A stretch of DNA of 64,000 nucleotides from Myxococcales bacterium (lineage in GTDB: Bacteria; Myxococcota; UBA727; VGSZ01): the NCBI GenBank assembly GCA_023248635.1, contig JAHFED010000004.1, forward strand, positions 62,001-126,000. Reading direction: 5' to 3'. A model generated the notes under the pieces. The model worked only from the letters and a program-made list of their open reading frames with translations, was not told the DNA's origin and ran no database searches. Positions 1 through 64,000 of the stretch are shown here, piece by piece (the stretch's first letter is position 1; each line of letters begins with the position of its first letter). The translations under genes and the position numbers were made by a program.

Positions 1-95
1 GACTCCAGCTCGACCAGCTCGTTGCCAATTTGAGCAAGGCCCTCGCGGGCTTCGTCGATGAACAGACGTCGATACTTGTCGCGGTCGATGGCCAC
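1..95 (-). CDS. cheA: CheA-type histidine kinase, N-terminal fragment (runs off the left edge)
   Basis: Read on the minus strand, a GTG at 95 opens a frame encoding VAIDRDKYRRLFIDEAREG and continuing to the window edge, 31 codons in all. Lys-Tyr-x-x-Leu-Phe-x-x-Glu-Ala followed by a Leu/Glu-rich helix is the usual start of the CheA Hpt (P1) phosphotransfer domain. It begins 24 bases after the stop of cheY and on the same strand, which fits a chemotaxis operon. Only the first helix is visible, so the kinase core and the phospho-accepting histidine cannot be checked. Another Hpt protein is possible. Confidence 0.6.
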   Translation of the reverse strand, partial: MAIDRDKYRRLFIDEAREGLAQIGNELVELE

Positions 96-119
96 CGGCG
101 CCCAGCCTGGTCTGAAGGG

Positions 120-491
120 CTAGCGGCGGGCGGCGAGGACCTTGTTGACGACGTCGAGGACCTCTTCGGCCTTGAAGGGCTTGATGATGAAATCCACGGC
201 GCCGGCTTCGATGGCTTCCATCACCAGCGACTCCTGCCCCAGGGCCGAGCACATGACGATGCAGGCTTTGTCGTCGAAGGAGAGGATCTCCTTGGTGGCC
301 TCGATGCCGCTCTTGAAGGGCATGACGATGTCCATCGTGACGAGGTCGGGGCGGAGCTCTTTGTATTTGTCGACCGCTTCAACGCCGTGCACGGCCTCGC
401 CCACGATCTCGAATTCTCCGCCGGAGAAGATGTCCTTGATCATGTCCCGCATGAACACGGCGTCGTCGACGATCAGGACCCGCTTGGCCAT
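120..491 (-). CDS. cheY: CheY-like single-domain response regulator
   Basis: A 123-residue stand-alone receiver domain. The acidic pair is D9/D10, the phospho-acceptor is D54 (in TMDIVMP), the switch Ser is S82 and the conserved Lys is K104 (in IIKPF), so all catalytic residues are present. There is no output domain, which points to CheY-type signalling through protein contact, either to a motor or as a phosphate sink. The ATG at 491 has a GAGGT Shine-Dalgarno seven bases upstream. The next gene on the strand starts like cheA, supporting a chemotaxis role. The target (flagellar or gliding machinery) is not visible. Confidence 0.9.
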   Translation of the reverse strand: MAKRVLIVDDAVFMRDMIKDIFSGGEFEIVGEAVHGVEAVDKYKELRPDLVTMDIVMPFKSGIEATKEILSFDDKACIVMCSALGQESLVMEAIEAGAVDFIIKPFKAEEVLDVVNKVLAARR

Positions 492-662
492 GCAACAAAC
501 CTCGAGGAGAAAAACCCGATCCGGGTTCTACACCGAACCCGAGGCGGCCGCGCAAATCCGGGCTGGACGGCGCAAACCGTCGCCCTCCTCGCCGGCGCCT
601 GGCCCCCAAAGCAGGAACAACTTCGCTTGCACACCCTCCCAGGAAACGACCACTCTGCCGCC

Positions 663-2171
663 GTGAACGTCCTTTTCAGCCTGGCTGGCCTCTGCGCCGT
701 CGTCGTCGTCTTTGCCGATCTCCTCTCGCGGCTGCCCCAAAGACGGCGGATCACGGCCTTCGGCGGCAACGGCCCCTTTGCCTTCCCCCCGGGGTTTTTC
801 TGGGGGGCGGCCACCTCGGATCACCAGATCGAAAGGGCCCAAAACGACGATTGGACCGCCTTCGAGCGACGCGCCCACCGCGAGGGCAAGCAGGATCGCC
901 GCGCCGACGGCAACGTCTCGCCGGGTCATATTGCAGGATTCGGCTCTGTTCCGGCGGAATGGATCGATAGAAAGACCGACTTCGACGCGCACTACGCCAG
1001 CGACCTCGCGGCCTGCAAGGCCATGGGCCACAACGCCCACCGCTTCAGCATCTCCTGGGCGCGCTTGTTTCCGCGCCCCGGCATGAGCGAAGCAGACCCC
1101 GCCGGCGTCGCCTTCTACGCCGCCATCTTCGACGAGCTCGACAACAACGGCCTGCAGCCCTTCGTGACCCTCTTCCATTTCGCCAGCCCCCAATGGCTGT
1201 GGGAGGCACCCGACGCCGCCGGCAAGAGGGGACTCGAGCGCGAAGACGCCGTCGACGCCTTCGCCGTCTTCACCCGCGCTGTGGTGAAAAATTTCGGACC
1301 GAGGATCAAGTACTGGTGCACGCTCAATGAGCCGATGGTGTGGGCCTATCTTGGCTACCTCGACGGCGTGTTTCCCCCCGGCGAAAAAAGACCCGGCGGC
1401 CCCAAAGACGTGTTCGACGTCGTCGTCCAGCTGCTGCGCATGCACGCGGTGGCCTGGCAGGAGATCAAGAGCGTCGACGGCACAGCCCAGGTCGGCATCG
1501 CCCACCACATCCGCCACTTCATCCCCTGGCGGAAGTGGTGGCCCCTCGACGGCTTGACGGCGCTGCTCGTTGACCAGGCCTTCATGCTCGACTTCACGGA
1601 TGCCATCGACACCGGCACCCTGAGTGGGACCTTGACCGGCCGCAGCCTGAGCATCCCTGGCCTGGCGGGCACCGCGGACTACATCGGCCTCAACTATTAC
1701 GGCCGTTTCTATGTGAAGGCCGAGTTGCCGGGGAAGTTCAGCATCATTAAGCACGACGAGAACGAGCCGGGCGAAGAGAAGAACGACCTCGGCTGGGCCA
1801 TCGACGAAACCAGCTTCACGCCCGAGCTCGTGCGTTTTCACCGGCGCTACCGCAAGCCCCTCTACATCCTCGAAAACGGCATCGCCGACAACCACGACGA
1901 CGACGTCCGCCGCCAGGGGTTCATCGTGCGCCACGCCCGGGCCATGTGGCAGGCCATCGAAGAAGGCGCCGACGTCCGCGGCTTTTTCTTCTGGTCGCTC
2001 TTGGACAATTTCGAGTGGTCCGAGGGCTTCGATCCCCGCTTTGGCTTGCTGAAGGTCGACTACAAAAACGGCGGGGCACGCACCCCCCGCCCCTCGGTCG
2101 AGGTGTACCGGCAGATCGCGTCGGCCAACGCCATCCCCGTCTCGCTCTGGGCCCGCCATCGTCGTCGTTGA
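663..2171 (+). CDS. Membrane-anchored glycoside hydrolase family 1 (beta-glucosidase-like)
   Basis: A 502-residue GH1 enzyme, predicted to hydrolyse beta-glycosides with retention. The acid/base Glu is E223 in WCTLNEP and the nucleophile is E404 in YILENG. Other GH1 signatures are FFWGAATSDHQIE near the start, FSISWARLFP, and FFWSLLDNFEW near the end. The frame is open from position 30, but the part before 663 only shadows cheY. The GTG at 663 gives a protein that begins with a hydrophobic helix (VLFSLAGLCAVVVVFADLL), so it is probably tethered to the inner membrane. Most bacterial GH1 enzymes are soluble, making this anchor unusual. The substrate cannot be told from sequence. The next gene follows 24 bases downstream. 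Confidence 0.88.
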   Translation: MNVLFSLAGLCAVVVVFADLLSRLPQRRRITAFGGNGPFAFPPGFFWGAATSDHQIERAQNDDWTAFERRAHREGKQDRRADGNVSPGHIAGFGSVPAEWIDRKTDFDAHYASDLAACKAMGHNAHRFSISWARLFPRPGMSEADPAGVAFYAAIFDELDNNGLQPFVTLFHFASPQWLWEAPDAAGKRGLEREDAVDAFAVFTRAVVKNFGPRIKYWCTLNEPMVWAYLGYLDGVFPPGEKRPGGPKDVFDVVVQLLRMHAVAWQEIKSVDGTAQVGIAHHIRHFIPWRKWWPLDGLTALLVDQAFMLDFTDAIDTGTLSGTLTGRSLSIPGLAGTADYIGLNYYGRFYVKAELPGKFSIIKHDENEPGEEKNDLGWAIDETSFTPELVRFHRRYRKPLYILENGIADNHDDDVRRQGFIVRHARAMWQAIEEGADVRGFFFWSLLDNFEWSEGFDPRFGLLKVDYKNGGARTPRPSVEVYRQIASANAIPVSLWARHRRR

Positions 2172-2195
2172 GCCCCAGACGGGATAGGGTGGGCC

Positions 2196-2759
2196 ATGGC
2201 CACCGACAGGCTCGCCCCCGGCTTCTTGCTCGCGCCGCCACCGCTGGCGGATCCGAATTTCGACAAGACCCTGGTGTTGTTGGCGGCCCACGAGCCAGCG
2301 GGGTCCATGGGCTTCATCGTCAACCGCGCCAGCGAGATGATGCTGCACACCTTGCTGAAGGAGCTCGAGATCGCCCCCATGATCGGGGATCGGCAGGTGT
2401 TGATCGGCGGCCCCGTTTCGGGTTTCTCCGGCTTCGTCTTGTACGAGCACCGCTCGGGCGAGCCGCTGGGACCGGGGATCGAGGTGAGCGAGACCATCTC
2501 GGTGTCGCCGTCGCGAGAGGTGCTCGAGAGTGCCGCCCAGGGTCGCCTGCCCGGACGCTTTGACCTGCTGTTGGGCTACGCGGGCTGGGCCCCCGAGCAG
2601 CTGGAGAACGAGCTGGGCCGCGGCAGTTGGTTGCATGCCCCTTTCGACGCCGAGCTCCTCTTCGACGTGCCGGTGCCCGAGCGCTGGGAAGAGACCTACG
2701 CACGTCTGGGCGTAGACCCGGTGGGCTTCATCTCGGTTCGTGGCGGGGCCCAAGCGTAG
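2196..2759 (+). CDS. yqgE: YqgE/AlgH family protein (UPF0301)
   Basis: A 187-residue protein matching the YqgE/AlgH family along its whole length: LADPNFDKTLVLLAAHE near the start, GSMGFIVNR, then LLLGYAGWAPEQLENE and a Trp-Leu-x-x-x-Phe-Asp segment towards the end. The family is widespread in Gram-negative bacteria; it is linked to alginate regulation in Pseudomonas, but its biochemical role is not settled. The ATG at 2196 follows a G-rich stretch and lies 24 bases after the GH1 gene, so the two may be co-transcribed. Confidence 0.9.
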   Translation: MATDRLAPGFLLAPPPLADPNFDKTLVLLAAHEPAGSMGFIVNRASEMMLHTLLKELEIAPMIGDRQVLIGGPVSGFSGFVLYEHRSGEPLGPGIEVSETISVSPSREVLESAAQGRLPGRFDLLLGYAGWAPEQLENELGRGSWLHAPFDAELLFDVPVPERWEETYARLGVDPVGFISVRGGAQA

Positions 2760-2897
2760 CGTTGAGGCATACGGCCCGTCGTGATGTTCACGGGACTGGT
2801 TGCGTCGATCGGGGGGACCCGTGGCATCGTACCGCCGATGTGCGGACTTTCCTGGTCCCCACACCCCTGGTGCTCGAACCTCGAGAGGTCTGAACTC

Positions 2898-4016
2898 ATG
2901 AAGAGATTTGCAATTGGTCTGGTCGCAACCGCATTGCTGGGCTTGGGGCTGACAGCGGCAGGCTGCGAGCCGCCACCGCCGGCCGAGGGGGAGGGAGAAG
3001 AAGGAGAAGGAGAAGGAGAAGGAGAGGGCGAAGGAGAGGGTGAAGGAGAGGGTGAAGGAGAAGCCAGCACCATTGATGCCACCGACGCCACCGTCGTCTT
3101 GCTGCGCGCCGTCGTCACCGACTTCATCGGCAACACGGCGGCGAACACATCGACCAATGGATTCTTCTCGAACGAGTCCCTCGACGCGAACCGCCTGCAG
3201 AACTGCCTCGTGCACCAGGTCGCGACGGTGCTGGGCGTCGCGGGCGCCAACTATGCCGGCGGGGCGGAGGCCTCAGCCAATGACGTTTACGACGTCACCA
3301 ACCTCACGCCGATCCTCTGTCGGGACATGGTGAGCATCCACGCGGGGCTCGGTGTCTCCGAAGATCAATTCACCTTCCTCGTCGGTGATCTCAGCGGCGC
3401 CATGGAGTCGAATTTCGTCGATCAGCCGACCCAGACCACCATCCTCACGGCGCTGGGCGGCTTGCACGACGACATCGTCGAGCACCCCTTGAACAACGAG
3501 ACCATCTACCTCCGCCTCGGCGGCAAAGACGGCATCAATACCGCGTTGAACGGCGAAGACTGCGATCCGGCCACGGGGGGCAACCAGGACTGCTTCTTGG
3601 CCCGCGTGCTCGCTGACGCGTCGATCAACGGCTTCTTCGCCGCCTTCAGCGCCGACGATGTCACCCGGCTGACGGAGTGTTTGCAGCGGCAGCTCGCAGA
3701 GGCGACCGGCGGACCCGACGTCTATTTCGAGTCCAACGGCCTTGCCGAGACCCAGGTCGACGGCACCAACCAATGCCAGAGCATGCTCGACATCCACACG
3801 GGGCTCGGGATCACCGACGCCGAGTACGAGAGCCTCGATCTCCACCTTGTGGATGCCCTCACGGCGCTGGGCGTCTTGCCCGATGACATCACGACCATCG
3901 CCGGTGTGCTGACAGGCAGCCAGATTTGCAAGGACATCATCGAGCTCGCCGACGACGCCACCGAGACGACGGCGTGCGCGGCCTTCGACCCCGACGACGA
4001 CCCGGATGCGCCGTGA
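2898..4016 (+). CDS. Lipoprotein with two tandem truncated-haemoglobin (group I-like) domains
   Basis: The ATG at 2898 has GAGAGGT just upstream and starts a 372-residue lipoprotein with lipobox LTAAGC (C23). A Gly-Glu spacer (about residues 30-55) is followed by two copies of a globin-like domain. Each carries the proximal-His motif of truncated haemoglobins: CRDMVSIHAGLG (H148) and QSMLDIHTGLG (H300), 152 residues apart. The second copy has the family start (YLRLGGKDGI), FLARVLADASINGFF and QLAEATGGP. The usual Tyr in the B helix appears to be Ile in copy 1 and Leu in copy 2, and copy 2 has an insertion before that helix. A surface-anchored haem protein binding O2, NO or haem is inferred. 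A terminator follows. Confidence 0.8.
   Translation: MKRFAIGLVATALLGLGLTAAGCEPPPPAEGEGEEGEGEGEGEGEGEGEGEGEGEASTIDATDATVVLLRAVVTDFIGNTAANTSTNGFFSNESLDANRLQNCLVHQVATVLGVAGANYAGGAEASANDVYDVTNLTPILCRDMVSIHAGLGVSEDQFTFLVGDLSGAMESNFVDQPTQTTILTALGGLHDDIVEHPLNNETIYLRLGGKDGINTALNGEDCDPATGGNQDCFLARVLADASINGFFAAFSADDVTRLTECLQRQLAEATGGPDVYFESNGLAETQVDGTNQCQSMLDIHTGLGITDAEYESLDLHLVDALTALGVLPDDITTIAGVLTGSQICKDIIELADDATETTACAAFDPDDDPDAP
2985..3062 (+). repeat. GAG/GGA microsatellite coding a Gly-Glu tether
   Basis: A 78-base purine-only run of GAA/GAG and GGA/GGC/GGT codons encodes 26 residues of alternating Glu and Gly right after the lipid-attachment Cys. Such strings act as flexible tethers in lipoproteins of this group. 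Near-perfect six-base periodicity makes length change by slippage likely, always in frame. Confidence 0.85.
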
Positions 4017-4043
4017 GCTGAGGCTCCACCGGCGTAGCAAGGG

Positions 4044-4076
4044 AGCCCCGGTCTTGGGATCGGGGCTTCTTTCTTT
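4044..4076 (+). terminator. Intrinsic terminator of the globin lipoprotein gene
   Basis: AGCCCCG (4044-4050) pairs with CGGGGCT (4061-4067) across a 10-base loop and is followed by a pyrimidine run with eight T residues. It lies 28 bases past the stop codon at 4016. Confidence 0.75.
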
Positions 4077-4100
4077 GGGTCACGGGTGTGGAGAGCTGGC

Positions 4101-4940
4101 ATGAAGCGCGCGATCAAAGTATCGATGTTTTCGTCGTTGGTACGCCCGAAAAAAATTGTAGGAATGCTGCTGTTGCTCGGCGCCTCTGCTTGGGCGTACC
4201 ACCGTTTCCAAGTGTGGGATCGCACCCGAGATGTATTTCCGGAGTTCATCGATGTGCCCGCAGGGGCCCGGGCGCCGCCAACGGCGAGGCTGCTGGGGCT
4301 CACGCCAGGGACGACGACGCTGCCGGAATTCAATGCCTGGTCCGCCGCCCACGGCTTGTCGTGCAGCGACACCTCCATGCGCGCGTTGATGGAAAAAGGT
4401 CGGCAAGAGACCCAGGCCAAAATGAAACAAGCCGAAGACGAAGGACAAGATCCAGATGCAGTAAGTGGTGCATCTCGTGCGAATTATCATTCAAAGAAAG
4501 AGCGAAATCCCCAAGTGCGCATGGCCTGCTACGACGCCGACCTCGTCAAGCTCGGCGACGGGATCGATCGGGGGCCCGCGCGCCAGGCAACGGTGATGGC
4601 CATCTTCGATGGCGCTGCTCTGCCGCTGCGTTACGTGGGCGTCTGGCGCCGTTACTTCAGCGAGCAGGCGACCCTCGAGCAGTGGAAGACGACGACGGCG
4701 CGCCTGGAGACCGAGCTGGGTCCGCCGACGAAGCAGAGCGCCAGCCGTCCTGTCGAAGACGACGACCCCCTGACCAAGCCCTTCGAGCGGATGGTACTCG
4801 TGCGCGACGAGTGGCGATTTGCGGATCGTCGCGCCGAGGTGCAGGTGATCAACATGGGACCACAGAAGGGAATCGATTTTCGCGAGATCCTCGAGATTCC
4901 TTGGCCCGTGCGCACCGATGGGCCGCCTGCGGGTCCATGA
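4101..4940 (+). CDS. Membrane-anchored hypothetical protein
   Basis: A 279-residue protein starting at the ATG at 4101, which has GGAGAG upstream; an in-frame GTG at 4086 is the alternative. One membrane segment near residues 18-33 (IVGMLLLLGASAWAYHRF) is followed by a soluble region, probably periplasmic. The segment around residues 95-130 is charged and low in complexity. The C-terminal half contains a predicted alpha/beta stretch (RYVGVWRRYFSEQATLEQW). I do not recognise a family. It stands alone between the terminator at 4044-4076 and the MoxR gene. Confidence 0.65.
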   Translation: MKRAIKVSMFSSLVRPKKIVGMLLLLGASAWAYHRFQVWDRTRDVFPEFIDVPAGARAPPTARLLGLTPGTTTLPEFNAWSAAHGLSCSDTSMRALMEKGRQETQAKMKQAEDEGQDPDAVSGASRANYHSKKERNPQVRMACYDADLVKLGDGIDRGPARQATVMAIFDGAALPLRYVGVWRRYFSEQATLEQWKTTTARLETELGPPTKQSASRPVEDDDPLTKPFERMVLVRDEWRFADRRAEVQVINMGPQKGIDFREILEIPWPVRTDGPPAGP

Positions 4941-4954
4941 TTCGGGCTCCTTGC

Positions 4955-4990
4955 TGGCGCACTTTTCCGCTGCGTTCCGCTCGCGATGAA
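4955..4990. repeat. Dispersed repeat F, copy 1
   Basis: This intergenic block resembles 11020-11055: both read as GGCRCTTYTTYCGCTGCG followed by a CGCTCGCGAT motif. It lies 15 bases after a stop codon. Two copies are visible, so the family is weakly defined. Confidence 0.4.
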
Positions 4991-5103
4991 GCCCCGAAAT
5001 CACGATCACCTTGGGATGATCGGCGCCGTCGTCGACGCGACAACGGTCTGGGGCAAAGAACGGTTCGACGCGACGACGACGTTCAGGCTAGAAACCGGGC
5101 CGT

Positions 5104-6384
5104 ATGTCTCATCCCTTGAAGCCGCGATTTGATGCTGTTCGTCGAGAGCTCGAGCAGAAATTCCTCGCGAAAGAAGAGATCATCCGTCTGATGGTCGTCG
5201 CCGCCATCGCGGGCGAGCACATGGTGCTGATCGGGCCGCCGGGAACGGCCAAGTCGGCGGTCATCCGCAGCTTCGCCAAGCTCATCGATGCCAAGTACTT
5301 CGAGTACCTGCTCACGCGCTTCTCCGAGCCCAACGAGCTCTTTGGGCCCGTGGACATCCAGGGCTTCCGTCAGGGAACCTACCGCCGGGTGACGACGGGG
5401 ATGTTGCCCGAAGCCGAGATCGTGTTCCTCGACGAGGCCTTCAAGGCCAACTCGGCGATCCTGAACTCCCTGCTCACCCTCTTGAACGAGCGCCGCTTCA
5501 ACAATGGCAGCACCGTGGTGCGCGTCCCGCTGATCTCGCTCTTCGCCGCCAGCAACGAGGTCCCGAGCTCCGACAACCTCGACGCCATCTTCGACCGGTT
5601 CTTGTTGCGGGTGCACTCCGACAACCTCGACAGCTACCACTTCCACGAATTGATGACCAAAGGCCTGGCCCTCGAACGCGCCTCCTCGCGCGACGAGCTC
5701 GCCGAAGCCTCCGCCGCCCGGCTGGCCCAACAACAGCTGCACCAGCTCGCCGGCACTGGGGTCGCCGTGCCCCCACCGCTGCCGCTGGCGTCGACGAAGA
5801 CGCTGCTCTCGGCGGCCGATCTCCACACCTGCCGACGCTCGCTGCTCGACAAGGTAGAATTCCCCGAGGAATTCCTCGCGACTTATAAGGGATTGTGTTT
5901 TCAGTTGCGCGGCGAAGGAATCTCGTTGTCTGATCGACGGGTTGTCCGCCTGCTGAAAATGTTCGCGGCATCGGCCTTCCTCGACGGGCGTACGCGCACG
6001 CACGAGGGCGATCTCTTCATCTTGAGACACACCTGGAACAACCTCGACCAGCGAGAAATCCTAGACGACGTCGTCGAACCGGTGATCGCGCAATACTATG
6101 CCGAGCACCCCGACGACCGACCCATGGTCGCCACCGCCGACATCGACCGACTCGTCTCTGAGCTCAACCTCGTGAACAAGACTCTCACCCAGGGTGGCGA
6201 GCTCAGCGACATCCAGCTCTTCACCCAGCTGCGCAACCTCAACGATCTGCGCGCGGCCTTTGCGGCCACCGGCGGCGACACGGCCCAGCGCATGGTCAAA
6301 CAGATCGACACGCTCCTGGAGCAGATCTTCGAGGGGAACCGCTTTGGCCAGGAGGGCGTCTCCGGCATCCCCGCGCCCCGCTGA
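5104..6384 (+). CDS. MoxR/RavA-type AAA+ ATPase
   Basis: A 426-residue MoxR-family ATPase. Walker A is GPPGTAKS (44-51), Walker B is EIVFLDE (105-111), and the motif SEPNELFGPVD and the sensor-1 region FAASNEVPS are typical of the RavA branch. These ATPases act as chaperones that remodel or load cofactors into partner proteins, usually with a von Willebrand A-domain protein encoded next to them. No such partner lies here: the next feature is a tRNA. The C-terminal third beyond residue 300 is family-specific and helical. The start is the first ATG of the frame; no strong Shine-Dalgarno is seen. Confidence 0.9.
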   Translation: MSHPLKPRFDAVRRELEQKFLAKEEIIRLMVVAAIAGEHMVLIGPPGTAKSAVIRSFAKLIDAKYFEYLLTRFSEPNELFGPVDIQGFRQGTYRRVTTGMLPEAEIVFLDEAFKANSAILNSLLTLLNERRFNNGSTVVRVPLISLFAASNEVPSSDNLDAIFDRFLLRVHSDNLDSYHFHELMTKGLALERASSRDELAEASAARLAQQQLHQLAGTGVAVPPPLPLASTKTLLSAADLHTCRRSLLDKVEFPEEFLATYKGLCFQLRGEGISLSDRRVVRLLKMFAASAFLDGRTRTHEGDLFILRHTWNNLDQREILDDVVEPVIAQYYAEHPDDRPMVATADIDRLVSELNLVNKTLTQGGELSDIQLFTQLRNLNDLRAAFAATGGDTAQRMVKQIDTLLEQIFEGNRFGQEGVSGIPAPR

Positions 6385-6400
6385 CCCAGCGACGTCGGCG

Positions 6401-6428
6401 TTGACAGCGAAGGCGCCTCTGCTACGAA
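6401..6428 (+). promoter_or_regulatory. Sigma-70 type promoter of tRNA-Glu
   Basis: A perfect TTGACA (6401-6406) lies 16 bases before TACGAA (6423-6428). Transcription would start near 6436, just ahead of the mature tRNA 5' end at 6443. Confidence 0.6.
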
Positions 6429-6442
6429 TTCACTGCGACGAT

Positions 6443-6517
6443 GGCCCCATCGTCTAGCGGTTAGGACGGGAGCCTCTCACGTTCCAAACGGGAGTTCGAT
6501 TCTCCCTGGGGTCACCA
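6443..6517 (+). tRNA. tRNA-Glu (CTC)
   Basis: A complete cloverleaf. The acceptor GGCCCCA pairs with TGGGGTC (one G-T pair), the D arm contains TAGCGGTTAGGA, the anticodon stem GGAGC/GTTCC closes a loop with CTC at 34-36, and the T arm is GGGAG-TTCGATT-CTCCC. The CCA end is encoded (6515-6517). It has its own promoter and a strong terminator. Confidence 0.95.
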
Positions 6518-6528
6518 GCAACTGCGAA

Positions 6529-6558
6529 GGGCGCGTGCGAACACGCGCCCTTTGTTTT
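6529..6558 (+). terminator. Intrinsic terminator after tRNA-Glu
   Basis: GGGCGCGTG (6529-6537) and CACGCGCCC (6542-6550) form a perfect 9-bp stem with a CGAA loop, followed by TTTGTTTT. Confidence 0.9.
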
Positions 6559-6602
6559 GGGTTGGCGTGCGAGCAGGCGCGGTTCGCACGCCCAGAGCAA
6601 GT

Positions 6603-8186
6603 TCATTCTCGTGAGGTGCTTTCGCTGCCTGCTCGGAGTCGCAGGGCGGTGACGCGGCTGCTGGCGGCGACGGGCTCCGTCGTCAGATGCGCCGCCGACA
6701 GCGTGCCCAGCAACGCGTCGAGAGCCTGCTGGCGTCCGCCCGAGGTGACCTCGTTCGGCAGCACCAAGACCATGCGCGGGCCGTGCTCGAGCACCAGGGC
6801 CCGGGCCTCGTCGGCGACGTGTGCCTGCTTCGATTCGGAATCCCAGTTGCCGGGGTGGGCTTCGATGTCGACGGGAAAAGCGCGCACGCGCTTGCCGTCG
6901 CCGCCGCTGGCGATCAGAGCGGCTTTCATGGGGCCGTAGTCGAGGCCGAAGACGACGACTGGCGCCTCGGGGTCCACTCCGGCGATGACCGCGGCGGCGA
7001 TGGGGCGGTAGTGGTGGTAGGGCTCTTCGTCGACCATGGCCTGTGTGGACACCCCTGCGCTGAGCACCACGAGCGCGCCCAGGCCGGTCACCGCCAAGCT
7101 CGCCTCGAGATGAAGGACCGGCGCGAGCCGGGTTGCCACGACGTCGGCACCAGCCGCGACGAGCAGCGCAAGCGGGACCAGGGCCGTCATTTCGTAGCGA
7201 CCGGCCAAGTACATCGGGCTCACGAAGGTGGCGACGAAGGGCGCTGCGATCAAGACGACGACGGCAGCGACGTGCACGAGCACCGCGAAGGAGCGCCGCC
7301 GCCAGCCATCGACGAGCGCGGCGGCGACGAGGCCCGCAGCAACCAGCGCCGCGGCCCACGCGCCCATGTGCGCTGGAACCCCCGCCAAGCTGCGCAGATA
7401 GGCCGGAAAGGGCGGCACATTGAACAACGCCGCCGTCGTTGCGGCCAGCTCGCCGCTGGGCCCGAGGCTCTGCCAGTTCGTCGAGATGAACCCGCCCTCC
7501 GCCGCCAGCACGCGCACCTGACCCGGCACGACGACGAGCACCCAGGGCGCCCAGCCGGCGAGGACGACGGCGAGCCCCAGGGCCAGGTCGCGCCGACCTC
7601 GGGAGCGCAGCTCCGGTGCCATTAGGGCGAGCCCCCACAGTGGCAGCAGCAGCGCGCCGAAATTGTGGAGATAGAGAGCGGCCAGCTGAAAGACCGCGGC
7701 GGCGACGACGGACCAGCGACACGTTCTTCCGCGCAGCAGGCACTGCACGATCCAAAAGGCCAGCAGCCACTGCGTCGCGTAGGGCCGGCCCTCGGCACCG
7801 TAGTACACGGCGAAGGGATGGGTTGAGAGCAGCGCGGCCGCCGACACGCGTGCTGGGCGCGAGAGCTCGCCCACCGGCCCGATCAAAATCGATGCGATCA
7901 ACCCGACGGCCATCACGATGGACAGTCCACGCAGCACGAGCGCGCTCGCAGGCCAGATGCCGAAGGCCGCGCGGATCAACACATAATACAGCGGCGGATG
8001 TGCTTCTTTCTGAATTGTTTTGATTAGAACTGGAAGCGATTCAAATCCGTATAAAAATGAAAACGCTTCATCGATCCATAAATCTGATGATACGGCGAGA
8101 AGTGCGCGGACGATAACGGCATAGACGACGAGGGCGACGCCGGCGCCGGCGAAGGTCAGGTTGGCCTGGGTCGAGGATACTTTCAT
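6603..8186 (-). CDS. GT-C fold membrane glycosyltransferase (PMT/ArnT-like)
   Basis: A 527-residue polytopic protein with about ten membrane helices and a soluble C-terminal part. The Asp-Glu pair in the first outside loop (DLWIDEAFS, D39/E40), HPPLYY after it and GAEGRPYA further on are the motif pattern of GT-C enzymes that transfer sugars from polyprenyl-phosphate donors. The start is placed at the ATG at 8186 because it overlaps the upstream stop as ATGA; the open frame runs 32 codons further upstream. The upstream partner is a GT2-type enzyme, which could make the lipid-linked sugar this protein uses. The acceptor is unknown. Confidence 0.8.
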   Translation of the reverse strand: MKVSSTQANLTFAGAGVALVVYAVIVRALLAVSSDLWIDEAFSFLYGFESLPVLIKTIQKEAHPPLYYVLIRAAFGIWPASALVLRGLSIVMAVGLIASILIGPVGELSRPARVSAAALLSTHPFAVYYGAEGRPYATQWLLAFWIVQCLLRGRTCRWSVVAAAVFQLAALYLHNFGALLLPLWGLALMAPELRSRGRRDLALGLAVVLAGWAPWVLVVVPGQVRVLAAEGGFISTNWQSLGPSGELAATTAALFNVPPFPAYLRSLAGVPAHMGAWAAALVAAGLVAAALVDGWRRRSFAVLVHVAAVVVLIAAPFVATFVSPMYLAGRYEMTALVPLALLVAAGADVVATRLAPVLHLEASLAVTGLGALVVLSAGVSTQAMVDEEPYHHYRPIAAAVIAGVDPEAPVVVFGLDYGPMKAALIASGGDGKRVRAFPVDIEAHPGNWDSESKQAHVADEARALVLEHGPRMVLVLPNEVTSGGRQQALDALLGTLSAAHLTTEPVAASSRVTALRLRAGSESTSRE

Positions 8187-9670
8187 CTGCGGGACCGGGG
8201 CGCTCCGCGGCTCTCCTCCGCCGCTCGTTCGTTGCGCTGCAGGCGGTACAGGTTCTGATAGGCGAACAGGTTGGGTGCCCAACCCCCGAGGACGCCGTCG
8301 GTGTGCTCCAGCGCGCGCGTTGCGAGGTTGCCGGCGCCACCCAGCACGCGCTCCCAGGGCGTCGTCGTCGTGTGGTGCTCGATGCAGGTCAGCCCCGCGT
8401 CGTCGAAGAGCTGCAGGGCACTCTTGTGCGTGAACAGGCGCAGATGACCGCGGTCGAGAATTCCGCGGTCGGTGTAATCAAAAGAGCCCGCGAGCACCTG
8501 GGCCCGCACCGACCAATGCACGGTGTTGGGCAAGCTCACCAACAGGACGCCGTCGTCGTCGAGCCGGGAGGCGGCATCGCGCAGCAACGCCTGGGGGTCG
8601 GCGACATGCTCGAGCACGTCGGCGAGCAAGACGATGTCGAAGCGACGCGCGAGGTCGACGGGGATGCCGGCGCTGACGTCGCCGGCAATGAATTCGAAGG
8701 ACGATGGCGACGGGCGCGGGGCCTCGAGGTCGACGCCGGTCACCTCGTGACGACGCGCGACCAGCGCGTTGGCCAAGCCGCCGTCGCCGCAGCCGACGTC
8801 GAGGATGCGTTTTGCTTCGTGGCCACACAGGTCGAGGAGCTGGCGGTGCGAGCTGCGATCGCCCAGTTTCATCGTGTAGCGCGGCTGGACCTGATAGCGC
8901 GCGCTGCTGCGAGCCCCCAAGCTGTGCAGCTTGTAATCAACGACGCTGTCGACGACGTCGCGGGCGTAGCGCATGCCGTTCACGTGCGAAATCTCGTCGC
9001 CGTAGTAGGTCGGGATCGGCAGCTCTTTGATCTTCATGCCGGCGGCAAGGAGTTGAATGATGATCTGAGTGTCGAAATGGAATTGATCAGTGTTTTTATG
9101 GAAGGGAATCCGCTTGAGAGCGTCGACGGAATAGACGCGGTATCCAGAGTGGAATTCGCTGAGATTGGCGCCCAGCATCATGTTCTCAAAGCCGGTCAAG
9201 ATCTTGTTGCCGACAAATTTATACAGCGGCATCCCGCCGCGAAGGGCTGCGCCGGTGGCCAGCATCCGCGAGCCGAAGACGGCGTCGGCACTGCCCTGCT
9301 CGACGGGCGCGATGAGCTCAGGCAACAGCTCGGGCGCGTATTGGCCATCGCCATGCAGCAGCGCGACGATGTCGTAGCCGCGCTCGATGGCGAGTTGGTA
9401 ACCGAGCTTCTGGTTGCCGCCGTAGCCGCGGTTGGACGCGTTGCGAAACACGCTCAACTTGGGGCGGTCGTGGTGGTTCTTGTAGCCGAGGCCCACCAAG
9501 AAGGTGTCGTCGTCGCTGCTGTCATCAAAGACGAACACCTCGCTCACGCGGGCCCAGGTCGTCGGCGGAATGCGATCGAGAACGCGCCGCAGCGATCGGA
9601 CCGCGTTGTAGGCGACGATGTGGATGGCGATCTTTTTTTCGGTCACCGATGCTGCCATGTCTGTCGCCAA
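8183..9670 (-). CDS. Fusion of a GT2 glycosyltransferase (DPM1/GtrB-like) and a SAM methyltransferase
   Basis: A 495-residue two-domain protein. Residues 12-235 are a GT2 domain: IHIVAYN, VFVFDDSSDDDT, NRGYGGNQKLGY, LHGDGQY (the DxD equivalent) and SGYRVYSV. Residues 285-430 are a class I methyltransferase: ILDVGCGDGG, then DIVLLADVLEHVADP. GT2 enzymes of this type make polyprenyl-phosphate sugars, and the fused methylase may modify the sugar or its acceptor. It is coupled by ATGA overlap to the GT-C gene. The start is uncertain: TTG at 9670 has AGG a few bases upstream, and an ATG lies four codons later (9658). No lipid-anchoring helices are seen at the end of the GT2 part. Confidence 0.82.
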   Translation of the reverse strand: MATDMAASVTEKKIAIHIVAYNAVRSLRRVLDRIPPTTWARVSEVFVFDDSSDDDTFLVGLGYKNHHDRPKLSVFRNASNRGYGGNQKLGYQLAIERGYDIVALLHGDGQYAPELLPELIAPVEQGSADAVFGSRMLATGAALRGGMPLYKFVGNKILTGFENMMLGANLSEFHSGYRVYSVDALKRIPFHKNTDQFHFDTQIIIQLLAAGMKIKELPIPTYYGDEISHVNGMRYARDVVDSVVDYKLHSLGARSSARYQVQPRYTMKLGDRSSHRQLLDLCGHEAKRILDVGCGDGGLANALVARRHEVTGVDLEAPRPSPSSFEFIAGDVSAGIPVDLARRFDIVLLADVLEHVADPQALLRDAASRLDDDGVLLVSLPNTVHWSVRAQVLAGSFDYTDRGILDRGHLRLFTHKSALQLFDDAGLTCIEHHTTTTPWERVLGGAGNLATRALEHTDGVLGGWAPNLFAYQNLYRLQRNERAAEESRGAPRSRR

Positions 9671-9749
9671 TCTAACCTGGCGCCTCGCTCGACCCGCTTT
9701 TCATTGTCCACCCTGAGCGCCGAACCTCCGCCTCCCGACGATCACCGAC

Positions 9750-10787
9750 ATGGCACCTCTCCTCTTTGTGCTGCTCTTGTGCCCAGCCCACACCGTGGGG
9801 CTCTCGCGTGGCGTGTACGTCGTCGACGACAGCGACGTCGACGTCGAGCTCACCTTTGCCCGCCCCGAGCTCTCGTCCCTGTTGCCTGGTCTCGACAGCG
9901 ACGCCGACGGCACCATCACCACACTCGAGCTGGCGGCTGCTCGCCCCGCGCTGTCCGGCCTGGTCCAGACCCTGCTCTTTCGTCGGGGTGAGACCCCGTG
10001 CGTCGCCGGGCTGCAGTCTGCCGCGCTCGTCGAAGGCGACGGCTTGGCGCTGGCGCTGCGGGTCTCCTGTCCTGCCGGCGGCAGCGACGTCGTCGTCGAC
10101 TTTCGCCTCTTCGATCGTCTCGGCCCCGGGCACAGGCACTTGGGCCATGTGAGTGCCCACGGCGGTGAGGCCGACATCGTCGCCTTCGCTGCGGCTCCCG
10201 AGTTCATCTTGACGAGCTCCGCCAGCGCGCCGCCGGTGGGCGCGTATCTGCTGCTCGGTCTCGAGCACATTTTGCTGGGCTTCGATCACCTGGTGTTTCT
10301 GGCGGGCATCTTGATCGTCTTGCTCCGCGCGGGCCGTTGGACCTCTCTGATCAGAGTCGTCACCGCCTTTACCCTGGCCCACTCGGTGACCTTGGGCCTG
10401 GCAGCGACAGGCAAGGTGACGCTGTCGCCGTCGTTGATCGAGCCCTTGATCGCTGCGTCCATCGTCTTCGTCGGCATCGAGAGCCTCTTTGCCTCGACGG
10501 ACATCGCCAGTCGCTGGCGCATGACCTTGCCTTTCGGCCTGGTGCACGGCTTCGGCTTCGCGGGGGCCCTCGCCGAGATCGGACTGCCCAAAGGCGCCGT
10601 CGTCCCCGCCCTCGCCCTGTTCAACGTCGGCGTCGAGCTCGGCCAATTGGCGGTGGTGCTGGCTCTGTGTCCCCTGCTGCTCTTTTTGCGCCGACGCCTC
10701 AGCCCCAAGCGCGCCCAACAACTGATGTGGCTGCTTAGCGCCGCTGTCGTCGTCGCTGGCGTCTACTGGTTCGTCGAACGCATCTGA
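9750..10787 (+). CDS. HupE/UreJ-like membrane protein
   Basis: A 345-residue protein: signal peptide (MAPLLFVLLLCPAHT), a periplasmic domain of about 140 residues with one EF-hand-like loop (DSDADGTITTLE), then six or seven membrane helices. The membrane half has the His-rich motifs of the HupE/UreJ_2 family: GLEHILLGFDHLVFL, FTLAHSVTLGL, LVHGFGFAGAL and FNVGVELGQL. The family is linked to nickel or cobalt transport. No hydrogenase or urease genes are nearby, so the substrate is open. The stop codon is the first part of repeat E. Confidence 0.82.
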   Translation: MAPLLFVLLLCPAHTVGLSRGVYVVDDSDVDVELTFARPELSSLLPGLDSDADGTITTLELAAARPALSGLVQTLLFRRGETPCVAGLQSAALVEGDGLALALRVSCPAGGSDVVVDFRLFDRLGPGHRHLGHVSAHGGEADIVAFAAAPEFILTSSASAPPVGAYLLLGLEHILLGFDHLVFLAGILIVLLRAGRWTSLIRVVTAFTLAHSVTLGLAATGKVTLSPSLIEPLIAASIVFVGIESLFASTDIASRWRMTLPFGLVHGFGFAGALAEIGLPKGAVVPALALFNVGVELGQLAVVLALCPLLLFLRRRLSPKRAQQLMWLLSAAVVVAGVYWFVERI

Positions 10788-10947
10788 TCCCCGATCTCGC
10801 TGAACTTCGACCGCGGAGTGGTCTCGTTCAGCGGCGCGGAGCCGGACGGTGGGCCAACTCCGCGTTCCGCGGGCCCGCGTCACGCGCATCATCCCGCGTC
10901 TTTCCCAGCTCGGAACGCGGTCGAACATCAAGCGGACGCGGGATGAT
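10784..10947. repeat. Dispersed palindromic repeat E, copy 1
   Basis: Positions 10784-10832 match the reverse complement of 37417-37465 at 47 of 49 bases and can fold as GCTGAAC ... GTTCAGC with an inner GACC/GGTC stem. Further on, ATCATCCCGCGT (10888-10899) and ACGCGGGATGAT (10936-10947) are a perfect 12-bp inverted repeat whose pieces recur near 37220-37310. The TGA of the HupE-like gene is bases 2-4 of the element. It fills the gap between two convergent genes. Confidence 0.7.
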
Positions 10948-11019
10948 TCCGGGTCCGGGCGATGCGGTCGGCGGCTCCGACGGCATCACCCGGCTCCGGA
11001 ATGTTCCGTGCCCTTGTGG

Positions 11020-11055
11020 GCGGCACTTCTTTCGCTGCGCTTCGCTCGCGATCAA
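11020..11055. repeat. Dispersed repeat F, copy 2
   Basis: This block resembles 4955-4990 and has an arm pair CGCTGCG/CGCTCGCG. The TGA of the minus-strand gene ending at 11052 falls inside it (TTGATCGCGAG on that strand). Confidence 0.4.
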
Positions 11056-11818
11056 CGCACCGGCACGTTGCGGCGGCGGTCTTTGCCCAGCAGCGGCAGC
11101 GCGACCACGGCCGAGAGTGCTGCCAGCGCGACATATTCAAGGGCCAGCGGCCAGAGCCCGGCTGCGCGGGCCCGCACCGCCTCGACGAGCGCGACCAGCC
11201 CGGCGCCAACGGCGAAGACGAGAGCCAGCGACATCAGCAGCGCCAGCACCAGGCTCCCGATGCCTGGGTCCCTGACGAAGCGGCTCATCAGACTGAAGCC
11301 GGCGAAGACGCCCACGACCAAGAGCAGCGCGATGAACACCATGGGCACCGCCTCGGTCATCGAGGCGAGAAACTCGCCAAAGCTGCTCTGTCCGAGGCGC
11401 GTCAGCTGCGCGTCGCCCCTGCCGGCGATGGGCGCGCTTGCGAGGGCGAAGAAGGTGGACGCCGAGAGCAGAGCGAGGAGCCCCTGTGCACGGGTGGCCG
11501 CGGCGCGGCCGCGCCCACCCCACGCCGAGAGCGCCGCCTGCAAGACCAGCGCAGCGATGGCGATGGCCAAGAGCAGCAGCAAGACAAAGGCGAGGGTGAA
11601 CAGCCCCTCCGTCCAGGCGTTGAGGCGGTGGCCCCACAAAGGCTCACGGATCTGATCGCCACCGTCGACGTGCGCGCCGTCGCCGACGAGGTGGAGCAGC
11701 CAGGTCGCGCTCACCACGAGCGCAAACAGAAAGCCGCCCCACAGCAGCATGGCGAAGGCGACGAGCGGCCGCGGCGGGCATGGGTCGGCGTCGTCCTTCC
11801 CAGGAGGTTTTCCCGCGC

Positions 11819-11822
<4 letters not shown>
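11052..11822 (-). CDS. Polytopic membrane protein of unknown function
   Basis: 256 residues with about five membrane helices (for example AMLLWGGFLFALVVSATWLL and VPMVFIALLLVVGVFAGF) separated by short charged loops. I do not recognise a family. It follows the OmpA gene: a TTG start at 11822 would overlap that stop as TTGA, which suggests translational coupling. The alternative is the ATG 24 codons later, just before the first helix. A link to outer-membrane function is only inferred from the shared operon. Confidence 0.6.
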
Positions 11823-13795
<1,973 letters not shown>

Positions 13796-14249
13796 TTTTG
13801 CTCCTGAAATCTGCAGAATCACGTGTGAGTCCCGAGGGCCCGCGTCCCCGCGTGTCCTCGGCTCGTGAAAAGGAGATCAACCCGTCCACGTCGACGTCGG
13901 CGACTGCTGGAGGTGAGCCCGGCGCTGCCGGCGGAATCGGCCCTGGTCCGGAGCTTGGCGATCAAGCATGTATTGATAGAGACGATCTGCGCGCACTGCA
14001 CTTTTGCAATGTTGCCCTTGAACAGGCGGGCGCGTTTGGAAAGACCGCGGGTGGCCGGGAACGTCGTCGTGGGGCCGACGTGAGCACAGCGCAGAAAACG
14101 GACGGCGGAGCAGGGCATGGCGAAGGTCCTCAGGTGGGGCGCCCTGACGCACCGGGGCATTTCGCGCAACGGGCGTCTCGCAGCGGAACCCACCTCCGCC
14201 TTGTCTGCTGCGTCGCGTCGTGGCAACGCGCTCGCCGGAGGTCGCCCCG
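13796..14249. other. 454-base divergent intergenic region
   Basis: Lies between the divergent starts of the OmpA gene and the hypothetical gene at 14250. I see no convincing gene, RNA fold or repeat. Promoters for both directions should lie here, but no clear -35/-10 pair stands out. Confidence 0.5.
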
Positions 14250-14987
14250 ATGATCGTTCATCGCATCCTCGACGCGGTGTTTCGCACCCTCGATGCCGTC
14301 GACGCCGTTCGGGCCAAAGTCGACCACGCCCTGGGCAAAGAACCCCAGCCGCCGTCGTCGTGGCCCCCTCTGGTCGAGACGACCCCGCCGCACTCCGCGG
14401 ATCTCGACAACGCCCAGCGCACCTACACCGACAGCGACACCGGTGCGGAGGTGCCCGCGGTTCCCAGGCCCGTCGACCAGCAGAAGCCACCCCGCACATC
14501 TGCGCCCAAGCCCAAGACGTCGGCCCCCAAAGCGCCCAAACCCAAAGGCACGACCGGCGCTGAAAAGCGCGAGTCCCCAGCCGCCAAAGCACCCAAGAAG
14601 AAGTCCGACAGTCGCAAGGGCAGCGTCGACCGCAAGGGCTCCGACTTCGACTCGCCACGGGCGCGCGCCATCCAGACCTACCTCAGCGATCACGGCGGCG
14701 CCGTCGTCGCCGAGGGCGCGGCCTTGGACGGAAAAAAGACCCTGGCGCGGGTGCTGTGGAGCGTCGGAGCCGCCGAAGCCGCCGGCAGCGCCCAGGGTCT
14801 CACGGCCGCCGATGCCAGCGCCCTGCTGTCCACTGTCGCTGGACTCGAGGTTTTTTCGACCAACATCGCGCGGGCGTTTCGGGACGAAAACGAGCTGTTC
14901 GAAGAGACGGTTCCCGACGGGCGCAGCAAGCGCTACAAATTGACCGCTCGGGGGCGGGGTCGTCTGAGCGAGGTCACCACGCGCTGA
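14250..14987 (+). CDS. Hypothetical protein with Pro/Lys linker and possible winged-helix end
   Basis: 245 residues. The ATG at 14250 has GGAGGT seven bases upstream; the in-frame GTG at 14220 is less likely. Residues 1-50 are helical, and 60-145 are a disordered linker rich in Pro, Lys, Ser and Ala (for example APKPKTSAPKAPKPK). The last 90 residues (from RARAIQTYLSDHGG to the end) look like an alpha/beta winged-helix fold, with basic residues at the end. A DNA- or nucleoid-binding role is possible but not shown. It begins a forward run with a PilZ gene 46 bases downstream. Confidence 0.6.
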   Translation: MIVHRILDAVFRTLDAVDAVRAKVDHALGKEPQPPSSWPPLVETTPPHSADLDNAQRTYTDSDTGAEVPAVPRPVDQQKPPRTSAPKPKTSAPKAPKPKGTTGAEKRESPAAKAPKKKSDSRKGSVDRKGSDFDSPRARAIQTYLSDHGGAVVAEGAALDGKKTLARVLWSVGAAEAAGSAQGLTAADASALLSTVAGLEVFSTNIARAFRDENELFEETVPDGRSKRYKLTARGRGRLSEVTTR

Positions 14988-15033
14988 CACACGAGCACGG
15001 GGCGACGGCACCAGACAGCGAGAAGAGGGAAGT

Positions 15034-15378
15034 ATGGCGTCGGTCGAACGCAAACCGCGGTTCCAGCTCAAGCTGCAGATCGTCTACGACGACGGCCAGA
15101 GCTTCATGAGCGGCCCGGTCGCTGACATGAGCGAGTCGGGGGTGTTCATCGAGACGGTGATGCCTCTAGAGCCCAACACGGTGGTCCGCCTGGTCCCCCT
15201 GGTCGCCGACGAAGACGGCATGTTCGAGCTCGAGGGCGTCGTCGTGCGCAAGGCCGAATACGACCTCGACAACCACTTCGATCGCACGCCGGGGATGGCG
15301 GTGCGCTTCACCGACGTGAGCCCCGATCAACGCCTGGCCATCGACAAGCTGTTGGTGCGCGGGAGACTGCTGGCTTGA
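15034..15378 (+). CDS. Single-domain PilZ protein
   Basis: 114 residues, close to one PilZ domain. It starts ERKPRFQLKLQIVYDD and has the second motif as DMSESGVFIET, matching the (D/N)xSxxG signature, and GMAVRFTDVSPDQR near the end. The first motif (RxxxR) is not clear here, so c-di-GMP binding is uncertain; many myxobacterial short PilZ proteins lack part of it. The ATG at 15034 has AGAGGGA upstream. The next gene starts eight bases after the stop, with a kinase behind it, so this looks like a small signalling operon. Confidence 0.82.
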   Translation: MASVERKPRFQLKLQIVYDDGQSFMSGPVADMSESGVFIETVMPLEPNTVVRLVPLVADEDGMFELEGVVVRKAEYDLDNHFDRTPGMAVRFTDVSPDQRLAIDKLLVRGRLLA

Positions 15379-15385
15379 AGGGCCG

Positions 15386-16150
15386 ATGTTGATGTTGCGC
15401 TTCGGCCTGCCTCCCTCGTTGGGCATCGAACGCCTTGTCGACCAGACACGAGCTCTGCGGGCGGCTCTGCAGGCAGGCCTAAACCAAGAGGTCGACGTCG
15501 TCGTTACCCGCGATTACGACGCCCTTCGGCAGGCCCTGCTCTCTGGGGCCCTCGACTGCGCCCACGCTCCCCCTTTTGTCTGCGCCCAGGTCGAGCCCCA
15601 AGGCGTCCCGATCATCGCACGCGTAGTGCGTCGCGGCTGCAGCACCTACGCCAGCGCCTTCGTGGTGCAGCGCCCGGCACGGGTGAAACTCACGCCTCGA
15701 ACCCTGCGCGCGGCGTGGGTCGATCCCCAGTCCGTCGCCGGACACCTGCTCCCCAAGGCTCACCTGCGGGCCAAGCGCCACGTCGTCGAGCACTTCTTTC
15801 TCAGCGAGACTTTCTACGGGTCCTACACCGCAGCCCTCCAAGCCGTCGTCGACGGCGCCGCCGACGTCGCCGGGGTTCACGTGATTCCCGGCGATGCGGC
15901 CAGCTTGGGAATGGCGCTCGAGGCCCACCTCCAGGGCGCCACCCAGCTCTTGGAGCCCATTGAATTGACCGCCGAAGTCCCCAGCGACGGTGTGGCCGCT
16001 CGATCCGACGTCGACGCCCCGCGTTTGCGGCGGGTGCTGATGGGGCTGCCCCGGGCCCTGCTCAGCGACGTGTTTCAGGCCGACGCCTTCGAGAAGGCGA
16101 CACCTCATGGCTACCGGCCGCTCTACGCCATCGCTCCCCCAGAGCTCTGA
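15386..16150 (+). CDS. PhnD-like periplasmic-binding-fold protein without signal peptide
   Basis: 254 residues of the phosphate/phosphonate-binding (PhnD, type 2 PBP) fold. It starts directly with LRFGLPPSLG, followed by RALRAALQAGLNQEVDVVV, an AL(L)SGALDCAHAPP segment and a central SETFYGSYTAALQAVVDGAADVAG, which is the family core. There is no signal peptide and no transporter gene nearby, so it is predicted to stay in the cytoplasm and to serve as a ligand sensor. It is placed between a PilZ gene (8 bases) and a Ser/Thr kinase gene (16 bases). Confidence 0.75.
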   Translation: MLMLRFGLPPSLGIERLVDQTRALRAALQAGLNQEVDVVVTRDYDALRQALLSGALDCAHAPPFVCAQVEPQGVPIIARVVRRGCSTYASAFVVQRPARVKLTPRTLRAAWVDPQSVAGHLLPKAHLRAKRHVVEHFFLSETFYGSYTAALQAVVDGAADVAGVHVIPGDAASLGMALEAHLQGATQLLEPIELTAEVPSDGVAARSDVDAPRLRRVLMGLPRALLSDVFQADAFEKATPHGYRPLYAIAPPEL

Positions 16151-16166
16151 CGCTACGCTGCTCGCC

Positions 16167-17933
16167 GTGACGTCGTCCGGCCCACCCCGCCTTGGCTCTG
16201 CACGCGGCCCCGCAGGGATCGAAGATGGTGTCGTTGCGCGCGGAGCTGGTGGTGGTCGCTACCGCGAGCTCGGGCTGCTGGCCGAAGGCGGCATGGCGCT
16301 GGTGCAAAGTGCCGTGCGCGAAGACGACGGCGCTTCTGTCGTTATCAAACGGGTGCGCCCGCCTCTGTGCTTCGACGCCACCTACCTGCGCCTGTTCGCC
16401 GACGAAGCGGCGCTAAACGGGGCATTGGACGGCTGCGCCCACGTCGTGCGACTCCTCGACCGCGGTGAGGACGAGCAGGGGCCCTTCCTCGTCTTCGAGC
16501 ACATCGACGGCACCGACCTCGGCGTGCTCCTCGATCGCGCCCTCGAAGGGCAGCCCCTCGACGTCGAATTGGTGTTGGCCCTGGCTCGGCCTTTGTTTGC
16601 TGCGCTGACCTTCGTGCACGAGGCCCGCAAAGACGGCGACGCCCTCGAGGTCGTCCACCGCGACGTCTCGCCGGGCAATGTGCTGCTCGGCGAAGACGGC
16701 TGCGTGAAGCTGGCGGACTTCGGGGTGGCCGCCTTTCGCTTGAAGAGCGAGGTCACCGTCGCCGGGGAGCTCAAGGGAAAATTCGCCTACATGGCGCCCG
16801 AGCAAACGCGCGGCGAGAAGGTCGACGCCCGCGCCGATCTCTTCGCCGCCGGCATCATCTTGTGGGAGTGCCTGCAGAACCGTCGCCTTTTCGACGCCGC
16901 CACCGATGCCGACGTCGTCCACAAGGTGCGAGAGCAGGCGGCCCCGGCCCTCGATCCGGCCCACGCCGGTGCCGATCTGGCGATCCTCGTCGCCGAGCTG
17001 CTGGAAAAGAACCCGGCACGGCGCCCGGCTTCGGCCCGCAAGGTCAAAGAGCGCCTCGACGAGATCCTGCTCCAGCGCGGGCTCGACGACGGCCTCGCAC
17101 GCATCGTGGCCCGCGCGGTGCGCCTGGCGCCTCGACGCACCCCCAGCCCCAACGCCGTGGAGCTTCGCCGTCGTACCCAGCGCGTGCTCGGCGGGGCGCC
17201 TCAACCACCGGTGCGGCGGCGCACCCTCCTGCCCCCAAAAACAGCTGCCGCCGTCGTCGTGGTCGTTCTGGGCGGTCTGGGCGCCTGGCGCGCGCCCTGG
17301 GCGGTCCGGGCCACGGGCGACGAATTCACCGACAGCGCTTCGCGTGTCGGTGAATTGTCTACAGGTTCATCGCCTGGCGGCGATGAATTCACCGACACGC
17401 CAAGCGCTGTCGGTGAGTTCTTTGCCCTCAGGCCGGGCGGCCAATTGGCGCGCAGGCCGAAGGATGCAGCTTGGGGGGCGCCAACGGAATTCTCTGCCCT
17501 CAGGCCGGGCGGCCACTTTGTCGAGCCCGCGCCAAAGTCGCTCGAGACCACTGACGACACCGACAGCGCGCACGTCGTGACCGTGCCGGTCGCGCCCGTG
17601 CCGGTACCCCAGGATCCGCCGAGCCTGCCGGCGCGCCCGCCGCGAGATCGCGCTCTTGAGCGGGCCGCGACCCGCGTCCCCGTCGTCGCCCCCCCCGTCG
17701 TTCCTGCGCCCGGCGACGGCTTCGGGCGCTTGAGCTTGAGCGCCGAGCCCTGGGCCCGGGTGTCCGTCGACGGCGTCGTCGTCGACGAGGAGACCCCACT
17801 GGTGGGTTTTTCTCTGCCCGCGGGTCCACACACCGTGGTGCTCGACAACCCGATCTACCAGCTGCGCCGCTCCTTCGTCGTCGACATCAAAAACGGTGGG
17901 CACGAGCGGCGCTTCATCGACCTGCAGCGCTGA
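16167..17933 (+). CDS. Transmembrane Ser/Thr protein kinase with PEGA-like tail; coding repeat insertion
   Basis: 588 residues from a GTG at 16167; an ATG at 16107 would overlap the PhnD-like gene by 44 bases. The kinase domain (about 30-300) has LAEGGMA, VVIKRV, VHRDVSPGN, DFGVA and MAPEQ, so it looks active. One membrane helix (about 355-375) is followed by a linker and a C-terminal PEGA-type beta domain (LSLSAEPWARVSVDG). The linker begins with about 65 residues encoded by repeat families A and B (SSPGGDEF, ALRPGGQ and ALRPGGH). The kinase probably signals from the periplasm or envelope to cytoplasmic targets. It converges on the synthetase gene with a five-base gap. Confidence 0.88.
   Translation: MTSSGPPRLGSARGPAGIEDGVVARGAGGGRYRELGLLAEGGMALVQSAVREDDGASVVIKRVRPPLCFDATYLRLFADEAALNGALDGCAHVVRLLDRGEDEQGPFLVFEHIDGTDLGVLLDRALEGQPLDVELVLALARPLFAALTFVHEARKDGDALEVVHRDVSPGNVLLGEDGCVKLADFGVAAFRLKSEVTVAGELKGKFAYMAPEQTRGEKVDARADLFAAGIILWECLQNRRLFDAATDADVVHKVREQAAPALDPAHAGADLAILVAELLEKNPARRPASARKVKERLDEILLQRGLDDGLARIVARAVRLAPRRTPSPNAVELRRRTQRVLGGAPQPPVRRRTLLPPKTAAAVVVVVLGGLGAWRAPWAVRATGDEFTDSASRVGELSTGSSPGGDEFTDTPSAVGEFFALRPGGQLARRPKDAAWGAPTEFSALRPGGHFVEPAPKSLETTDDTDSAHVVTVPVAPVPVPQDPPSLPARPPRDRALERAATRVPVVAPPVVPAPGDGFGRLSLSAEPWARVSVDGVVVDEETPLVGFSLPAGPHTVVLDNPIYQLRRSFVVDIKNGGHERRFIDLQR
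17325..17520. repeat. Repeat array A2-A1-A2-B-B inside the kinase gene
   Basis: A2 (17325-17354) has arms TTCACCGACA/TGTCGGTGAA. An 11-base linker leads to A1 (17366-17387), with arms TTCATCGCC/GGCGATGAA around TGGC, and then a second A2 (17388-17417). Two family-B copies follow (17418-17448 and 17489-17520), with GGCCGGGCGGCC cores 72 bases apart. The A part is 93 bases, so the frame is kept. The orientation is opposite to the intergenic arrays at 25639 and 31413. Confidence 0.88.
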
Positions 17934-17938
17934 ACCTC

Positions 17939-19381
17939 TCAGATCAGCGTTTTCACGAGGGACTTCTGCACCTTGCCCAGGGCGGTGCGGGGCAGGCCGT
18001 CGACGACGACGAGACGTCGCGGTTTCTTGCTCTCGTGCAGCCGCACCTGTGCCTGCACTTCTGGCAAGGAAAGCGAAAAGCCGGCGCGCAGCACGACGAC
18101 GGCGACCACGCGCTGGCCCCATTCGACGTCGGGCTCCCCGACGACGGCGACCTCGAGCACGGCGGGGTGGGCCTCGAGCTGTTCTTCGATCTCGCGGGTC
18201 GCGATCTTGTAGCCGCCGACCTTCAAGATGTCCTGGCTGCTGCGGCCCACGATGCGCACCGCGCCGCCATCGTCGACGGCGACGACGTCACCGGTCTTGA
18301 ACCAGCCCTCGTCGTCGAAGGCCTCGCGGTCTGCGTCTTCGCGCTGCCAATAGCCGCGCATGATGCCCGGGGTCTTCACGCGCAGCTCGTCATCGATCAC
18401 GCGCAGCGACGTGCCGGGCACCGCGGCGCCGACGGAGCCCGGCTTGCGCTCGCCGTGCAGCGGGTTCGACAAAGTGATCAACGTCTCGGACATGCCGTAG
18501 CGCTCGAGGATGGTGACGCCGGTCTTTTCCCGAAAGGCCACCAGGTGCTGCGCCGACAACGCCGCCGATCCGCAGGTGAGCAGCCGCAGCCGTCCCAACA
18601 CCGCGCCGTCGTCGGGGTGAGCATCGAGGTGGGTGAGCAGGCGGTGCACCATCGTGGGCACACTCATGAACACCGTGCCGCCGGCGCTGATGGCATCGAC
18701 GATGTGCCCCGGCGAGAAGTGGCGCACCAAGCGAGTGGTGGCCCCGCGCAGCAGCGCGCCGATCAAAGCAACGCACAGCCCGTGCACGTGAAAGAGGGGC
18801 AGCGCGTGCACGATGACGTCGTCGTCGTCGACGCCCCACAATTCCATCAGGGCCCCCAGGCCGCGCGCCAATCCGCCCGCGCTGTGGGCACAGCCCTTGG
18901 ACCGCCCCGTGGTACCCGAGGTGTAGATGAGCAGGGCCAGGTCGTCGTCGTCGACGTCGACGTCGACGTCGTCGCTTTGGGCATCGGCGCCGCTGCAGAG
19001 CAAGGCGGTGGTCAGGTGCCGCCGATCCCCGAGCACCGCGCGCAGGGCCAGGCTGGGGCCGTCGTCTTCGATGACGAGCGCTGCCCCGCTGTCGTCGAGC
19101 ACGTGCGCGAGCTCTTGCTCTTGGTAGCCGGGGTTGATGGGAACGACGACGAGGCCCCGGCGCATGCAGGCCACCAGCACGACGACGGCGTCGATGGACG
19201 AGCGCACCACCAGGGCCACGCGCTCTCCTTTGTCGAGCCCCGCGCGCATCAGCTTGGCAGCCACGAGGGCGGAGCGCTGCCCGAGGTCGTCGAAGGAGAG
19301 CGAGCGCTCATCGTCGATCAAGGCCGCGCGCGCACCATCGATGGCCCCCAGCAGGGGATGACGTCGGAGCCGGCGCTTCAT
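17939..19381 (-). CDS. Acyl-CoA synthetase (ANL superfamily, AMP-forming)
   Basis: A 480-residue adenylate-forming enzyme: P-loop LIYTSGTTGRSKG, LPLFHVHGL, ERYGMSETL, GWFKTGDV and the hinge and C-terminal Lys motifs (ILKVGGYKIATREIEE, PRTALGKVQKS). It is predicted to activate a carboxylate with ATP and load it onto CoA. HVHGL and the short length recall malonyl- or medium-chain-type members, but the substrate cannot be assigned. A run of Asp/Val codons (DDVDVDVDDDD) precedes the P-loop. It converges with the kinase gene; the gene at 19423 is divergent. Confidence 0.88.
   Translation of the reverse strand: MKRRLRRHPLLGAIDGARAALIDDERSLSFDDLGQRSALVAAKLMRAGLDKGERVALVVRSSIDAVVVLVACMRRGLVVVPINPGYQEQELAHVLDDSGAALVIEDDGPSLALRAVLGDRRHLTTALLCSGADAQSDDVDVDVDDDDLALLIYTSGTTGRSKGCAHSAGGLARGLGALMELWGVDDDDVIVHALPLFHVHGLCVALIGALLRGATTRLVRHFSPGHIVDAISAGGTVFMSVPTMVHRLLTHLDAHPDDGAVLGRLRLLTCGSAALSAQHLVAFREKTGVTILERYGMSETLITLSNPLHGERKPGSVGAAVPGTSLRVIDDELRVKTPGIMRGYWQREDADREAFDDEGWFKTGDVVAVDDGGAVRIVGRSSQDILKVGGYKIATREIEEQLEAHPAVLEVAVVGEPDVEWGQRVVAVVVLRAGFSLSLPEVQAQVRLHESKKPRRLVVVDGLPRTALGKVQKSLVKTLI
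18941..18974. repeat. GTC/GTCGAC microsatellite in the synthetase gene
   Basis: A short run of GTC and GTCGAC units encodes DDVDVDVDDDD on the minus strand, a surface acidic loop just before the ATP-binding P-loop. Unit length keeps the frame. Confidence 0.7.
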
Positions 19382-19422
19382 CGGGCAGACACCAAGGCGG
19401 CGGCCCTGCCATGCTTCGCGCC

Positions 19423-19833
19423 ATGAGCGTCGAGCCGATCCCGCGCACGTTTTTTTCCGGCGGCTGTCATTGCGGCGACGTGCGCTTCGAGGTCGATGGG
19501 CCCCTCGACGCGTCGAGCGATCTGCTCGAATGCGACTGCTCCGTCTGTCAGAAGAAGGGCTTCTTGCACTGGATCGTTCCTCCCTCCCGCTTCCGACTCC
19601 TGACGCCGCGGGAACGGCTCTCGACGTACACCTTCGGGACCCAGACGGCGAAGCACACCTTCTGCGCTCGCTGCGGAATCCACGCCTTCTACACGCCCCG
19701 CAGCCACCCTGATCACGTCGACGTCAACGTCCGCTGTCTCGACGACGTCGACCCCTCCGCCTTGCCCATCCGTGCCTTCGGCGGCCGTGCGGATTGGGAG
19801 GGTGCCCGTCGCGCGCTCGCCGATCCCCGCTGA
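19423..19833 (+). CDS. GFA/CENP-V family zinc protein
   Basis: 136 residues with the Cys pattern of the GFA family: GGCHCGDVRFEV near residue 15, ECDCSVCQKKG near 40, and CARCGIHAFY near 90. These residues bind two Zn2+ ions, and related proteins include glutathione-dependent formaldehyde-activating enzyme. True Gfa activity cannot be inferred, since the family is broad. An ATG four codons upstream (19411) is an alternative start; neither has a clear Shine-Dalgarno. Confidence 0.85.
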   Translation: MSVEPIPRTFFSGGCHCGDVRFEVDGPLDASSDLLECDCSVCQKKGFLHWIVPPSRFRLLTPRERLSTYTFGTQTAKHTFCARCGIHAFYTPRSHPDHVDVNVRCLDDVDPSALPIRAFGGRADWEGARRALADPR

Positions 19834-19900
19834 GCCCACGGTGATGTGTCCACGTGATAGAACCCCGGCCGTGGCCGCCCGATCCACCCGTTTAGGTTCG

Positions 19901-21418
19901 ATGGTCCGGCCGGTCCTCTACCAACTCGGGCGCGTGGGCGATCGCTTTGCCGTCGGCGAGGGGCCCCTCGATCTTGCCGCCGCTCCCAAACCGCTCCTCT
20001 TTGGCCGTCGCGATGAGGGAGCCAAGCCCGACCGTTCCCGCGTCGGCGTCGATGATGCCTGGATGTCGGTGCGCCACGCGCGCATCGTCGAAGGCACGCG
20101 CGTCCCCACCCAGGTCGCCAGCGGGGCCCGCCTCTTCATCGAAGACTTCGGCAGCAAGAACGGCGTCGTCGTCAACGGGGCCGTGAGCCCTCGGGTGCCG
20201 CTCATCCAGGGCGACATCATCGAAACCGGCCACACCTTCTGGGCCTTCGTCGAGGAGCGCGGCTCCGAGCCCTTGCTCAGCGCACCCGTCGAGCTGGGCG
20301 CCATGGCCACTTGGCACCCGCGCTTGGGCCTCGAGCTCACCAATCTCATGGCGGCGTCGCCCACCGACCATGTCCTCGTCACTGGCCTCGACGGCACGGG
20401 CAAGGGCTTTCTCGCACGCACCCTGCACCAAGTGTCGCGGCGCGAGGGGCGCTTTGTGCACCGAGACTGCAGAGAACGTCGACCGCGCAAGATCGTCGTC
20501 GATCTCTTCGGCGGGGAGGGAGGATCCGCGGGCAAGCTGAAAGAGACTGGTCCGGGGACATTGCTGCTCGAGAACATCGACGCCCTGCCAGCGGACCTGC
20601 AGGAACGCCTGGCGGAAGCCCTCCGACAGCGCGCTTTTGTCCCCGACGGCAAGAGCAAGCCGGTGGGCCTCGAGCTTCGTCTGGTCGCAACCATCTCGCG
20701 CAGCGCCAATGAAGCCAACGCCCTGGGCGGGCTGCGCCCAGGGCTGCGCGATCTCTTGTCGGAACGGATCGATCTGCCATCGCTCGAGGAGCGCGCCTGC
20801 GATCTGGGCTTGCTGCTCGACGACTTCTTGTCCCGAGCCAAAGGCGCGCCCAGCATCGCCCGCGATGCCTGCCGCGTGCTCTTTCGCCACCGCTTCCCCC
20901 AGCAGGTTCGAGGCTTCGCCCGCGTCGTCGAAGCCGCCGCTTCTCTGGCGGTCCAAGACGATGGTCGTGGCAAGGCGGGCTGCATCGAGCTGCGGCATTT
21001 GCCCTTCTGCGTCGCCGGCGTCGACGCCATGCGCGGACTCATCGCCCAGGCCCAGCGCCTCGCCGTCGACGACTCCGATCTCACCGGGCAGGTCCCGATC
21101 CTCTCGGCAACCGGCGACGATGGTCAACCCGTGATCGACGACGACGGCGGCCTGTCGTCGGTGATCGAGACCGACGCCCTGCAGCGCCGCCCCGTGCTCC
21201 CACCGCAGTCTGCCCGGCGACCAGGCACGGCGTCGGCGCTGGACTCCGACCACCAGATCTGGGCCGACGTCGACGACGTCGACAACGAGGCCTTGGTGGC
21301 GGCGCTGAAGAAAGCGCGCGGCAACGTTTCGTCGGCAGCGCAAATGCTGCAGCGCCCTCGAGCTCTGGTGCTGCGCTGGCTGCGCGATCTCAACCTTGAT
21401 CCCCTGACCTTCCGCTGA
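19901..21418 (+). CDS. FHA-domain, sigma-54-activator-like regulator with degenerate AAA+ core
   Basis: 505 residues from the ATG at 19901 (AGG upstream). An FHA domain (about 35-125) has VRHARIV and GSKNGVVVNG, so it should bind phosphothreonine. A AAA+ domain follows: Walker A-like GLDGTGKGFLART and Walker B-like GTLLLENIDAL. The GAFTGA loop that contacts sigma-54 is replaced by a Gly-rich segment (FGGEGGSAG). A Fis-type helix-turn-helix closes the protein (NVSSAAQMLQRPRALVLRWL). With two Ser/Thr kinases in the window, it may be controlled by phosphorylation through FHA. It may not act on sigma-54. Confidence 0.82.
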   Translation: MVRPVLYQLGRVGDRFAVGEGPLDLAAAPKPLLFGRRDEGAKPDRSRVGVDDAWMSVRHARIVEGTRVPTQVASGARLFIEDFGSKNGVVVNGAVSPRVPLIQGDIIETGHTFWAFVEERGSEPLLSAPVELGAMATWHPRLGLELTNLMAASPTDHVLVTGLDGTGKGFLARTLHQVSRREGRFVHRDCRERRPRKIVVDLFGGEGGSAGKLKETGPGTLLLENIDALPADLQERLAEALRQRAFVPDGKSKPVGLELRLVATISRSANEANALGGLRPGLRDLLSERIDLPSLEERACDLGLLLDDFLSRAKGAPSIARDACRVLFRHRFPQQVRGFARVVEAAASLAVQDDGRGKAGCIELRHLPFCVAGVDAMRGLIAQAQRLAVDDSDLTGQVPILSATGDDGQPVIDDDGGLSSVIETDALQRRPVLPPQSARRPGTASALDSDHQIWADVDDVDNEALVAALKKARGNVSSAAQMLQRPRALVLRWLRDLNLDPLTFR

Positions 21419-21516
21419 CGGCGGCATGCTGAGGAAGGTTGGTTCGGTCGCTACGCTGCAGGGGTGGCCATTCGACCACTTGCACGCTCGCTGCGACGAC
21501 GAAGCCGAGGTCACCC

Positions 21517-21951
21517 ATGGAGCTGCTCTCCCGTTTGATGGGCCCAGCACCCGCTCGAAAAGCCACCGACGATGTCTTGTTGCTGCACGCGATGCTGCTG
21601 ATGGCGGGCGCGGACGGCAGCATCGAGCAGAGCGAGTTGTCGACGGTGCAGGCCTTCTACGACACCCTTCCTGAGTTCAAGGACAAGAGCTTCGACGAGC
21701 TGCTGCGTTTGGCCAACCGCCTCGTGGCCCGCTGCGGCGGCATCAAAGAGAGCATCACGGCCCTCGCCGACATCGAGAGCCCGGCCGTGCGCAAGAAATG
21801 CTACGTCCTCGCCGTCGACATCGCGATGGCCTCAGGCGACGTCGACGAGTCTGAGCACAAGCTCCTCGAAACCATGAGACTGCTGCTGGGCATCGACGAC
21901 GACTTCGCCGCCGAGGTCACCGAGGTCCTGCAAACCAAGTACGCCATCTGA
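21517..21951 (+). CDS. TerB-like protein
   Basis: A 144-residue all-helical protein with two acidic loops in the TerB pattern: AGADGSIEQSEL near 30 and ASGDVDESEH near 110. TerB domains bind divalent metal and are found in tellurite resistance and stress systems, and also as stand-alone proteins of unknown role. The ATG at 21517 (MELLSRLM) has GAGG seven bases upstream; the frame is open further upstream without a good start. No other ter genes are near. Confidence 0.78.
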   Translation: MELLSRLMGPAPARKATDDVLLLHAMLLMAGADGSIEQSELSTVQAFYDTLPEFKDKSFDELLRLANRLVARCGGIKESITALADIESPAVRKKCYVLAVDIAMASGDVDESEHKLLETMRLLLGIDDDFAAEVTEVLQTKYAI

Positions 21952-22009
21952 GGGTCGCGCGCGGCGCCAGCCGTTGACGCATCGCAGCGCGCCGGAGTGG
22001 AGCGACGTC

Positions 22010-22915
22010 GTGTGTCTGATTGTCGCGGTGGCGGTGGGCGCTTTAGCGTTCGGCATGCCGATCGCACCCCCATCCATTCGCGCCGCCGAGAAACGCATCG
22101 TTGACCTGGCGCGCGGGAGCACGAGCGCTCGCAACGAGAAGGCCATCGTCGACACGCTCGCATCGCTGGTGCCCAAAGAGCGCGCAGAGCTGGTGCGCCT
22201 GCTCGAGGGTCGCAACGGACACCACACGCTCGACCACATCCTCCAGGACGACATCGACGACCCCAAGCTGCGCAACGCTGCTCTGGCGTTGATCGGGGAG
22301 GCCCGGCCCTACATGAAGGCCGGCGGGCGGGTGGTGGTCTCCGACATCGACGACACCGTCAAGCCCACCAAGGATCCGACGGTAAAAGGCGAGGTCTACC
22401 CAGGGGCCAAGGCTTTCTACACCGCCCTCGATGCCGGTCCGGATGGGGACGACGCCGGCGGCGACATCCACTTCGTCACCGCCAGAGATGGGGTGGTGGT
22501 CCAAGCGGGCCATACGCTGGGCGAGACGGGCATCGACGTCGGATCGATCAGTTACGGCAATACCTTTGCGATGATGATGGCCGGATTCGGCTCCTTTAAG
22601 GGTATTGAGAATGAGAAAGTAAAAGACATCCTGAACTTGGCCGAGAAAAATCCTACGCGTCAAATGGTGCTCTTGGGTGACACGGTGCAGGCCGATGCCT
22701 CAGTGTTTCGCCGTGTGTTGCAAAAAGCACCCGAGCGCGTCGAAGTCGTATTGCTGCATGCGGTCAGGGGTTTCGCACCTCCTGCTGACCTGAAGAACAA
22801 TCCAAAAGTCGTGATCTTTACCGACTACGCCGACGCAGCCCGGCAGATGTTTGCCCGGGGAGCCATCTCCGCTGCCCAGCGCGACGCCGTGCTGGCGGAG
22901 TTTGCCCGCGTTTGA
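22010..22915 (+). CDS. App1-like phosphatase (DUF2183, HAD-type DxDxT)
   Basis: 301 residues from a GTG at 22010 that has GGAG upstream and starts a signal peptide or anchor (VCLIVAVAVGALAFG). TTG at 21974 is an alternative. The catalytic motif is VVSDIDDTVKPT near residue 115, followed by HFVTARDGV and MVLLGDTVQAD, as in the catalytic domain of yeast App1-type phosphatidate phosphatases and bacterial relatives. It is predicted to hydrolyse a phosphate ester, perhaps on a lipid, outside the cytoplasm. The terminal TGA is part of a repeat C hairpin. Confidence 0.75.
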   Translation: MCLIVAVAVGALAFGMPIAPPSIRAAEKRIVDLARGSTSARNEKAIVDTLASLVPKERAELVRLLEGRNGHHTLDHILQDDIDDPKLRNAALALIGEARPYMKAGGRVVVSDIDDTVKPTKDPTVKGEVYPGAKAFYTALDAGPDGDDAGGDIHFVTARDGVVVQAGHTLGETGIDVGSISYGNTFAMMMAGFGSFKGIENEKVKDILNLAEKNPTRQMVLLGDTVQADASVFRRVLQKAPERVEVVLLHAVRGFAPPADLKNNPKVVIFTDYADAARQMFARGAISAAQRDAVLAEFARV

Positions 22916-23038
22916 GCCGTTGGCACGGCTCAAGTGCCGATGGTTTGAGCCGTTGGCACGGCTCAAAACCAGGAAGCCCTTTGCGCCGTGCCAACGGCGC
23001 AAAGCAGGAAGCCCTTTGAGCCGTTGGCACGGCTCAAA
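22911..23038. repeat. Repeat C array, four hairpins
   Basis: Hairpins at 22911-22934, 22944-22967, 22979-23004 and 23015-23038. Three have arms TTTGAGCCGT/ACGGCTCAAA with a TGGC loop. The third has TTTGCGCCGT/ACGGCGCAAA with a GCCA loop, a matched change in both arms. The later linkers share CAGGAAGCCCTTTG. The array starts inside the stop codon of the App1-like gene and fills the gap to the convergent peptidase gene. Confidence 0.92.
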
Positions 23039-23081
23039 CCAAGAAGCACTTCCGAGTTGAGGATCGTGGGGCGCGCTCCTG

Positions 23082-24791
23082 TTAGGGCGACGTCAGGCGC
23101 AGCACGGGGAGGAGATCCTTGCGCTCGTCCCAAGCAGGGTGGCGACGGTAGAAGAAGTCGAGACGCGCCTCAGGGTCCTTTGCGAAGGTGGGATCGCTGC
23201 TGAGCTTGGCGCTGAACTCTTTGTGGAGGGCCGGGTCCTTCAGCAGCATGGCCCGGGCTTCGGCTTCGGCGACGTAGGGCTCCATGTATTCCTTCTGTTC
23301 GAAGGCCGCGTTGAAGAAGCCCCAGCCGACGAAGGACTCGGGTGCCCCCGGCTCGAACATCTCGACGACGAGGCGGCCGAGGGGTTGGGCCACGGGCACC
23401 ACCAGCGCACCTGGGGGCAAGGTCAGCGACGAGGCCTGCGACCAGGCTCCGACGGGCTTGGCCGTGGTGCGTCCCTCGTAGGGTTTGGCGCCGAAGGTGA
23501 CGGCGTCGGCGCGAAAGCTCTGGGCGTTCACCACTTGGGGAGCAGCGAGGGTCGAAAAAGCGATGCCGTGGGCAGTGAGACGCTCGGCCACAGGCTGGGC
23601 ATAGCCGGGCATGACGGCATAGGAGGCCGGCGCCGTCGTCGTCGTCGCCGCCTTCACGCTGCCCCACCAGGGCACCTGCCAGGTCTGCTTTTGGCTTTCG
23701 TCGTAGCGGGTCCACAGCGCGCCCGAGATGGCCGAGGGCTCGCGCGTGTAGGCGTAGCCGAGGAAGTCGAGAGTGGTCTTTTTGTCGGCGTCGGTGTCCC
23801 AGGCCAGCGTCACCATCTTGCCGGGCAGGGCGCGCCCCGCAGCGTCGACGTCGTTGGCGGCTTTCTGCCACGCGGCGGCCTGGGTTTTCGCGAGGGAGAG
23901 CAAGGCGCGCAGCAGGTCGGCGGTGGCGAGCACCCGCTCTCTCGATGTGCGCCATGAATGGGTCTCGACGAGGACCCCGAGCCGCCCGCGCCGCGCAGCG
24001 TATCCGTGGCTGTAGCGGGCTGGGGTGACACCAATGGCGAAGCCGGAGCTCGGGTCGTCGTCGACTTCGAAGGAAGGATAAAAAGGCAAGGGCAGGTGGC
24101 CGGTCTTTTTCAGCTGGGCCTGCAACGACGACGACAGAGCAGCAGCCACCGGCACCAGCGCTCCGTTGGCGCCGTCGTCGACGATGGGTTCGACGATGAC
24201 GGCGATGTCGTGCTGGAATTGGGCGCCATCGGTCACGTGCAGGTCGCAAATGAGCACAGGATCGATCTTGCGGATCAAGCCCAGCAGCGCGCGGGTCTCG
24301 GGCGAGTCGGCCTTGGTGAAGTCGCGGTTGAGATTCAAATTCGACGACGTCGTCCGCCAGCCCATCTCTTCGGGACCGCGCTGGTTGGGCCGGTGGTTCT
24401 TGCCGAAGCGCTCGTGACCGTCGACGTTGTACACGGGCACGAAAACCACGCTGACGTCGTCGACGCTCTTGGCGTTGAGCAGCTCCTCGATGATCAGAAA
24501 GCTGGCGTCTTTGCCGTCGATTTCGCCAGCGTGAATGCCGCCGATGACCAAGAGCGAGGGCTTGCCGGGCTTGCGGCGGCCGATGGTGAAAGCGTGCAGT
24601 GGACGTCCCTCGGGCGTGGTGCCGATGACGTCGCAGGCGGCGTCGTCGGAGTGCAACTGCTTCAAGCGCTCGCAGGCCTGAGCGACCTCATCGACACGGC
24701 CGGTTCTTTGGTAGTTCGAACGCTGGCCGACGGTGTCGAGGTCGAAGGCAGGGGCAACGACGGCGGCGTGCAGCAGGAGCAGGGCGAGCAT
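23082..24791 (-). CDS. Secreted M14-family zinc carboxypeptidase
   Basis: 569 residues with a signal peptide (MLALLLLHAAVVAPA) from the ATG at 24791, which has AAGG upstream; a GTG 13 codons earlier is also open. Peptidase M14 motifs: GGIHAGEIDGKD (zinc His and Glu), NLNLNRDF, a later zinc His in ICDLHVTDG and the catalytic Glu in VLVETHSW. The M14 domain covers about residues 50-320; the C-terminal 250 residues have no motif I know and end in a Tyr/Arg-rich stretch. It should cleave C-terminal residues or peptide cross-links in the periplasm or medium. Confidence 0.88.
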   Translation of the reverse strand: MLALLLLHAAVVAPAFDLDTVGQRSNYQRTGRVDEVAQACERLKQLHSDDAACDVIGTTPEGRPLHAFTIGRRKPGKPSLLVIGGIHAGEIDGKDASFLIIEELLNAKSVDDVSVVFVPVYNVDGHERFGKNHRPNQRGPEEMGWRTTSSNLNLNRDFTKADSPETRALLGLIRKIDPVLICDLHVTDGAQFQHDIAVIVEPIVDDGANGALVPVAAALSSSLQAQLKKTGHLPLPFYPSFEVDDDPSSGFAIGVTPARYSHGYAARRGRLGVLVETHSWRTSRERVLATADLLRALLSLAKTQAAAWQKAANDVDAAGRALPGKMVTLAWDTDADKKTTLDFLGYAYTREPSAISGALWTRYDESQKQTWQVPWWGSVKAATTTTAPASYAVMPGYAQPVAERLTAHGIAFSTLAAPQVVNAQSFRADAVTFGAKPYEGRTTAKPVGAWSQASSLTLPPGALVVPVAQPLGRLVVEMFEPGAPESFVGWGFFNAAFEQKEYMEPYVAEAEARAMLLKDPALHKEFSAKLSSDPTFAKDPEARLDFFYRRHPAWDERKDLLPVLRLTSP

Positions 24792-24889
24792 GCAGCCTTG
24801 TGTGCGGATCAACGTAGGGTCCGCAACCACATCGGCCGAAAGCCGAAGCTCCTGTTAGCGTTGCGCCGTCTTTCCAGCGAGGTCCCAGG

Positions 24890-25624
24890 ATGCGCATCGG
24901 TGGAGTGTCGGGTTCAAGCCACGCGGCGGGGATGAGCGCACTGTGGCACGACCCCGACTTCGAGCCGGTCCGTCGCTTCGAGCCCCCTCTCGTTCACAAG
25001 AACTTCGACGACCTCCCGGTTCCGACGGAGCAACACCAGCTTCCCGAGGGCGTCAAAGATCCCTTCGCCAAGCTCGACGCCGTCTACGACGCCGCCGCCG
25101 TTCAGATGGAGCGGGGCATCAAGGGCGCCGAGTTCCTACACGGCAAGAAACCCACCGCCGACGTCGGCCTGCCCGGTGGGCGACCCGCCGATCCCACGCT
25201 GCTGCACGATCGCCCCACGTCCATCGACCCCGCCAAACAGACCGCCCAGCGCATGGACCGGCAGGAGCGCGACCAGATCCGCCGCGTCGATCAGGCGGCC
25301 ATCACCCAGCCCGCCCAATCCAGCAGCAGCACCAAGACTGCGGGCGCCAAGGAGGCCGAAAAAGCGGCCAACCAGGGCGCCGTCGACTCCGCCGTCTCGG
25401 CCGCCCTTACCTTCGGGCCCATGGCAGCGGTGCAAGCAGCGACGTCGTTGGTGCAGGGTCCCTTGCCGGCCTTGGCCGCTCAGGCAGCCAGCGCCGTGCA
25501 GACGGCAACGGCAGTGGCTGCCGCTGGCCAGCTCGGCATGGCGGGCATCACTGAGGGCCTCAAAGAGACGAGCGAGCCCGACCCGGACACCCTCTCGGCG
25601 CCCCGACGCGGCCTCAAAAGGTAA
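24890..25624 (+). CDS. Hypothetical Ala/Gln-rich protein
   Basis: 244 residues from the ATG at 24890 with GAGG upstream. The first 120 residues are polar, with Pro and Asp. The centre (about 125-165) is a Gln/Ala/Lys-rich helix, and 165-225 is a small-residue, moderately hydrophobic stretch (GPMAAVQAATSLVQG). There is no signal peptide and no family I recognise. It is divergent from the M14 gene. Its stop abuts a fragment of repeat B that leads into a repeat A array. Confidence 0.55.
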   Translation: MRIGGVSGSSHAAGMSALWHDPDFEPVRRFEPPLVHKNFDDLPVPTEQHQLPEGVKDPFAKLDAVYDAAAVQMERGIKGAEFLHGKKPTADVGLPGGRPADPTLLHDRPTSIDPAKQTAQRMDRQERDQIRRVDQAAITQPAQSSSSTKTAGAKEAEKAANQGAVDSAVSAALTFGPMAAVQAATSLVQGPLPALAAQAASAVQTATAVAAAGQLGMAGITEGLKETSEPDPDTLSAPRRGLKR

Positions 25625-25797
25625 CTGAGGGCAGAGAATTCATCGCCGCCAGGCGATGAACCTGTAGATAATTCATCGCCGCCAGGCGATGAACCTGTAG
25701 AGAATTCATCGCCGCCAGGCGATGAACCTGTAGACAATTCACCGACACGCGAAGCGCTGTCGGTGAATTCACCGAGGCCGCTTCGCGCATCGGTGAA
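25625..25797. repeat. Repeat array: B fragment, three A1, two A2
   Basis: A truncated B end (CTGAGGGCAGAGAATTC) leads into three identical A1 hairpins (25639-25660, 25672-25693 and 25705-25726; arms TTCATCGCC/GGCGATGAA, loop GCCA). Their period is 33 bases with CCTGTAGANAA linkers. A2 follows at 25738-25767, and a variant at 25768-25797 keeps only the outer arms TTCACCGA/TCGGTGAA. It separates two convergent genes. Confidence 0.92.
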
Positions 25798-27168
25798 TTA
25801 GAGGGGATTGAAAGTGCTGACAAGCAAAGGAACCTTGTCCTGAAATTCCAGACTGCCGCCGACGTCGGCAACCTGCCAGAGCACATAATCCCCCTGCACA
25901 TCGCCGACGGCATCGAAGGTCAGATCCCCCGAAGGCCCGATGTAATCGACGTCGTCGCCCTCGAGCAGTCGTGCCGCAATCTCGCCAAAGAAATTACCGC
26001 CGTCGAAGCGGACGCCGCCGCTGCGGCCCGAGACCGCGAAGAGCGCGTTGCGTACGTCTTTTCCGATGGTAGAGCGCGCTTTACTGACTGCCAATGCAGT
26101 GATGAACATGGAATCAAAAGCCTGGGCGCAATAGGACGAGGGGGAGGCGCCGTGCCGCGCGAAGAAGGCCGTCGAAAACTGATCGAAGGCGGGCGAGAGA
26201 GCGTGAAAGGGAACGGTGCCGACGAGCTTGGCCTGCAGCGACCTGGGTGCGTTGGTCTGCAGCTCTTGCAGGAAGGCCGCTTCTTGGGCGCCGTCGCCGG
26301 TGAGGTAGTGGTAGCTGAGCGCGCTGGTGATCAGAGCTGGCTCCAACTGGCCCACCAGTCGAGCTCCCTCGAAGCCGAAGGTCACAAAGACGATGCAGAG
26401 CTCCTCGCTGGGATCAGCGCTCGCCGTGATCGCTGTGACGAAGGCGGCGGCGGCGTCGTCGACTTCGCCTTGGTTGGGGTCTTCGTTGGGAAACGAGCCG
26501 GTGGCGATGACGTCGGCGATGTCGGCGCCGACGCTCTGCCCCTCGTAGTTGTTGACGAACTCTGATTGGAATCCCTGCCCATAGGAGTCGGGACGCGCGA
26601 AGAAGGCGACCTGCGGGCAAGCAGGGAAAGCCAGACCGGTGTCGACGTCGTCGATCCCGTTCTTGGCGATGAACGCCAAGGCCTTGCCCTGCAACACGTC
26701 GGAGGGCGCGGTGCGAAAAAAGAACCCGCTCTCCGCAGAGTTGCGTGCGGCGAGGTCGGTAGAAGTCGCGCAGCACGAGACCAACGGAATTTCGGCAGCG
26801 ATGGCGACGTCGAGGACGGCGTCGGCTTGGCCTGAGGTTTCGGGGCCGACGAAGGCTGTGACGTCTTCGTCGATCAAATCGGTGGCGAGGCTGGCGGCGG
26901 TCGCGGGATCCGAGCCGGTGTCGACGACGACAAGCTCGAGCGGGCGCCCATCGAAGACGCCGCCGGCGGCGTTGACCTGCTCTTGGGCCAGGCGCACGGC
27001 CTTTTGTAGCTCGGTGCCGAAGCTCGCCAGGGCTCCCGAGCTGCTGGCGAGCACACCGATTTTCACGGGCTCCAGTGCTGCTTCGCGCGCGGGAACACAG
27101 GAAGCTCCCCCAATATTGAAAGAAGTAAGAACGACGACGACGACGGCTGATTTGATGCTCGATCTCAT
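25798..27168 (-). CDS. Branched-chain amino-acid-type ABC binding lipoprotein (type 1 PBP)
   Basis: 456 residues; the ATG at 27168 has GGAG seven bases upstream. A lipoprotein-like signal ends at GGASC. The rest is the LivJ fold: VKIGVLASSSGALASFG, AVRLAQEQVNAAGGVFDG, PATAASLATDLIDEDVTAFVGP, SCCATSTDLAA, and a C-terminal half with GTVPFHAL and FDSMFITALAV. No permease or ATPase genes are adjacent, so it is either an orphan transporter component or a sensor subunit. The stop TAA abuts the end of repeat A2. Confidence 0.85.
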   Translation of the reverse strand: MRSSIKSAVVVVVLTSFNIGGASCVPAREAALEPVKIGVLASSSGALASFGTELQKAVRLAQEQVNAAGGVFDGRPLELVVVDTGSDPATAASLATDLIDEDVTAFVGPETSGQADAVLDVAIAAEIPLVSCCATSTDLAARNSAESGFFFRTAPSDVLQGKALAFIAKNGIDDVDTGLAFPACPQVAFFARPDSYGQGFQSEFVNNYEGQSVGADIADVIATGSFPNEDPNQGEVDDAAAAFVTAITASADPSEELCIVFVTFGFEGARLVGQLEPALITSALSYHYLTGDGAQEAAFLQELQTNAPRSLQAKLVGTVPFHALSPAFDQFSTAFFARHGASPSSYCAQAFDSMFITALAVSKARSTIGKDVRNALFAVSGRSGGVRFDGGNFFGEIAARLLEGDDVDYIGPSGDLTFDAVGDVQGDYVLWQVADVGGSLEFQDKVPLLVSTFNPL

Positions 27169-27255
27169 GATGTTCTCCGTCGGCGCAACTGTCATCTCAA
27201 GGCCGCGCTTCGCTTTCTTTTAGGTGCCGGAATGCTCTGAGTAATCAAGATTTCA

Positions 27256-29181
27256 TTATCGAAGATCAAGTCGAGCCTTGAAGGTTTCACCGGATCGAAC
27301 GCGGGCCAGGTAGGCCTCGCGCAGATTGGCATCGGAATTGACCAGGGTGAGCTCGAGGTTTCCCGCGGGCACGGCCACACGCACCAGCGGGGTCTCGCCG
27401 AGCTTCTTCTTGCCCAAAAAGACCGTGGTCCAAGGGACGGTGTCGAGCGTGAGAAAGCCCGTGGCGTCGACGTCGTCTCCACCCTTGGGTGCAGGGATCG
27501 GGGTCTCGGGGTGCGCGGGCTCGACAGCCCTTTCGACGGGCTTTTCGATTGGCTCGGCTCGGCGCGGCGGATCGCGTCTTTTGCGCGGATGGCGCGTTTC
27601 CCCAGCAGCGGGCTCGGCGGCACCGACGACGCTGCCCGAGCCTCCATCGGCGAGGTCGTCGACGGCTTCGGGCGCTTCGCCGCGCAGCTCCTCGAGCGAG
27701 GCCACGATGAGCCCCACATCGGCGGCTGCGACCCCGGCGTCATCGACTCTGGGGGAACGCACGGTGACTGCCTCGTCTTCGCCCTGCAAGGAACGCCGGC
27801 GCGCATCGATGCCCAAGACGACGACCACGGCGATGAGCACCCCACACAGGGCGGCGACAACGGGGACCAGCAGCGAGCGCGGCTTCGGCAGCGGCACCAC
27901 GGTCGACGTTTTCGTGACCGACGCCGGCAAGGGAGCAACCACCAAGGCCGACGTCGACGGCGTCGATCCCGAGGCAGGCTTTGGCTGCTCCTGCGTCTGG
28001 GCGGGGGGAGCAGCGAGCGCGGGTCGCAGCTGGGGGGCAGAGGTCGCGCCGTCGCCCTCGGCCGTGATCAGCGCCGAGCTGCGCTGGGGCGAGGGGGTCG
28101 GGGGATCGCCAGCGAGCTCGGAGGGTTGCAGGGCCAGCCGCGGCAAATCCAGGGCCGAGTCCCCACGTTTGCCGTCGTCGTCGTCGTCGTCTTTGATCTC
28201 ACCTTGCTGGTTCAGGCAGGTCTCGAGCACCGCGCGTTGCTTCTCGATGACGTCCTTGAAGAGCTGCTGCATCAGCTCCTTCACCTGTGCTGGCTTGAAG
28301 CGATCCCCCGCGGCGACGATGCCGTCTTCGAGCGCATCCTTGAATTCGTCGGCGCTGGCAAAGCGCTGGTTTCGATCCTTGGCGAGGGACTTCAAGCACA
28401 CCTTGGCGAGGTCCGGCGAGCACTCGGCGTTCACCCGCACCGGTGAGATGGGCGGTTCCTGCAACACGCGCTCGACGGAGCGCACGATGGTCTCGGCCTT
28501 GTAAAGACGCCGACCCGCCAACATCTCCCAAAGCACGATGCCGGCGGCGAAGACGTCGGAGCGGGCGTCGAGGGGCTCACCGCGCACCTGTTCTGGGCTC
28601 ATGTAGGCATACTTGCCCTTGAGCGTTCCAGCGTCGGTTTCTTGCACGCGCATCGCCGCTTTTGCAATGCCAAAATCAACCAACTTTGGCAAACCATCAT
28701 AGGTCACAAGAATGTTCTGCGGGCTCACATCCCGATGGATGATCTGGAGCGGCCGTCCTCGAGCGTCGCGCGCTGTGTGCGCCGCTTGCAAGCCATCGAG
28801 AACGCTGAGAAACAAGCCAGCCCACAACGTCGACTTCGGATAAGAACCGCTGCGTTTTGCAATGCGTAAAACGACGCCAAGATTCTGGCCGTCGATGTAT
28901 TCCATGACCATGAAATAGCGTCCGTCGACCTCGCCGACGTCGAAGGTGTGGCCGATGTTGGGGTGGTTCAGCGCCATCGAGAGCCGGGCTTCGTCGAGGA
29001 AGGAGCTCACGAGCATGGGATCGCCTGTGAGGTGGCTGTGCAGCCGTTTGACGACGAGGAGCTTTTCGATGCCCGCCGGTCCCGGCGCGTGGGCGAGGTA
29101 GATCTTGCCCATCCCGCCATGTCCGATGCGGCCCAGGAGCACGTACTTGCCAAGACGGCGTCGTGCTGTCGGCTTCATCAC
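27256..29181 (-). CDS. Transmembrane Ser/Thr protein kinase with PEGA domain
   Basis: 641 residues. Kinase domain 12-285: GRIGHGGMGKIYLA, VVKRLH, IIHRDVSPQN, LVDFGIAK, YMSPEQVRGEPLDARSD, all with catalytic residues kept. A helical segment and a disordered Pro/Ser/Asp region (with DDDDDD) lead to a membrane helix near 450 (LLVPVVAALCGVLIAVVVVLG). The C-terminal 70 residues are a PEGA-like domain (FLTLDTVPWTTVFLGKKKLGETPL). It is the same architecture as the kinase at 16167 but has no repeat-derived linker. The start is ATG at 29181 or 29178. Confidence 0.92.
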   Translation of the reverse strand: MMKPTARRRLGKYVLLGRIGHGGMGKIYLAHAPGPAGIEKLLVVKRLHSHLTGDPMLVSSFLDEARLSMALNHPNIGHTFDVGEVDGRYFMVMEYIDGQNLGVVLRIAKRSGSYPKSTLWAGLFLSVLDGLQAAHTARDARGRPLQIIHRDVSPQNILVTYDGLPKLVDFGIAKAAMRVQETDAGTLKGKYAYMSPEQVRGEPLDARSDVFAAGIVLWEMLAGRRLYKAETIVRSVERVLQEPPISPVRVNAECSPDLAKVCLKSLAKDRNQRFASADEFKDALEDGIVAAGDRFKPAQVKELMQQLFKDVIEKQRAVLETCLNQQGEIKDDDDDDGKRGDSALDLPRLALQPSELAGDPPTPSPQRSSALITAEGDGATSAPQLRPALAAPPAQTQEQPKPASGSTPSTSALVVAPLPASVTKTSTVVPLPKPRSLLVPVVAALCGVLIAVVVVLGIDARRRSLQGEDEAVTVRSPRVDDAGVAAADVGLIVASLEELRGEAPEAVDDLADGGSGSVVGAAEPAAGETRHPRKRRDPPRRAEPIEKPVERAVEPAHPETPIPAPKGGDDVDATGFLTLDTVPWTTVFLGKKKLGETPLVRVAVPAGNLELTLVNSDANLREAYLARVRSGETFKARLDLR

Positions 29182-29509
29182 CAGCCGGTCGACCTCGGCA
29201 CCTTCCAGATCAGCCTCCGCTGTGGGGAATGGTCCTCCCTCCCAACCGTTGAGTCAAAGCGACGACTGCGGCGTTGGCGTGCCTTCGGTACACCTGGCTG
29301 CCGTCGACGCCGACCTGCTCCTGGCTCCTCACGGCCTGCGGGCGCTGTGTGGCGGTGGTGTGGATCGGGGGTGGGGCACCCGGTGAGAAAGCCTCGACGC
29401 AGTGCGCGTCGACGTCGACGCACCGCATTGCGATGCCTTCACACCTCGGCAGTCGGCCGATGGCAAACGGCCCGGAACCTGCTCAAAGGGACGAGTCTTG
29501 GAGGCTCGA
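29182..29509. other. 328-base divergent intergenic region
   Basis: Between a kinase gene (minus) and a glycosyltransferase gene (plus). It has no gene or clear promoter; small GTCGAC palindromes are present at 29405-29421. The forward gene has a strong GGAGG six bases before its ATG. Confidence 0.45.
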
Positions 29510-30700
29510 ATGCAAGCGCAGACGAAGACGAAGACGACGCAACCCACGGTGTTTTTTGCTCTGGCTTCGGAGGGGATGGGACACGCGACCCGCGCGGCTC
29601 CCTTGATCGATGCGCTCCGGGCCCGCGGCTACGGCGTCGAGGTCTTCTGCGGCGGTCGCGTGGCGGCCTTCCTGCGCACCCGCGTCGGCCACGTCAACGA
29701 GCATTTCTTCATTCCGCTGCACTACACGAACAACCGGCTCGACATGTGGAAGTCCTTCAAGGGCTCCATGGCGCGCATCGTCCCTTGCCTGCAGGAGGCC
29801 TGGAAGCTCTTCTGGCGCATGGTCGACGAGAAGCCCGTCGCTGTGATCTCCGACTTCGAATTCATGTCCGCTTGGTTGGGCTGGTGGTCGCGCACCCCCG
29901 TCATCTGCGTCGACAACATGCACCTCATCACCCACGGCCTCATGCCGGAGCCGGCAACGAAGAAGGCGCAGCAGGAGAAGAAGGCCATCGCGCGGGCCAT
30001 CTGGTGGAACCAGCCCGTCGTCGACAAGATCCTCATCACCTGCTTTTGGCAGCCCGGACTCAAGGCCGGCGTCGACGCCGACAAGGTGCGCTTCGTGCCC
30101 TGCGCTGCCCGTCCCGAGGTGCTCGCGCGCCGTCACCGCACCCGCACCAACGGCCCCGTGCTCGTCTACCAGACGTCGTCGACCAACCGGGATCTTCCCG
30201 GAACCCTGCACGAGGCCGCTGCGCGCGCAGGCCTGAAGTTCGTCGTCTACGGCGCCGGCCGACCAGCCTCGGTGGATGGTCCGGTGGAGTACCGGGCCTT
30301 CTCCGAGAGCGGCTTCCTCGACGACCTCGCTGCCGCGCCTTTCTGCATCGTCAACGGCGGCCACAGCACCATGGTTGAAGCCCTCGCGCTCGGGAAACCC
30401 GTGCTCAGCGAGCCCATCCAAAAGCAATACGAGCAACAGGCCAACGCCGTCGGTCTCGAGGCTCTTGGCGTCGGCAAAGGCGTCGACAAGATGACAGCCG
30501 AAGCCATCGTCGAATTCGCCCAGCGGGTGCCGGCCATGCGCGAGCGCGCTGCCGAGCTCAGCCACGTCGTCGACAACGCGGGCCTGGCCGATGCCGTCGA
30601 GGATTGTCTGCGCGAGCTCGATCCGGTGCGTGCCTTGGCCCCGCGCCACGCGACCATCAGCATGCTCGTCGACGACGACTACGCCCGCGCTGCCGAATAG
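29510..30700 (+). CDS. MJ1255/VC2487-type glycosyltransferase
   Basis: 396 residues from the ATG at 29510, with GGAGG six bases upstream. It has the GT-B pattern of MurG and UDP-glucuronosyl-type enzymes: N-terminal FALASEGMGHATRA (Gly-x-Gly-His) and C-terminal VNGGHSTMVEALALGKP with the donor-binding segment EPIQKQYEQQANA. The family (named for MJ1255 and VC2487) is predicted to use nucleotide sugars, with acceptor unknown. It is cytoplasmic, with no membrane segment. Confidence 0.82.
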   Translation: MQAQTKTKTTQPTVFFALASEGMGHATRAAPLIDALRARGYGVEVFCGGRVAAFLRTRVGHVNEHFFIPLHYTNNRLDMWKSFKGSMARIVPCLQEAWKLFWRMVDEKPVAVISDFEFMSAWLGWWSRTPVICVDNMHLITHGLMPEPATKKAQQEKKAIARAIWWNQPVVDKILITCFWQPGLKAGVDADKVRFVPCAARPEVLARRHRTRTNGPVLVYQTSSTNRDLPGTLHEAAARAGLKFVVYGAGRPASVDGPVEYRAFSESGFLDDLAAAPFCIVNGGHSTMVEALALGKPVLSEPIQKQYEQQANAVGLEALGVGKGVDKMTAEAIVEFAQRVPAMRERAAELSHVVDNAGLADAVEDCLRELDPVRALAPRHATISMLVDDDYARAAE

Positions 30701-30767
30701 GTCGACGACTTGTGGCTTGGCAGCAACGGCGGTTGTCCCAACGCACCTCCGAGCCTAGAGTCTGGTC

Positions 30768-31110
<343 letters not shown>

Positions 31111-31124
31111 AGGAAGCACTTTGC

Positions 31125-31214
31125 GTGAAGACGCGCGAGCGCCTTGAAGTTTGGATGTTCAAGACGCGCCAGCGTCTTGAAGTTTGGATGTTCAAGACGC
31201 GCCAGCGTCTTGAA
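31125..31214. repeat. Repeat D array, three hairpins
   Basis: A decayed hairpin (31125-31148, loop GCGA) and two perfect ones (31158-31181 and 31191-31214) with arms TTCAAGACGC/GCGTCTTGAA and a GCCA loop. The period is exactly 33 bases with the linker GTTTGGATG. The last arm runs into the tRNA-Ala promoter. Confidence 0.92.
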
Positions 31215-31237
31215 GTTGTCCCCCGCCGCGCTAGGGT
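31210..31237 (+). promoter_or_regulatory. Putative promoter of tRNA-Ala
   Basis: TTGAAG (31210-31215), 16 bases, then TAGGGT (31232-31237); the mature tRNA starts 13 bases later. The -35 hexamer is made mostly by the end of the last repeat D arm. Four of six bases match in each box. Confidence 0.5.
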
Positions 31238-31249
31238 CCTCGACGGTGT

Positions 31250-31325
31250 GGGGTTGTAGCTCAGTTGGGAGAGCGCGAGCTTTGCAAGCTTGAGGTCGTC
31301 GGTTCGATCCCGTCCAGCTCCACCA
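31250..31325 (+). tRNA. tRNA-Ala (TGC)
   Basis: A full cloverleaf of 76 bases with encoded CCA. The acceptor GGGGTTG pairs with CAGCTCC, the D arm contains TAGCTCAGTTGGGAGAGC, the anticodon stem CGAGC/GCTTG carries TGC at 34-36, and the T loop is TTCGATC. It stands alone, not in an rRNA operon. Confidence 0.95.
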
Positions 31326-31329
31326 AGTG

Positions 31330-31364
31330 AACCCCTTGCTTCGGCAGGGGGTTTTCATTTTTTT
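31330..31364 (+). terminator. Intrinsic terminator after tRNA-Ala
   Basis: AACCCCTTGC (31330-31339) pairs with GCAGGGGGTT (31344-31353) around TTCG, then a long T tract to 31364. Confidence 0.9.
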
Positions 31365-31412
31365 CTGACTTCGGGCCAACAAGCAGCGCCGCTGGCGGTG
31401 CGTTTCGGTGAA

Positions 31413-31537
31413 TTCATCGCCGCCAGGCGATGAACGTGTAGACAATTCACCGACACGCGAAGCGCTGTCGGTGAATTCATCGCCGCCAGGCGATGAACGT
31501 GTAGACAATTCACCGACACGCAAAGCGTGTCGGTGAA
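31413..31537. repeat. Repeat A array, A1-A2-A1-A2
   Basis: A1 at 31413-31434 and 31476-31497 (arms TTCATCGCC/GGCGATGAA, loop GCCA) alternate with A2 at 31446-31475 and 31509-31537 (arms TTCACCGACA/TGTCGGTGAA). Linkers are CGTGTAGACAA. The A1+A2 unit is 63 bases. The array lies between the tRNA-Ala terminator and a convergent PilZ gene. Confidence 0.92.
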
Positions 31538-31548
31538 TTCACTGAAGC

Positions 31549-32223
31549 TCATCGCCCGCGCCGCAGGGCCGCGGCCTCGGTCTCCGCTTTTCGCACCCGC
31601 GCTTGCTGGGCGAAGACGTGGCTCACGATGCGATCGCGGTGCCCTTCGCGGATCTCTGTGAAACGGATCCCATAAGACGTCCCCTCGACGCCCATCTCCG
31701 AGCGGGAGACCACGCCTTTGGCGACGATGATCCCGTCGGGGATCTTGATCTCAAGCGCCACGGTGGAGCCCAAGGGAAGGGCCGGACCGGGTGTCGAGAC
31801 AGCGAGCCCGCCCCCACCCAGATTGACCAGCTTCACCGGTGTGAAGATCGGGTTGGCGTCGGTCGCGATCTGGACCTCGGCCCCAGACTTTTCGAGCCGT
31901 ACGAAGTCTCGGCGCTGGACGAGAGTGGCACCCGCGAGCACCTTGAAGCTGCCGATGAGCACCAAGCCCTCGGGTTCCTGCGTCACGCGCGACTGGACGC
32001 CAACGACGGGGCACTCAAGCCGGCCGAGGTATGCCGTCATCGGCCGTCCGACGAAGCTCACCTCCAGCACGTCGCCCGGCCTCGAGTGGCACGACACCAG
32101 GGGCGCAGAGACCAGATCGACGGTGAGCGGCACCCAGCACTCCTCCTCGACCTTGAGCAGGACGCGGGCGCCGGGGCCTAGAAGTGCGAAAGGGTCCAAC
32201 GTCGACAAGGGGCAGATCTCCAA
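31549..32223 (-). CDS. YcgR-like protein with C-terminal PilZ domain
   Basis: 224 residues. The N-terminal half (about 1-105) is a beta-rich domain like YcgR-N. A PilZ domain follows from about 108: QRRDFVRLE (RxxxR motif) and LVNLGGGGLAVST, a variant of (D/N)xSxxG with Gly at the Ser position, then GIRFTEI. Such proteins bind c-di-GMP and act on flagella or other motility and surface functions. With a CheY gene and a second PilZ protein in the window, a motility link is plausible but unproven. Confidence 0.78.
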   Translation of the reverse strand: MEICPLSTLDPFALLGPGARVLLKVEEECWVPLTVDLVSAPLVSCHSRPGDVLEVSFVGRPMTAYLGRLECPVVGVQSRVTQEPEGLVLIGSFKVLAGATLVQRRDFVRLEKSGAEVQIATDANPIFTPVKLVNLGGGGLAVSTPGPALPLGSTVALEIKIPDGIIVAKGVVSRSEMGVEGTSYGIRFTEIREGHRDRIVSHVFAQQARVRKAETEAAALRRGR

Positions 32224-32409
32224 TTCCCCCCCGAAGGTAGCGTGCTGCCGTCGACTGGTTCAATGCGCGCGAGGTCAAGAGGCGCCCAGGGACGGCTGCA
32301 GCCTTACCGCCGGTCGTTGCCCGCTGGGCCAACCGCCGCCCTCGCCGCGCCTCGGCCACGGCCGTCATCGCCCAATGCCCTGCGCGGGTCGTGCTAGGAC
32401 GGATCTTGT

Positions 32410-34620
32410 ATGAGTGAAGGCGGCCCCTCGACGACGTCAGCGCCGGTGCGTGGTCCTTGGCTGTCGCATCCCGTCGTCGACGTCCTCATCGGTTGTGGCT
32501 TGTGCTCTCTGCCGTTGGCGCTGCTGGCCGACTTCGCCGCCGCCCGCGCAGCATCGGCCACCCTTGTCGTCGCTGGTGCTTTGTCGGTGCTGATCAACGG
32601 TCCGCACTATGCGGCCACCCTCGTGCGCGCCTTTCGCTTGGGGGGGCGACACCGGCAGCTCCTCATCATCGCCAGTGTCGTCGCCGTCGTCGTCGTCGCC
32701 GCTGCTCATGCGCTGCCTCTGATCTTGCCCTGGCTCTTCAGCGCCTATCTCACGTGGAGCCCCTGGCACTACGCCACCCAGAACCACGGCGTGGGCTTGG
32801 TGCTGCTCGCCCGCGACGGCAACGCGCCCGCCGCCGCCCCGACGACGAACGAGCGACGCCTGCTGAAGATGGTGCACGTGCTGATGGCGACGTCGGCGAT
32901 CGTGGCCACCCATGTCGGACCGCGCGAGCCCATGTTGGTGCGCGTGGGCATCGGCCCCCTGGCAGGCTTCGTCGTCGCCGTCGTCGCCGTCGTCTTGGGC
33001 GCGCTGCTCACGCTGGGGGTGGTGCGGCGCTTGCGTCGGCGGGGGGCGCGCTGGCGGGGCTTGGCGCTGGTGGCGATGCTGGTGTCGACGAGCCTGGTGT
33101 GGTTTGCGGTGCCGGTCCTCTTGTCGCGCAACGGCTCGCTCCTCTACGCCGCCGGCGCTGTGGCCTTGCTGCATTGCGCCCAGTACCTGTGGATCACCCA
33201 CTTCGTCGAAGGCCGCGCCGCCTTCCTCGAGGAACGCACTTTCGACGGCGTCGCTTGGGCGGCCTTGGTGCTGTCCGCCGGCGTCGGCCTCTTCACTCTG
33301 GTGCCCTGGCTGGCCTCGCGCGGGCTGGGCTACGACCTCATCATTTCCCTGCTGATCTTGCAGGCGGTGGTGAACCTGCACCACTTCGTCGTCGACGCGA
33401 GCATATGGCGCCTGCGCGATCCAGCGGTGCGGACGCCGATTTTTTCGGGCCACCAGCGCGCACTGGCGGGCCGCGAGCGGGTGTCGAACACCAAGGCCAT
33501 GCTGTGGAGCCTGCCGGCCGTGCTGCTGCTGCTGCTGGGCACCGTCGACGTCGTGCAGCTGGCGGGCACCCGCAGCGATGCTCCCGAGGAGCTGCGCGAT
33601 CGCGTCCTGGCAATCAACGAAAGCGACTCGCGCCTCTGGTTGCGCCAGGCCCAAGACGCCACTGCCGTCGGCGATCTAGATGGCGCCAAGGCCGACCTCG
33701 CGCGGGCTGTGGACCTCTCACCCTGGAACGCCGATGCCCAGCGCGCCCTCGCCCGCTTGCACATCGTTGCCGGCCGCGACGACGAAGCCTGGTCCCGCTT
33801 TCAGGCCATGCCCCCCAGCCTCGTCGACGACGAAAGCGCGCTGCTCTTTGCCGGAGTGGCCGAACGCCTAGGCAAGCTCGAGGAGGCCGAGGGCCTCGCC
33901 CGCCGCGCGCTCGGGGACAGCGAGGAGGTGAGCGTCGCCGAGGTCGACGCGCGACACATCTTGGGCTCGGTCTTGATGAAGGGTGGCAAGAACGCCGAAG
34001 CGCGGAGCGAGCTGAAGCGAGGGCTCGACGACGCCGAAGCCGCCTTGGGTCACGATCCCTTGGGCCGCGGAGAGTTCCTCGAGCTGGGACTTGCCCTCGC
34101 CGACGTCGACGTCGCGCTGAAGCAGGGCGATCCGGCGCTGGTGCTCTTCGAGCGTGCTCTTGACGGTGCCCGCAAGGCCGACCGCGCCGACGTCGCCTTT
34201 CACGCCCTCACCGGCCGTGCGCGCATCTTCATGGAACGCCAGGACCACATCGCCGCCCTTGACGCCTTTCAGTCGGCGTTGCGCTTCGTCGACGACGTCA
34301 AAACCGATCCCGAGCGGGTTTCGCGGGCCTGGCTCGACTACGCCAGCTTGCTGGCCCGCAGTGATGCCCCCATGCGAGTGCGCTTCGCCTGCGCCCTGAG
34401 GGCCCGCGCTGCCGCCGAAAGGATGCCTGCGGGAAAGACCAAGGACGAGCTGCTGAGCTTCGTCACCGCAGCCACCCGCTACGTCGAAGAAGTGCTCGCC
34501 CCCGACGATGCAGCGTCGGTTCGCCAAGACGTCAACGCCGTCGCTGCCGACTCCCTCTTGCTCGCCTATCCCGACCCGACGACACCCCGGCGACGCCCGC
34601 CAGCCCTTGAGGATCCATGA
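32410..34620 (+). CDS. Polytopic membrane protein with C-terminal TPR repeats
   Basis: 736 residues. Residues 15-380 hold about ten membrane helices with conserved-looking polar motifs inside or next to them: LINGPHYAATL, YLTWSPWHYATQNHG and VNLHHFVVDASIWRLRDP. The His and Trp residues could bind metal or a lipid headgroup. Residues 395-700 are helical TPR-type repeats (AKADLARAVDLSPWNADAQRALARLH). I recall similar uncharacterised proteins in Planctomycetes and Myxococcota but know no function. The stop overlaps the start of the peroxiredoxin gene as ATGA, so the two are translationally coupled. Confidence 0.72.
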   Translation: MSEGGPSTTSAPVRGPWLSHPVVDVLIGCGLCSLPLALLADFAAARAASATLVVAGALSVLINGPHYAATLVRAFRLGGRHRQLLIIASVVAVVVVAAAHALPLILPWLFSAYLTWSPWHYATQNHGVGLVLLARDGNAPAAAPTTNERRLLKMVHVLMATSAIVATHVGPREPMLVRVGIGPLAGFVVAVVAVVLGALLTLGVVRRLRRRGARWRGLALVAMLVSTSLVWFAVPVLLSRNGSLLYAAGAVALLHCAQYLWITHFVEGRAAFLEERTFDGVAWAALVLSAGVGLFTLVPWLASRGLGYDLIISLLILQAVVNLHHFVVDASIWRLRDPAVRTPIFSGHQRALAGRERVSNTKAMLWSLPAVLLLLLGTVDVVQLAGTRSDAPEELRDRVLAINESDSRLWLRQAQDATAVGDLDGAKADLARAVDLSPWNADAQRALARLHIVAGRDDEAWSRFQAMPPSLVDDESALLFAGVAERLGKLEEAEGLARRALGDSEEVSVAEVDARHILGSVLMKGGKNAEARSELKRGLDDAEAALGHDPLGRGEFLELGLALADVDVALKQGDPALVLFERALDGARKADRADVAFHALTGRARIFMERQDHIAALDAFQSALRFVDDVKTDPERVSRAWLDYASLLARSDAPMRVRFACALRARAAAERMPAGKTKDELLSFVTAATRYVEEVLAPDDAASVRQDVNAVAADSLLLAYPDPTTPRRRPPALEDP

Positions 34621-35261
34621 TCACGAAGAAGAAGCCCGCCGCTGCCAAGACCAAAGCCAAAGTCCCTGCCCCAACGAAGGCGCCGGCAAGGAAGACGTCG
34701 GAAAAGGCGCCGACGTCGACGACAGCGAAGAGAAAGGCTGCTCCCAAAACAGCAACGGCGAAGAAGGCGGCGCGAGCCCAGGTCGGCGCATCGTCGTCGG
34801 CGCTGGCCGAGGGTGCCAAGGCTCCGCCGTTTTCTTTGCCTGGTGATGATGGCAAAATACACAGTCTCGCTGCACACAAGGGGACGCCCATCGTGCTCTA
34901 TTTCTATCCCCGCGACGACACGCCGGGATGCACGATCGAAGCCTGCGACTTCCGCGACAACCTGGTGCGTTTGAAGAGCAAGGGCGCCGTCGTCTACGGC
35001 ATCAGCCGCGACACCCTCAAGAGCCACGACAAATTCCGCACGAAGTTCAACCTGAACTTCCCCTTGCTCTCCGACGAGGATTTGCTCGTGCACCGCGCCT
35101 ACGGCGCTTGGGGCAAAAAGATGATGTACGGCAAAGAGGTCGAAGGGACGATCCGCTCGACCTTCTTGATCGACGGCGAAGGAGCCATCCACCGAGCCTG
35201 GCCGCGGGTCAAGGTCGAAGGCCACGTCGATGCGGTCTTGCAAGCTCTCGAGCAGCTCTGA
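34617..35261 (+). CDS. bcp: Bcp-type peroxiredoxin with histone H1-like Lys/Ala tail
   Basis: 214 residues. The last 150 are a thioredoxin-dependent Bcp/PrxQ peroxiredoxin: FYPRDDTPGCTIEACDF, with peroxidatic C105 and resolving C110, five residues apart as in PrxQ, then VVYGISRDT and FPLLSDED. The first 60 residues are extra: a Lys/Ala/Pro/Thr repeat (KPAAAKTKAKVPAPTKAPAR) like the C-terminal tail of histone H1. Typical Bcp is about 155 residues. The tail could bind DNA or RNA, placing the enzyme at the nucleoid, which is inference. The stop TGA overlaps the flank of repeat A. Confidence 0.88.
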   Translation: MITKKKPAAAKTKAKVPAPTKAPARKTSEKAPTSTTAKRKAAPKTATAKKAARAQVGASSSALAEGAKAPPFSLPGDDGKIHSLAAHKGTPIVLYFYPRDDTPGCTIEACDFRDNLVRLKSKGAVVYGISRDTLKSHDKFRTKFNLNFPLLSDEDLLVHRAYGAWGKKMMYGKEVEGTIRSTFLIDGEGAIHRAWPRVKVEGHVDAVLQALEQL

Positions 35262-35262
35262 A

Positions 35263-35325
35263 TTCATCGCCGCCAGGCGATGAACCTGTAGACAATTCAC
35301 CGACACGCAAGGCGCTGTCGGTGAA
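35263..35325. repeat. Repeat A, one A1-A2 unit
   Basis: A1 at 35263-35284 (loop GCCA), linker CCTGTAGACAA and A2 at 35296-35325, exactly one 63-base unit, plus a broken A1 start to about 35335. It lies between convergent genes whose stops are at 35261 and 35336. Confidence 0.9.
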
Positions 35326-35335
35326 TTCATCGCCG

Positions 35336-36037
35336 TCATCGCGGTAACGCACCCCAAAATCCTGCAATCAGACCCAGGTGGTCATCGTCGTCGAGCACGC
35401 CGACGTCGACGCCGTCGAGCACCCCGAGCCCCAGCACCTCCATGCGCCAAGCGAAGGTGAGCACGGGGCCGCGTTCCTGGACGCCGCCGACGGAGGCGAA
35501 GGAGCTGCCCGGTGTCTGGCTGCGGGTGGTGGCAATGTGCTCGAGGAGATCTGCGCGGCCGTCGACGTCGGAGCTGGGATCGACGAAGCGTCCATCGGTG
35601 GCCCAGCTCTGCTCGAGCAGGTCCCGGCGAAGGCTGGGAGCGCTTTCGTTCCACGCCGCCTGATAGTGCGCCACCGCGCCGTCGTCGTCGGGGATGCCCT
35701 CCCCTGGCACTGGCAAGATGGCTGCGAGGCTCACCAAACCCACCTCGTTGACGAGGGCGAAGAGGAACTGACCAGTGCCCAAGCGGGCGCGCAGAACGTC
35801 GTGATGGGCATCGAGGGCGCCAACGTCGTCGAAGGCGGCGGCAACCAGGGCGACGCCGGCGTCAGGCGTGGGGCCTTCGGCGTCGACGAAGACGGCGTTG
35901 TCGGCCAGTGCGCTCGGGTCTTTGGCGAGCAGTCGCTCCCCGGCTCCGAGCACGAGATCGTTGGCGGCTGGAGGGCCACCGCAGGCGCAGCCAGCGAAAG
36001 CAAGGACGACACTGAAGCGAACGAGTGGTGCTGGCAT
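35336..36037 (-). CDS. Lipoprotein with SnoaL/NTF2-like domain
   Basis: 233 residues from the ATG at 36037, which overlaps the upstream stop as TGATG. The lipoprotein signal ends near CACGG. Residues 30-115 are an Ala/Asp-rich domain; from about 120 (VAHYQAAWNESAPSLRRDL) to the end the pattern fits a SnoaL/NTF2-like alpha+beta fold, with DGRFVDPSSDVDGRADLLEHI typical. These folds bind small ligands and no activity can be assigned. It is the last gene of a three-lipoprotein operon. Confidence 0.65.
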   Translation of the reverse strand: MPAPLVRFSVVLAFAGCACGGPPAANDLVLGAGERLLAKDPSALADNAVFVDAEGPTPDAGVALVAAAFDDVGALDAHHDVLRARLGTGQFLFALVNEVGLVSLAAILPVPGEGIPDDDGAVAHYQAAWNESAPSLRRDLLEQSWATDGRFVDPSSDVDGRADLLEHIATTRSQTPGSSFASVGGVQERGPVLTFAWRMEVLGLGVLDGVDVGVLDDDDHLGLIAGFWGALPR

Positions 36038-36537
36038 CAGTAAGCCTCGTCGCTCTTCATCAAGCGCGCGATCGTTGGGTCCCACTGGGGAGGGAGCTCG
36101 CTGGCGGTGACGTTCCAGTGGGTCACGCGGCCGCCCCCGATGCGATCCACGTCGCTCATGGCAGCCACGTGCGCGTCGGTGGCGACGAAGCCGTACATGG
36201 CTTCTTCGGACTCCCAGACGCTCATCGTGTAGTAGCCGTCGCGGGTGAAGAAATTCTTGCGCACCGCGTAGCCGACGAGACCGGGGGGATCGGCATCGAG
36301 CACCGCTTGCACGCCGTCAGCGCGCTCGGCGAAGAGGTCGTCGGCACCGTCGGCCAGCTCGAGGTGGGTCGCTGCGAGCACGAAGTGCTCACCGTCGGCC
36401 GGCTCGGCGGTCAAGCCTGCGCTCGGGCTGTAGCCTGGGCCCTCAAAGGCGGTCATGCCGTCGCCCGTGAGCGACACGACGTTGCAGGCAGCGACAAGGG
36501 CGAGGGCCGAAGCGGCGAGAATCCAGTTGCGTTGCAT
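36037..36537 (-). CDS. Lipoprotein with dimeric alpha/beta-barrel (ABM/DUF3291-like) domain
   Basis: 166 residues from the ATG at 36537, with GGAGG five bases upstream. The lipobox is LVAAC. The domain has FVLAATHLELADGADD, YAVRKNFFTRDGYYTMSVWESEEAM and HVAAMSDVDRIGGGRVTHW, the pattern of ABM-type dimeric barrels, whose members include monooxygenases and haem-degrading proteins. There is no clear catalytic residue. It is the middle gene of a minus-strand set of three exported lipoproteins. Confidence 0.65.
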   Translation of the reverse strand: MQRNWILAASALALVAACNVVSLTGDGMTAFEGPGYSPSAGLTAEPADGEHFVLAATHLELADGADDLFAERADGVQAVLDADPPGLVGYAVRKNFFTRDGYYTMSVWESEEAMYGFVATDAHVAAMSDVDRIGGGRVTHWNVTASELPPQWDPTIARLMKSDEAY

Positions 36538-36572
36538 GAGGCCTCCAGGATGGTCCATAATGTAGTCTGTGT

Positions 36573-36935
36573 CTAGTTTTTGGCGGGTGCGACTCGGCCG
36601 AAAGCGAGGTGAGTGAAGCGACGGGACAGGCGCGGCGAATCAAAAGTCTCGCGGCGAGCAAAAATGGTCACGTCGACGTCGGCGCCGACGGCGATGGGGC
36701 TGCGCAGCGTGGCCACCCAGAGGCTTGAGCCCTGAGGCTGCACGACGCGGAAGTAGCAATAGCTGCCAACGTCGAGGCGTTCGGCGACGACGCCGTGGTC
36801 GTGTTCGGTCGCACCGATCTGAAAGGGCACGCCGCCCCCCGGCGCTGCCGTCCGAGCGGCCGAAGACGGCCCGCCACATCCGACAGATCCCAGACCCAAC
36901 AGGCAAGCAACGAAAAACAGTCGAGCAGAGATCAC
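36573..36935 (-). CDS. Lipoprotein with NrfJ-like OB-fold domain
   Basis: 120 residues from a GTG at 36935; the frame is open ten codons further to another GTG. The signal is ARLFFVACLLGLGSVGC. The mature part reads VAERLDVGSYCYFRVVQ, LWVATLRSPIAVGADVDV and SPRLSRRFTHLAFG, the pattern of the small OB-fold proteins annotated as NrfJ-related. It is the first gene of the lipoprotein operon, 35 bases before the ABM-type gene. Confidence 0.6.
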   Translation of the reverse strand: MISARLFFVACLLGLGSVGCGGPSSAARTAAPGGGVPFQIGATEHDHGVVAERLDVGSYCYFRVVQPQGSSLWVATLRSPIAVGADVDVTIFARRETFDSPRLSRRFTHLAFGRVAPAKN

Positions 36936-37204
36936 CGCGCCCCCGAAAGTTGATGTCACATCCACAGTCTAGACACCGACCAGATTGTCGTCAAGGCGAA
37001 TCGCTGCGCTCGATCCTCGATCCCTCTTGGCGACTCTCGGCGTTGGGCAGACCGCGGCGCGTGCAACCGTCGCTGCCAGCGCCGCGGGGCTGGTTGACGG
37101 CGACCGCGAGCACCACTGCTCTACGGCCGGCGCTGCCAGAGCTCGACGGTGGCGCCCACGCGGGGTCGTCTCCTGAGGGCGAGTTGTTTTTCTGTCCGCT
37201 GAGC
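36936..37204. other. Intergenic region upstream of the lipoprotein operon
   Basis: The first part of a 1.1-kb region without an intact gene. I see no conserved protein, RNA or repeat here. The minus-strand operon promoter should lie near 36940-37000. Confidence 0.4.
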
Positions 37205-37510
37205 CCCGTGCGCGAGCTCCCGAGTCGAACATCAAGCGGACGGGGGATGACATCGACAAGTTCGAGTCGCGGGCGCGCTTCCCGCGCATCATCCCGCGTC
37301 TTTCCATCTCGGAACGCGGCGGAACGCGGAGTTGATGGGGGCCCCGCGTCCGGCTCCGCCGGCGCGGCGGGAGGTCCGCATCAGATCAGACCTCCCAGAA
37401 GAGCATGCCCGACGGAGCTGAACGAGACCGCTCTGCGGTCGAAGTTCAGCGAGATCGGGGATCAGTGGCGTGAGGCAGAATTCATCGCCTGATGGCGACG
37501 AATTCACCGA
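37205..37510. repeat. Repeat E copy 2 with a decayed A1
   Basis: Positions 37417-37465 are the inverted match (47 of 49) to 10784-10832. Positions 37205-37416 contain the other blocks of the E element (CGAACATCAAGCGGACG, GCATCATCCCGCGTCTTTCC, GGCTCCGCCGG) in a different order and orientation. The element ends next to a degenerate A1 hairpin (37480-37501, loop TGAT) and half an A2. It looks like a mosaic built by rearrangement. Confidence 0.6.
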
Positions 37511-37584
37511 CGTCGGAAAATTAAATTAAATTAGGGCGGTTTCCTAATTGATTGACCTTCGTCAGGCTTGGTCCTTTCCTCGAT

Positions 37585-37623
37585 GCCTTCGTTGCGTGCC
37601 TTCGTTGCGTGCCTTCGTTGCGT
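37585..37623. repeat. Three tandem 13-base units
   Basis: GCCTTCGTTGCGT is repeated perfectly at 37585, 37598 and 37611, followed by a partial unit. Confidence 0.9.
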
Positions 37624-37714
37624 GCTTGCATCTTGGGCCTGTCGGTGTCCACGTGAGCTGCTCGGCATTCTCAACGCGATGTTGAAGCATGACGAGGCTT
37701 GGAATGTCGCGTGA
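37585..37714 (+). pseudogene. Remnant of an IS110-family transposase C-terminus
   Basis: The frame 37652-37714 encodes RELLGILNAMLKHDEAWNVA and a stop. This closely fits the C-terminal end of IS110-type transposases (RKLL-ILNAM-...-W). Directly upstream is a 13-base unit (GCCTTCGTTGCGT) in three copies, 37585-37623, which in one frame reads VACLR, the expected preceding residues. As 13 is not a multiple of three, the duplications shift the frame. No other part of the transposase is visible. Confidence 0.5.
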
Positions 37715-38034
37715 GACGCGGCCGGCATCGATGCCCGAAGTCCAGACCCGCCCTCGCGGCCGGAGCGCCAGGGCACGTCTCCCGACGGCTCGACGGAGCC
37801 CCAGCCGGAGGACTGGCGTCGAGCCGTCGGTGTTGGCGCCGGCAAACCATGACCACGGGGCTACACACCCAACCGGCAGCGGACGCCAGCGGCACCAAAG
37901 CAGATCTGGCGTACGTCGAATGTGGTTGACGGCGAAGACAGAAACTCGGTGAAGCCAGAGGCTGCCCCTGCGCCGCGCCTTGGCCTCGAGGAAATTCCCG
38001 GCGCCGGGCTCGATCAATCAACAAGGACACCGCC
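37715..38034. other. Intergenic stretch, probably IS110 end sequence
   Basis: 320 bases between the transposase remnant and the rne stop. It has GC-rich inverted segments (CCCGGCGCCGGG at about 38000; GACGGCTCGACG / CGTCGAGCCGTC at 37788-37825) that can fold. Non-coding ends of IS110 elements can encode bridge RNA. Whether that applies to this fragment is unknown. Confidence 0.3.
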
Positions 38035-40533
38035 CTAGACTTCGACGACGTCAGGAGGATCTTTCTGACCCTCCTCGGCAGCAGAAGGGGCCACCGCCTC
38101 GGCCTTGGCCGCTGGCCCCTTCTTCGTCGTCGCCCGGCGCCGGCGCGGAGGTGCTGGCGCATCGTCGTCACTCGGCAACTCGATGACGTCCTCAGACACC
38201 GCCACCGGAACATCCTCAGCGACAGCGGCAACAATCTCGACCACTGCCGTCTCAGCCTCGACGACCGTTTCGCCACCCGCCACGACGCTGGCCGCGGCCT
38301 CGCCCTTGAGCGCCGCCCACGCGGCAGCTTCCTCCAGGGCGACGGGATCCACGCTTGGTGCGTGTGCGCCGCGCGATCTCGCCGGGTTCTCATCAGGCGA
38401 GCTGGCGTGCGCAGCCAAGGCAGAGTCGGCTGCTTCTTCTTCGTCTTCGCCTTCTTCTTCGCCATCCAGGGGCGCGCCGTTGAGAGCGTCGGTCTGGCCG
38501 TCGAGAGGACCCTTCTTGCGGCGACGACGACGACGGCGGCGCTTCTTGCTATCACCGGCGGTGGCGACGACGTCGGCGACGGCGGGGGCCTGGGCTTCGA
38601 CCTCGGCAAGGGAGAGCTCGGGTGCTTTGCCGAACAGGGCCTCGGTGAGGGGATCGTCGTAGTGCGGGGGTTGCTCCGCGTCCGGCGCCACGATCCGCTG
38701 CGGGGGGCGATCATCGTCGCGCTCGGCACCGCGTTCGCGTCCCCGGCCCGACATCGGCGCTGGACGGTCGACGGTCTCGGTGACTTCGACCTCGCCATTG
38801 GCGGCGCGCTCGGCGGCCATGCGTTCACGCTCCAGCTCCTCGGCGGCGTCGCGGGCGTCGGCTTCGAGGATGGCGGCCTCGTCGTGCAGGAAGGTGGGCA
38901 CCGGGCCAATGGAGGGCGGCGACACCGTCGCTCCGAAGCTTGGCGCAGTGCTCTCGTTGGTGCGACCTCCGCGGCGGCCGCGGCCGCGACCCCGCTCGAG
39001 CCGCGGATCGCGTACGCTTTGGGCAGCGTCTAGACCGGCCTTGCCTCGACGTTCTTCCTCATAGCGAATCTCGCTGCCTTGCAGACGCGCGTCGGCGACG
39101 ACGTCGACGAGGAGCTGGTGCTCTTCACCGAGCTCGAGCAGCTCACGGCGCTTGGTGTTGGTCAGCAGGTTGGCGACGTCGACGGGCAGGCGCACCGTCA
39201 TGCGCGCCAGATGCACCGCGTTCTTGCTGACCTTGTTCGACAGCTCGCGCAGGGCCCGCACCGCCAAGCCGCGGGGATCGCGCACCAAACCTGTGCCCGC
39301 GCAGTGGGGGCAGGGGCTGTGGCTGATGAGCCGGTGGGCCTGGCGCAGACGTTGGCGCGTGATTTCGAGCGTGCCGTTTTCGGAGATGCGGCCGATCTTG
39401 ACCCGCGCCTTGTCGTCCTTCATCGCATCGCGCAGCACGCGCTCGACGTCGCGGTCGTGGCGGCGGTTCACCATGTCGATGAGGTCGACGACGATGATGC
39501 CGCCCATGTCGCGCAGGCGCAGCTGGCGGGCCACCTCTTTGGCGGCCTCGAGGTTGGTCTTGTAGACCGTGGCCTCGTGATCGCTCTCGCGGGTGGAGCG
39601 GCCCGAGTTGACGTCGATGGCGACGAGAGCTTCGGTCTGGTCAATGACCAGATAGCCACCCGAAGGCAGCTTGACCTGGCGCTCGAAGAGCTCCTCGATC
39701 TCGCCTTCGATGCCGTACTTCTCGAACACCGGCTGCTTCGAGGAGTGCAGCTCGAGCAGCTGCACGGCCTCGGGCCCGCGCTCCTCGAAGTAGGACTTGA
39801 GCTCTTCGAATTCTTCTTCGTTGTCGATGACGATCTTGCTGATGTCAGGTGCCAGATAGTCGCGGATGGTGCGCACGATCAGATCGGGCTCGCGGTGCAG
39901 CAGGGTCGGTGCGCGGCCGAGCTGGGCACCGCGATCGATGGTCTCCCATTCACGCGCCAGGCTCTTGAGGTCGCGGTAGAGATCGATGCGCGGCCGCGAG
40001 ACGCCGGCGGTGCGGATGATCACGGCCATGCCGTCGGGGACTTCGATGTGGTTGAGGATCTCGCGGGCACGACGACGGGCCTGCTCGTCGTCGACTTTGC
40101 GCGACACCCCGCCGCCGGCTTCGTCGGAGTGCATGAGCACCACGTAGCGACCGGGCAGGGACAGATAGGTGGTGACGGCGGCGCCCTTGTTGCCCATCTC
40201 GTCTTTGGTCACCTGGACCACGACCTCTTGTCCGCGCTTGAGCACGTCGGAGATCTTCGGACGTCGCACGCCCTTCAGCTCGGGAGGATACAGCGCGGGC
40301 CGCACCTCGGAGAGAGCGAGAAAGGCCTGTTTGTCGTCGCCGAATTCGATGAAGGCGGCCTCGAGGCTGTCTTCGACGTTGGCGACGATGCCTTTGTAGA
40401 TGTTGCCCTTGTGCTTGGTGCGGGCCTGGTTTTCGATGTCGAGGTCGAGGAGCCGGCCGTCGGAGCCGCCCTCAAGAATCGCGACACGGATCTCTTCGGA
40501 CGCGCTCGCGTTGATGATCATTTGCTTGGTCAT
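38035..40533 (-). CDS. rne: Ribonuclease E/G family endoribonuclease
   Basis: 832 residues. The catalytic half (1-500) has the S1 region (GNIYKGIVANVEDSLEAAF), the 5' sensor region, catalytic Asp in VAIDVNSG (about 304) and IVVDLIDM (about 347), and the zinc-link CPHCAGTG. It cleaves single-stranded RNA and starts mRNA decay and rRNA processing. The C-terminal 330 residues are disordered, with basic clusters (RGRGRGRRGGR, KKRRRRRRRRKK) and acidic runs, as expected for a degradosome scaffold. GAGAAAG precedes the ATG at 40533. The long 5' region (40534-40800) has GC-rich hairpins and could take part in autoregulation, as in E. coli rne; that is inference. Confidence 0.95.
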   Translation of the reverse strand: MTKQMIINASASEEIRVAILEGGSDGRLLDLDIENQARTKHKGNIYKGIVANVEDSLEAAFIEFGDDKQAFLALSEVRPALYPPELKGVRRPKISDVLKRGQEVVVQVTKDEMGNKGAAVTTYLSLPGRYVVLMHSDEAGGGVSRKVDDEQARRRAREILNHIEVPDGMAVIIRTAGVSRPRIDLYRDLKSLAREWETIDRGAQLGRAPTLLHREPDLIVRTIRDYLAPDISKIVIDNEEEFEELKSYFEERGPEAVQLLELHSSKQPVFEKYGIEGEIEELFERQVKLPSGGYLVIDQTEALVAIDVNSGRSTRESDHEATVYKTNLEAAKEVARQLRLRDMGGIIVVDLIDMVNRRHDRDVERVLRDAMKDDKARVKIGRISENGTLEITRQRLRQAHRLISHSPCPHCAGTGLVRDPRGLAVRALRELSNKVSKNAVHLARMTVRLPVDVANLLTNTKRRELLELGEEHQLLVDVVADARLQGSEIRYEEERRGKAGLDAAQSVRDPRLERGRGRGRRGGRTNESTAPSFGATVSPPSIGPVPTFLHDEAAILEADARDAAEELERERMAAERAANGEVEVTETVDRPAPMSGRGRERGAERDDDRPPQRIVAPDAEQPPHYDDPLTEALFGKAPELSLAEVEAQAPAVADVVATAGDSKKRRRRRRRRKKGPLDGQTDALNGAPLDGEEEGEDEEEAADSALAAHASSPDENPARSRGAHAPSVDPVALEEAAAWAALKGEAAASVVAGGETVVEAETAVVEIVAAVAEDVPVAVSEDVIELPSDDDAPAPPRRRRATTKKGPAAKAEAVAPSAAEEGQKDPPDVVEV

Positions 40534-41101
40534 GACGAACTTTCTCAGACGTCGTCGTCACATCGGCTGCCCCCGCGGTTTTTCCGGGGGAGGGTGGCGC
40601 GACGACGACGAAGGGGCCCCGATCCAGCTTTGCAGCCGGGGAGCCGTGGGGTTTCAAAGCAGAAAAGCTGCTCCGTTCGCCCTCGCCGAGTGGTGCCTTC
40701 GCCATCAGGTTCAGCCGCACCGACGCACCGACCGCGCTCGTCACCACCGACCCGGGGAGCTCCCGGGCGGTGCGGACCTGCGCAATCTTTGTCGTCGTCA
40801 TGCAGCGCTCCTGGCGCGCGAAAGTTTGTGCCGTGCCAACGGTACAACCGTGAGCACTGCCATCCGGCGAAGGCAGGCGGCGCGTCCTTTTTCAAGGTGC
40901 GTGAGACAGCGGCCAGGCCAAAGGGCGGGACCACCACGTCGACCACGCATGCGCCGACCGGAGCCTTCGTTGGCCACGCCTGCCCGACGTCGACGCCGGG
41001 CGGTTCGCAACCTGAAGCTGGCCACGGCGTACCAGACGACAGCCGGACGAACAACTGCTCATTGCGCCGACCGTTCGCGCCCCGGCGTTCTCGGTCATGA
41101 T
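40534..41101. other. 568-base divergent region between rne and the MtfA-like gene
   Basis: Contains a GC-rich hairpin (CCCCCG ... CGGGGG, 40566-40587) in the rne leader, a decayed repeat C hairpin at 40825-40848, and a minus-strand open frame (40472-40801) that overlaps the rne start in another frame. I cannot say whether that frame is used. No clear promoters. Confidence 0.45.
40825..40848. repeat. Decayed repeat C hairpin
   Basis: Arms TTTGTGCCGT and ACGGTACAAC around GCCA, with two arm mismatches, followed by TGAGCACTG, which resembles the C linker GGAAGCACTTTG. A solitary, drifting copy. Confidence 0.7.
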
Positions 41102-41827
41102 GTGCCCGTGGGTCTGTTCAACCTGCTGCAGGGGCTTCGTCGCCGTCGCTGGCTGCGCCGTCCCTTTCCCTCAGCCTGGGAGCCCATCGTTGCTGCGCGC
41201 TTGCCCTTCGCCGCCCGCTTCGACGCCGACGAAGGCGCCCGCTTTCGCGATCATCTGAAGGTCTTTGCCTGGGAGAAGATTTTTCGCGGCATCGATGTGA
41301 GCGTCGACGACGAAATGCGCGTCGTCATCGCCGGCTCGGCGGCGCGGATCGTGCGCAACCTGCCCCATGGCCTCTACGACGCCATCGACACGGTGCTGGT
41401 GCGCCGTTTCGCAATCGAACACGAAGGCGGCCGGATTCTGGGCTACGTGCACCAGCTCGGCACCCTCCTGCTCTCGTGGGACGCGGTGAAGCACGGCATC
41501 GCCACCAGCAACGACGGGCGGGACACCGCGGTACATGAGTTCGCCCACGCCATCGATCTCAAAGACGGCATCTTCGACGGCACCCCGACCTTCGACGACG
41601 GCCACGACGACGCTGCCCGGGCCTGGGCTGGGGTTTTTTCGCGCCACTACCTCGCCCTCAAGGCCGCGCCTGAGCGTGGCGTGCTGCGCGCCTATGGGGC
41701 GACCAACGAAGCGGAGTTCTTCGCCGTCGCCACCGAGGTGTTTTTTGAAAAGCCCGCGGTGTTGAAGCGCAAGGCGCCCCAGCTCTATGCGACCCTCGCA
41801 GCCTACTACCGCGTCGAGCCCCACTGA
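41102..41827 (+). CDS. mtfA: MtfA-like zinc metallopeptidase (M90)
   Basis: 241 residues from a GTG at 41102 (another GTG two codons later). It begins LFNLLQGLRRRRWLRRPFPSAW, as MtfA proteins do. The zinc site is TAVHEFAHAIDLKDG (HExxH) and the later conserved segment is TNEAEFFAVATEVFFEKP. In enterobacteria MtfA is a cytosolic peptidase that binds Mlc and affects glucose uptake; here the regulatory partner is unknown. It converges with the next gene two bases after its stop. Confidence 0.88.
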   Translation: MPVGLFNLLQGLRRRRWLRRPFPSAWEPIVAARLPFAARFDADEGARFRDHLKVFAWEKIFRGIDVSVDDEMRVVIAGSAARIVRNLPHGLYDAIDTVLVRRFAIEHEGGRILGYVHQLGTLLLSWDAVKHGIATSNDGRDTAVHEFAHAIDLKDGIFDGTPTFDDGHDDAARAWAGVFSRHYLALKAAPERGVLRAYGATNEAEFFAVATEVFFEKPAVLKRKAPQLYATLAAYYRVEPH

Positions 41828-41829
41828 GC

Positions 41830-42153
41830 TCAGGCCGCCTTCTTCACGATCTTGTCTTTGACCCTGTCCCAGGTCTTCTCGACGACTTTGTCGGCGGCCT
41901 TATCGACGATGTCATCGACCAGTCCTGAGGCGAGCCCGGTCGGGTCGTCTTTGACCAGCTCCTGGGCCTTGGGGCGCATTACGTCGACGGCGAGCTGCTT
42001 GAGCTTGCCCTTGGCTTCGTCTTCGGCGGTCGCTTTGATTTCGTCCATCGCGCGCCTGACGATCTCCTCCTCACAGAGGGCGACCACCTTGTCGACGAAC
42101 TTGCCGGTGACGCCGCCGCCGAACAGGCCTTTGATCGTGTCGAGCAAACCCAT
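41830..42153 (-). CDS. Small amphipathic-helix protein
   Basis: 107 residues from the ATG at 42153, with AAGGAG seven bases upstream. After MGLLDTIKGLFGGGVTGKF, the rest is charged amphipathic helix (EEIVRRAMDEIKATAEDEAKGK; VDKAADKVVEKTWDRVKDK) with alternating Lys/Asp, like apolipoprotein-type or stress-related helical proteins. There is no signal or membrane span and no named family I can give with confidence. Confidence 0.72.
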   Translation of the reverse strand: MGLLDTIKGLFGGGVTGKFVDKVVALCEEEIVRRAMDEIKATAEDEAKGKLKQLAVDVMRPKAQELVKDDPTGLASGLVDDIVDKAADKVVEKTWDRVKDKIVKKAA

Positions 42154-42293
42154 CGCAGACTCCTTGGTTGCAGTTGTGACGTGTCGACGTTGAGACGCGG
42201 CGCGGGTTGCGACGCGATCGCCGGCTGTGACTACGTGGGCCAACCGCGTCGCACAACACAGACCTTTCGGTCAGGAAAATCGCCCGGACCTCG

Positions 42294-43064
42294 TCAGCGA
42301 GGGGTGATCGCGAAGAGATCGTGGCCCCGGCCGTAGTAAAGGGTGGCCAAGGTGTGCCGCTGCGTGCGGGGACGAGCATCGAGCCGACACAGCGCCTGCG
42401 ACTCCAACGGACCCTCGAGAAATTCTTTCTCGAAGCGCCACGTCTTGACACCCAGGCCGCAGACGTCGCCGCCGACGGAGAGGTCGAGCACCAGCTTCGA
42501 CGCCGGCGATCGAATCACGCGCTCGACCAAGGTGCCCGGTGGCGCCCAGGCCACGATGACGACGTCGGGTTGGTGCTCTCTCACTGCTGATTCCGCGCCG
42601 GATTTCGCGACATTGGGCAGTGGCTGGATCCCGGCGAAGCGCGTGTTGCCGAACTCCTTGCGGTCATTCGCGCTCATGCGCTTCTGGGGGCGGGTCCAAG
42701 AGAAGTCGTCGGTGGCGATCACCTCGAGGTCGGGGCGCCGCCGTTGCAGACAGGCCGACAAGAAGCCGTCGCCGGCGGCCACTTCGAGCACTCTCACAGC
42801 TTTGAGCTCGTCGAGGAGATCGCACAAGTGGCCCAGCCATTCGCGCGTGGGCAAGAGGTAGAGGGGCCCGGCAGAATTGGCTTCGCACACCCACCAGAGA
42901 TCGCGGACATCACAGGCCTCGATGGCGGCGACCAGCTCGCGCGCGGCGGGCAGACGACGTCGTCCATCACGGTCCCACAGCACGTCGACCAGGGCGGCGC
43001 GTGCAGCTCCACGGGCGGCCGTGTTGCGTCCAGCGTTGACCGGCGCGGGGACCGTGACGCTCAT
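42294..43064 (-). CDS. SAM-dependent methyltransferase-like protein
   Basis: 256 residues. Motif I is VRVLEVAAGDGFLSACLQ near 95, followed by LEVIATDDFSW; later PDVVIVAWAPPGTLVERV and SKLVLDLSVGG. The first 80 residues are helical, with DLWWVCEANSAGPLYLLP. The ATG at 43064 overlaps the permease stop as ATGA, so it is the last gene of a four-gene operon. The substrate is unknown. Confidence 0.75.
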   Translation of the reverse strand: MSVTVPAPVNAGRNTAARGAARAALVDVLWDRDGRRRLPAARELVAAIEACDVRDLWWVCEANSAGPLYLLPTREWLGHLCDLLDELKAVRVLEVAAGDGFLSACLQRRRPDLEVIATDDFSWTRPQKRMSANDRKEFGNTRFAGIQPLPNVAKSGAESAVREHQPDVVIVAWAPPGTLVERVIRSPASKLVLDLSVGGDVCGLGVKTWRFEKEFLEGPLESQALCRLDARPRTQRHTLATLYYGRGHDLFAITPR

Positions 43065-44764
43065 GGGCTTCTCCGGCGCAGGCGACTGAGGCCGAGCTGG
43101 GCCACGAGTACGAAGGCCACCAACAACGACGACAAGGCCATGGCTTGCTGGGGGTCGCCGTAGTCGTAGAGGGAGAACAAGACCACGCCGAGGGTCTGGG
43201 TGCCGGGTGCTTGCAAGAGCACGCTCATGGTCAGCTCGGTGAAGCAGGGCAGGGCGATGGCGACGGCGGCGGCCACGAGGTGGGCCCGCAGCAAAGGCAG
43301 GGTGACGTCGACGAAGGCCTGGCCGGCCGGGGCGCCGCTGGTGCGGGCTGCTTCTTCGAGGGAGGGGTGCACCTGGCCCAAGGCGACGTCGACGGCGCGC
43401 AGTCCCAGGGCCGCGTGCTTGATGGCGTAGGCGATCAGCACCAGGGCCGTGCTGCCACCCAACACCAGAGCCAAGGTGAGCCGTTCGGCGACGATGACGC
43501 GGATCTCCTGCGAAAAGGCCAGCACCAGCCCGACGGCGACGATGGTCCCCGGCAACGCATACACGAGCTCGGCGGTCAGGCGAGTCGCCTGCAAGGCCCG
43601 TCGCAACCGTCCTGTCGATCGCTGCAGCGCGGTGCCGATAACGACGCTGGCGACGACGACGACGATGGCGGCTCCGGCTGCGAGCCACAGGCTGTCGAAG
43701 GCCGCGTGCTGCACATCGGCGCGCGCGAGCACGCGACGCACATGCACGAGGCCGAAGTTGTCGATGACGACGCCTGCTCCGGCGATCTTCAGCAGGCCTT
43801 GCAGCACCAGGGCCAGCAGGGGTGCGACGACGAGGATCACGATGACCGACCAAGCCAGCACCGCGACCGGGAGGCGCCAGCGCTGCAGGGGCAGGGTTTG
43901 CGGACGGGCCGCTTTGCCGGCGACGACGACGACGTTCTTGCCTCTCACGAGGACCGCCGGGAGCGCGAAGGCCACGCCGGCCATGAGCGCGAGGGCCAAG
44001 GACAAGCCCAAGGCCTCGCGGAGATCGGTCGCTCCGCCCGACTGCAGGGCCACCGCGATGCGAGCGGTGACGACGACGACGGGGGGATCGGCGGACAACC
44101 CCAAAAGCACCGGCACGCCCCACGAGGCAGCGGCCGCGACAAAAACCAGGGCCAGCGACGACAGCAACGAGGGCAGGGTCAGGGGCAAGGTGTGATCGAG
44201 CAGCGCCCGCAGTGGGGAGGCGCCGGCGGTGCGCGCGGCTTCTTCGAGGGAGCCATCAATGACCGACAGCGCTGCCCGCAAACGCAGCACGACCAAGGGC
44301 AGAAACGCGACCCCCAAGACGACGACGATACCGCCCCGGCTGTCGACGTCGCCGCCCCACAAGGTGGTCAGGGGAGCCAGGCCGATGCGATCGTCGAAAA
44401 GCGCGCGAAAAGCGAAGGCCAAAATGTACGGCGGAATGGCCAAAGGCAGCGCGCCCAGAGCCCCCAGGGCCCGCGCCCCGGGTACATCGGTGCGCTCGAC
44501 CAAGAGAGCCAGAGGCACGCCGACGACGGCGGCGACGACGACGGCACCGGCTGAGACCACGACGCTCTCGCGCAGCGCCAACAGGTTCTTGGTCTGACAT
44601 ACCGCGGTCAAGGCGTCGAAGTTGAGCGAGCCTGGCAGGCCCACGGCAATCCCCAGCAGCAGCAGCAGCGGCAGCAGGGCAAAGACGACGACGGCGGCGC
44701 AGGCGACGACGACGACGGCGCTGACCAACTTGGCCGCCCCCCCTGAGGGCAAAGAACTGCTCAT
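43061..44764 (-). CDS. Fused two-domain ABC permease (Fe3+/FbpB-type)
   Basis: 567 residues with about twelve membrane helices in two homologous halves. Each half has the ABC permease EAA loop: SLEEAARTAGASPLRALLDHTLP and SLEEAARTSGAPAGQAFVDVTLP, 285 residues apart, as in FbpB/AfuB iron permeases. It follows the binding protein, overlapping its stop as ATGA. No ATPase gene is in the window. Codons 2-13 (SSSLPSGGAAKL) lie on a family B repeat, so the extreme N-terminus may be repeat-derived. Confidence 0.88.
   Translation of the reverse strand: MSSSLPSGGAAKLVSAVVVVACAAVVVFALLPLLLLLGIAVGLPGSLNFDALTAVCQTKNLLALRESVVVSAGAVVVAAVVGVPLALLVERTDVPGARALGALGALPLAIPPYILAFAFRALFDDRIGLAPLTTLWGGDVDSRGGIVVVLGVAFLPLVVLRLRAALSVIDGSLEEAARTAGASPLRALLDHTLPLTLPSLLSSLALVFVAAAASWGVPVLLGLSADPPVVVVTARIAVALQSGGATDLREALGLSLALALMAGVAFALPAVLVRGKNVVVVAGKAARPQTLPLQRWRLPVAVLAWSVIVILVVAPLLALVLQGLLKIAGAGVVIDNFGLVHVRRVLARADVQHAAFDSLWLAAGAAIVVVVASVVIGTALQRSTGRLRRALQATRLTAELVYALPGTIVAVGLVLAFSQEIRVIVAERLTLALVLGGSTALVLIAYAIKHAALGLRAVDVALGQVHPSLEEAARTSGAPAGQAFVDVTLPLLRAHLVAAAVAIALPCFTELTMSVLLQAPGTQTLGVVLFSLYDYGDPQQAMALSSLLVAFVLVAQLGLSRLRRRSP
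44726..44758. repeat. Family B repeat at the permease start
   Basis: The sequence TTGGCCGCCCCCCCTGAGGG with flanks matches the reverse complement of the B element at 17418-17448 except for the central GC block and an extra base. It covers codons 3-13 of the permease. Confidence 0.65.
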
Positions 44765-45885
44765 GGGGCGAGCCCACGCTCCAGGACGTCGAGCACGGCG
44801 CGGCGATCGGCGGCCACGCGATCGAGCAAAGCGCTGTCGGGGGGGCGCTTTTGCAGCAGCTCGGCCAGGGTGGGGACGTCGCCGGCGGGTGGCGGCAAGC
44901 GGGGATCCACGGCGTGCATGTTGCCGGCGGGTCCACGCATCAAGGCTTGACCGGCGGGGGAAAGCACCAGGTCGACGACGACGCGGGCGGCGCTCGGGTT
45001 TCGCGTGTCGGCCAAGATCGCAATGTCGCCAGCGACGACGACGGCGCCATCGCTGGGGATCACGAAGCCCACCGGTTCTCCGCGTGCTCGGGCCGCCAAC
45101 ACATTTTCGAGCAGCACCACGCCAAAGCGACGTTCGCCAGCGAGCACCTTCTGCAACACCACGCTGTTGCCGCCCGCGATGGACGCCCCGCGTGCGCGCA
45201 GGCGGCCCAAGAACGAGACGTCGCCGCCGCCGACGGACACTGCCGTCATGAAGGCGGTGCCCGACGAGAGGGGATCGCCCAGCGCGGTGTCTTTGGCGGG
45301 GGCATCGTCGTCGAGCAGCAGACGCGCAAACGACGTCGGCACCTCGGCGGCTTTGGTCTTGTTGCTGTGAAAAGCGATGACCATGGTCGAGATGCGGGCG
45401 GCGCAAAAGGCGTTGTCGAGGTCGACGAGGCTGCGATCGATGGGCGTGGCCAAAGGCGAGGCATAGGGCAGCAGCTGTTTCTCGCTCTTGAGTCGTCGAT
45501 AGAGGAAGGGATCGCTGACCAAGAGCACGTCGGCGCCGGCCTTGCCGCTCTTCAGGTCGGCGTCGAGACGCGCGGCAACCTTCTCGCTGCCGCCCTGAAA
45601 CACCACGAGCTCGACGCCGGGCAACTGCTGCTTCGCCAGCGCCTCCAAGCCATCGGTGACCTCGCGGTAGGCCGACGTGTAGAGCACCACCTTGCCGCGC
45701 GGACCTTCGCTGCCCGTCGTCGTCGCCGTCACCGGAGCGCCGATCTCGATGCGACAGCCGCCCACCAGCGCGAGGGCCGCCACGAGCAGGGATCGAAGCA
45801 GCGCAGGACGTCGTCGCAGCGCGGCCCCCTTGCCCCCCAACATCGGGGGGTGAGGCGGCCGGGTCGAAGGGGAAACCACGCGCAC
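44761..45885 (-). CDS. ABC substrate-binding lipoprotein (FbpA/thiamine-type)
   Basis: 374 residues from a GTG at 45885 with GGAG eight bases upstream and three bases after the rsmB stop. The lipobox is ALVGGC. The fold is type 2 PBP: VVLYTSAYREVTDGLEALAKQ, VFQGGSEKVAARLDADLKSGKAGADVLLVSDP, FHSNKT, and FVIPSDGAVVVAGDIAIL followed by ARVVVDLVLSPAGQALM, as in iron(III) and related binding proteins. It works with the fused permease downstream. The metal or substrate is not determined by sequence. Confidence 0.85.
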   Translation of the reverse strand: MRVVSPSTRPPHPPMLGGKGAALRRRPALLRSLLVAALALVGGCRIEIGAPVTATTTGSEGPRGKVVLYTSAYREVTDGLEALAKQQLPGVELVVFQGGSEKVAARLDADLKSGKAGADVLLVSDPFLYRRLKSEKQLLPYASPLATPIDRSLVDLDNAFCAARISTMVIAFHSNKTKAAEVPTSFARLLLDDDAPAKDTALGDPLSSGTAFMTAVSVGGGDVSFLGRLRARGASIAGGNSVVLQKVLAGERRFGVVLLENVLAARARGEPVGFVIPSDGAVVVAGDIAILADTRNPSAARVVVDLVLSPAGQALMRGPAGNMHAVDPRLPPPAGDVPTLAELLQKRPPDSALLDRVAADRRAVLDVLERGLAP

Positions 45886-45888
45886 CTC

Positions 45889-47166
45889 TCAGCTCCGGAC
45901 GAGGTGAGCGATGAAGAAGCCGTCGCAGCGGGGGGGCAAGAGGTGCACGTCGGGCTTGGCGCGCTGGACGCCTTTGCCAACGACGCTATCGACGACGTCT
46001 TCGTTTTCGGCGCGCAGCAGGGAGCAGGTCGCGTAGACGACGGCGCCACCGGCTTTGACCAGGGTCAGCGCGCTTGCCAGTAAGGAGCGCTGCAGCTCGA
46101 CCAGGGGAGGCAGGTCTTCTTCGACGAGGCGCAGGGCCAGATCGGGCGCGCGGCGCAGGGTGCCAGTGCCGCTGCAGGGCGCATCCACGAGCACACGATC
46201 GAACGACGCCGGCAAGAAGGGCGCACGCAAGCCATCGGCGACGACGCCGAGTACCTGGGCGGGCAGGCTCTTGAGCAAGCGGCCGCCGTCGACGTCCGCA
46301 GCGACGACGTCGGCGCCTCCCAGGGATAAGAGGCGCGCCTTGCCGCCACCGCCCGCGCACAGATCGAGCACGCGTTCTCCGGCGACGGCGCCGACGGCGA
46401 GGCCCACCGCTTGGCTGCCATCGTCCATGGGCCAGCAGGCAGCAGCGACGGCGGCGGGCAGCTTGGCCCAGGAGAAGCGGCCTTCGACGACGCGCACCCC
46501 CAGCGGGGAGAAAGAGGAAGGCACCCCGGTGGCTCCTTGCGCACGCAAGGCCGCGATGACGTCGTCTCTCGAGAGGCGGCGGGGATCGATGCACAAGACC
46601 GGCACCGCCGGCGTCGCCAGGGCTTCGATCAAGGCGGGGGCGTCGACGCCGAAGCCGGCTTCGAGGCGTCGGCGCAACCAGGTGGGCAGGGAGCTTGGCA
46701 GGTGGAGGCCGGTCGCCGCGGCGTCTTGCACGAGCGCGCGCAGCACGTCGGGCAGGGCGGTGAGGGCCCGCGCGTCGACGTCGACGCCGTTGGCGATGCC
46801 GGCCAGGCAAAGGGCGCAGAGGTCCAGCAGACGACGTCGTGGCACTGTGCCGCGCTCGTGGGAGACGGCGTCGTCGATGAGTCCCTGCACGGTGCGCGCG
46901 TGGCGGGCCCAGCAGAAGACGAGATCTCCCGTGACGCGGCGCTCGCGCGGTCCGAGATGGCGCTCTCTGGCGACGTCGGCGACGACGCGGTCGAGGGGTT
47001 CACCGGCCGCCCGCTGCCGGGCCATGACGTCGAGGGCCGCCTGCAGCACCAGGGGCAGGGCGTTGGTTTCGCTGAGAACCCGTTCGCGGCCCTGGGCCAG
47101 TCGCGCGGTGGTCTGGAAGGGGCCGTTGGGCGCCTGCCTCGACGATTGCTTGCTTCGATGGCGCAT
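45889..47166 (-). CDS. rsmB: RsmB-like 16S rRNA (cytosine-C5) methyltransferase
   Basis: 425 residues. An N-terminal NusB-like helical domain (35-165) is followed by the Sun/NOL1 methylase: motif I DLCAGGGGKARLLSLG, DAPCSGTGTLRRAPDL (motif IV Cys) and YATCSLLRAENE (catalytic Cys). RsmB methylates C967 of 16S rRNA in E. coli. The ATG at 47166 has AGGA upstream. A repeat D hairpin lies directly before the Shine-Dalgarno in the leader. First gene of a four-gene operon with a transporter. Confidence 0.92.
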   Translation of the reverse strand: MRHRSKQSSRQAPNGPFQTTARLAQGRERVLSETNALPLVLQAALDVMARQRAAGEPLDRVVADVARERHLGPRERRVTGDLVFCWARHARTVQGLIDDAVSHERGTVPRRRLLDLCALCLAGIANGVDVDARALTALPDVLRALVQDAAATGLHLPSSLPTWLRRRLEAGFGVDAPALIEALATPAVPVLCIDPRRLSRDDVIAALRAQGATGVPSSFSPLGVRVVEGRFSWAKLPAAVAAACWPMDDGSQAVGLAVGAVAGERVLDLCAGGGGKARLLSLGGADVVAADVDGGRLLKSLPAQVLGVVADGLRAPFLPASFDRVLVDAPCSGTGTLRRAPDLALRLVEEDLPPLVELQRSLLASALTLVKAGGAVVYATCSLLRAENEDVVDSVVGKGVQRAKPDVHLLPPRCDGFFIAHLVRS

Positions 47167-47175
47167 GGTTGTCCT

Positions 47176-47234
47176 GGTTCAAGACGCGCCAGCGTCTGGA
47201 ACCATCAGAACTTCAAGACGCTGGCGCGTCTTCC
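47176..47234. repeat. Repeat D, two hairpins in a divergent region
   Basis: Hairpin 47176-47203 has 12-bp arms GGTTCAAGACGC/GCGTCTGGAACC with one mismatch and a GCCA loop. Hairpin 47212-47232 is in the other orientation (loop TGGC) with seven clean base pairs. This is the only D array between divergent genes. Confidence 0.85.
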
Positions 47235-47322
47235 CTGGCGGTCTGGCGGATCGCTCAGAGGGGGGCAACGTCTTGCCGTGGCGCACGACGCCGATGCAGA
47301 GTGCCTGCGTGGAGGCCGGGTT

Positions 47323-49104
47323 TTGGAACGCAGCATCCTGATCGTCGATGAAGACGACCTCCGTCGACGCGCCATTGCCAGCAGCCTGGCCGCGCGGGGG
47401 CAGCGCTACTTCGACGTCGGCGACGCCATCGCCGCCATGGCGGCCCTGGGCCGGGCCGACTTCGGCGCCGTTTTGGCCGCAGAAGGGCGTCGCACTCTTT
47501 CGTTGCGTGGGCTCTGCCAGCTCGCTCGCAAGCGCCACCCCGACATCATGTTGCTGGTGCTGCCGAAGGCTGAGTCCGACGTGGCCGCCGTCCGCGTCGT
47601 GCTCGAGCTCCCCGTTCAGATGCTCGACCCCCAGCTCTCGGCGGAGCGACTGGTCACCGACCTGCTAAAACGCACCGACACCGAAGCAATCGAAGAAGTC
47701 GAAGCCGTCGACGTCACCACCCTTGGCTTTGCGGCCTTGCCGGGCACAGAGCCCGGCACCCCCTCGTTCAACCCCTTCGACGGACCGTCCACCGACGACG
47801 TCGTCGGCGTCTTTGATTCCATTCCGCGCGTCGACATCCCCACGTTGCTGGCCCACTCGACGCCGCCCGTGCGCCGCGCCGGATTGACGCCGTCGCCGCT
47901 GGATTTCTCGGCGCTGGAGCTGTCTGCGACGCCCGCCGCTGTCGTGGTGGAGGCCACGCGCCCCGACGCGCGCCTGCCGGGATCGACGACGCAGCAAACC
48001 GAAGTGCACCTCGACGGCCACTTCGAAGACGTCGACGGCGGCGCTGGCGCTGCGCTCTTGATGGGCCTGTTCGCGCAGGAGATGACCGGTCGCCTCGTGG
48101 TCAAAGACGGCGAAGCCCAGGGCACCCTCTACGTGTACCGCGGTGAGCCCGTGTGGGCCGACGACCCCGAAGGCGACGCCGGTCTCTACCGCAAGCTCGT
48201 GCAAAAGACCTTTCTCAAGCCCGACGTCGCCGTCGACGCCGTCGCCGATGGGCAGCTCCTGGGCTCGCTGATGCAGCGCGGGTTGCTGACTGGTGCCCAG
48301 ATGCACGACTTCATGCGCGAGGTGGTGCGCGATCGGGTCATCGGCTTCGCGGTGCAGAGCCAGGGCACCTACCGCTTCAACGAGGACAAGGCCTTTCTCG
48401 ACACCGCCCCGCTGCTGAAGGTGAACCCCTTCGGCCTCATCCTGGATTCTCGTCGTCGACGCTTGCCGCCGCCGGCCTTGCTGGCCCTGGGTTCGGAGCT
48501 CGAGAGTAAATACCTCGTGCCCCAACCCGCGCTGCACGCCGCGAGCGAGAAGCTGCGTCCTTTTGTGCGGGGACAAAAGGCCAGCGACGTCATCGACGGC
48601 ACCAAGCTCGTGAAGGATTTCTGGGCCACCGTAGGCCTCGACCCCTTCATGGGATCCCTGGTCGTCGTCGTCATGCGCGACGCCAAGCTGGTGAGCCTCG
48701 AAGATCAGCCTTCGGCCCGCGGGCTGGAGCTGGCCGAGCTCTCCTTCGTCGGCGAGCATTCGCTGGAGATCATCATCGCCGACAGCGAGCAGCAGCCGTT
48801 GCCGGCGACGTCGGAAGAGGAGGAGAAGGGGCGCGAGGACATCTTCACCCTCTACATGCGTCTCAAGCCGCTCACCCAACCGCGTCAAGTGCTCGGGGTC
48901 GGGATTGAGGCTGACGCCGCCGCCGTCGACGCGGCCTACCAGCAACGCCTGGCCGAGCTCGATCCGCGCCGCATCCCGGAGGGTTCCGCCCAACACCTGT
49001 TGGCCCAGCGCATCGACGAGCTTCGTCGCAAGGTCACCAGCGCCTACCAAACCTTGAAGCTGCAGGTTCCCGGATCCACCGACAGCGGCGGCAATCCTTT
49101 TTAG
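47323..49104 (+). CDS. Receiver-like, PATAN/DUF4388 and J-domain-like protein
   Basis: 593 residues from TTG at 47323; GGAGG lies seven bases upstream, and longer frames run antisense to rsmB. An N-terminal receiver-like domain (2-115; SILIVDEDDLRRR) appears to lack the phospho-Asp, with Glu-Gly at that place. Residues 235-385 are a PATAN/DUF4388 domain (LLMGLFAQEMTGRLVVKDG, TYRFNEDK). The last 70 residues resemble a J domain (LGVGIEADAAAVDAAYQQR) without the HPD motif. Likely an adaptor in a signalling or motility pathway. Confidence 0.75.
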   Translation: MERSILIVDEDDLRRRAIASSLAARGQRYFDVGDAIAAMAALGRADFGAVLAAEGRRTLSLRGLCQLARKRHPDIMLLVLPKAESDVAAVRVVLELPVQMLDPQLSAERLVTDLLKRTDTEAIEEVEAVDVTTLGFAALPGTEPGTPSFNPFDGPSTDDVVGVFDSIPRVDIPTLLAHSTPPVRRAGLTPSPLDFSALELSATPAAVVVEATRPDARLPGSTTQQTEVHLDGHFEDVDGGAGAALLMGLFAQEMTGRLVVKDGEAQGTLYVYRGEPVWADDPEGDAGLYRKLVQKTFLKPDVAVDAVADGQLLGSLMQRGLLTGAQMHDFMREVVRDRVIGFAVQSQGTYRFNEDKAFLDTAPLLKVNPFGLILDSRRRRLPPPALLALGSELESKYLVPQPALHAASEKLRPFVRGQKASDVIDGTKLVKDFWATVGLDPFMGSLVVVVMRDAKLVSLEDQPSARGLELAELSFVGEHSLEIIIADSEQQPLPATSEEEEKGREDIFTLYMRLKPLTQPRQVLGVGIEADAAAVDAAYQQRLAELDPRRIPEGSAQHLLAQRIDELRRKVTSAYQTLKLQVPGSTDSGGNPF

Positions 49105-49118
49105 CGGCCTGGGACACC

Positions 49119-49172
49119 GAATTGGCCGCCCGGCCCGAGGGCACAGAATTGGCCGCCCGGCCCGAGGGCACA
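49119..49172. repeat. Two tandem 27-base family B repeats
   Basis: Two identical 27-base units, 49119-49145 and 49146-49172, each with the core GGCCGCCCGGCC and ending GAGGGCACA. Fifteen bases separate the first from the preceding stop. Translation of the frame through it gives LAARPEGTE repeats. Confidence 0.92.
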
Positions 49173-49205
49173 GAATTTCCGCTGGGCTTGAGGCACATTC
49201 GGGGG

Positions 49206-52200
49206 ATGCGCAGCTCTCGCCTCTTCACTCCCCTGCTGATCGTCACCCTCTCGCTGGGCTGCTTCGAGCTCGATCGCACCCAGGGCACGGTGCCGGGAGA
49301 CATCGCCGGGCGGGGCGTGCGCGTGGACCTCGAGGAGGGGGCGGCCTTCGTCAAAGTGCAGACCGTCGGCAGCACGCTCCGGCGCAGCGGCGACGACGAC
49401 GGCGCTTTCCGACTCTCGGGGCTGCCGCCCGGGCGCTTCGATCTGCGGCTCATCGACGACAAAAACGGCGATGGCTGGACCGACCGGGGCGCCATCGCCT
49501 CGGGAGTGTTGCCCAGCCTCCCCGATGGGCGCCCTGGTTTCCTCCTCCTGGGTGACATCGACCTCGACGGCAGCTTCGGCCTGCGCGGCAGCGCCTTGCA
49601 GCCTGCCGCCGAACCCGCCGACCCCGCCGTCCCCGTCGACGACGCCTTCGTGGTCCGGGTCTATGCGCTGCGGGGCACGTGTTTGCCCGTCGATGACAGC
49701 GTCGTCGCCGACACCAGCGGCGGCCCCTGCAGCGCCGAAGACATCAGCCGCATCGAGCTCGGCAACGACGGAGAGACCGCAGCTGACAGCGCGGGTGCTT
49801 GGCAGCTGACGCGGCTGCAGGCGGGCACGGTCGACATCGTCGCCCTGCTCTACCAGCGCGCGGCGGGGGGCGCTCTGGGTCCCGTCGTCGACGTCGAAGG
49901 CCCCTTCCCCTTTGTCGGTGAGGCCGACGGCAGCGAGACCCCGCGCAGCGATGGTCCCACTTTCGTGTTCGACGGCGTGCCGATCATTCCCGCCATCGTC
50001 GAGCTGGTGTTTTCCGCCGCCCTCGCGAACAACGCCTTTGCGGTCTTTGCTCCACCGGGCAGCGTGATCGCCGGCTGCGACGACGCCAAGGCCACGCCCG
50101 CGCCGGCCATCGTCGTCGACCTCGACGAAGGCGCCACCACCGCGCGGGTCAGCGATCTGCCGCCGGGGCCCTACGAGGTCGTCGTCTGCAGCGGCGAGCA
50201 GCGGGGCAGCTTGAGCAACGGACCCATCGCGCTGCCGACGCCCGTCGATGCCATTCCGGCCCAATGGCCCGTGGTGCTGCTCGACCTCGATCCTTGCCCC
50301 GAGGGCGTCGACGAACGCGACTGCGACGGCGACGGCTTGCTCTCTCTGCCCCTGTCCCGCATCGCCGAGCTGCGCGCGACCTGTACCGACAGCTGTTTCC
50401 CTGCGGGCTCGGCCCTTGACTCCCTGGGTGAAAACCTCGGCAAGCGCACCTGCACGATCGGCGACGACACCTTCGACTGCGACGACGACAGCGACGGTCA
50501 GCCCGACATCACCGAGCCCGCCCTGTGCATCGGCATCGGCCGCGGCACCGACCTCGACGGCGACAACCTCTGCAGCAACGAAGACCCCTTCCCCCAGTGC
50601 GCGGCCAACGATCCCGTGGCCTGCGTGGCCGGCGCCGAAGAGATCGACCCCGTGGTCGTCGACGACGCTCCCAACCTCGGCTTCGGCGTCGTCCGCGCCG
50701 GGCCGGTGTTGCCCGGTGGCTTGATCGGTCAGGTGGTGCTCGCCAACTTTTCGGTCAAGAGGTTTGCCGTGGTCCTCGGCCTGGTGAGTGCCGGCGGCAT
50801 CGGGCTCGACGCCATCGTCGGCATCGACCTCAGCGACCACAGCCTCGTGGCCCTGGGCACCTTTACCGGGGGAGGCCAACCCGCGGGTCCGCGCAGCCGC
50901 TTTGCGGTGGCCACCGTCGGCAGCGTTCCGATCATCATTGGCGGGCGCGCCAACAACGCCGGCGTCGATTTCGCGCTGGGCGACGTTGCCTCCGTCGCCC
51001 TGGACGCCATAGGGAGCGACGCCTCGACGCAATTCGCCCCCGTCAATCCCGAGCGCCCGGTGGTGCTGAACACGCCGCGTTTCGACGCCACAGCCCTCGC
51101 AATCCAAGGTGATCGCGTGCTCGCCGTGGTCGGCGGCACGGACAACGATGGCGCCCTCGTCGTCAACGACGGCATCGAGACGCACGCCCTCGGCGCTGCC
51201 CCCCCGCCCCCCACCTTCACCCGGCTGGGGCTGCCGCGCGCCCTCGCGTCGGTGGCTGAACGGCAAGTCCCAGCGCCCGATTCCACCGATCCCGACGAGA
51301 CCCATCTGGTGGTCATCGGCGGTGAGACCGCCGGAGGGCCGACCAGCTCCGTCGAGAGCTTCAAGCTGGACCCAGCGAGCACCGAGCTCACCCCCGACCC
51401 CGACCCGGTGGTCCCCCAACTGAATGCGCCGCACGCGCACCACACCTTCCACGAGCTGGAGCCGGTGAGTGGTGAGGTCGTCTTCGTCGTCGCCGGCGGC
51501 GACGGCTCCACCACCTGGGAGGTCTGGCGGCCCGGTGACGCCACATGGACGAGCAACCCCTTGAGGGTGGCGCGTACCCGCCACGCCAGCGTGGTGCTCC
51601 CCGATGGCCGCATCCTCCTCGTCGGCGGCAACGATCCCGCGACCGGGCAGCCCCTGACGTCGACCGAGCTCCTCGACGCCACCACCGGCACCAGCGTGCT
51701 TGGCACCAGCCTCAGCGTCGCCCGCGGCACGCCCAGCGCCGTCACCGACGACGACGGCCAAGTGCTGATCGTCGGCGGCATCGACGCGGCGGGCCAGCCC
51801 CTGGACAGCACCGAGATCTTCGACATCCGCCGAACCATCGCCGCACCCCACGACACCGTCGCCCGCCCCGAGGTCACGGGTTGCCGGCAGAGCGCCATCA
51901 GCGACGACGGCCTCATCGCAGCGCTGCGCTGTGATCTGCCCCCGGCCTTTCTCGGCGTCATCGACGAAGATCCCCTCACCTCGGAGATCCTGCTGGTCGA
52001 TGTCGTCCTGGGCAGCGCGCTCTGCGTGACCTGCACCGAGGGCGTTGCACACGGGGCCCTCTACGACGACGTGCTGCTCGATGCCCAGGGCGGCGTCGTC
52101 TTCGCGTCGGCGCACTCATTCGCCGATGGCGAGTTCGAGATCGACGACAACGGCCTCCCCGATTTGTACGTCGTGGGGACCTTCCCGCCTGCGGGCCTGT

Positions 52201-54098
52201 TCTATTCCCTGCTGAGCGGGCGCTTCGAAGGGGGCGTCGTCACCGCCCTCGGCATGGATCCCAACGTGCAGCCAGGCCTCGTGGCCAATTCCTTTTCGCC
52301 GCGTGTCGTCTACCTCGATGCTGCTGCCAGCCCCCAACTGACCATCGGTGGCTTCGGCGGCCCCGTCGTCATCGACCTGGGAGGGGTGGTCGATCCCGCC
52401 GACATCGTCGGGCGTCTCTCTGCGGTGACCGTGAATGGCAGCACCGATACGCGCGTGGTGTTTCGGGCTCGCAGTGCAGACGGTGGTTCCAGCGGGTTCC
52501 TGGTCATCACCGATACGGGCGCCCTGCCTCCGGCCGTGACTGTGAGTCCCGTCCCCAACAGCGAGGACGCCAGCGACCTGTTCCTCTCCCCGGTCGCCGA
52601 CACCATCGTCTTCTTCTCGGCCGCCAACCTCGGCCCCCCGGATGACGACACGACCACGGACTTGTTCGTCGTCAACGTCAGCCCCGCTGGGGGCCTGTCT
52701 GCCCCCACCAACGCCAGCGCCGATGTCGACGGGAGCCTGTGCAGCCTGGACACCGCCGCCGACGACGCCTGCCTCCCCATCAGCCTGACCCACGACGGCC
52801 GCGTGGCCTACACCGATTTCACGGCCGGCCCGCGCGCGCTGCTCAAAGACCTGGTCGGCGGCGCCGACGACGTCGACTTGGCCGGCGGCGTCGATGCCGA
52901 TGCCGTCTCGATCGCAGCCGGAGGGCTCTTTGCGACCTTTGCCAGCAGCAACGGCTCCTTCGTGGCGCCCGCCCTCGAGGAGGCCCTGCGCGTCTGGCGC
53001 GTCGATGTCGAAGCGCTGCCTCAACCCGGCGAGGGCGAGGGCGAGGGCGAAGGCGAAGGCGAAGGCGAAGGAGACGCCGAAAGCTGCTTGCAGTTGCTTC
53101 GGTCGATTCCCAATGGCAGCGCCACGACGGTGCTCCAGGATGTCGCCACCTTCTCGGGCGGCGTCGTCGTGTTTGCCAGCGGACAGTCGGGCTTCGTCTT
53201 CGCCGACTCGAGCGACCCCTTCGACCCTTTCGCTCCCACGACCCAGGAGCTCTTTGCCATGGGCGGCGACAGCTACACCTCGGTGGCCTCTTTTGGCGAC
53301 AACATCCTCTTGGGCGGCAGCGCCTCCCAGCCCATCCGGCGCGTCAGCGGATCGTTGACCGAGGGGGGGCTCGGCGAGGTCCAGCCTTCGGACCACGCAG
53401 AATTCGTCGCTGCCGGCGGCGATGAAAGCGCCCGGCCCGGGCCCGTGGCGCTCAGCGCGAACCGCGCCATGATCGCCCTGCAGGGCGACAAAGGCCTGCT
53501 CGTCTGGGACAGCCTGCTGCAAGGCACGGACGGCTTCTTGCCTGCGGGCGCTTTCGCCGGCGATTTCGGCGGCGAGGCCACTGCGCTGCACATCGACGTC
53601 GACGGCAACCTGTGGGCCTTGACCACCACCGGCAACCTGCGTTTCGTCGACTTCAGCAGTGGCGGGCCCCAGATTGACCGCTCCGCACGCGGGTTCGACC
53701 GCACCTTTGGGACCCAAGTGGCCAGCAACAGCCTGGGCGAGGTCGTGACCGCAGGCGACAACACCGTTCTCGTGCGCACCACCGCCGACCTCTTCCCCAG
53801 CGACGTGATTCTGGGGCTGACCGGCGTCCCCGACCAGGTCGGCGGCATTGTCTTCCTCGATGACGACACGGTCGTGGTAGGACGGGGCGGCCGCTTCGGA
53901 GCCAGCGCGCGGCTCGAGCTGTATGACCTGGGCGTCGGCGACCTGACCTTCCGGGCCATTGTCGATCTGCCAGACGTCATCCCCGACCGTTTGGCCGTGG
54001 TGAGCAACAACACCGGTCGCCTCTTCGTCGTCGTCGCCAGCACCCTGGATTCTGTCGGCGGTCCCCAAGTCGTCGACGTCACCGCCTGCCTGCCCTGA
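49206..54098 (+). CDS. Giant lipoprotein with Kelch-type and beta-propeller repeats
   Basis: 1630 residues. The ATG at 49206 starts a lipoprotein signal (MRSSRLFTPLLIVTLSLGC). The frame is open to 49122, but only through family B repeats. It begins with a carboxypeptidase-regulatory-like fold (GAFRLSGLPPGRFDLRLIDD). In the middle are Kelch-like units (DGRILLVGGNDPATGQPLTS, VLIVGGIDAAGQPLDSTEIF), then WD40/PD40-like strands. A Gly-Glu string at about residues 1272-1290 separates the C-terminal beta domain (300 residues). It is rich in Asp, with no catalytic motif; a large surface adhesion or binding role is inferred. The stop overlaps the next start as TGATG. Confidence 0.8.
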   Translation: MRSSRLFTPLLIVTLSLGCFELDRTQGTVPGDIAGRGVRVDLEEGAAFVKVQTVGSTLRRSGDDDGAFRLSGLPPGRFDLRLIDDKNGDGWTDRGAIASGVLPSLPDGRPGFLLLGDIDLDGSFGLRGSALQPAAEPADPAVPVDDAFVVRVYALRGTCLPVDDSVVADTSGGPCSAEDISRIELGNDGETAADSAGAWQLTRLQAGTVDIVALLYQRAAGGALGPVVDVEGPFPFVGEADGSETPRSDGPTFVFDGVPIIPAIVELVFSAALANNAFAVFAPPGSVIAGCDDAKATPAPAIVVDLDEGATTARVSDLPPGPYEVVVCSGEQRGSLSNGPIALPTPVDAIPAQWPVVLLDLDPCPEGVDERDCDGDGLLSLPLSRIAELRATCTDSCFPAGSALDSLGENLGKRTCTIGDDTFDCDDDSDGQPDITEPALCIGIGRGTDLDGDNLCSNEDPFPQCAANDPVACVAGAEEIDPVVVDDAPNLGFGVVRAGPVLPGGLIGQVVLANFSVKRFAVVLGLVSAGGIGLDAIVGIDLSDHSLVALGTFTGGGQPAGPRSRFAVATVGSVPIIIGGRANNAGVDFALGDVASVALDAIGSDASTQFAPVNPERPVVLNTPRFDATALAIQGDRVLAVVGGTDNDGALVVNDGIETHALGAAPPPPTFTRLGLPRALASVAERQVPAPDSTDPDETHLVVIGGETAGGPTSSVESFKLDPASTELTPDPDPVVPQLNAPHAHHTFHELEPVSGEVVFVVAGGDGSTTWEVWRPGDATWTSNPLRVARTRHASVVLPDGRILLVGGNDPATGQPLTSTELLDATTGTSVLGTSLSVARGTPSAVTDDDGQVLIVGGIDAAGQPLDSTEIFDIRRTIAAPHDTVARPEVTGCRQSAISDDGLIAALRCDLPPAFLGVIDEDPLTSEILLVDVVLGSALCVTCTEGVAHGALYDDVLLDAQGGVVFASAHSFADGEFEIDDNGLPDLYVVGTFPPAGLFYSLLSGRFEGGVVTALGMDPNVQPGLVANSFSPRVVYLDAAASPQLTIGGFGGPVVIDLGGVVDPADIVGRLSAVTVNGSTDTRVVFRARSADGGSSGFLVITDTGALPPAVTVSPVPNSEDASDLFLSPVADTIVFFSAANLGPPDDDTTTDLFVVNVSPAGGLSAPTNASADVDGSLCSLDTAADDACLPISLTHDGRVAYTDFTAGPRALLKDLVGGADDVDLAGGVDADAVSIAAGGLFATFASSNGSFVAPALEEALRVWRVDVEALPQPGEGEGEGEGEGEGEGDAESCLQLLRSIPNGSATTVLQDVATFSGGVVVFASGQSGFVFADSSDPFDPFAPTTQELFAMGGDSYTSVASFGDNILLGGSASQPIRRVSGSLTEGGLGEVQPSDHAEFVAAGGDESARPGPVALSANRAMIALQGDKGLLVWDSLLQGTDGFLPAGAFAGDFGGEATALHIDVDGNLWALTTTGNLRFVDFSSGGPQIDRSARGFDRTFGTQVASNSLGEVVTAGDNTVLVRTTADLFPSDVILGLTGVPDQVGGIVFLDDDTVVVGRGGRFGASARLELYDLGVGDLTFRAIVDLPDVIPDRLAVVSNNTGRLFVVVASTLDSVGGPQVVDVTACLP
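53028..53069 (+). repeat. GAGGGC/GAAGGC microsatellite coding Gly-Glu
   Basis: About seven hexamer units (GAGGGC or GAAGGC) encode alternating Glu-Gly inside the giant lipoprotein. It has the same peptide pattern as 2985-3062 but uses C-ending Gly codons. Confidence 0.8.
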
Positions 54099-55192
54099 TG
54101 GAGGCCCAGCGTCCCTTCCTGGAACGACTCGGCGTGCGCACCCTCGAGCGCCGCCAAGACGTCGTCGTCGCCGCGGGGGCCCGGCCGCTGGGCGACGGCG
54201 TGGTCCATCTGATCGACGCCACCGAGCGGGCCGCGCTGCGCCGCATCGAGCGCCTCGCCTTGACGCGGGCAGCCTTGGCCGGGGCGACATCGGCGCTCAT
54301 CTCGGCCTTGGCCGACCTCTGCGTGCAGGAGCAGCAGGCGTCTCGCCCCGTCCTCTACTGGGGTGTCGTCGCAGCCGCCGGCATCACGGCCGCGGTGCTC
54401 GAGATCTGCTTTCTCTCCTTCGACGCGCTGCGCAGCGTGCACGCCATGTCCGTTGCCACCGGCGGCCTCGACGACGACGACGCCGGCCGCCGATCGCGGG
54501 TGCTCACCAGCCTGGCGCGGGCCGCCCTCGAGGTGCCAAACCCTCCGACCAGCGCCTTCGGCGTCAACCCCCACCGCGAGGCCAACAAGGTCCTGCTCGT
54601 CAGCGCCGCCGTGCTTTACAAGCTCAAGGTGTCGGCGACGAACGTGATCCTGAAGCAGGTGGTGCGCCGCATGCTTGGGCGTGCCGCCGTCCGCTCCTTC
54701 CTCCCTTTCGTCGCCATTCCGGCCACGGCGGCGTGGGATTTCTTGGTGTGCCGCCTGGTGATGCGCGAAGCGCGGGTGCGGGTCTTTGGCCCCTCCCTCG
54801 CCAACGACGTCGTCGACCGCTTGCTGCCGCCCGGCCATCCCGTCAGCGCGCCCTTGGCCGAGGCCCTGGCGCGCGCCGCCGCCAGCTGCGTGGTGCGCTC
54901 CGCCGACCTGCACCCCAACCTTGAGCTCCTGCTCGCAGCGCTGGTGGCGCGACTCGAGGTACCCGTCCCCCCCTCCGTCGATGACAGCGCCGCTTTCCTC
55001 GCGCTGCTGCCCAGCCTCGACGAAGGCGACGCCAGCGTGGTCCGACGCTTCTTGCGCGCCGCCACCGTGATCGATGGGCGCGTGGCCCGCCGCGAACGCG
55101 CGTTGCTGAAAGATGCCCAAGCCTGGATCGACGGCGACGTCGAAGCCGAGCGCTGCCGCGTGCTCGCGGGCGAGCCCCTGCTCTTGGTGTGA
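54098..55192 (+). CDS. Membrane protein of unknown function
   Basis: 364 residues. The ATG at 54098 overlaps the previous stop (TGATG). Membrane segments lie near residues 45-110 (VLYWGVVAAAGITAAVLEICFL) and near 195-215. The middle has a conserved-looking stretch (NPHREANKVLLVSAAVLYK ... FLPFVAIPATAAWDF). The C-terminal 100 residues are helical, with acidic and Arg pairs, and loosely TerB-like. From memory it recalls a family called LBF_2804, but I cannot confirm this. Translational coupling ties it to the lipoprotein gene. Confidence 0.6.
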   Translation: MEAQRPFLERLGVRTLERRQDVVVAAGARPLGDGVVHLIDATERAALRRIERLALTRAALAGATSALISALADLCVQEQQASRPVLYWGVVAAAGITAAVLEICFLSFDALRSVHAMSVATGGLDDDDAGRRSRVLTSLARAALEVPNPPTSAFGVNPHREANKVLLVSAAVLYKLKVSATNVILKQVVRRMLGRAAVRSFLPFVAIPATAAWDFLVCRLVMREARVRVFGPSLANDVVDRLLPPGHPVSAPLAEALARAAASCVVRSADLHPNLELLLAALVARLEVPVPPSVDDSAAFLALLPSLDEGDASVVRRFLRAATVIDGRVARRERALLKDAQAWIDGDVEAERCRVLAGEPLLLV

Positions 55193-55287
55193 GTACCCGC
55201 AGACTTCGAGGGAAGGCCGGCGTCGATCCATTCGTTGCAAGCAGAGCCGCTGTAGGCTGACGTCGACGTCGCCCCAGGAGCCCCCCC

Positions 55288-58254
55288 ATGAGTATCCTTC
55301 CCCGCTTGAGCCGCCTGGCCCGCTTCACGCTGCAGGCCTTGTTCTGGCCCTGGAACCTCGTGCTCTCGTGTCTGGCGATCTTTGGTTACCTCCCCTTCGC
55401 CCTCCTCGATCTCGTGGTCGACGCCGTGGACGGCCTGGCGCGCTGGGACTTCGTGGCAGGCTCGGTCGTCATGGTGGCCGTGCCGCCGGCGACGCTGGTC
55501 TACGCCTGGCTGCACCGCGCCCACTTCAAAGAAGCACCCGGCGAGCTCGCGGTGCTCTTCTTCGGCGTCGAGCTGCCCTTGCTGGCCTGCACCGCCGCGC
55601 GTCTGTTCGGCTTCCAGGAGCTCACCGGCGCGGCCCAGCTCGTGTATCTCGCCCTCGTCGCCGGCGGCGTCGTGGCCGAGGGCCGCTTGATCGCTGGCAA
55701 GCGCCTGCCTCCCGTGCAGCTCGTCGACGGCGTCGCCCATGGACTCTTGGTGCTGCGGGCCCTGGCTGGCGCCTACGTCGGCTTCTTGCTGGCATCGATC
55801 TCCCTGCCCGTGCTTGCCCAGGGTTTGGTGGAGGTGGCCATCGGCGTCGCCGACGAACCAGGGATCCTGTTTGGTGCGCTGGTGATGTTCCCCGTGACGG
55901 CTTTCGTCGTCGCCACCGGGCTGCTGGTGCTGACTCTTCCGGTCACGGCTCCGCTCACGTGGTTCTACGCGCTGCGCCGATCGGGTCGGGCCTTGCGCGC
56001 AGCTTGGGGACTCGACGACCTGCTCTTCGCCAGCGCCGCACCTGCGCTGGTCGGCGTCGTGTGTCTGGTGGTGCTGGTGCCCCAACCCCACGTGGCCGCT
56101 TTTCGGGCGCTCGATGCGCTTCCCAAAAACGACGACGAGCGACGGGCGCTGGTTGCGCAGCGCGACGAGATCGCGCTCGGCCTCGTCGATGCCTACCTGG
56201 GCAAGCACCGCTACCTCACCGACGACGTCAACGACACTTGGGCCCGGCTGTGGAGCTTCGACGGCGACCTCATCGCAAAAAGCGAGCTGCGTCCGCTCGA
56301 CGAAGCCCTCAACCAATTGGCGCGCCCCTTCACCTACGAAGGGCACATGCCGGAGTCCAAGCGCGCCGCCCAGCTCTACCGCGACTTCTTTGGCCATGAG
56401 CTCGAGCGCGACCACGCCGCCGCCGTGCGCAACGCCTTGGCCGCGACCTGGTCCCAAGAAGAGCGCTTCGCCGGCTTCATCAACGAGGGCCAAGCCCGGG
56501 TACGCCTGGCGTCCCAAGAGGTGAACGCCCAGCCCCACGACGGCGTCGTCGACGTCGAAGTGCACGATGTGTGGGTGAACCAAACCGGCCGCGACGAAGA
56601 AGTCGCCCTCTTTTTCGAGCTCCCCGAGAGCGCAGCGGTCACCGGGCTGTGGTTGTCCCCCACAACCCGCAAAGAAGATGGCGCGAAATTCGTCGTCGCT
56701 CCCCGGGGCGCAGCGCAGCAGATCTACAACGAGGAGGTGCGGGCTCACCGCGATCCGGCGCTGCTCGAGCAGGTCGGTCCCCGCCAATACCGCCTGCGCG
56801 TGTTTCCGGTGCCCGCCCGACCCCCGCGGGACAAGAGCAGCGTCGCCCTATCGTCGTCGTCGTGGGCAGGACCCGAGGCGCCCCGCGTGCACGTGTGGAT
56901 GAGCTACCAGGCCCTGCCCGACGTCGACGGCCGCACGCCGCTGCCGCGCCTGCGCGAACGCCGAAACGGCTTTTGGGATCACCAAAGCACGCGCACGCTC
57001 AACGGCGCCTCGGTCGACGCCATCGACGCCGTCGATGGTGGTGGCTGGGTGCAAGGCGAACCGAGCGAGCACCTCGATCCCCAGGTCGTCGTTGCCGACG
57101 TCGACGGCGCCTGTTTGAAGCTGACTCCCGCGGCGCTGCCCGCGCCCCGGCTGGCCGGCCAGCGCATCGACGTCGTCATCGATCGCAGCCTCGATCTCGC
57201 GGCCCACCGTGCGGCCTTGGGGCAGGCGTTAACGGCCTTGAGCGCCAGCGGCGCGAGCCTGCGCTTCGTATTGGGCACCAGTGCGCTGCGGGGGGAATCC
57301 GCCAGCGTGGCCGACGTCGTCAACGTCGACGATCTCGTTTTCTTCGGCGCCGCGCGTCCCAAAGATCTCCTGCGCCAACTGCTCGCGCTGCGCGGTGCCG
57401 AGATCGGCGATGCCGTGGTGCTCTTGGCAGGCTCGGCCTCCTTCGACGCCGCCGACGACAGCCCCCTCGTTCTCACGTCCTTGGGCCGAGCTTTGCCGCC
57501 CACCTTTCTCGTTCATGTGGTGGGCACGATGCCCGCGGGCTACGACGACGCCACCATCGATGCCTTGCGCCGCAGCGGGGGCAACGCGACCACCGACATC
57601 GGTCAAGCCCTGGCCCGACTCTCCCAACGATCCTCGGGACCCAGTGCACCAGCCTTCGTCGACGGCTACCGCGTCGACATCGACGGCCTCTGTCCTTCCG
57701 CCACCGGCGCGCTGGCGCTGGCGGCACGACAACGCATCCTCGCTGCCGACCGCGAGGGCCTGGCGCCCCTCGATACCCTCGATCGTCTGCACCGCATCGC
57801 TGTCAACGCCGGCGTGGTGACTCCCTATTCGTCGATGATCGTCCTGTTGAACGACCAGCAACGCGCTCGCTTGGCCCAGTTGAACCAGCAGCAGGATCGC
57901 TTCGATCGAGAAGTCGAAGCCGACACCAAGGCAGGCGCCCTGCTCGGCGACAAAGACAGCACCAAGTCCGAGGTCGCGCCTGCGAGCGAGGCCAACGAAA
58001 AGAAAGAAGTGAGCAAGCCCCAAGCAGTGGATGAGCCGACCAAAGCGGTGGCGGCGCCGTCGGTGGCTGACCCTGGGATGCCCATGACCGGCGATGACGC
58101 GACCAAGATCTCACTGGCGCCGGTCATCAACGCTCAGCCCGCGACCACGACGCCACCCGATGTCTCGGGTGTCCCTGAGCCGGGGGAGTGGCTTTTGATG
58201 ATCCTCGCCGGCATCGTGGTGGTCGTCTTGGAGCGACGTCGACGCTTGAGCTGA
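55288..58254 (+). CDS. VIT-domain integral membrane protein with PEP-CTERM tail
   Basis: 988 residues. Residues 1-300 hold about seven membrane helices, 300-400 a helical segment, and 410-560 a VIT-type (vault/inter-alpha-trypsin) beta domain (VDVEVHDVWVNQTGRDEEV). After about 590, a von Willebrand A-like region (VVIDRSLDLAAHRAALGQAL) lacks a clear MIDAS motif. A charged linker leads to the C-terminal signal VPEPGEW (from residue 962), a hydrophobic segment and ERRRR, a PEP-CTERM sorting tail. The layout fits the 'PEP-CTERM family integral membrane protein' type (TIGR02921). Exosortase would be needed and is not in the window. Confidence 0.8.
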   Translation: MSILPRLSRLARFTLQALFWPWNLVLSCLAIFGYLPFALLDLVVDAVDGLARWDFVAGSVVMVAVPPATLVYAWLHRAHFKEAPGELAVLFFGVELPLLACTAARLFGFQELTGAAQLVYLALVAGGVVAEGRLIAGKRLPPVQLVDGVAHGLLVLRALAGAYVGFLLASISLPVLAQGLVEVAIGVADEPGILFGALVMFPVTAFVVATGLLVLTLPVTAPLTWFYALRRSGRALRAAWGLDDLLFASAAPALVGVVCLVVLVPQPHVAAFRALDALPKNDDERRALVAQRDEIALGLVDAYLGKHRYLTDDVNDTWARLWSFDGDLIAKSELRPLDEALNQLARPFTYEGHMPESKRAAQLYRDFFGHELERDHAAAVRNALAATWSQEERFAGFINEGQARVRLASQEVNAQPHDGVVDVEVHDVWVNQTGRDEEVALFFELPESAAVTGLWLSPTTRKEDGAKFVVAPRGAAQQIYNEEVRAHRDPALLEQVGPRQYRLRVFPVPARPPRDKSSVALSSSSWAGPEAPRVHVWMSYQALPDVDGRTPLPRLRERRNGFWDHQSTRTLNGASVDAIDAVDGGGWVQGEPSEHLDPQVVVADVDGACLKLTPAALPAPRLAGQRIDVVIDRSLDLAAHRAALGQALTALSASGASLRFVLGTSALRGESASVADVVNVDDLVFFGAARPKDLLRQLLALRGAEIGDAVVLLAGSASFDAADDSPLVLTSLGRALPPTFLVHVVGTMPAGYDDATIDALRRSGGNATTDIGQALARLSQRSSGPSAPAFVDGYRVDIDGLCPSATGALALAARQRILAADREGLAPLDTLDRLHRIAVNAGVVTPYSSMIVLLNDQQRARLAQLNQQQDRFDREVEADTKAGALLGDKDSTKSEVAPASEANEKKEVSKPQAVDEPTKAVAAPSVADPGMPMTGDDATKISLAPVINAQPATTTPPDVSGVPEPGEWLLMILAGIVVVVLERRRRLS

Positions 58255-58259
58255 GCCCA

Positions 58260-58850
58260 TCACTTCTTGCAGTTGAGCTCCGCGAGCAACGCGAACTTGC
58301 CATCCGGCCCGCTCATCTCGAGCACGGAGGCCGTCTCTTTGTCGCCCTTCCTGCTGATCGTCTCTTTGAACAGCATCTTCTGCGGTCCCATGACCTCGCC
58401 GGCCCACACGATCTTGTCCCCCTCCCAGCCTTTGGAGCTGAGGTGGGTGACCATGCCCATGCCATCGACGTCGGTGCGCAGGAGCTGCTTCTTGCCGGGA
58501 TCAAAGCCGATGGTCGCCGCCATCACGTAGGGCATGGGGTTCTCCTTCGTCTTCTTCTCCTCGTAGCGCATGAAGTACCAGTAGCCGTTCAGGTCGGACT
58601 TGAAGGTCATCTCGGCCTTGACCGGGTGGGCTTTGCCGAAAGGAGAGTCGGGGGCGCCGCCGTCACATTTCCAGGTGCCCACGCTGCCCTTCATGTTGGC
58701 GTCGAGCTCGGGGGCGGGCGGCGGCGGTGCTGCGTCGGCGGCCGCTGCGGGCGGGGTCGCGGCTTTGGCCGGCGTCGCTGGCGCCTTGGGATCGGCGGCA
58801 AAGGCCGAGGTGGCAAGGACGAAGCCGGCGGCGAAGACGATCGTTTTCAT
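58260..58850 (-). CDS. Exported DUF1579-like protein
   Basis: 196 residues; the ATG at 58850 has GGAG five bases upstream. The signal peptide is MKTIVFAAGFVLATSAFA. A Pro/Ala-rich linker is followed by a beta-rich domain (KGSVGTWKCDGGAPDSPFG, WYFMRYEEKKTKENPMPYV, GFDPGKKQLLRTDVDGMG) that fits the DUF1579 pattern. Function unknown; probably periplasmic. Convergent with the PEP-CTERM gene, five bases between stops. Confidence 0.68.
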   Translation of the reverse strand: MKTIVFAAGFVLATSAFAADPKAPATPAKAATPPAAAADAAPPPPAPELDANMKGSVGTWKCDGGAPDSPFGKAHPVKAEMTFKSDLNGYWYFMRYEEKKTKENPMPYVMAATIGFDPGKKQLLRTDVDGMGMVTHLSSKGWEGDKIVWAGEVMGPQKMLFKETISRKGDKETASVLEMSGPDGKFALLAELNCKK

Positions 58851-58992
58851 GGGAGCTCCCGTTGACCGCGATGCGCGGGCAGCAGCTCGGTAGCGCGAAT
58901 GTCGGCGTCGCGGCACCCGTGTCTGATCGAGTCCACGGCCGAAACCATCGGCTTTTCGCCCGACTCCCTGAAGGCCTTGGGGTGCATCCGCG

Positions 58993-61900
58993 TTAGCTCA
59001 GACCTTCGCTTCGGACGATGCGCTCGGTGAGGCGATTGATGCGCTCGGCCTGCTCCGCGATCTTCTGATCCTTAGCCTTGGCGGCCTTCTCGAGAGCCTC
59101 GAGCCGCTCTCGAAGGACGTTGGCATCGACGTCGTCGGCTCCATCACCCTCGGCTTTTTCGCCCAACAGCTTCTCGTGCTCGGCGCGCAGGCGCAGCAGG
59201 GCTTCTTCGAGCTCGGCGCGACGACGGGCTTCGAGGCGCGTGCGCTCGGCAGCGGCAGCGGCAGCGGCGACGGCGGCGTCTCGCTCCACCAGCGCTTCGG
59301 CGCGGCCGGCGTTGTCGACGTTGAGGCGCTCCGCGAGGGCGTCGCGGTCGATCTTGATGAGCACCAGCTCGTCGTGGGTCTGCTGTTGCAGCTCCAGGGA
59401 TTCGCGGCCGTCGTCGCGGGCCATCTCGAGGCTGTCCCGCAGACCCGTGATCTCGGCTCTCAAGCTCTCCACCAGCACAGAAAGGGAGCCCAGCTCGGAG
59501 CTGCGGCGGGCGTCGGCGTCGAGGGCGGCGGCCTCGGTGTCAGCCAGGCGTACGACGAGTGCGGCGTGGGCTTCTTCCGCGCCCTGCAGTCGGGCCGCGG
59601 CGGCAACGGCGGCGGCGGCTTCGGTGGCGGAGACAGCGGCGGCGCGGGCCATCGAATCTGCACGGACAGCGCGTTCCGCCGTTAACGCGATGCGCAGGTT
59701 CTCGATGTCCCGCAGGTGTTCAGCAGCAGCGGCCTCGACCTCGCTCTCGCGGGCAAGGCGGCGGCGCTCGAACACTTCGTCGGCGTCGGCGAGCTCGGCG
59801 GCCAGCTCGGCGGCCCGGGTCAGGGCGTGGGTCGCCGTCTGGTCGGCTTCGACGAGCTGGGCCTGCAGCAGCTCCGCCCGGTGTCGCTGTGCCTCGCCGT
59901 CGAGCAGACGATGCTGCGCTTCATCGAGCTGGGCGGCCAGCAAGTCGGCGCGCACGGCGTCGTGGTCGGCGCTCTGGCTGAGATCGTCGAGCGTGCCCTG
60001 CAGCTCCTGTCCGTGGCTGCGCACATCGGCCAACTCGGAGCGCAGGCGTCCGAGGACCTGCTGGGCCTCGAGGAGATCGGCGTGGAAAAGATCCCCACGA
60101 GCGCGCTCGAAGGCGAGGGCGTCGGCAGCTTCGATCAACTCGTCGTGAAACAGGTCGCCCCTGGCGCGCTCGACGCTGAGCAGCGAGCGGGCTTCGGCGA
60201 GGGCGCTGTCGAGGAGCTCGCGTTGGGCGGAGACACGTTCTCCCGCGGCCCGCAGGCCCTGCAAGCCAGCAGCGGCGTCGGCGCGCGCGGTGGCGAGCTC
60301 TTCACGCAAAGCGGCGACCTGGGCCCGGGCTGCACTCCACTCCTCGAGTTGCTCGCCGAGCCGAGCGCGCTCGGCGTCGAGCTCGGCCTCGAGCTCAGCC
60401 TGAAGCTCGCGGCTGTGTTGCTCGAGGTCGAGCGCCCGACTGCGTTGATCCTCCAAAGCGCGCTCACGCTCTGCCAGTCTGTCCCGCGTGGACTCCAGCT
60501 CGACGGAGCCTTCATCGAGCCGGGCCGAAAGAGCGGCGCTTTCGTCGGCGGCGCGGCGGCCGACGTCGTCGATGGTGTGCCGGGCCTGGTCGAGCTGCTG
60601 CTGCAGATCAGCCAAGGCCGACTCCGCCGACAAGAGCTTGGCGGAAAGCGCTGCCACTTCGTCTTCGGCGATGGCGACGTGGAGTGCGGCGTCGACTTGC
60701 TCTTGGCGCAGCGCCACCAGCGCCGTTTCCGCACGCTGGCGCTCGGCCTCCACCGCCTCGAGCTCCTGCCCCTCAGCGGCGAGGCGGTCCGCGAGAATCA
60801 GCGCCTCGGCTTCGACGCTGACTCGAAGAGCAGCCTCGGCAGCCAGCTGGGTGGTGGCCGCCACCAGCGTCGCCTGCAGCGTGTCGACGTCACTTTCGGC
60901 GCTGCGGCTGCGGGCCCTCTCTTCGTCGAGCCCCGCAGCCAGGGTCGCAAAGGCCGCAGTCGACTCGGCCACTCGCCCGACGAGCGCTGCGGCTTCGGCG
61001 TCGACCTGCGCGAGGCGGGCGTGCAGGCGCGCGATTTCGACGGTGGCTGCCTCGATGCGGATCTCACCCTCGGCGACGGCCGCCGCGGAATCCCGCAGGC
61101 AACCCGCGAGGGTCGCCGCCTCGTCGCTGGTGCGCTGTCGTTCGGCGCGCAGCTCGCTCAACTGCTCGGCCAGCCGCGCTTCCAGGATGCGTTTGTCGTC
61201 GAGCGCTTCGGTCAAGGCCGCCAACTCGCGAGCGTGAGTCGCGCGCTCATCGGTGATGCGCTCCTCGACGATCAGCAAGGCTTCGGTGATGCGCGCGAGC
61301 TCGTCGCGGGTGGCCTCGTGCTCGGCGTTGATGGCCGTGAACGTCGTGGTGGCGGTGGCGGCCAGCTCGTTTTTTTCGACGGCGAAGCGTGCTTCTGCGC
61401 CCTGGAGGGCCGCGCTGTGCTCGACCTGTGCTTCCGCCAGCTTGCGGGTCAGCAGGTCGCCAGCTTGGAGCACGGTGTCGTCGATGGCGGCACGAACGGC
61501 GGCGCTGCGCGCGAGCTGCTCGGCGCTCTGCTGGGCGGCCCGTTCTTCCTCGACGGCAGCGAGGAGGCGCGCGTTTTCGGCGGCGAAGGCGGCCTGCAAG
61601 CGTGCGCGCTCGGACTCGACCTGCTCCAGGGCAGCCAGGGCTTCGTCTTCGGCGACGCGACGCTTGAGTTGCTCTTGCTCCAGGCGCCGGGGCATCTCGA
61701 GGTCGAAGCGCTCAGCGCGCGCCCGGGCTTCGTCGCGCTGCAGGCTCACATCGCGCAGAGCATGGGCCGTCTCTTCGACAACCGCATTGAGCCGTCGCAC
61801 CTCGACCGAGAGGGCAGCCGCAGCGGCGTCGACGTCGGCGGCGCGCTTTTGCTGCTCGCTCAGGGCGGCGGCGGCGCGATCCAGCTCTTGCTGCACCCGG

Positions 61901-64000
61901 GTCTGGTCGGCGCGGCGCTCGTGCAGCTGGGCTTCCCGGGCCGCCAGGGCTTGTTGCAGCACGGTGCGCTGGGCCGTGACGTCGTCGACGGCGCCACGGG
62001 TCTCTTGCAAACGGGCGCGGAGCTCCGCGAGGGCGGCCTGGTCGATTCGGCGTTTCTCGGCCAGCGCGTCGAGCTCCGCTGCCGCGCTGGCCTGTTGTTG
62101 TTGCAAGAGCGCCCGGGCTTCGTCGAGGGCGGCGATGGCAGCGGCGGCGCGAGCTTCGGCATCGGCCACGTCCGCGCCTTCATCGGCTGAACCGCCTTCA
62201 GCGTCATCGTGGCGGCGGGCGGCCCGCTCCCCGACGAGCACCTTGACGCCCTCGGCCAGGCGCTGGGCGTCGCCTTCGAGTGACCGCACGCGTTCGTGCA
62301 GGCCCGCACACTCCTGCTCAAGATCGGCGGCGCGGGTTTCGGATGCGGCGGCGCGGGCCAAAGCGGTGACGACCTCGTCGTGTAACCCTCGTTCGGCGGC
62401 CCCGACGATGTCGTCGACGGAGTCCACCTCGGCGCGGGCGGCAGCTTCAGCGGCGCTCAGGGCCTCTTCGAGCAGCACCACGCGCTCTCGCAACGAGACC
62501 ACCACGGCCTCGGCGGCGTTCAGCCGATCCTGCGTCGATGGCTCGACCTCGACGTCGACGGGTTTGCGGCCGCTGCGGGTTTCGTCTTCGGCGCGTTCGG
62601 CATGGGCGAGCAGGATCTCGCGGCAGCGGTTGCGGTCGGCGTCGGCTTCGGCGAGGGCGGCCTCGAGCTCTTGGACCTGCTCAGCATGAGATGAGAGCGT
62701 GGCGTCGAGCATGTCGCGCTCGACGCGCTGTCGCTGGCGCTCGCCCTCTGCCCGCGTTTGCACGTCCAGCAACTGCGCCTCGAGCAGAGCAACGCGGGTC
62801 GCGCCTTCGATGATGGTCTCTTCGAGCTCATCGGTGCGCAGCACCAGCAGCTCCCGTTCATCGTCGCTGACGCGCAGCTGGCGCGCCAGCTCAGCGCGCT
62901 CCCGATCGCTCTCGACGGTGTGTTCGGCGAGCGAATCCCGGTCGGCGCGCAAGGCATCGCGCACTCGCACAGCCCGAGCCAGCTCTTCGCGCACGACAGA
63001 GAGGTGCCCCTCGGTAGTGGCCAGTCGACCCACGGCGTCGTCGAGACTCTGGGCCAGCGCGGCGAGAGCGAGGTTGCCTTGGAGGGCGGCGTCGGCTTCG
63101 TCGGGGCGCAGCGTGCGGTTGGGATCCTCAGACACCTTGACAGACACCGCGGCGCGCAACAGGTCGATGGTGGCCTCGCGCTCGGCGACGGCGTCTTCGA
63201 GTCTCTTGAGCTCGGCGACCACGGCCTCGCCGCCCTTGATCCACGCCGGCTCGGTGACTTCGTCGACGGCGGGGGCTTCGCTGTCAGCGAGCGCTGGCAA
63301 GGGACGGTGCGCCAGCGGTCGGAGCGCGGGGACTCCCAATCGTTCGGTCTCATCCTCGAAGTTGCGCGCACCACGACGGGCCGCAAAGGCCGCCAGCAGC
63401 GCATCGAAGGGGACCTGCACCAAGCACACGTCGTCGATGACGGGGACGGCGTTGCCGAAGGCGAAGAGGTAGCTGCCGGCGGGCTCGGGCTCATCGGCCA
63501 TCAGCAGGGTTTGGGGCGCGATGCCGTCGTCTTTGGGCTCGGCGTCGAAGCTGCCGAACAAATAGCCGAGCAAGAGGCTCTGGAAATAGACCTGCACGAG
63601 CTCGAAGTCGGCCTGCAGGGCCTCGACGACGGCGCGGTATCCGGCCTGTGCGGGCGCGACCACCTTCGGGGCGGGGTCGAGGAGCGTGGCCAGCCCGGCG
63701 GCTGTGGGCGAGACCAACGAGGTCAGCGCGAAGCCGTCGCGAGAGAGCACGCGGGTGATGTCTCTGAGTCGGCCGGTCTCGCCGCGGGCGATCAAGGCGG
63801 GCAAGCCGAAGTCGATGACGAGGTCGAAGGCGCCGTCGTCGCCCGGGAGGATCGGGGCCGCGCTCATCGCGGGGGGGCGGGTGCCCGATCCTTGTCGAAG
63901 CGCGCGAAAGTCCACCCGTTGCAGGTCGCTGTGCGCGCGCAGGGACTCGAGCAGGGGCTTGTCGTCGACGGCGCAGACGACGCGCTTGGCCCCGAGCTCG
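58993..64000 (-). CDS. Methyltransferase-like domain fused to a giant coiled coil (5' end beyond the window)
   Basis: At least 1668 residues, open to the right edge. The first visible residues (ELGAKRVVCAVDDKPLLESL; later DDGAFDLVIDFG and ITRVLSRDGFALTSLVSP) look like the Rossmann strands and motifs of a class I SAM methyltransferase, perhaps degenerate. The rest, from about residue 250, is coiled coil with heptads of Leu/Ala and Glu/Arg (for example RLEDAVAEREATIDLLRAA). The architecture recalls long coiled-coil polarity and motility proteins of Myxococcota (AglZ-like in layout only). The internal start at 63915 (GTG) is not the true start. Confidence 0.8.
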   Translation of the reverse strand, partial: ELGAKRVVCAVDDKPLLESLRAHSDLQRVDFRALRQGSGTRPPAMSAAPILPGDDGAFDLVIDFGLPALIARGETGRLRDITRVLSRDGFALTSLVSPTAAGLATLLDPAPKVVAPAQAGYRAVVEALQADFELVQVYFQSLLLGYLFGSFDAEPKDDGIAPQTLLMADEPEPAGSYLFAFGNAVPVIDDVCLVQVPFDALLAAFAARRGARNFEDETERLGVPALRPLAHRPLPALADSEAPAVDEVTEPAWIKGGEAVVAELKRLEDAVAEREATIDLLRAAVSVKVSEDPNRTLRPDEADAALQGNLALAALAQSLDDAVGRLATTEGHLSVVREELARAVRVRDALRADRDSLAEHTVESDRERAELARQLRVSDDERELLVLRTDELEETIIEGATRVALLEAQLLDVQTRAEGERQRQRVERDMLDATLSSHAEQVQELEAALAEADADRNRCREILLAHAERAEDETRSGRKPVDVEVEPSTQDRLNAAEAVVVSLRERVVLLEEALSAAEAAARAEVDSVDDIVGAAERGLHDEVVTALARAAASETRAADLEQECAGLHERVRSLEGDAQRLAEGVKVLVGERAARRHDDAEGGSADEGADVADAEARAAAAIAALDEARALLQQQQASAAAELDALAEKRRIDQAALAELRARLQETRGAVDDVTAQRTVLQQALAAREAQLHERRADQTRVQQELDRAAAALSEQQKRAADVDAAAAALSVEVRRLNAVVEETAHALRDVSLQRDEARARAERFDLEMPRRLEQEQLKRRVAEDEALAALEQVESERARLQAAFAAENARLLAAVEEERAAQQSAEQLARSAAVRAAIDDTVLQAGDLLTRKLAEAQVEHSAALQGAEARFAVEKNELAATATTTFTAINAEHEATRDELARITEALLIVEERITDERATHARELAALTEALDDKRILEARLAEQLSELRAERQRTSDEAATLAGCLRDSAAAVAEGEIRIEAATVEIARLHARLAQVDAEAAALVGRVAESTAAFATLAAGLDEERARSRSAESDVDTLQATLVAATTQLAAEAALRVSVEAEALILADRLAAEGQELEAVEAERQRAETALVALRQEQVDAALHVAIAEDEVAALSAKLLSAESALADLQQQLDQARHTIDDVGRRAADESAALSARLDEGSVELESTRDRLAERERALEDQRSRALDLEQHSRELQAELEAELDAERARLGEQLEEWSAARAQVAALREELATARADAAAGLQGLRAAGERVSAQRELLDSALAEARSLLSVERARGDLFHDELIEAADALAFERARGDLFHADLLEAQQVLGRLRSELADVRSHGQELQGTLDDLSQSADHDAVRADLLAAQLDEAQHRLLDGEAQRHRAELLQAQLVEADQTATHALTRAAELAAELADADEVFERRRLARESEVEAAAAEHLRDIENLRIALTAERAVRADSMARAAAVSATEAAAAVAAAARLQGAEEAHAALVVRLADTEAAALDADARRSSELGSLSVLVESLRAEITGLRDSLEMARDDGRESLELQQQTHDELVLIKIDRDALAERLNVDNAGRAEALVERDAAVAAAAAAAERTRLEARRRAELEEALLRLRAEHEKLLGEKAEGDGADDVDANVLRERLEALEKAAKAKDQKIAEQAERINRLTERIVRSEGLS

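What the first reader, a model, noticed from the sequence alone, without database searches (positions are those of the whole stretch)
22911..47234. Three unrelated palindrome families share one hairpin design with a GCCA tetraloop
Families A1 (arms TTCATCGCC/GGCGATGAA), C (TTTGAGCCGT/ACGGCTCAAA) and D (TTCAAGACGC/GCGTCTTGAA) have no arm similarity, yet each is a 9-10 bp stem closed by GCCA (TGGC on the other strand). They lie in tandem at 33-36-base periods with family-specific linkers. At least eight loci in 64 kb carry them. A common loop on different stems suggests one mechanism, such as a structure-reading enzyme or selection for RNA hairpins, creating or maintaining different sequences. 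The families do not match a repeat class I know, though REP/BIME and Rickettsia palindromic elements are the closest concepts.
Basis: seen in the sequence. Interest (0 to 1): 0.85.

Follow-up and report, generated by a model that had tools for sequence, protein, structure and literature searches.

The report
Orphan tandem hairpin repeats, shared GCCA loop
This bacterial genome carries almost a thousand small DNA hairpins in short tandem arrays between genes; their stems differ between families and between sister species, but the four-base loop (and, in one related set, the connecting linker) stays the same, and no recognisable active mobilising enzyme was found.

Summary
In 1.65 Mb of this 6.5-Mb genome, hairpins with a GCCA loop number 223 against 4 expected; no other tetraloop comes close. 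Genome-wide there are about 970 copies (A 246, C 328, D 398 at up to 2 mismatches). The families are not wholly unrelated: C and D share linker, loop and foot, and their four stem differences are all paired changes. A sister species (G001) has arrays with a different stem (TTCTTCGGC) but the same GCCA loop, nearly the same linker (GCATCAGAAC) and a 32-nt period, plus an A-B composite with one paired stem change. I read this as a genus-level superfamily of REP/BIME-like repeats: stem sequence turns over by paired changes, while loop, linker and foot persist. Arrays look head-to-tail amplified, and about ten loops are inverted in place, as replication template switching would produce. No active RAYT/Y1 transposase was found; the one Y1-like protein lacks the HUH motif and tyrosine and also occurs in relatives without these repeats. 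Strand symmetry and lack of a U-tract argue against an RNA terminator role. New variant of a known kind; how it disperses is open.

The parts
17325..17387 (-). B hairpin (17325-17354), 11-nt linker, A hairpin (17366-17387), reading on the - strand
   Evidence: exact matches to both consensus hairpins
22911..23051 (.). C array: four hairpins (22911, 22944, 22980, 23015). Loops are TGGC, TGGC, GCCA, TGGC while the linkers between 22944 and 23015 all read the same way (in-place loop inversion)
25639..25797 (+). A x3 at 33-nt period, then B (25738-25767) and a diverged B (25768-25797); 15 nt after the stop codon of the + gene, facing a - gene
30955..31123 (+). C array that begins at the stop codon of a conserved 63-aa ORF; G001 has the ORF but no array
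31128..31214 (+). D array, 2.7 copies, whose linkers (GTTTGGATG) are reversed relative to the loop: read as a loop-flipped unit that was then amplified
31413..31542 (+). A-B-A-B composite at 63-nt period, just after tRNA-Ala (31250-31325)
35263..35325 (+). single A-linker-B composite
37481..37502 (-). diverged A hairpin
40825..40848 (+). diverged C-type single hairpin (TTTGTGCCGT GCCA ACGGTACAAC)
47178..47235 (+). D pair; linker CCATCAGAAC forward, first loop GCCA, second loop inverted to TGGC

Best explanation
The arrays belong to a genus-level superfamily of REP/BIME-like DNA repeats. The unit is a 9-10 bp stem with a TT/AA foot, the loop GCCA, and a 3' linker of 9-11 nt ending in AC (or AA), i.e. 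[TT-stem-GCCA-stem-AA]-linker, 32-35 nt in all. Shown: stem sequences turn over by paired changes, within this genome (C, Cg, D and intermediates) and between two sister species, while loop, foot and the C/D-type linker persist; units are directional; arrays are head-to-tail with locally shared linkers; insertion is lineage-specific and mostly extragenic. Inferred: (1) arrays grow by replication slippage or unequal exchange over the hairpin unit; (2) template switching at the hairpin copies one arm onto the other, so stems change in pairs, and now and then inverts the loop in place; (3) dispersal to new sites was done by a factor that reads loop, foot and linker, which is not a recognisable active RAYT in this assembly (lost, missing, or of another kind).
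For: Loop enrichment 223 vs 4. C vs D: 24/34 identity, linkers 8/10, all four stem differences paired, permutation p 4e-5. On 18 hand-picked C/D-type units 7 of 10 pairs change on both sides; score 0.588 vs 0.204 shuffled and <=0.123 slid. In 102 hairpins chosen on arm similarity only, pairs 3, 4, 5, 7 and 10 each have two or more well-populated Watson-Crick types, and pair 5 shows all four. Sister species G001: arrays TTCTTCGGC-GCCA-GCCGAAGAA with linker GCATCAGAAC or GGATCAGCAC at 32 nt, and TTCATCGGC-GCCA-GCCGATGAA-CGTGTAGACAA-B. A stem-blind loop+linker pattern hits 106 times in G000 and 7 in G001, once each in G006 and G033 (neither pairs), and 0 in the other 191 phylum genomes. Loop left free in the selection: 92-98% per site, linker 81-88%. 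Linkers identical within vs between arrays: D 0.47 vs 0.07, C 0.40 vs 0.17. About 10 in-place loop inversions against 135 concordant pairs; B vs A 98 concordant, 3 flipped. Template switching is known to homogenise inverted-repeat arms and invert 2-5 bp spacers when arms exceed 9 bp (PMC8604942). rplD-rplW: about 175 bp between aligned blocks with a hairpin here, about 55-58 bp and no hairpin in G001 and G002.
Against: A's relation to C/D is weak (stem p 0.026, linker p 0.23), so A may be a separate family that shares the loop. The template-switch step rests on outcome, not on an observed event; conversion between inverted copies could also flip loops. Within family D alone paired changes are few. 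The G001 arrays were first found through similarity to A stems, so the spread of stems there is a lower bound, and the linker match uses the best of several D/C linker variants. No mobilising enzyme was identified, so dispersal is unexplained. No clean empty site with a target duplication was obtained.
Confidence: 0.65

Rival explanations
1. A structure-reading nuclease or transposase of an undescribed type, present now or lost, recognises the GCCA loop, the TT/AA foot and the linker, cuts at the AC/TT junction and actively copies units; the constant parts are its recognition site.
For: Constant loop, foot and linker with free stems in two species; sharp, asymmetric unit ends: almost no left-flank information for C and D, linker plus about 5 nt conserved on the right, then nothing; lineage-specific dispersed insertions.
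Against: No candidate gene: PF01797 none at 1e-3; the single RAYT-like protein is catalytically dead and also present in relatives without repeats; none of 14 genes flanked by clusters on both sides reads as a transposase by inspection of its N-terminal sequence (no family search run on them).
Confidence: 0.25
2. RNA-level elements: terminators or 3' mRNA stabilisers selected as transcribed hairpins.
For: 89% of placed clusters are extragenic and densest between convergent genes (1.63 per kb vs 0.82 tandem and 0.60 divergent), often within 50 nt of a stop codon.
Against: No strand preference between co-directional genes (GCCA on coding strand 92, TGGC 89); G-T and A-C mismatches about equal (50 vs 38); no U-tract; copies also in divergent regions and inside the ribosomal operon.
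Confidence: 0.08
3. Double-stranded dyad binding sites for a dimeric protein (operator or nucleoid protein).
For: Perfect dyads; paired changes would also arise if two half-sites track one protein.
Against: Dimer sites normally keep half-site sequence and vary the centre (general knowledge); here the centre is constant and the half-sites vary between families and species; loop inversions are not specifically predicted.
Confidence: 0.06
4. Shared loop is chance or base composition.
For: None.
Against: 223 vs 4 expected; same loop in a sister species.
Confidence: 0.01

Closest known systems
GTAG REP / BIME / REPIN with RAYT (TnpA-REP)
   Same: 20-40 bp palindromes, hundreds of copies, extragenic, enriched between convergent genes, species-specific families with paired stem changes, mosaics of different palindromes
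CGTC REPs (dRS3 of Neisseria, RPE-4/RPE-6 of Rickettsia)
   Same: 8-9 bp stems with A-T pairs at the first two positions, 4-5 nt loops, short unpaired tail often CCA, no dedicated transposase (PMC3733652)
   Different: No CGTC tag before the stem; tandem head-to-tail arrays; 9-11 nt linker; Myxococcota are not mentioned in that survey
IS200/IS605-type Y1 single-strand transposons
   Same: A hairpin at fixed distance from a possible cleavage junction would fit such an enzyme (inference)
   Different: No HUH/Y1 enzyme with catalytic residues found in the genome
Quasipalindrome template-switch hotspots
   Same: Arm homogenisation and spacer inversion at short inverted repeats with arms over 9 bp (PMC8604942)
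   Different: Here seen in a dispersed high-copy repeat family

Membership tests
GTAG REP/RAYT system | High-copy short extragenic palindrome | tested here: met
   about 970 copies; 148 of 167 placed clusters between genes
GTAG REP/RAYT system | GTAG (or close variant) at the foot of the hairpin | tested here: not met
   C and D linkers lack it; A has TGTAGACAA in the linker, 4 nt from the next foot, variable
GTAG REP/RAYT system | Cognate RAYT with HUH motif and catalytic tyrosine | tested here: not met
   PF01797 none; NF047646 one hit below cut-off, HUH and Tyr replaced; the assembly is 96.7% complete
GTAG REP/RAYT system | Head-head or tail-tail dimers dominate | tested here: not met
   same-orientation neighbours strongly dominate; most 'opposite' ones are loop flips in register
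CGTC REP | CGTC tag at one end | tested here: not met
   no conserved left flank in C and D; linkers end AAC/CAC/CAA
CGTC REP | A-T pairs at stem positions 1-2, 4-5 nt loop, CCA tail | tested here: inconclusive
   foot TT/AA and 4-nt loop met; tail begins CCA in some D and C linkers only
BIME-like mosaic | Alternation of different palindromes with set linkers | tested here: met
   A-linker-B 63-nt composite, 70 concordant A-B pairs; mixed C/D arrays
CRISPR array | Unique spacers between repeats | tested here: not met
   linkers are 9-11 nt and repeated within arrays
Intrinsic terminator | Stem followed by a U-tract | tested here: not met
   linker sequences

The most novel reading that the evidence does not exclude
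An orphan hairpin repeat system in which the loop, foot and linker are the recognition part, read by an undescribed enzyme, while the stem sequence turns over freely by paired changes, so that sister species carry the same element with different stems.
Probability: 0.25. Interest if true: 0.85.

Novelty: new variant of a known kind. Interest (0 to 1): 0.58.

Why it matters
REP dispersal is normally tied to RAYT enzymes. A high-copy family without a detectable active RAYT, with constant loop and linker but interchangeable stems and with in-place loop inversions, separates sequence recognition from structure and offers natural material for testing how short palindromes are copied, corrected and amplified at replication forks. 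It also bears on CGTC-type REPs, whose mobiliser is unknown.

Tried and rejected
Y1/RAYT search: PF01797 negative; NF047646 gave one 317-aa protein (C9:359453-360406, - strand) with a DnaA C-terminal-like domain and an A hairpin just past its stop, rejected as the mover because HUH and Tyr are replaced and orthologues occur in genomes without these repeats. Genes flanked by clusters on both sides: no transposase by inspection of translated starts; no family search was run on them. One reverse transcriptase, no link found. Target-site duplication: terminal TTCAA/AATTC repeats exist but left and right variants do not covary convincingly (judged by eye). Thermodynamic test of GCCA: in DNA and RNA models GCCA scores at or near the best and TGGC does not, but many loops tie, so uninformative. 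IMG/VR, plasmid and phage searches: no match. Exact A scan of named genomes: none.

Full report
Observation. The window is G000:C92:62001-126000, part of a 6.53-Mb assembly in 135 contigs, 96.7% complete. In 1.65 Mb of this genome, perfect hairpins with a 4-nt loop and arms of at least 7 bp number 469 against 315 in order-3 Markov controls, and the excess is mostly one loop: GCCA 223 vs 4.0. Allowing one mismatch in 9-bp arms, GCCA hairpins number 377 vs 7-9 in 1.93 Mb. At up to two mismatches the whole genome holds 246 A, 328 C/Cg and 398 D hairpins, with zero for the reversed control.

Anatomy. The unit is directional: a hairpin with a TT/AA foot, loop GCCA, then a 9-11 nt linker: D CATCCAAAC, CATCAAAAC, CCATCAGAAC; C GCAGGAAGCAC, CCATCGGCAC; A CCTGTAGACAA. 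A is usually followed through its linker by a second palindrome B (TTCACCGACACGC-GAA-GCGCTGTCGGTGAA), giving a 63-nt composite. Of 175 clusters in 1.93 Mb, 96 hold two to nine hairpins, nearly all in one direction at 33-35 nt or 63 nt. The left flank of clusters carries little information for C and D (A keeps AA before the foot); on the right the linker and about 5 nt of a restarting foot are conserved, then nothing for C and D. Linkers are far more alike within an array than between arrays, which is what local tandem amplification leaves.

Are the families unrelated? No for C and D. Their consensus units agree at 24 of 34 positions, linkers at 8 of 10, and all four stem differences are compensated (permutation p 4e-5; the linker variants compared are the closest of several). 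Intermediates with other stems and the same loop exist, for example TTTGTGCCGT/ACGGCACAA, TTCCGGCGC/GCGCCGGAA, TTTGGGCGC/GCGCCCGAA. On 18 hand-picked units, 7 of 10 pairs have changes on both sides and the covariation score is 0.588 vs 0.204 shuffled and at most 0.123 when slid; that set was chosen partly for pairing, so, on 102 hairpins chosen by arm similarity alone, is the fairer count: pairs 3, 4, 5, 7 and 10 are each built from two or more well-populated Watson-Crick types, and most of that signal is the C/D split plus pair 5. A relation of A to C/D is only suggestive.

Sister species. The exact A stem and the D stem at two mismatches are absent from relatives, and C from 18 relatives. 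But A at two mismatches picked up G001, same genus. A directed search and reading of the loci show arrays of TTCTTCGGC-GCCA-GCCGAAGAA with linker GCATCAGAAC or GGATCAGCAC at 32 nt, and an A-B composite TTCATCGGC-GCCA-GCCGATGAA-CGTGTAGACAA-TTCACCGACA... with one compensated stem change. A pattern blind to the stem (loop, linker, loop) hits G000 106 times, G001 7 times, and two other phylum genomes once each without a palindrome. So loop, foot and linker persist across species while the stem is replaced. The positions are lineage-specific: in G001 an array lies upstream of rpsJ where this genome has none, and here a C hairpin lies between rplD and rplW where G001 and G002 have a short gap. The C array at 30955 begins at the stop codon of an ORF that G001 keeps without an array.

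Loop versus linker. When hairpins are chosen on arms alone, 347 of 406 loops are exactly GCCA or TGGC; per-site loop conservation is 92-98%, linker identity to the nearest consensus linker 81-88%. The loop is thus somewhat better kept than the linker, not dramatically so.

In-place loop inversion. In about 135 neighbouring pairs loop and linker point the same way; in about ten, one loop (or both) is inverted while the linker and the 33-36 nt spacing are unchanged. Three cases are in this window (22944-23038, 31158-31214, 47178-47235); the second looks amplified after inversion. Polymerase template switching at short inverted repeats is reported to do exactly two things, make the arms alike and invert spacers of 2-5 bp when arms exceed 9 bp (PMC8604942). 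That would account for paired stem changes without selection for a folded product. It remains an inference here; conversion between inverted copies is not excluded.

RNA or DNA? Between co-directional genes GCCA is on the coding strand 92 times and TGGC 89 times, G-T and A-C mismatches are similar (50 vs 38), and there is no U-tract. This gives no support for a strand-specific RNA role. Energy models do not separate GCCA from many tied loops.

Mobiliser. PF01797 finds nothing at 1e-3. NF047646 finds one protein below its cut-off: 317 aa, Y1-like N-terminus and a DnaA C-terminal-like region. Its HUH position reads SEVRL and the expected tyrosine is W (positions assigned from general knowledge of RAYT motifs); orthologues in G001, G002, G003, G005 and G009 likewise lack the motif and the tyrosine, and G002 and G003 lack these repeats. 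It is therefore unlikely to move them, though binding is not excluded. An enzyme of another kind, a lost one, or one in the missing 3% of the assembly are all open.

Comparison. The repeats behave like REP/BIME elements and are not members of the GTAG/RAYT class (tag, enzyme and dimer orientation fail) nor strictly of the CGTC class (tag fails), though the latter also lacks a dedicated transposase and has A-T feet and 4-5 nt loops (PMC3733652). I found no description of this design in the papers searched, a search limited to open-licence PMC. The organism's name was not available; relatives with 9-13 Mb genomes suggest Myxococcota (inference).

Limits. The gene calls are from a home-made hexamer caller.

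Noticed in passing
L131:961-1914 (-), G000:C9:359453-360406: A 317-aa protein with a Y1/RAYT-like N-terminal part and a DnaA C-terminal HTH-like part; HUH and catalytic Tyr are replaced in all aligned orthologues across the order, suggesting a domesticated, non-catalytic protein.
   Followed up: partly
L037:17329, L039:8379, L060:7347 and about 20 others: A longer repeat (E): GGGCCCCGCGTCCGGCTCCGCCGGCGCGGG GGGAGGTCTGCACCAGACCTCCC AGAAGAGCATCCCCGACGG, two hairpins, not in tandem arrays, about 21-23 copies in 852 kb.
   Followed up: no
L035:12748-12795, L044:2480 and 18736, L035:18284, L036:10702: Five near-identical copies of a two-hairpin element (GGAGGGTCTG-NNN-CAGACCCTCC plus CTCGTCGAGGC-GAA-GCCTCGACGAG) with conserved flanks, probably a MITE or IS end.
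   Followed up: no
window 49115-49177 and 17423-17519: A 27-nt GC-rich motif GAATTGGCCGCCCGGCCCGAGGGCA, in tandem or next to A elements, likely another mosaic component.
   Followed up: no
L189, L192, L193, L195 (G001): TTCATCACC-GCCA-GGTGATGAA hairpins in G001 embedded in a longer conserved repeat (TGAATGCACGGCATGG...CTTCGCGCCGACGAGC), a different element with the same loop.
   Followed up: no
L188:1225-2694 (-), G000:C11:75544-76155: The only reverse transcriptase (PF00078) hit of the genome, in a 489-aa ORF; no link to the repeats found.
   Followed up: partly
G000 C4 end, C48 start, C51 start, C66 end: Several contigs end inside these arrays, so the assembly probably breaks at them and copy numbers are lower bounds.
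   Followed up: no
window 12344-12761: A tandem repeat of 99 nt, about 4 copies, GTCGTC-rich, inside a predicted gene on the - strand.
   Followed up: no
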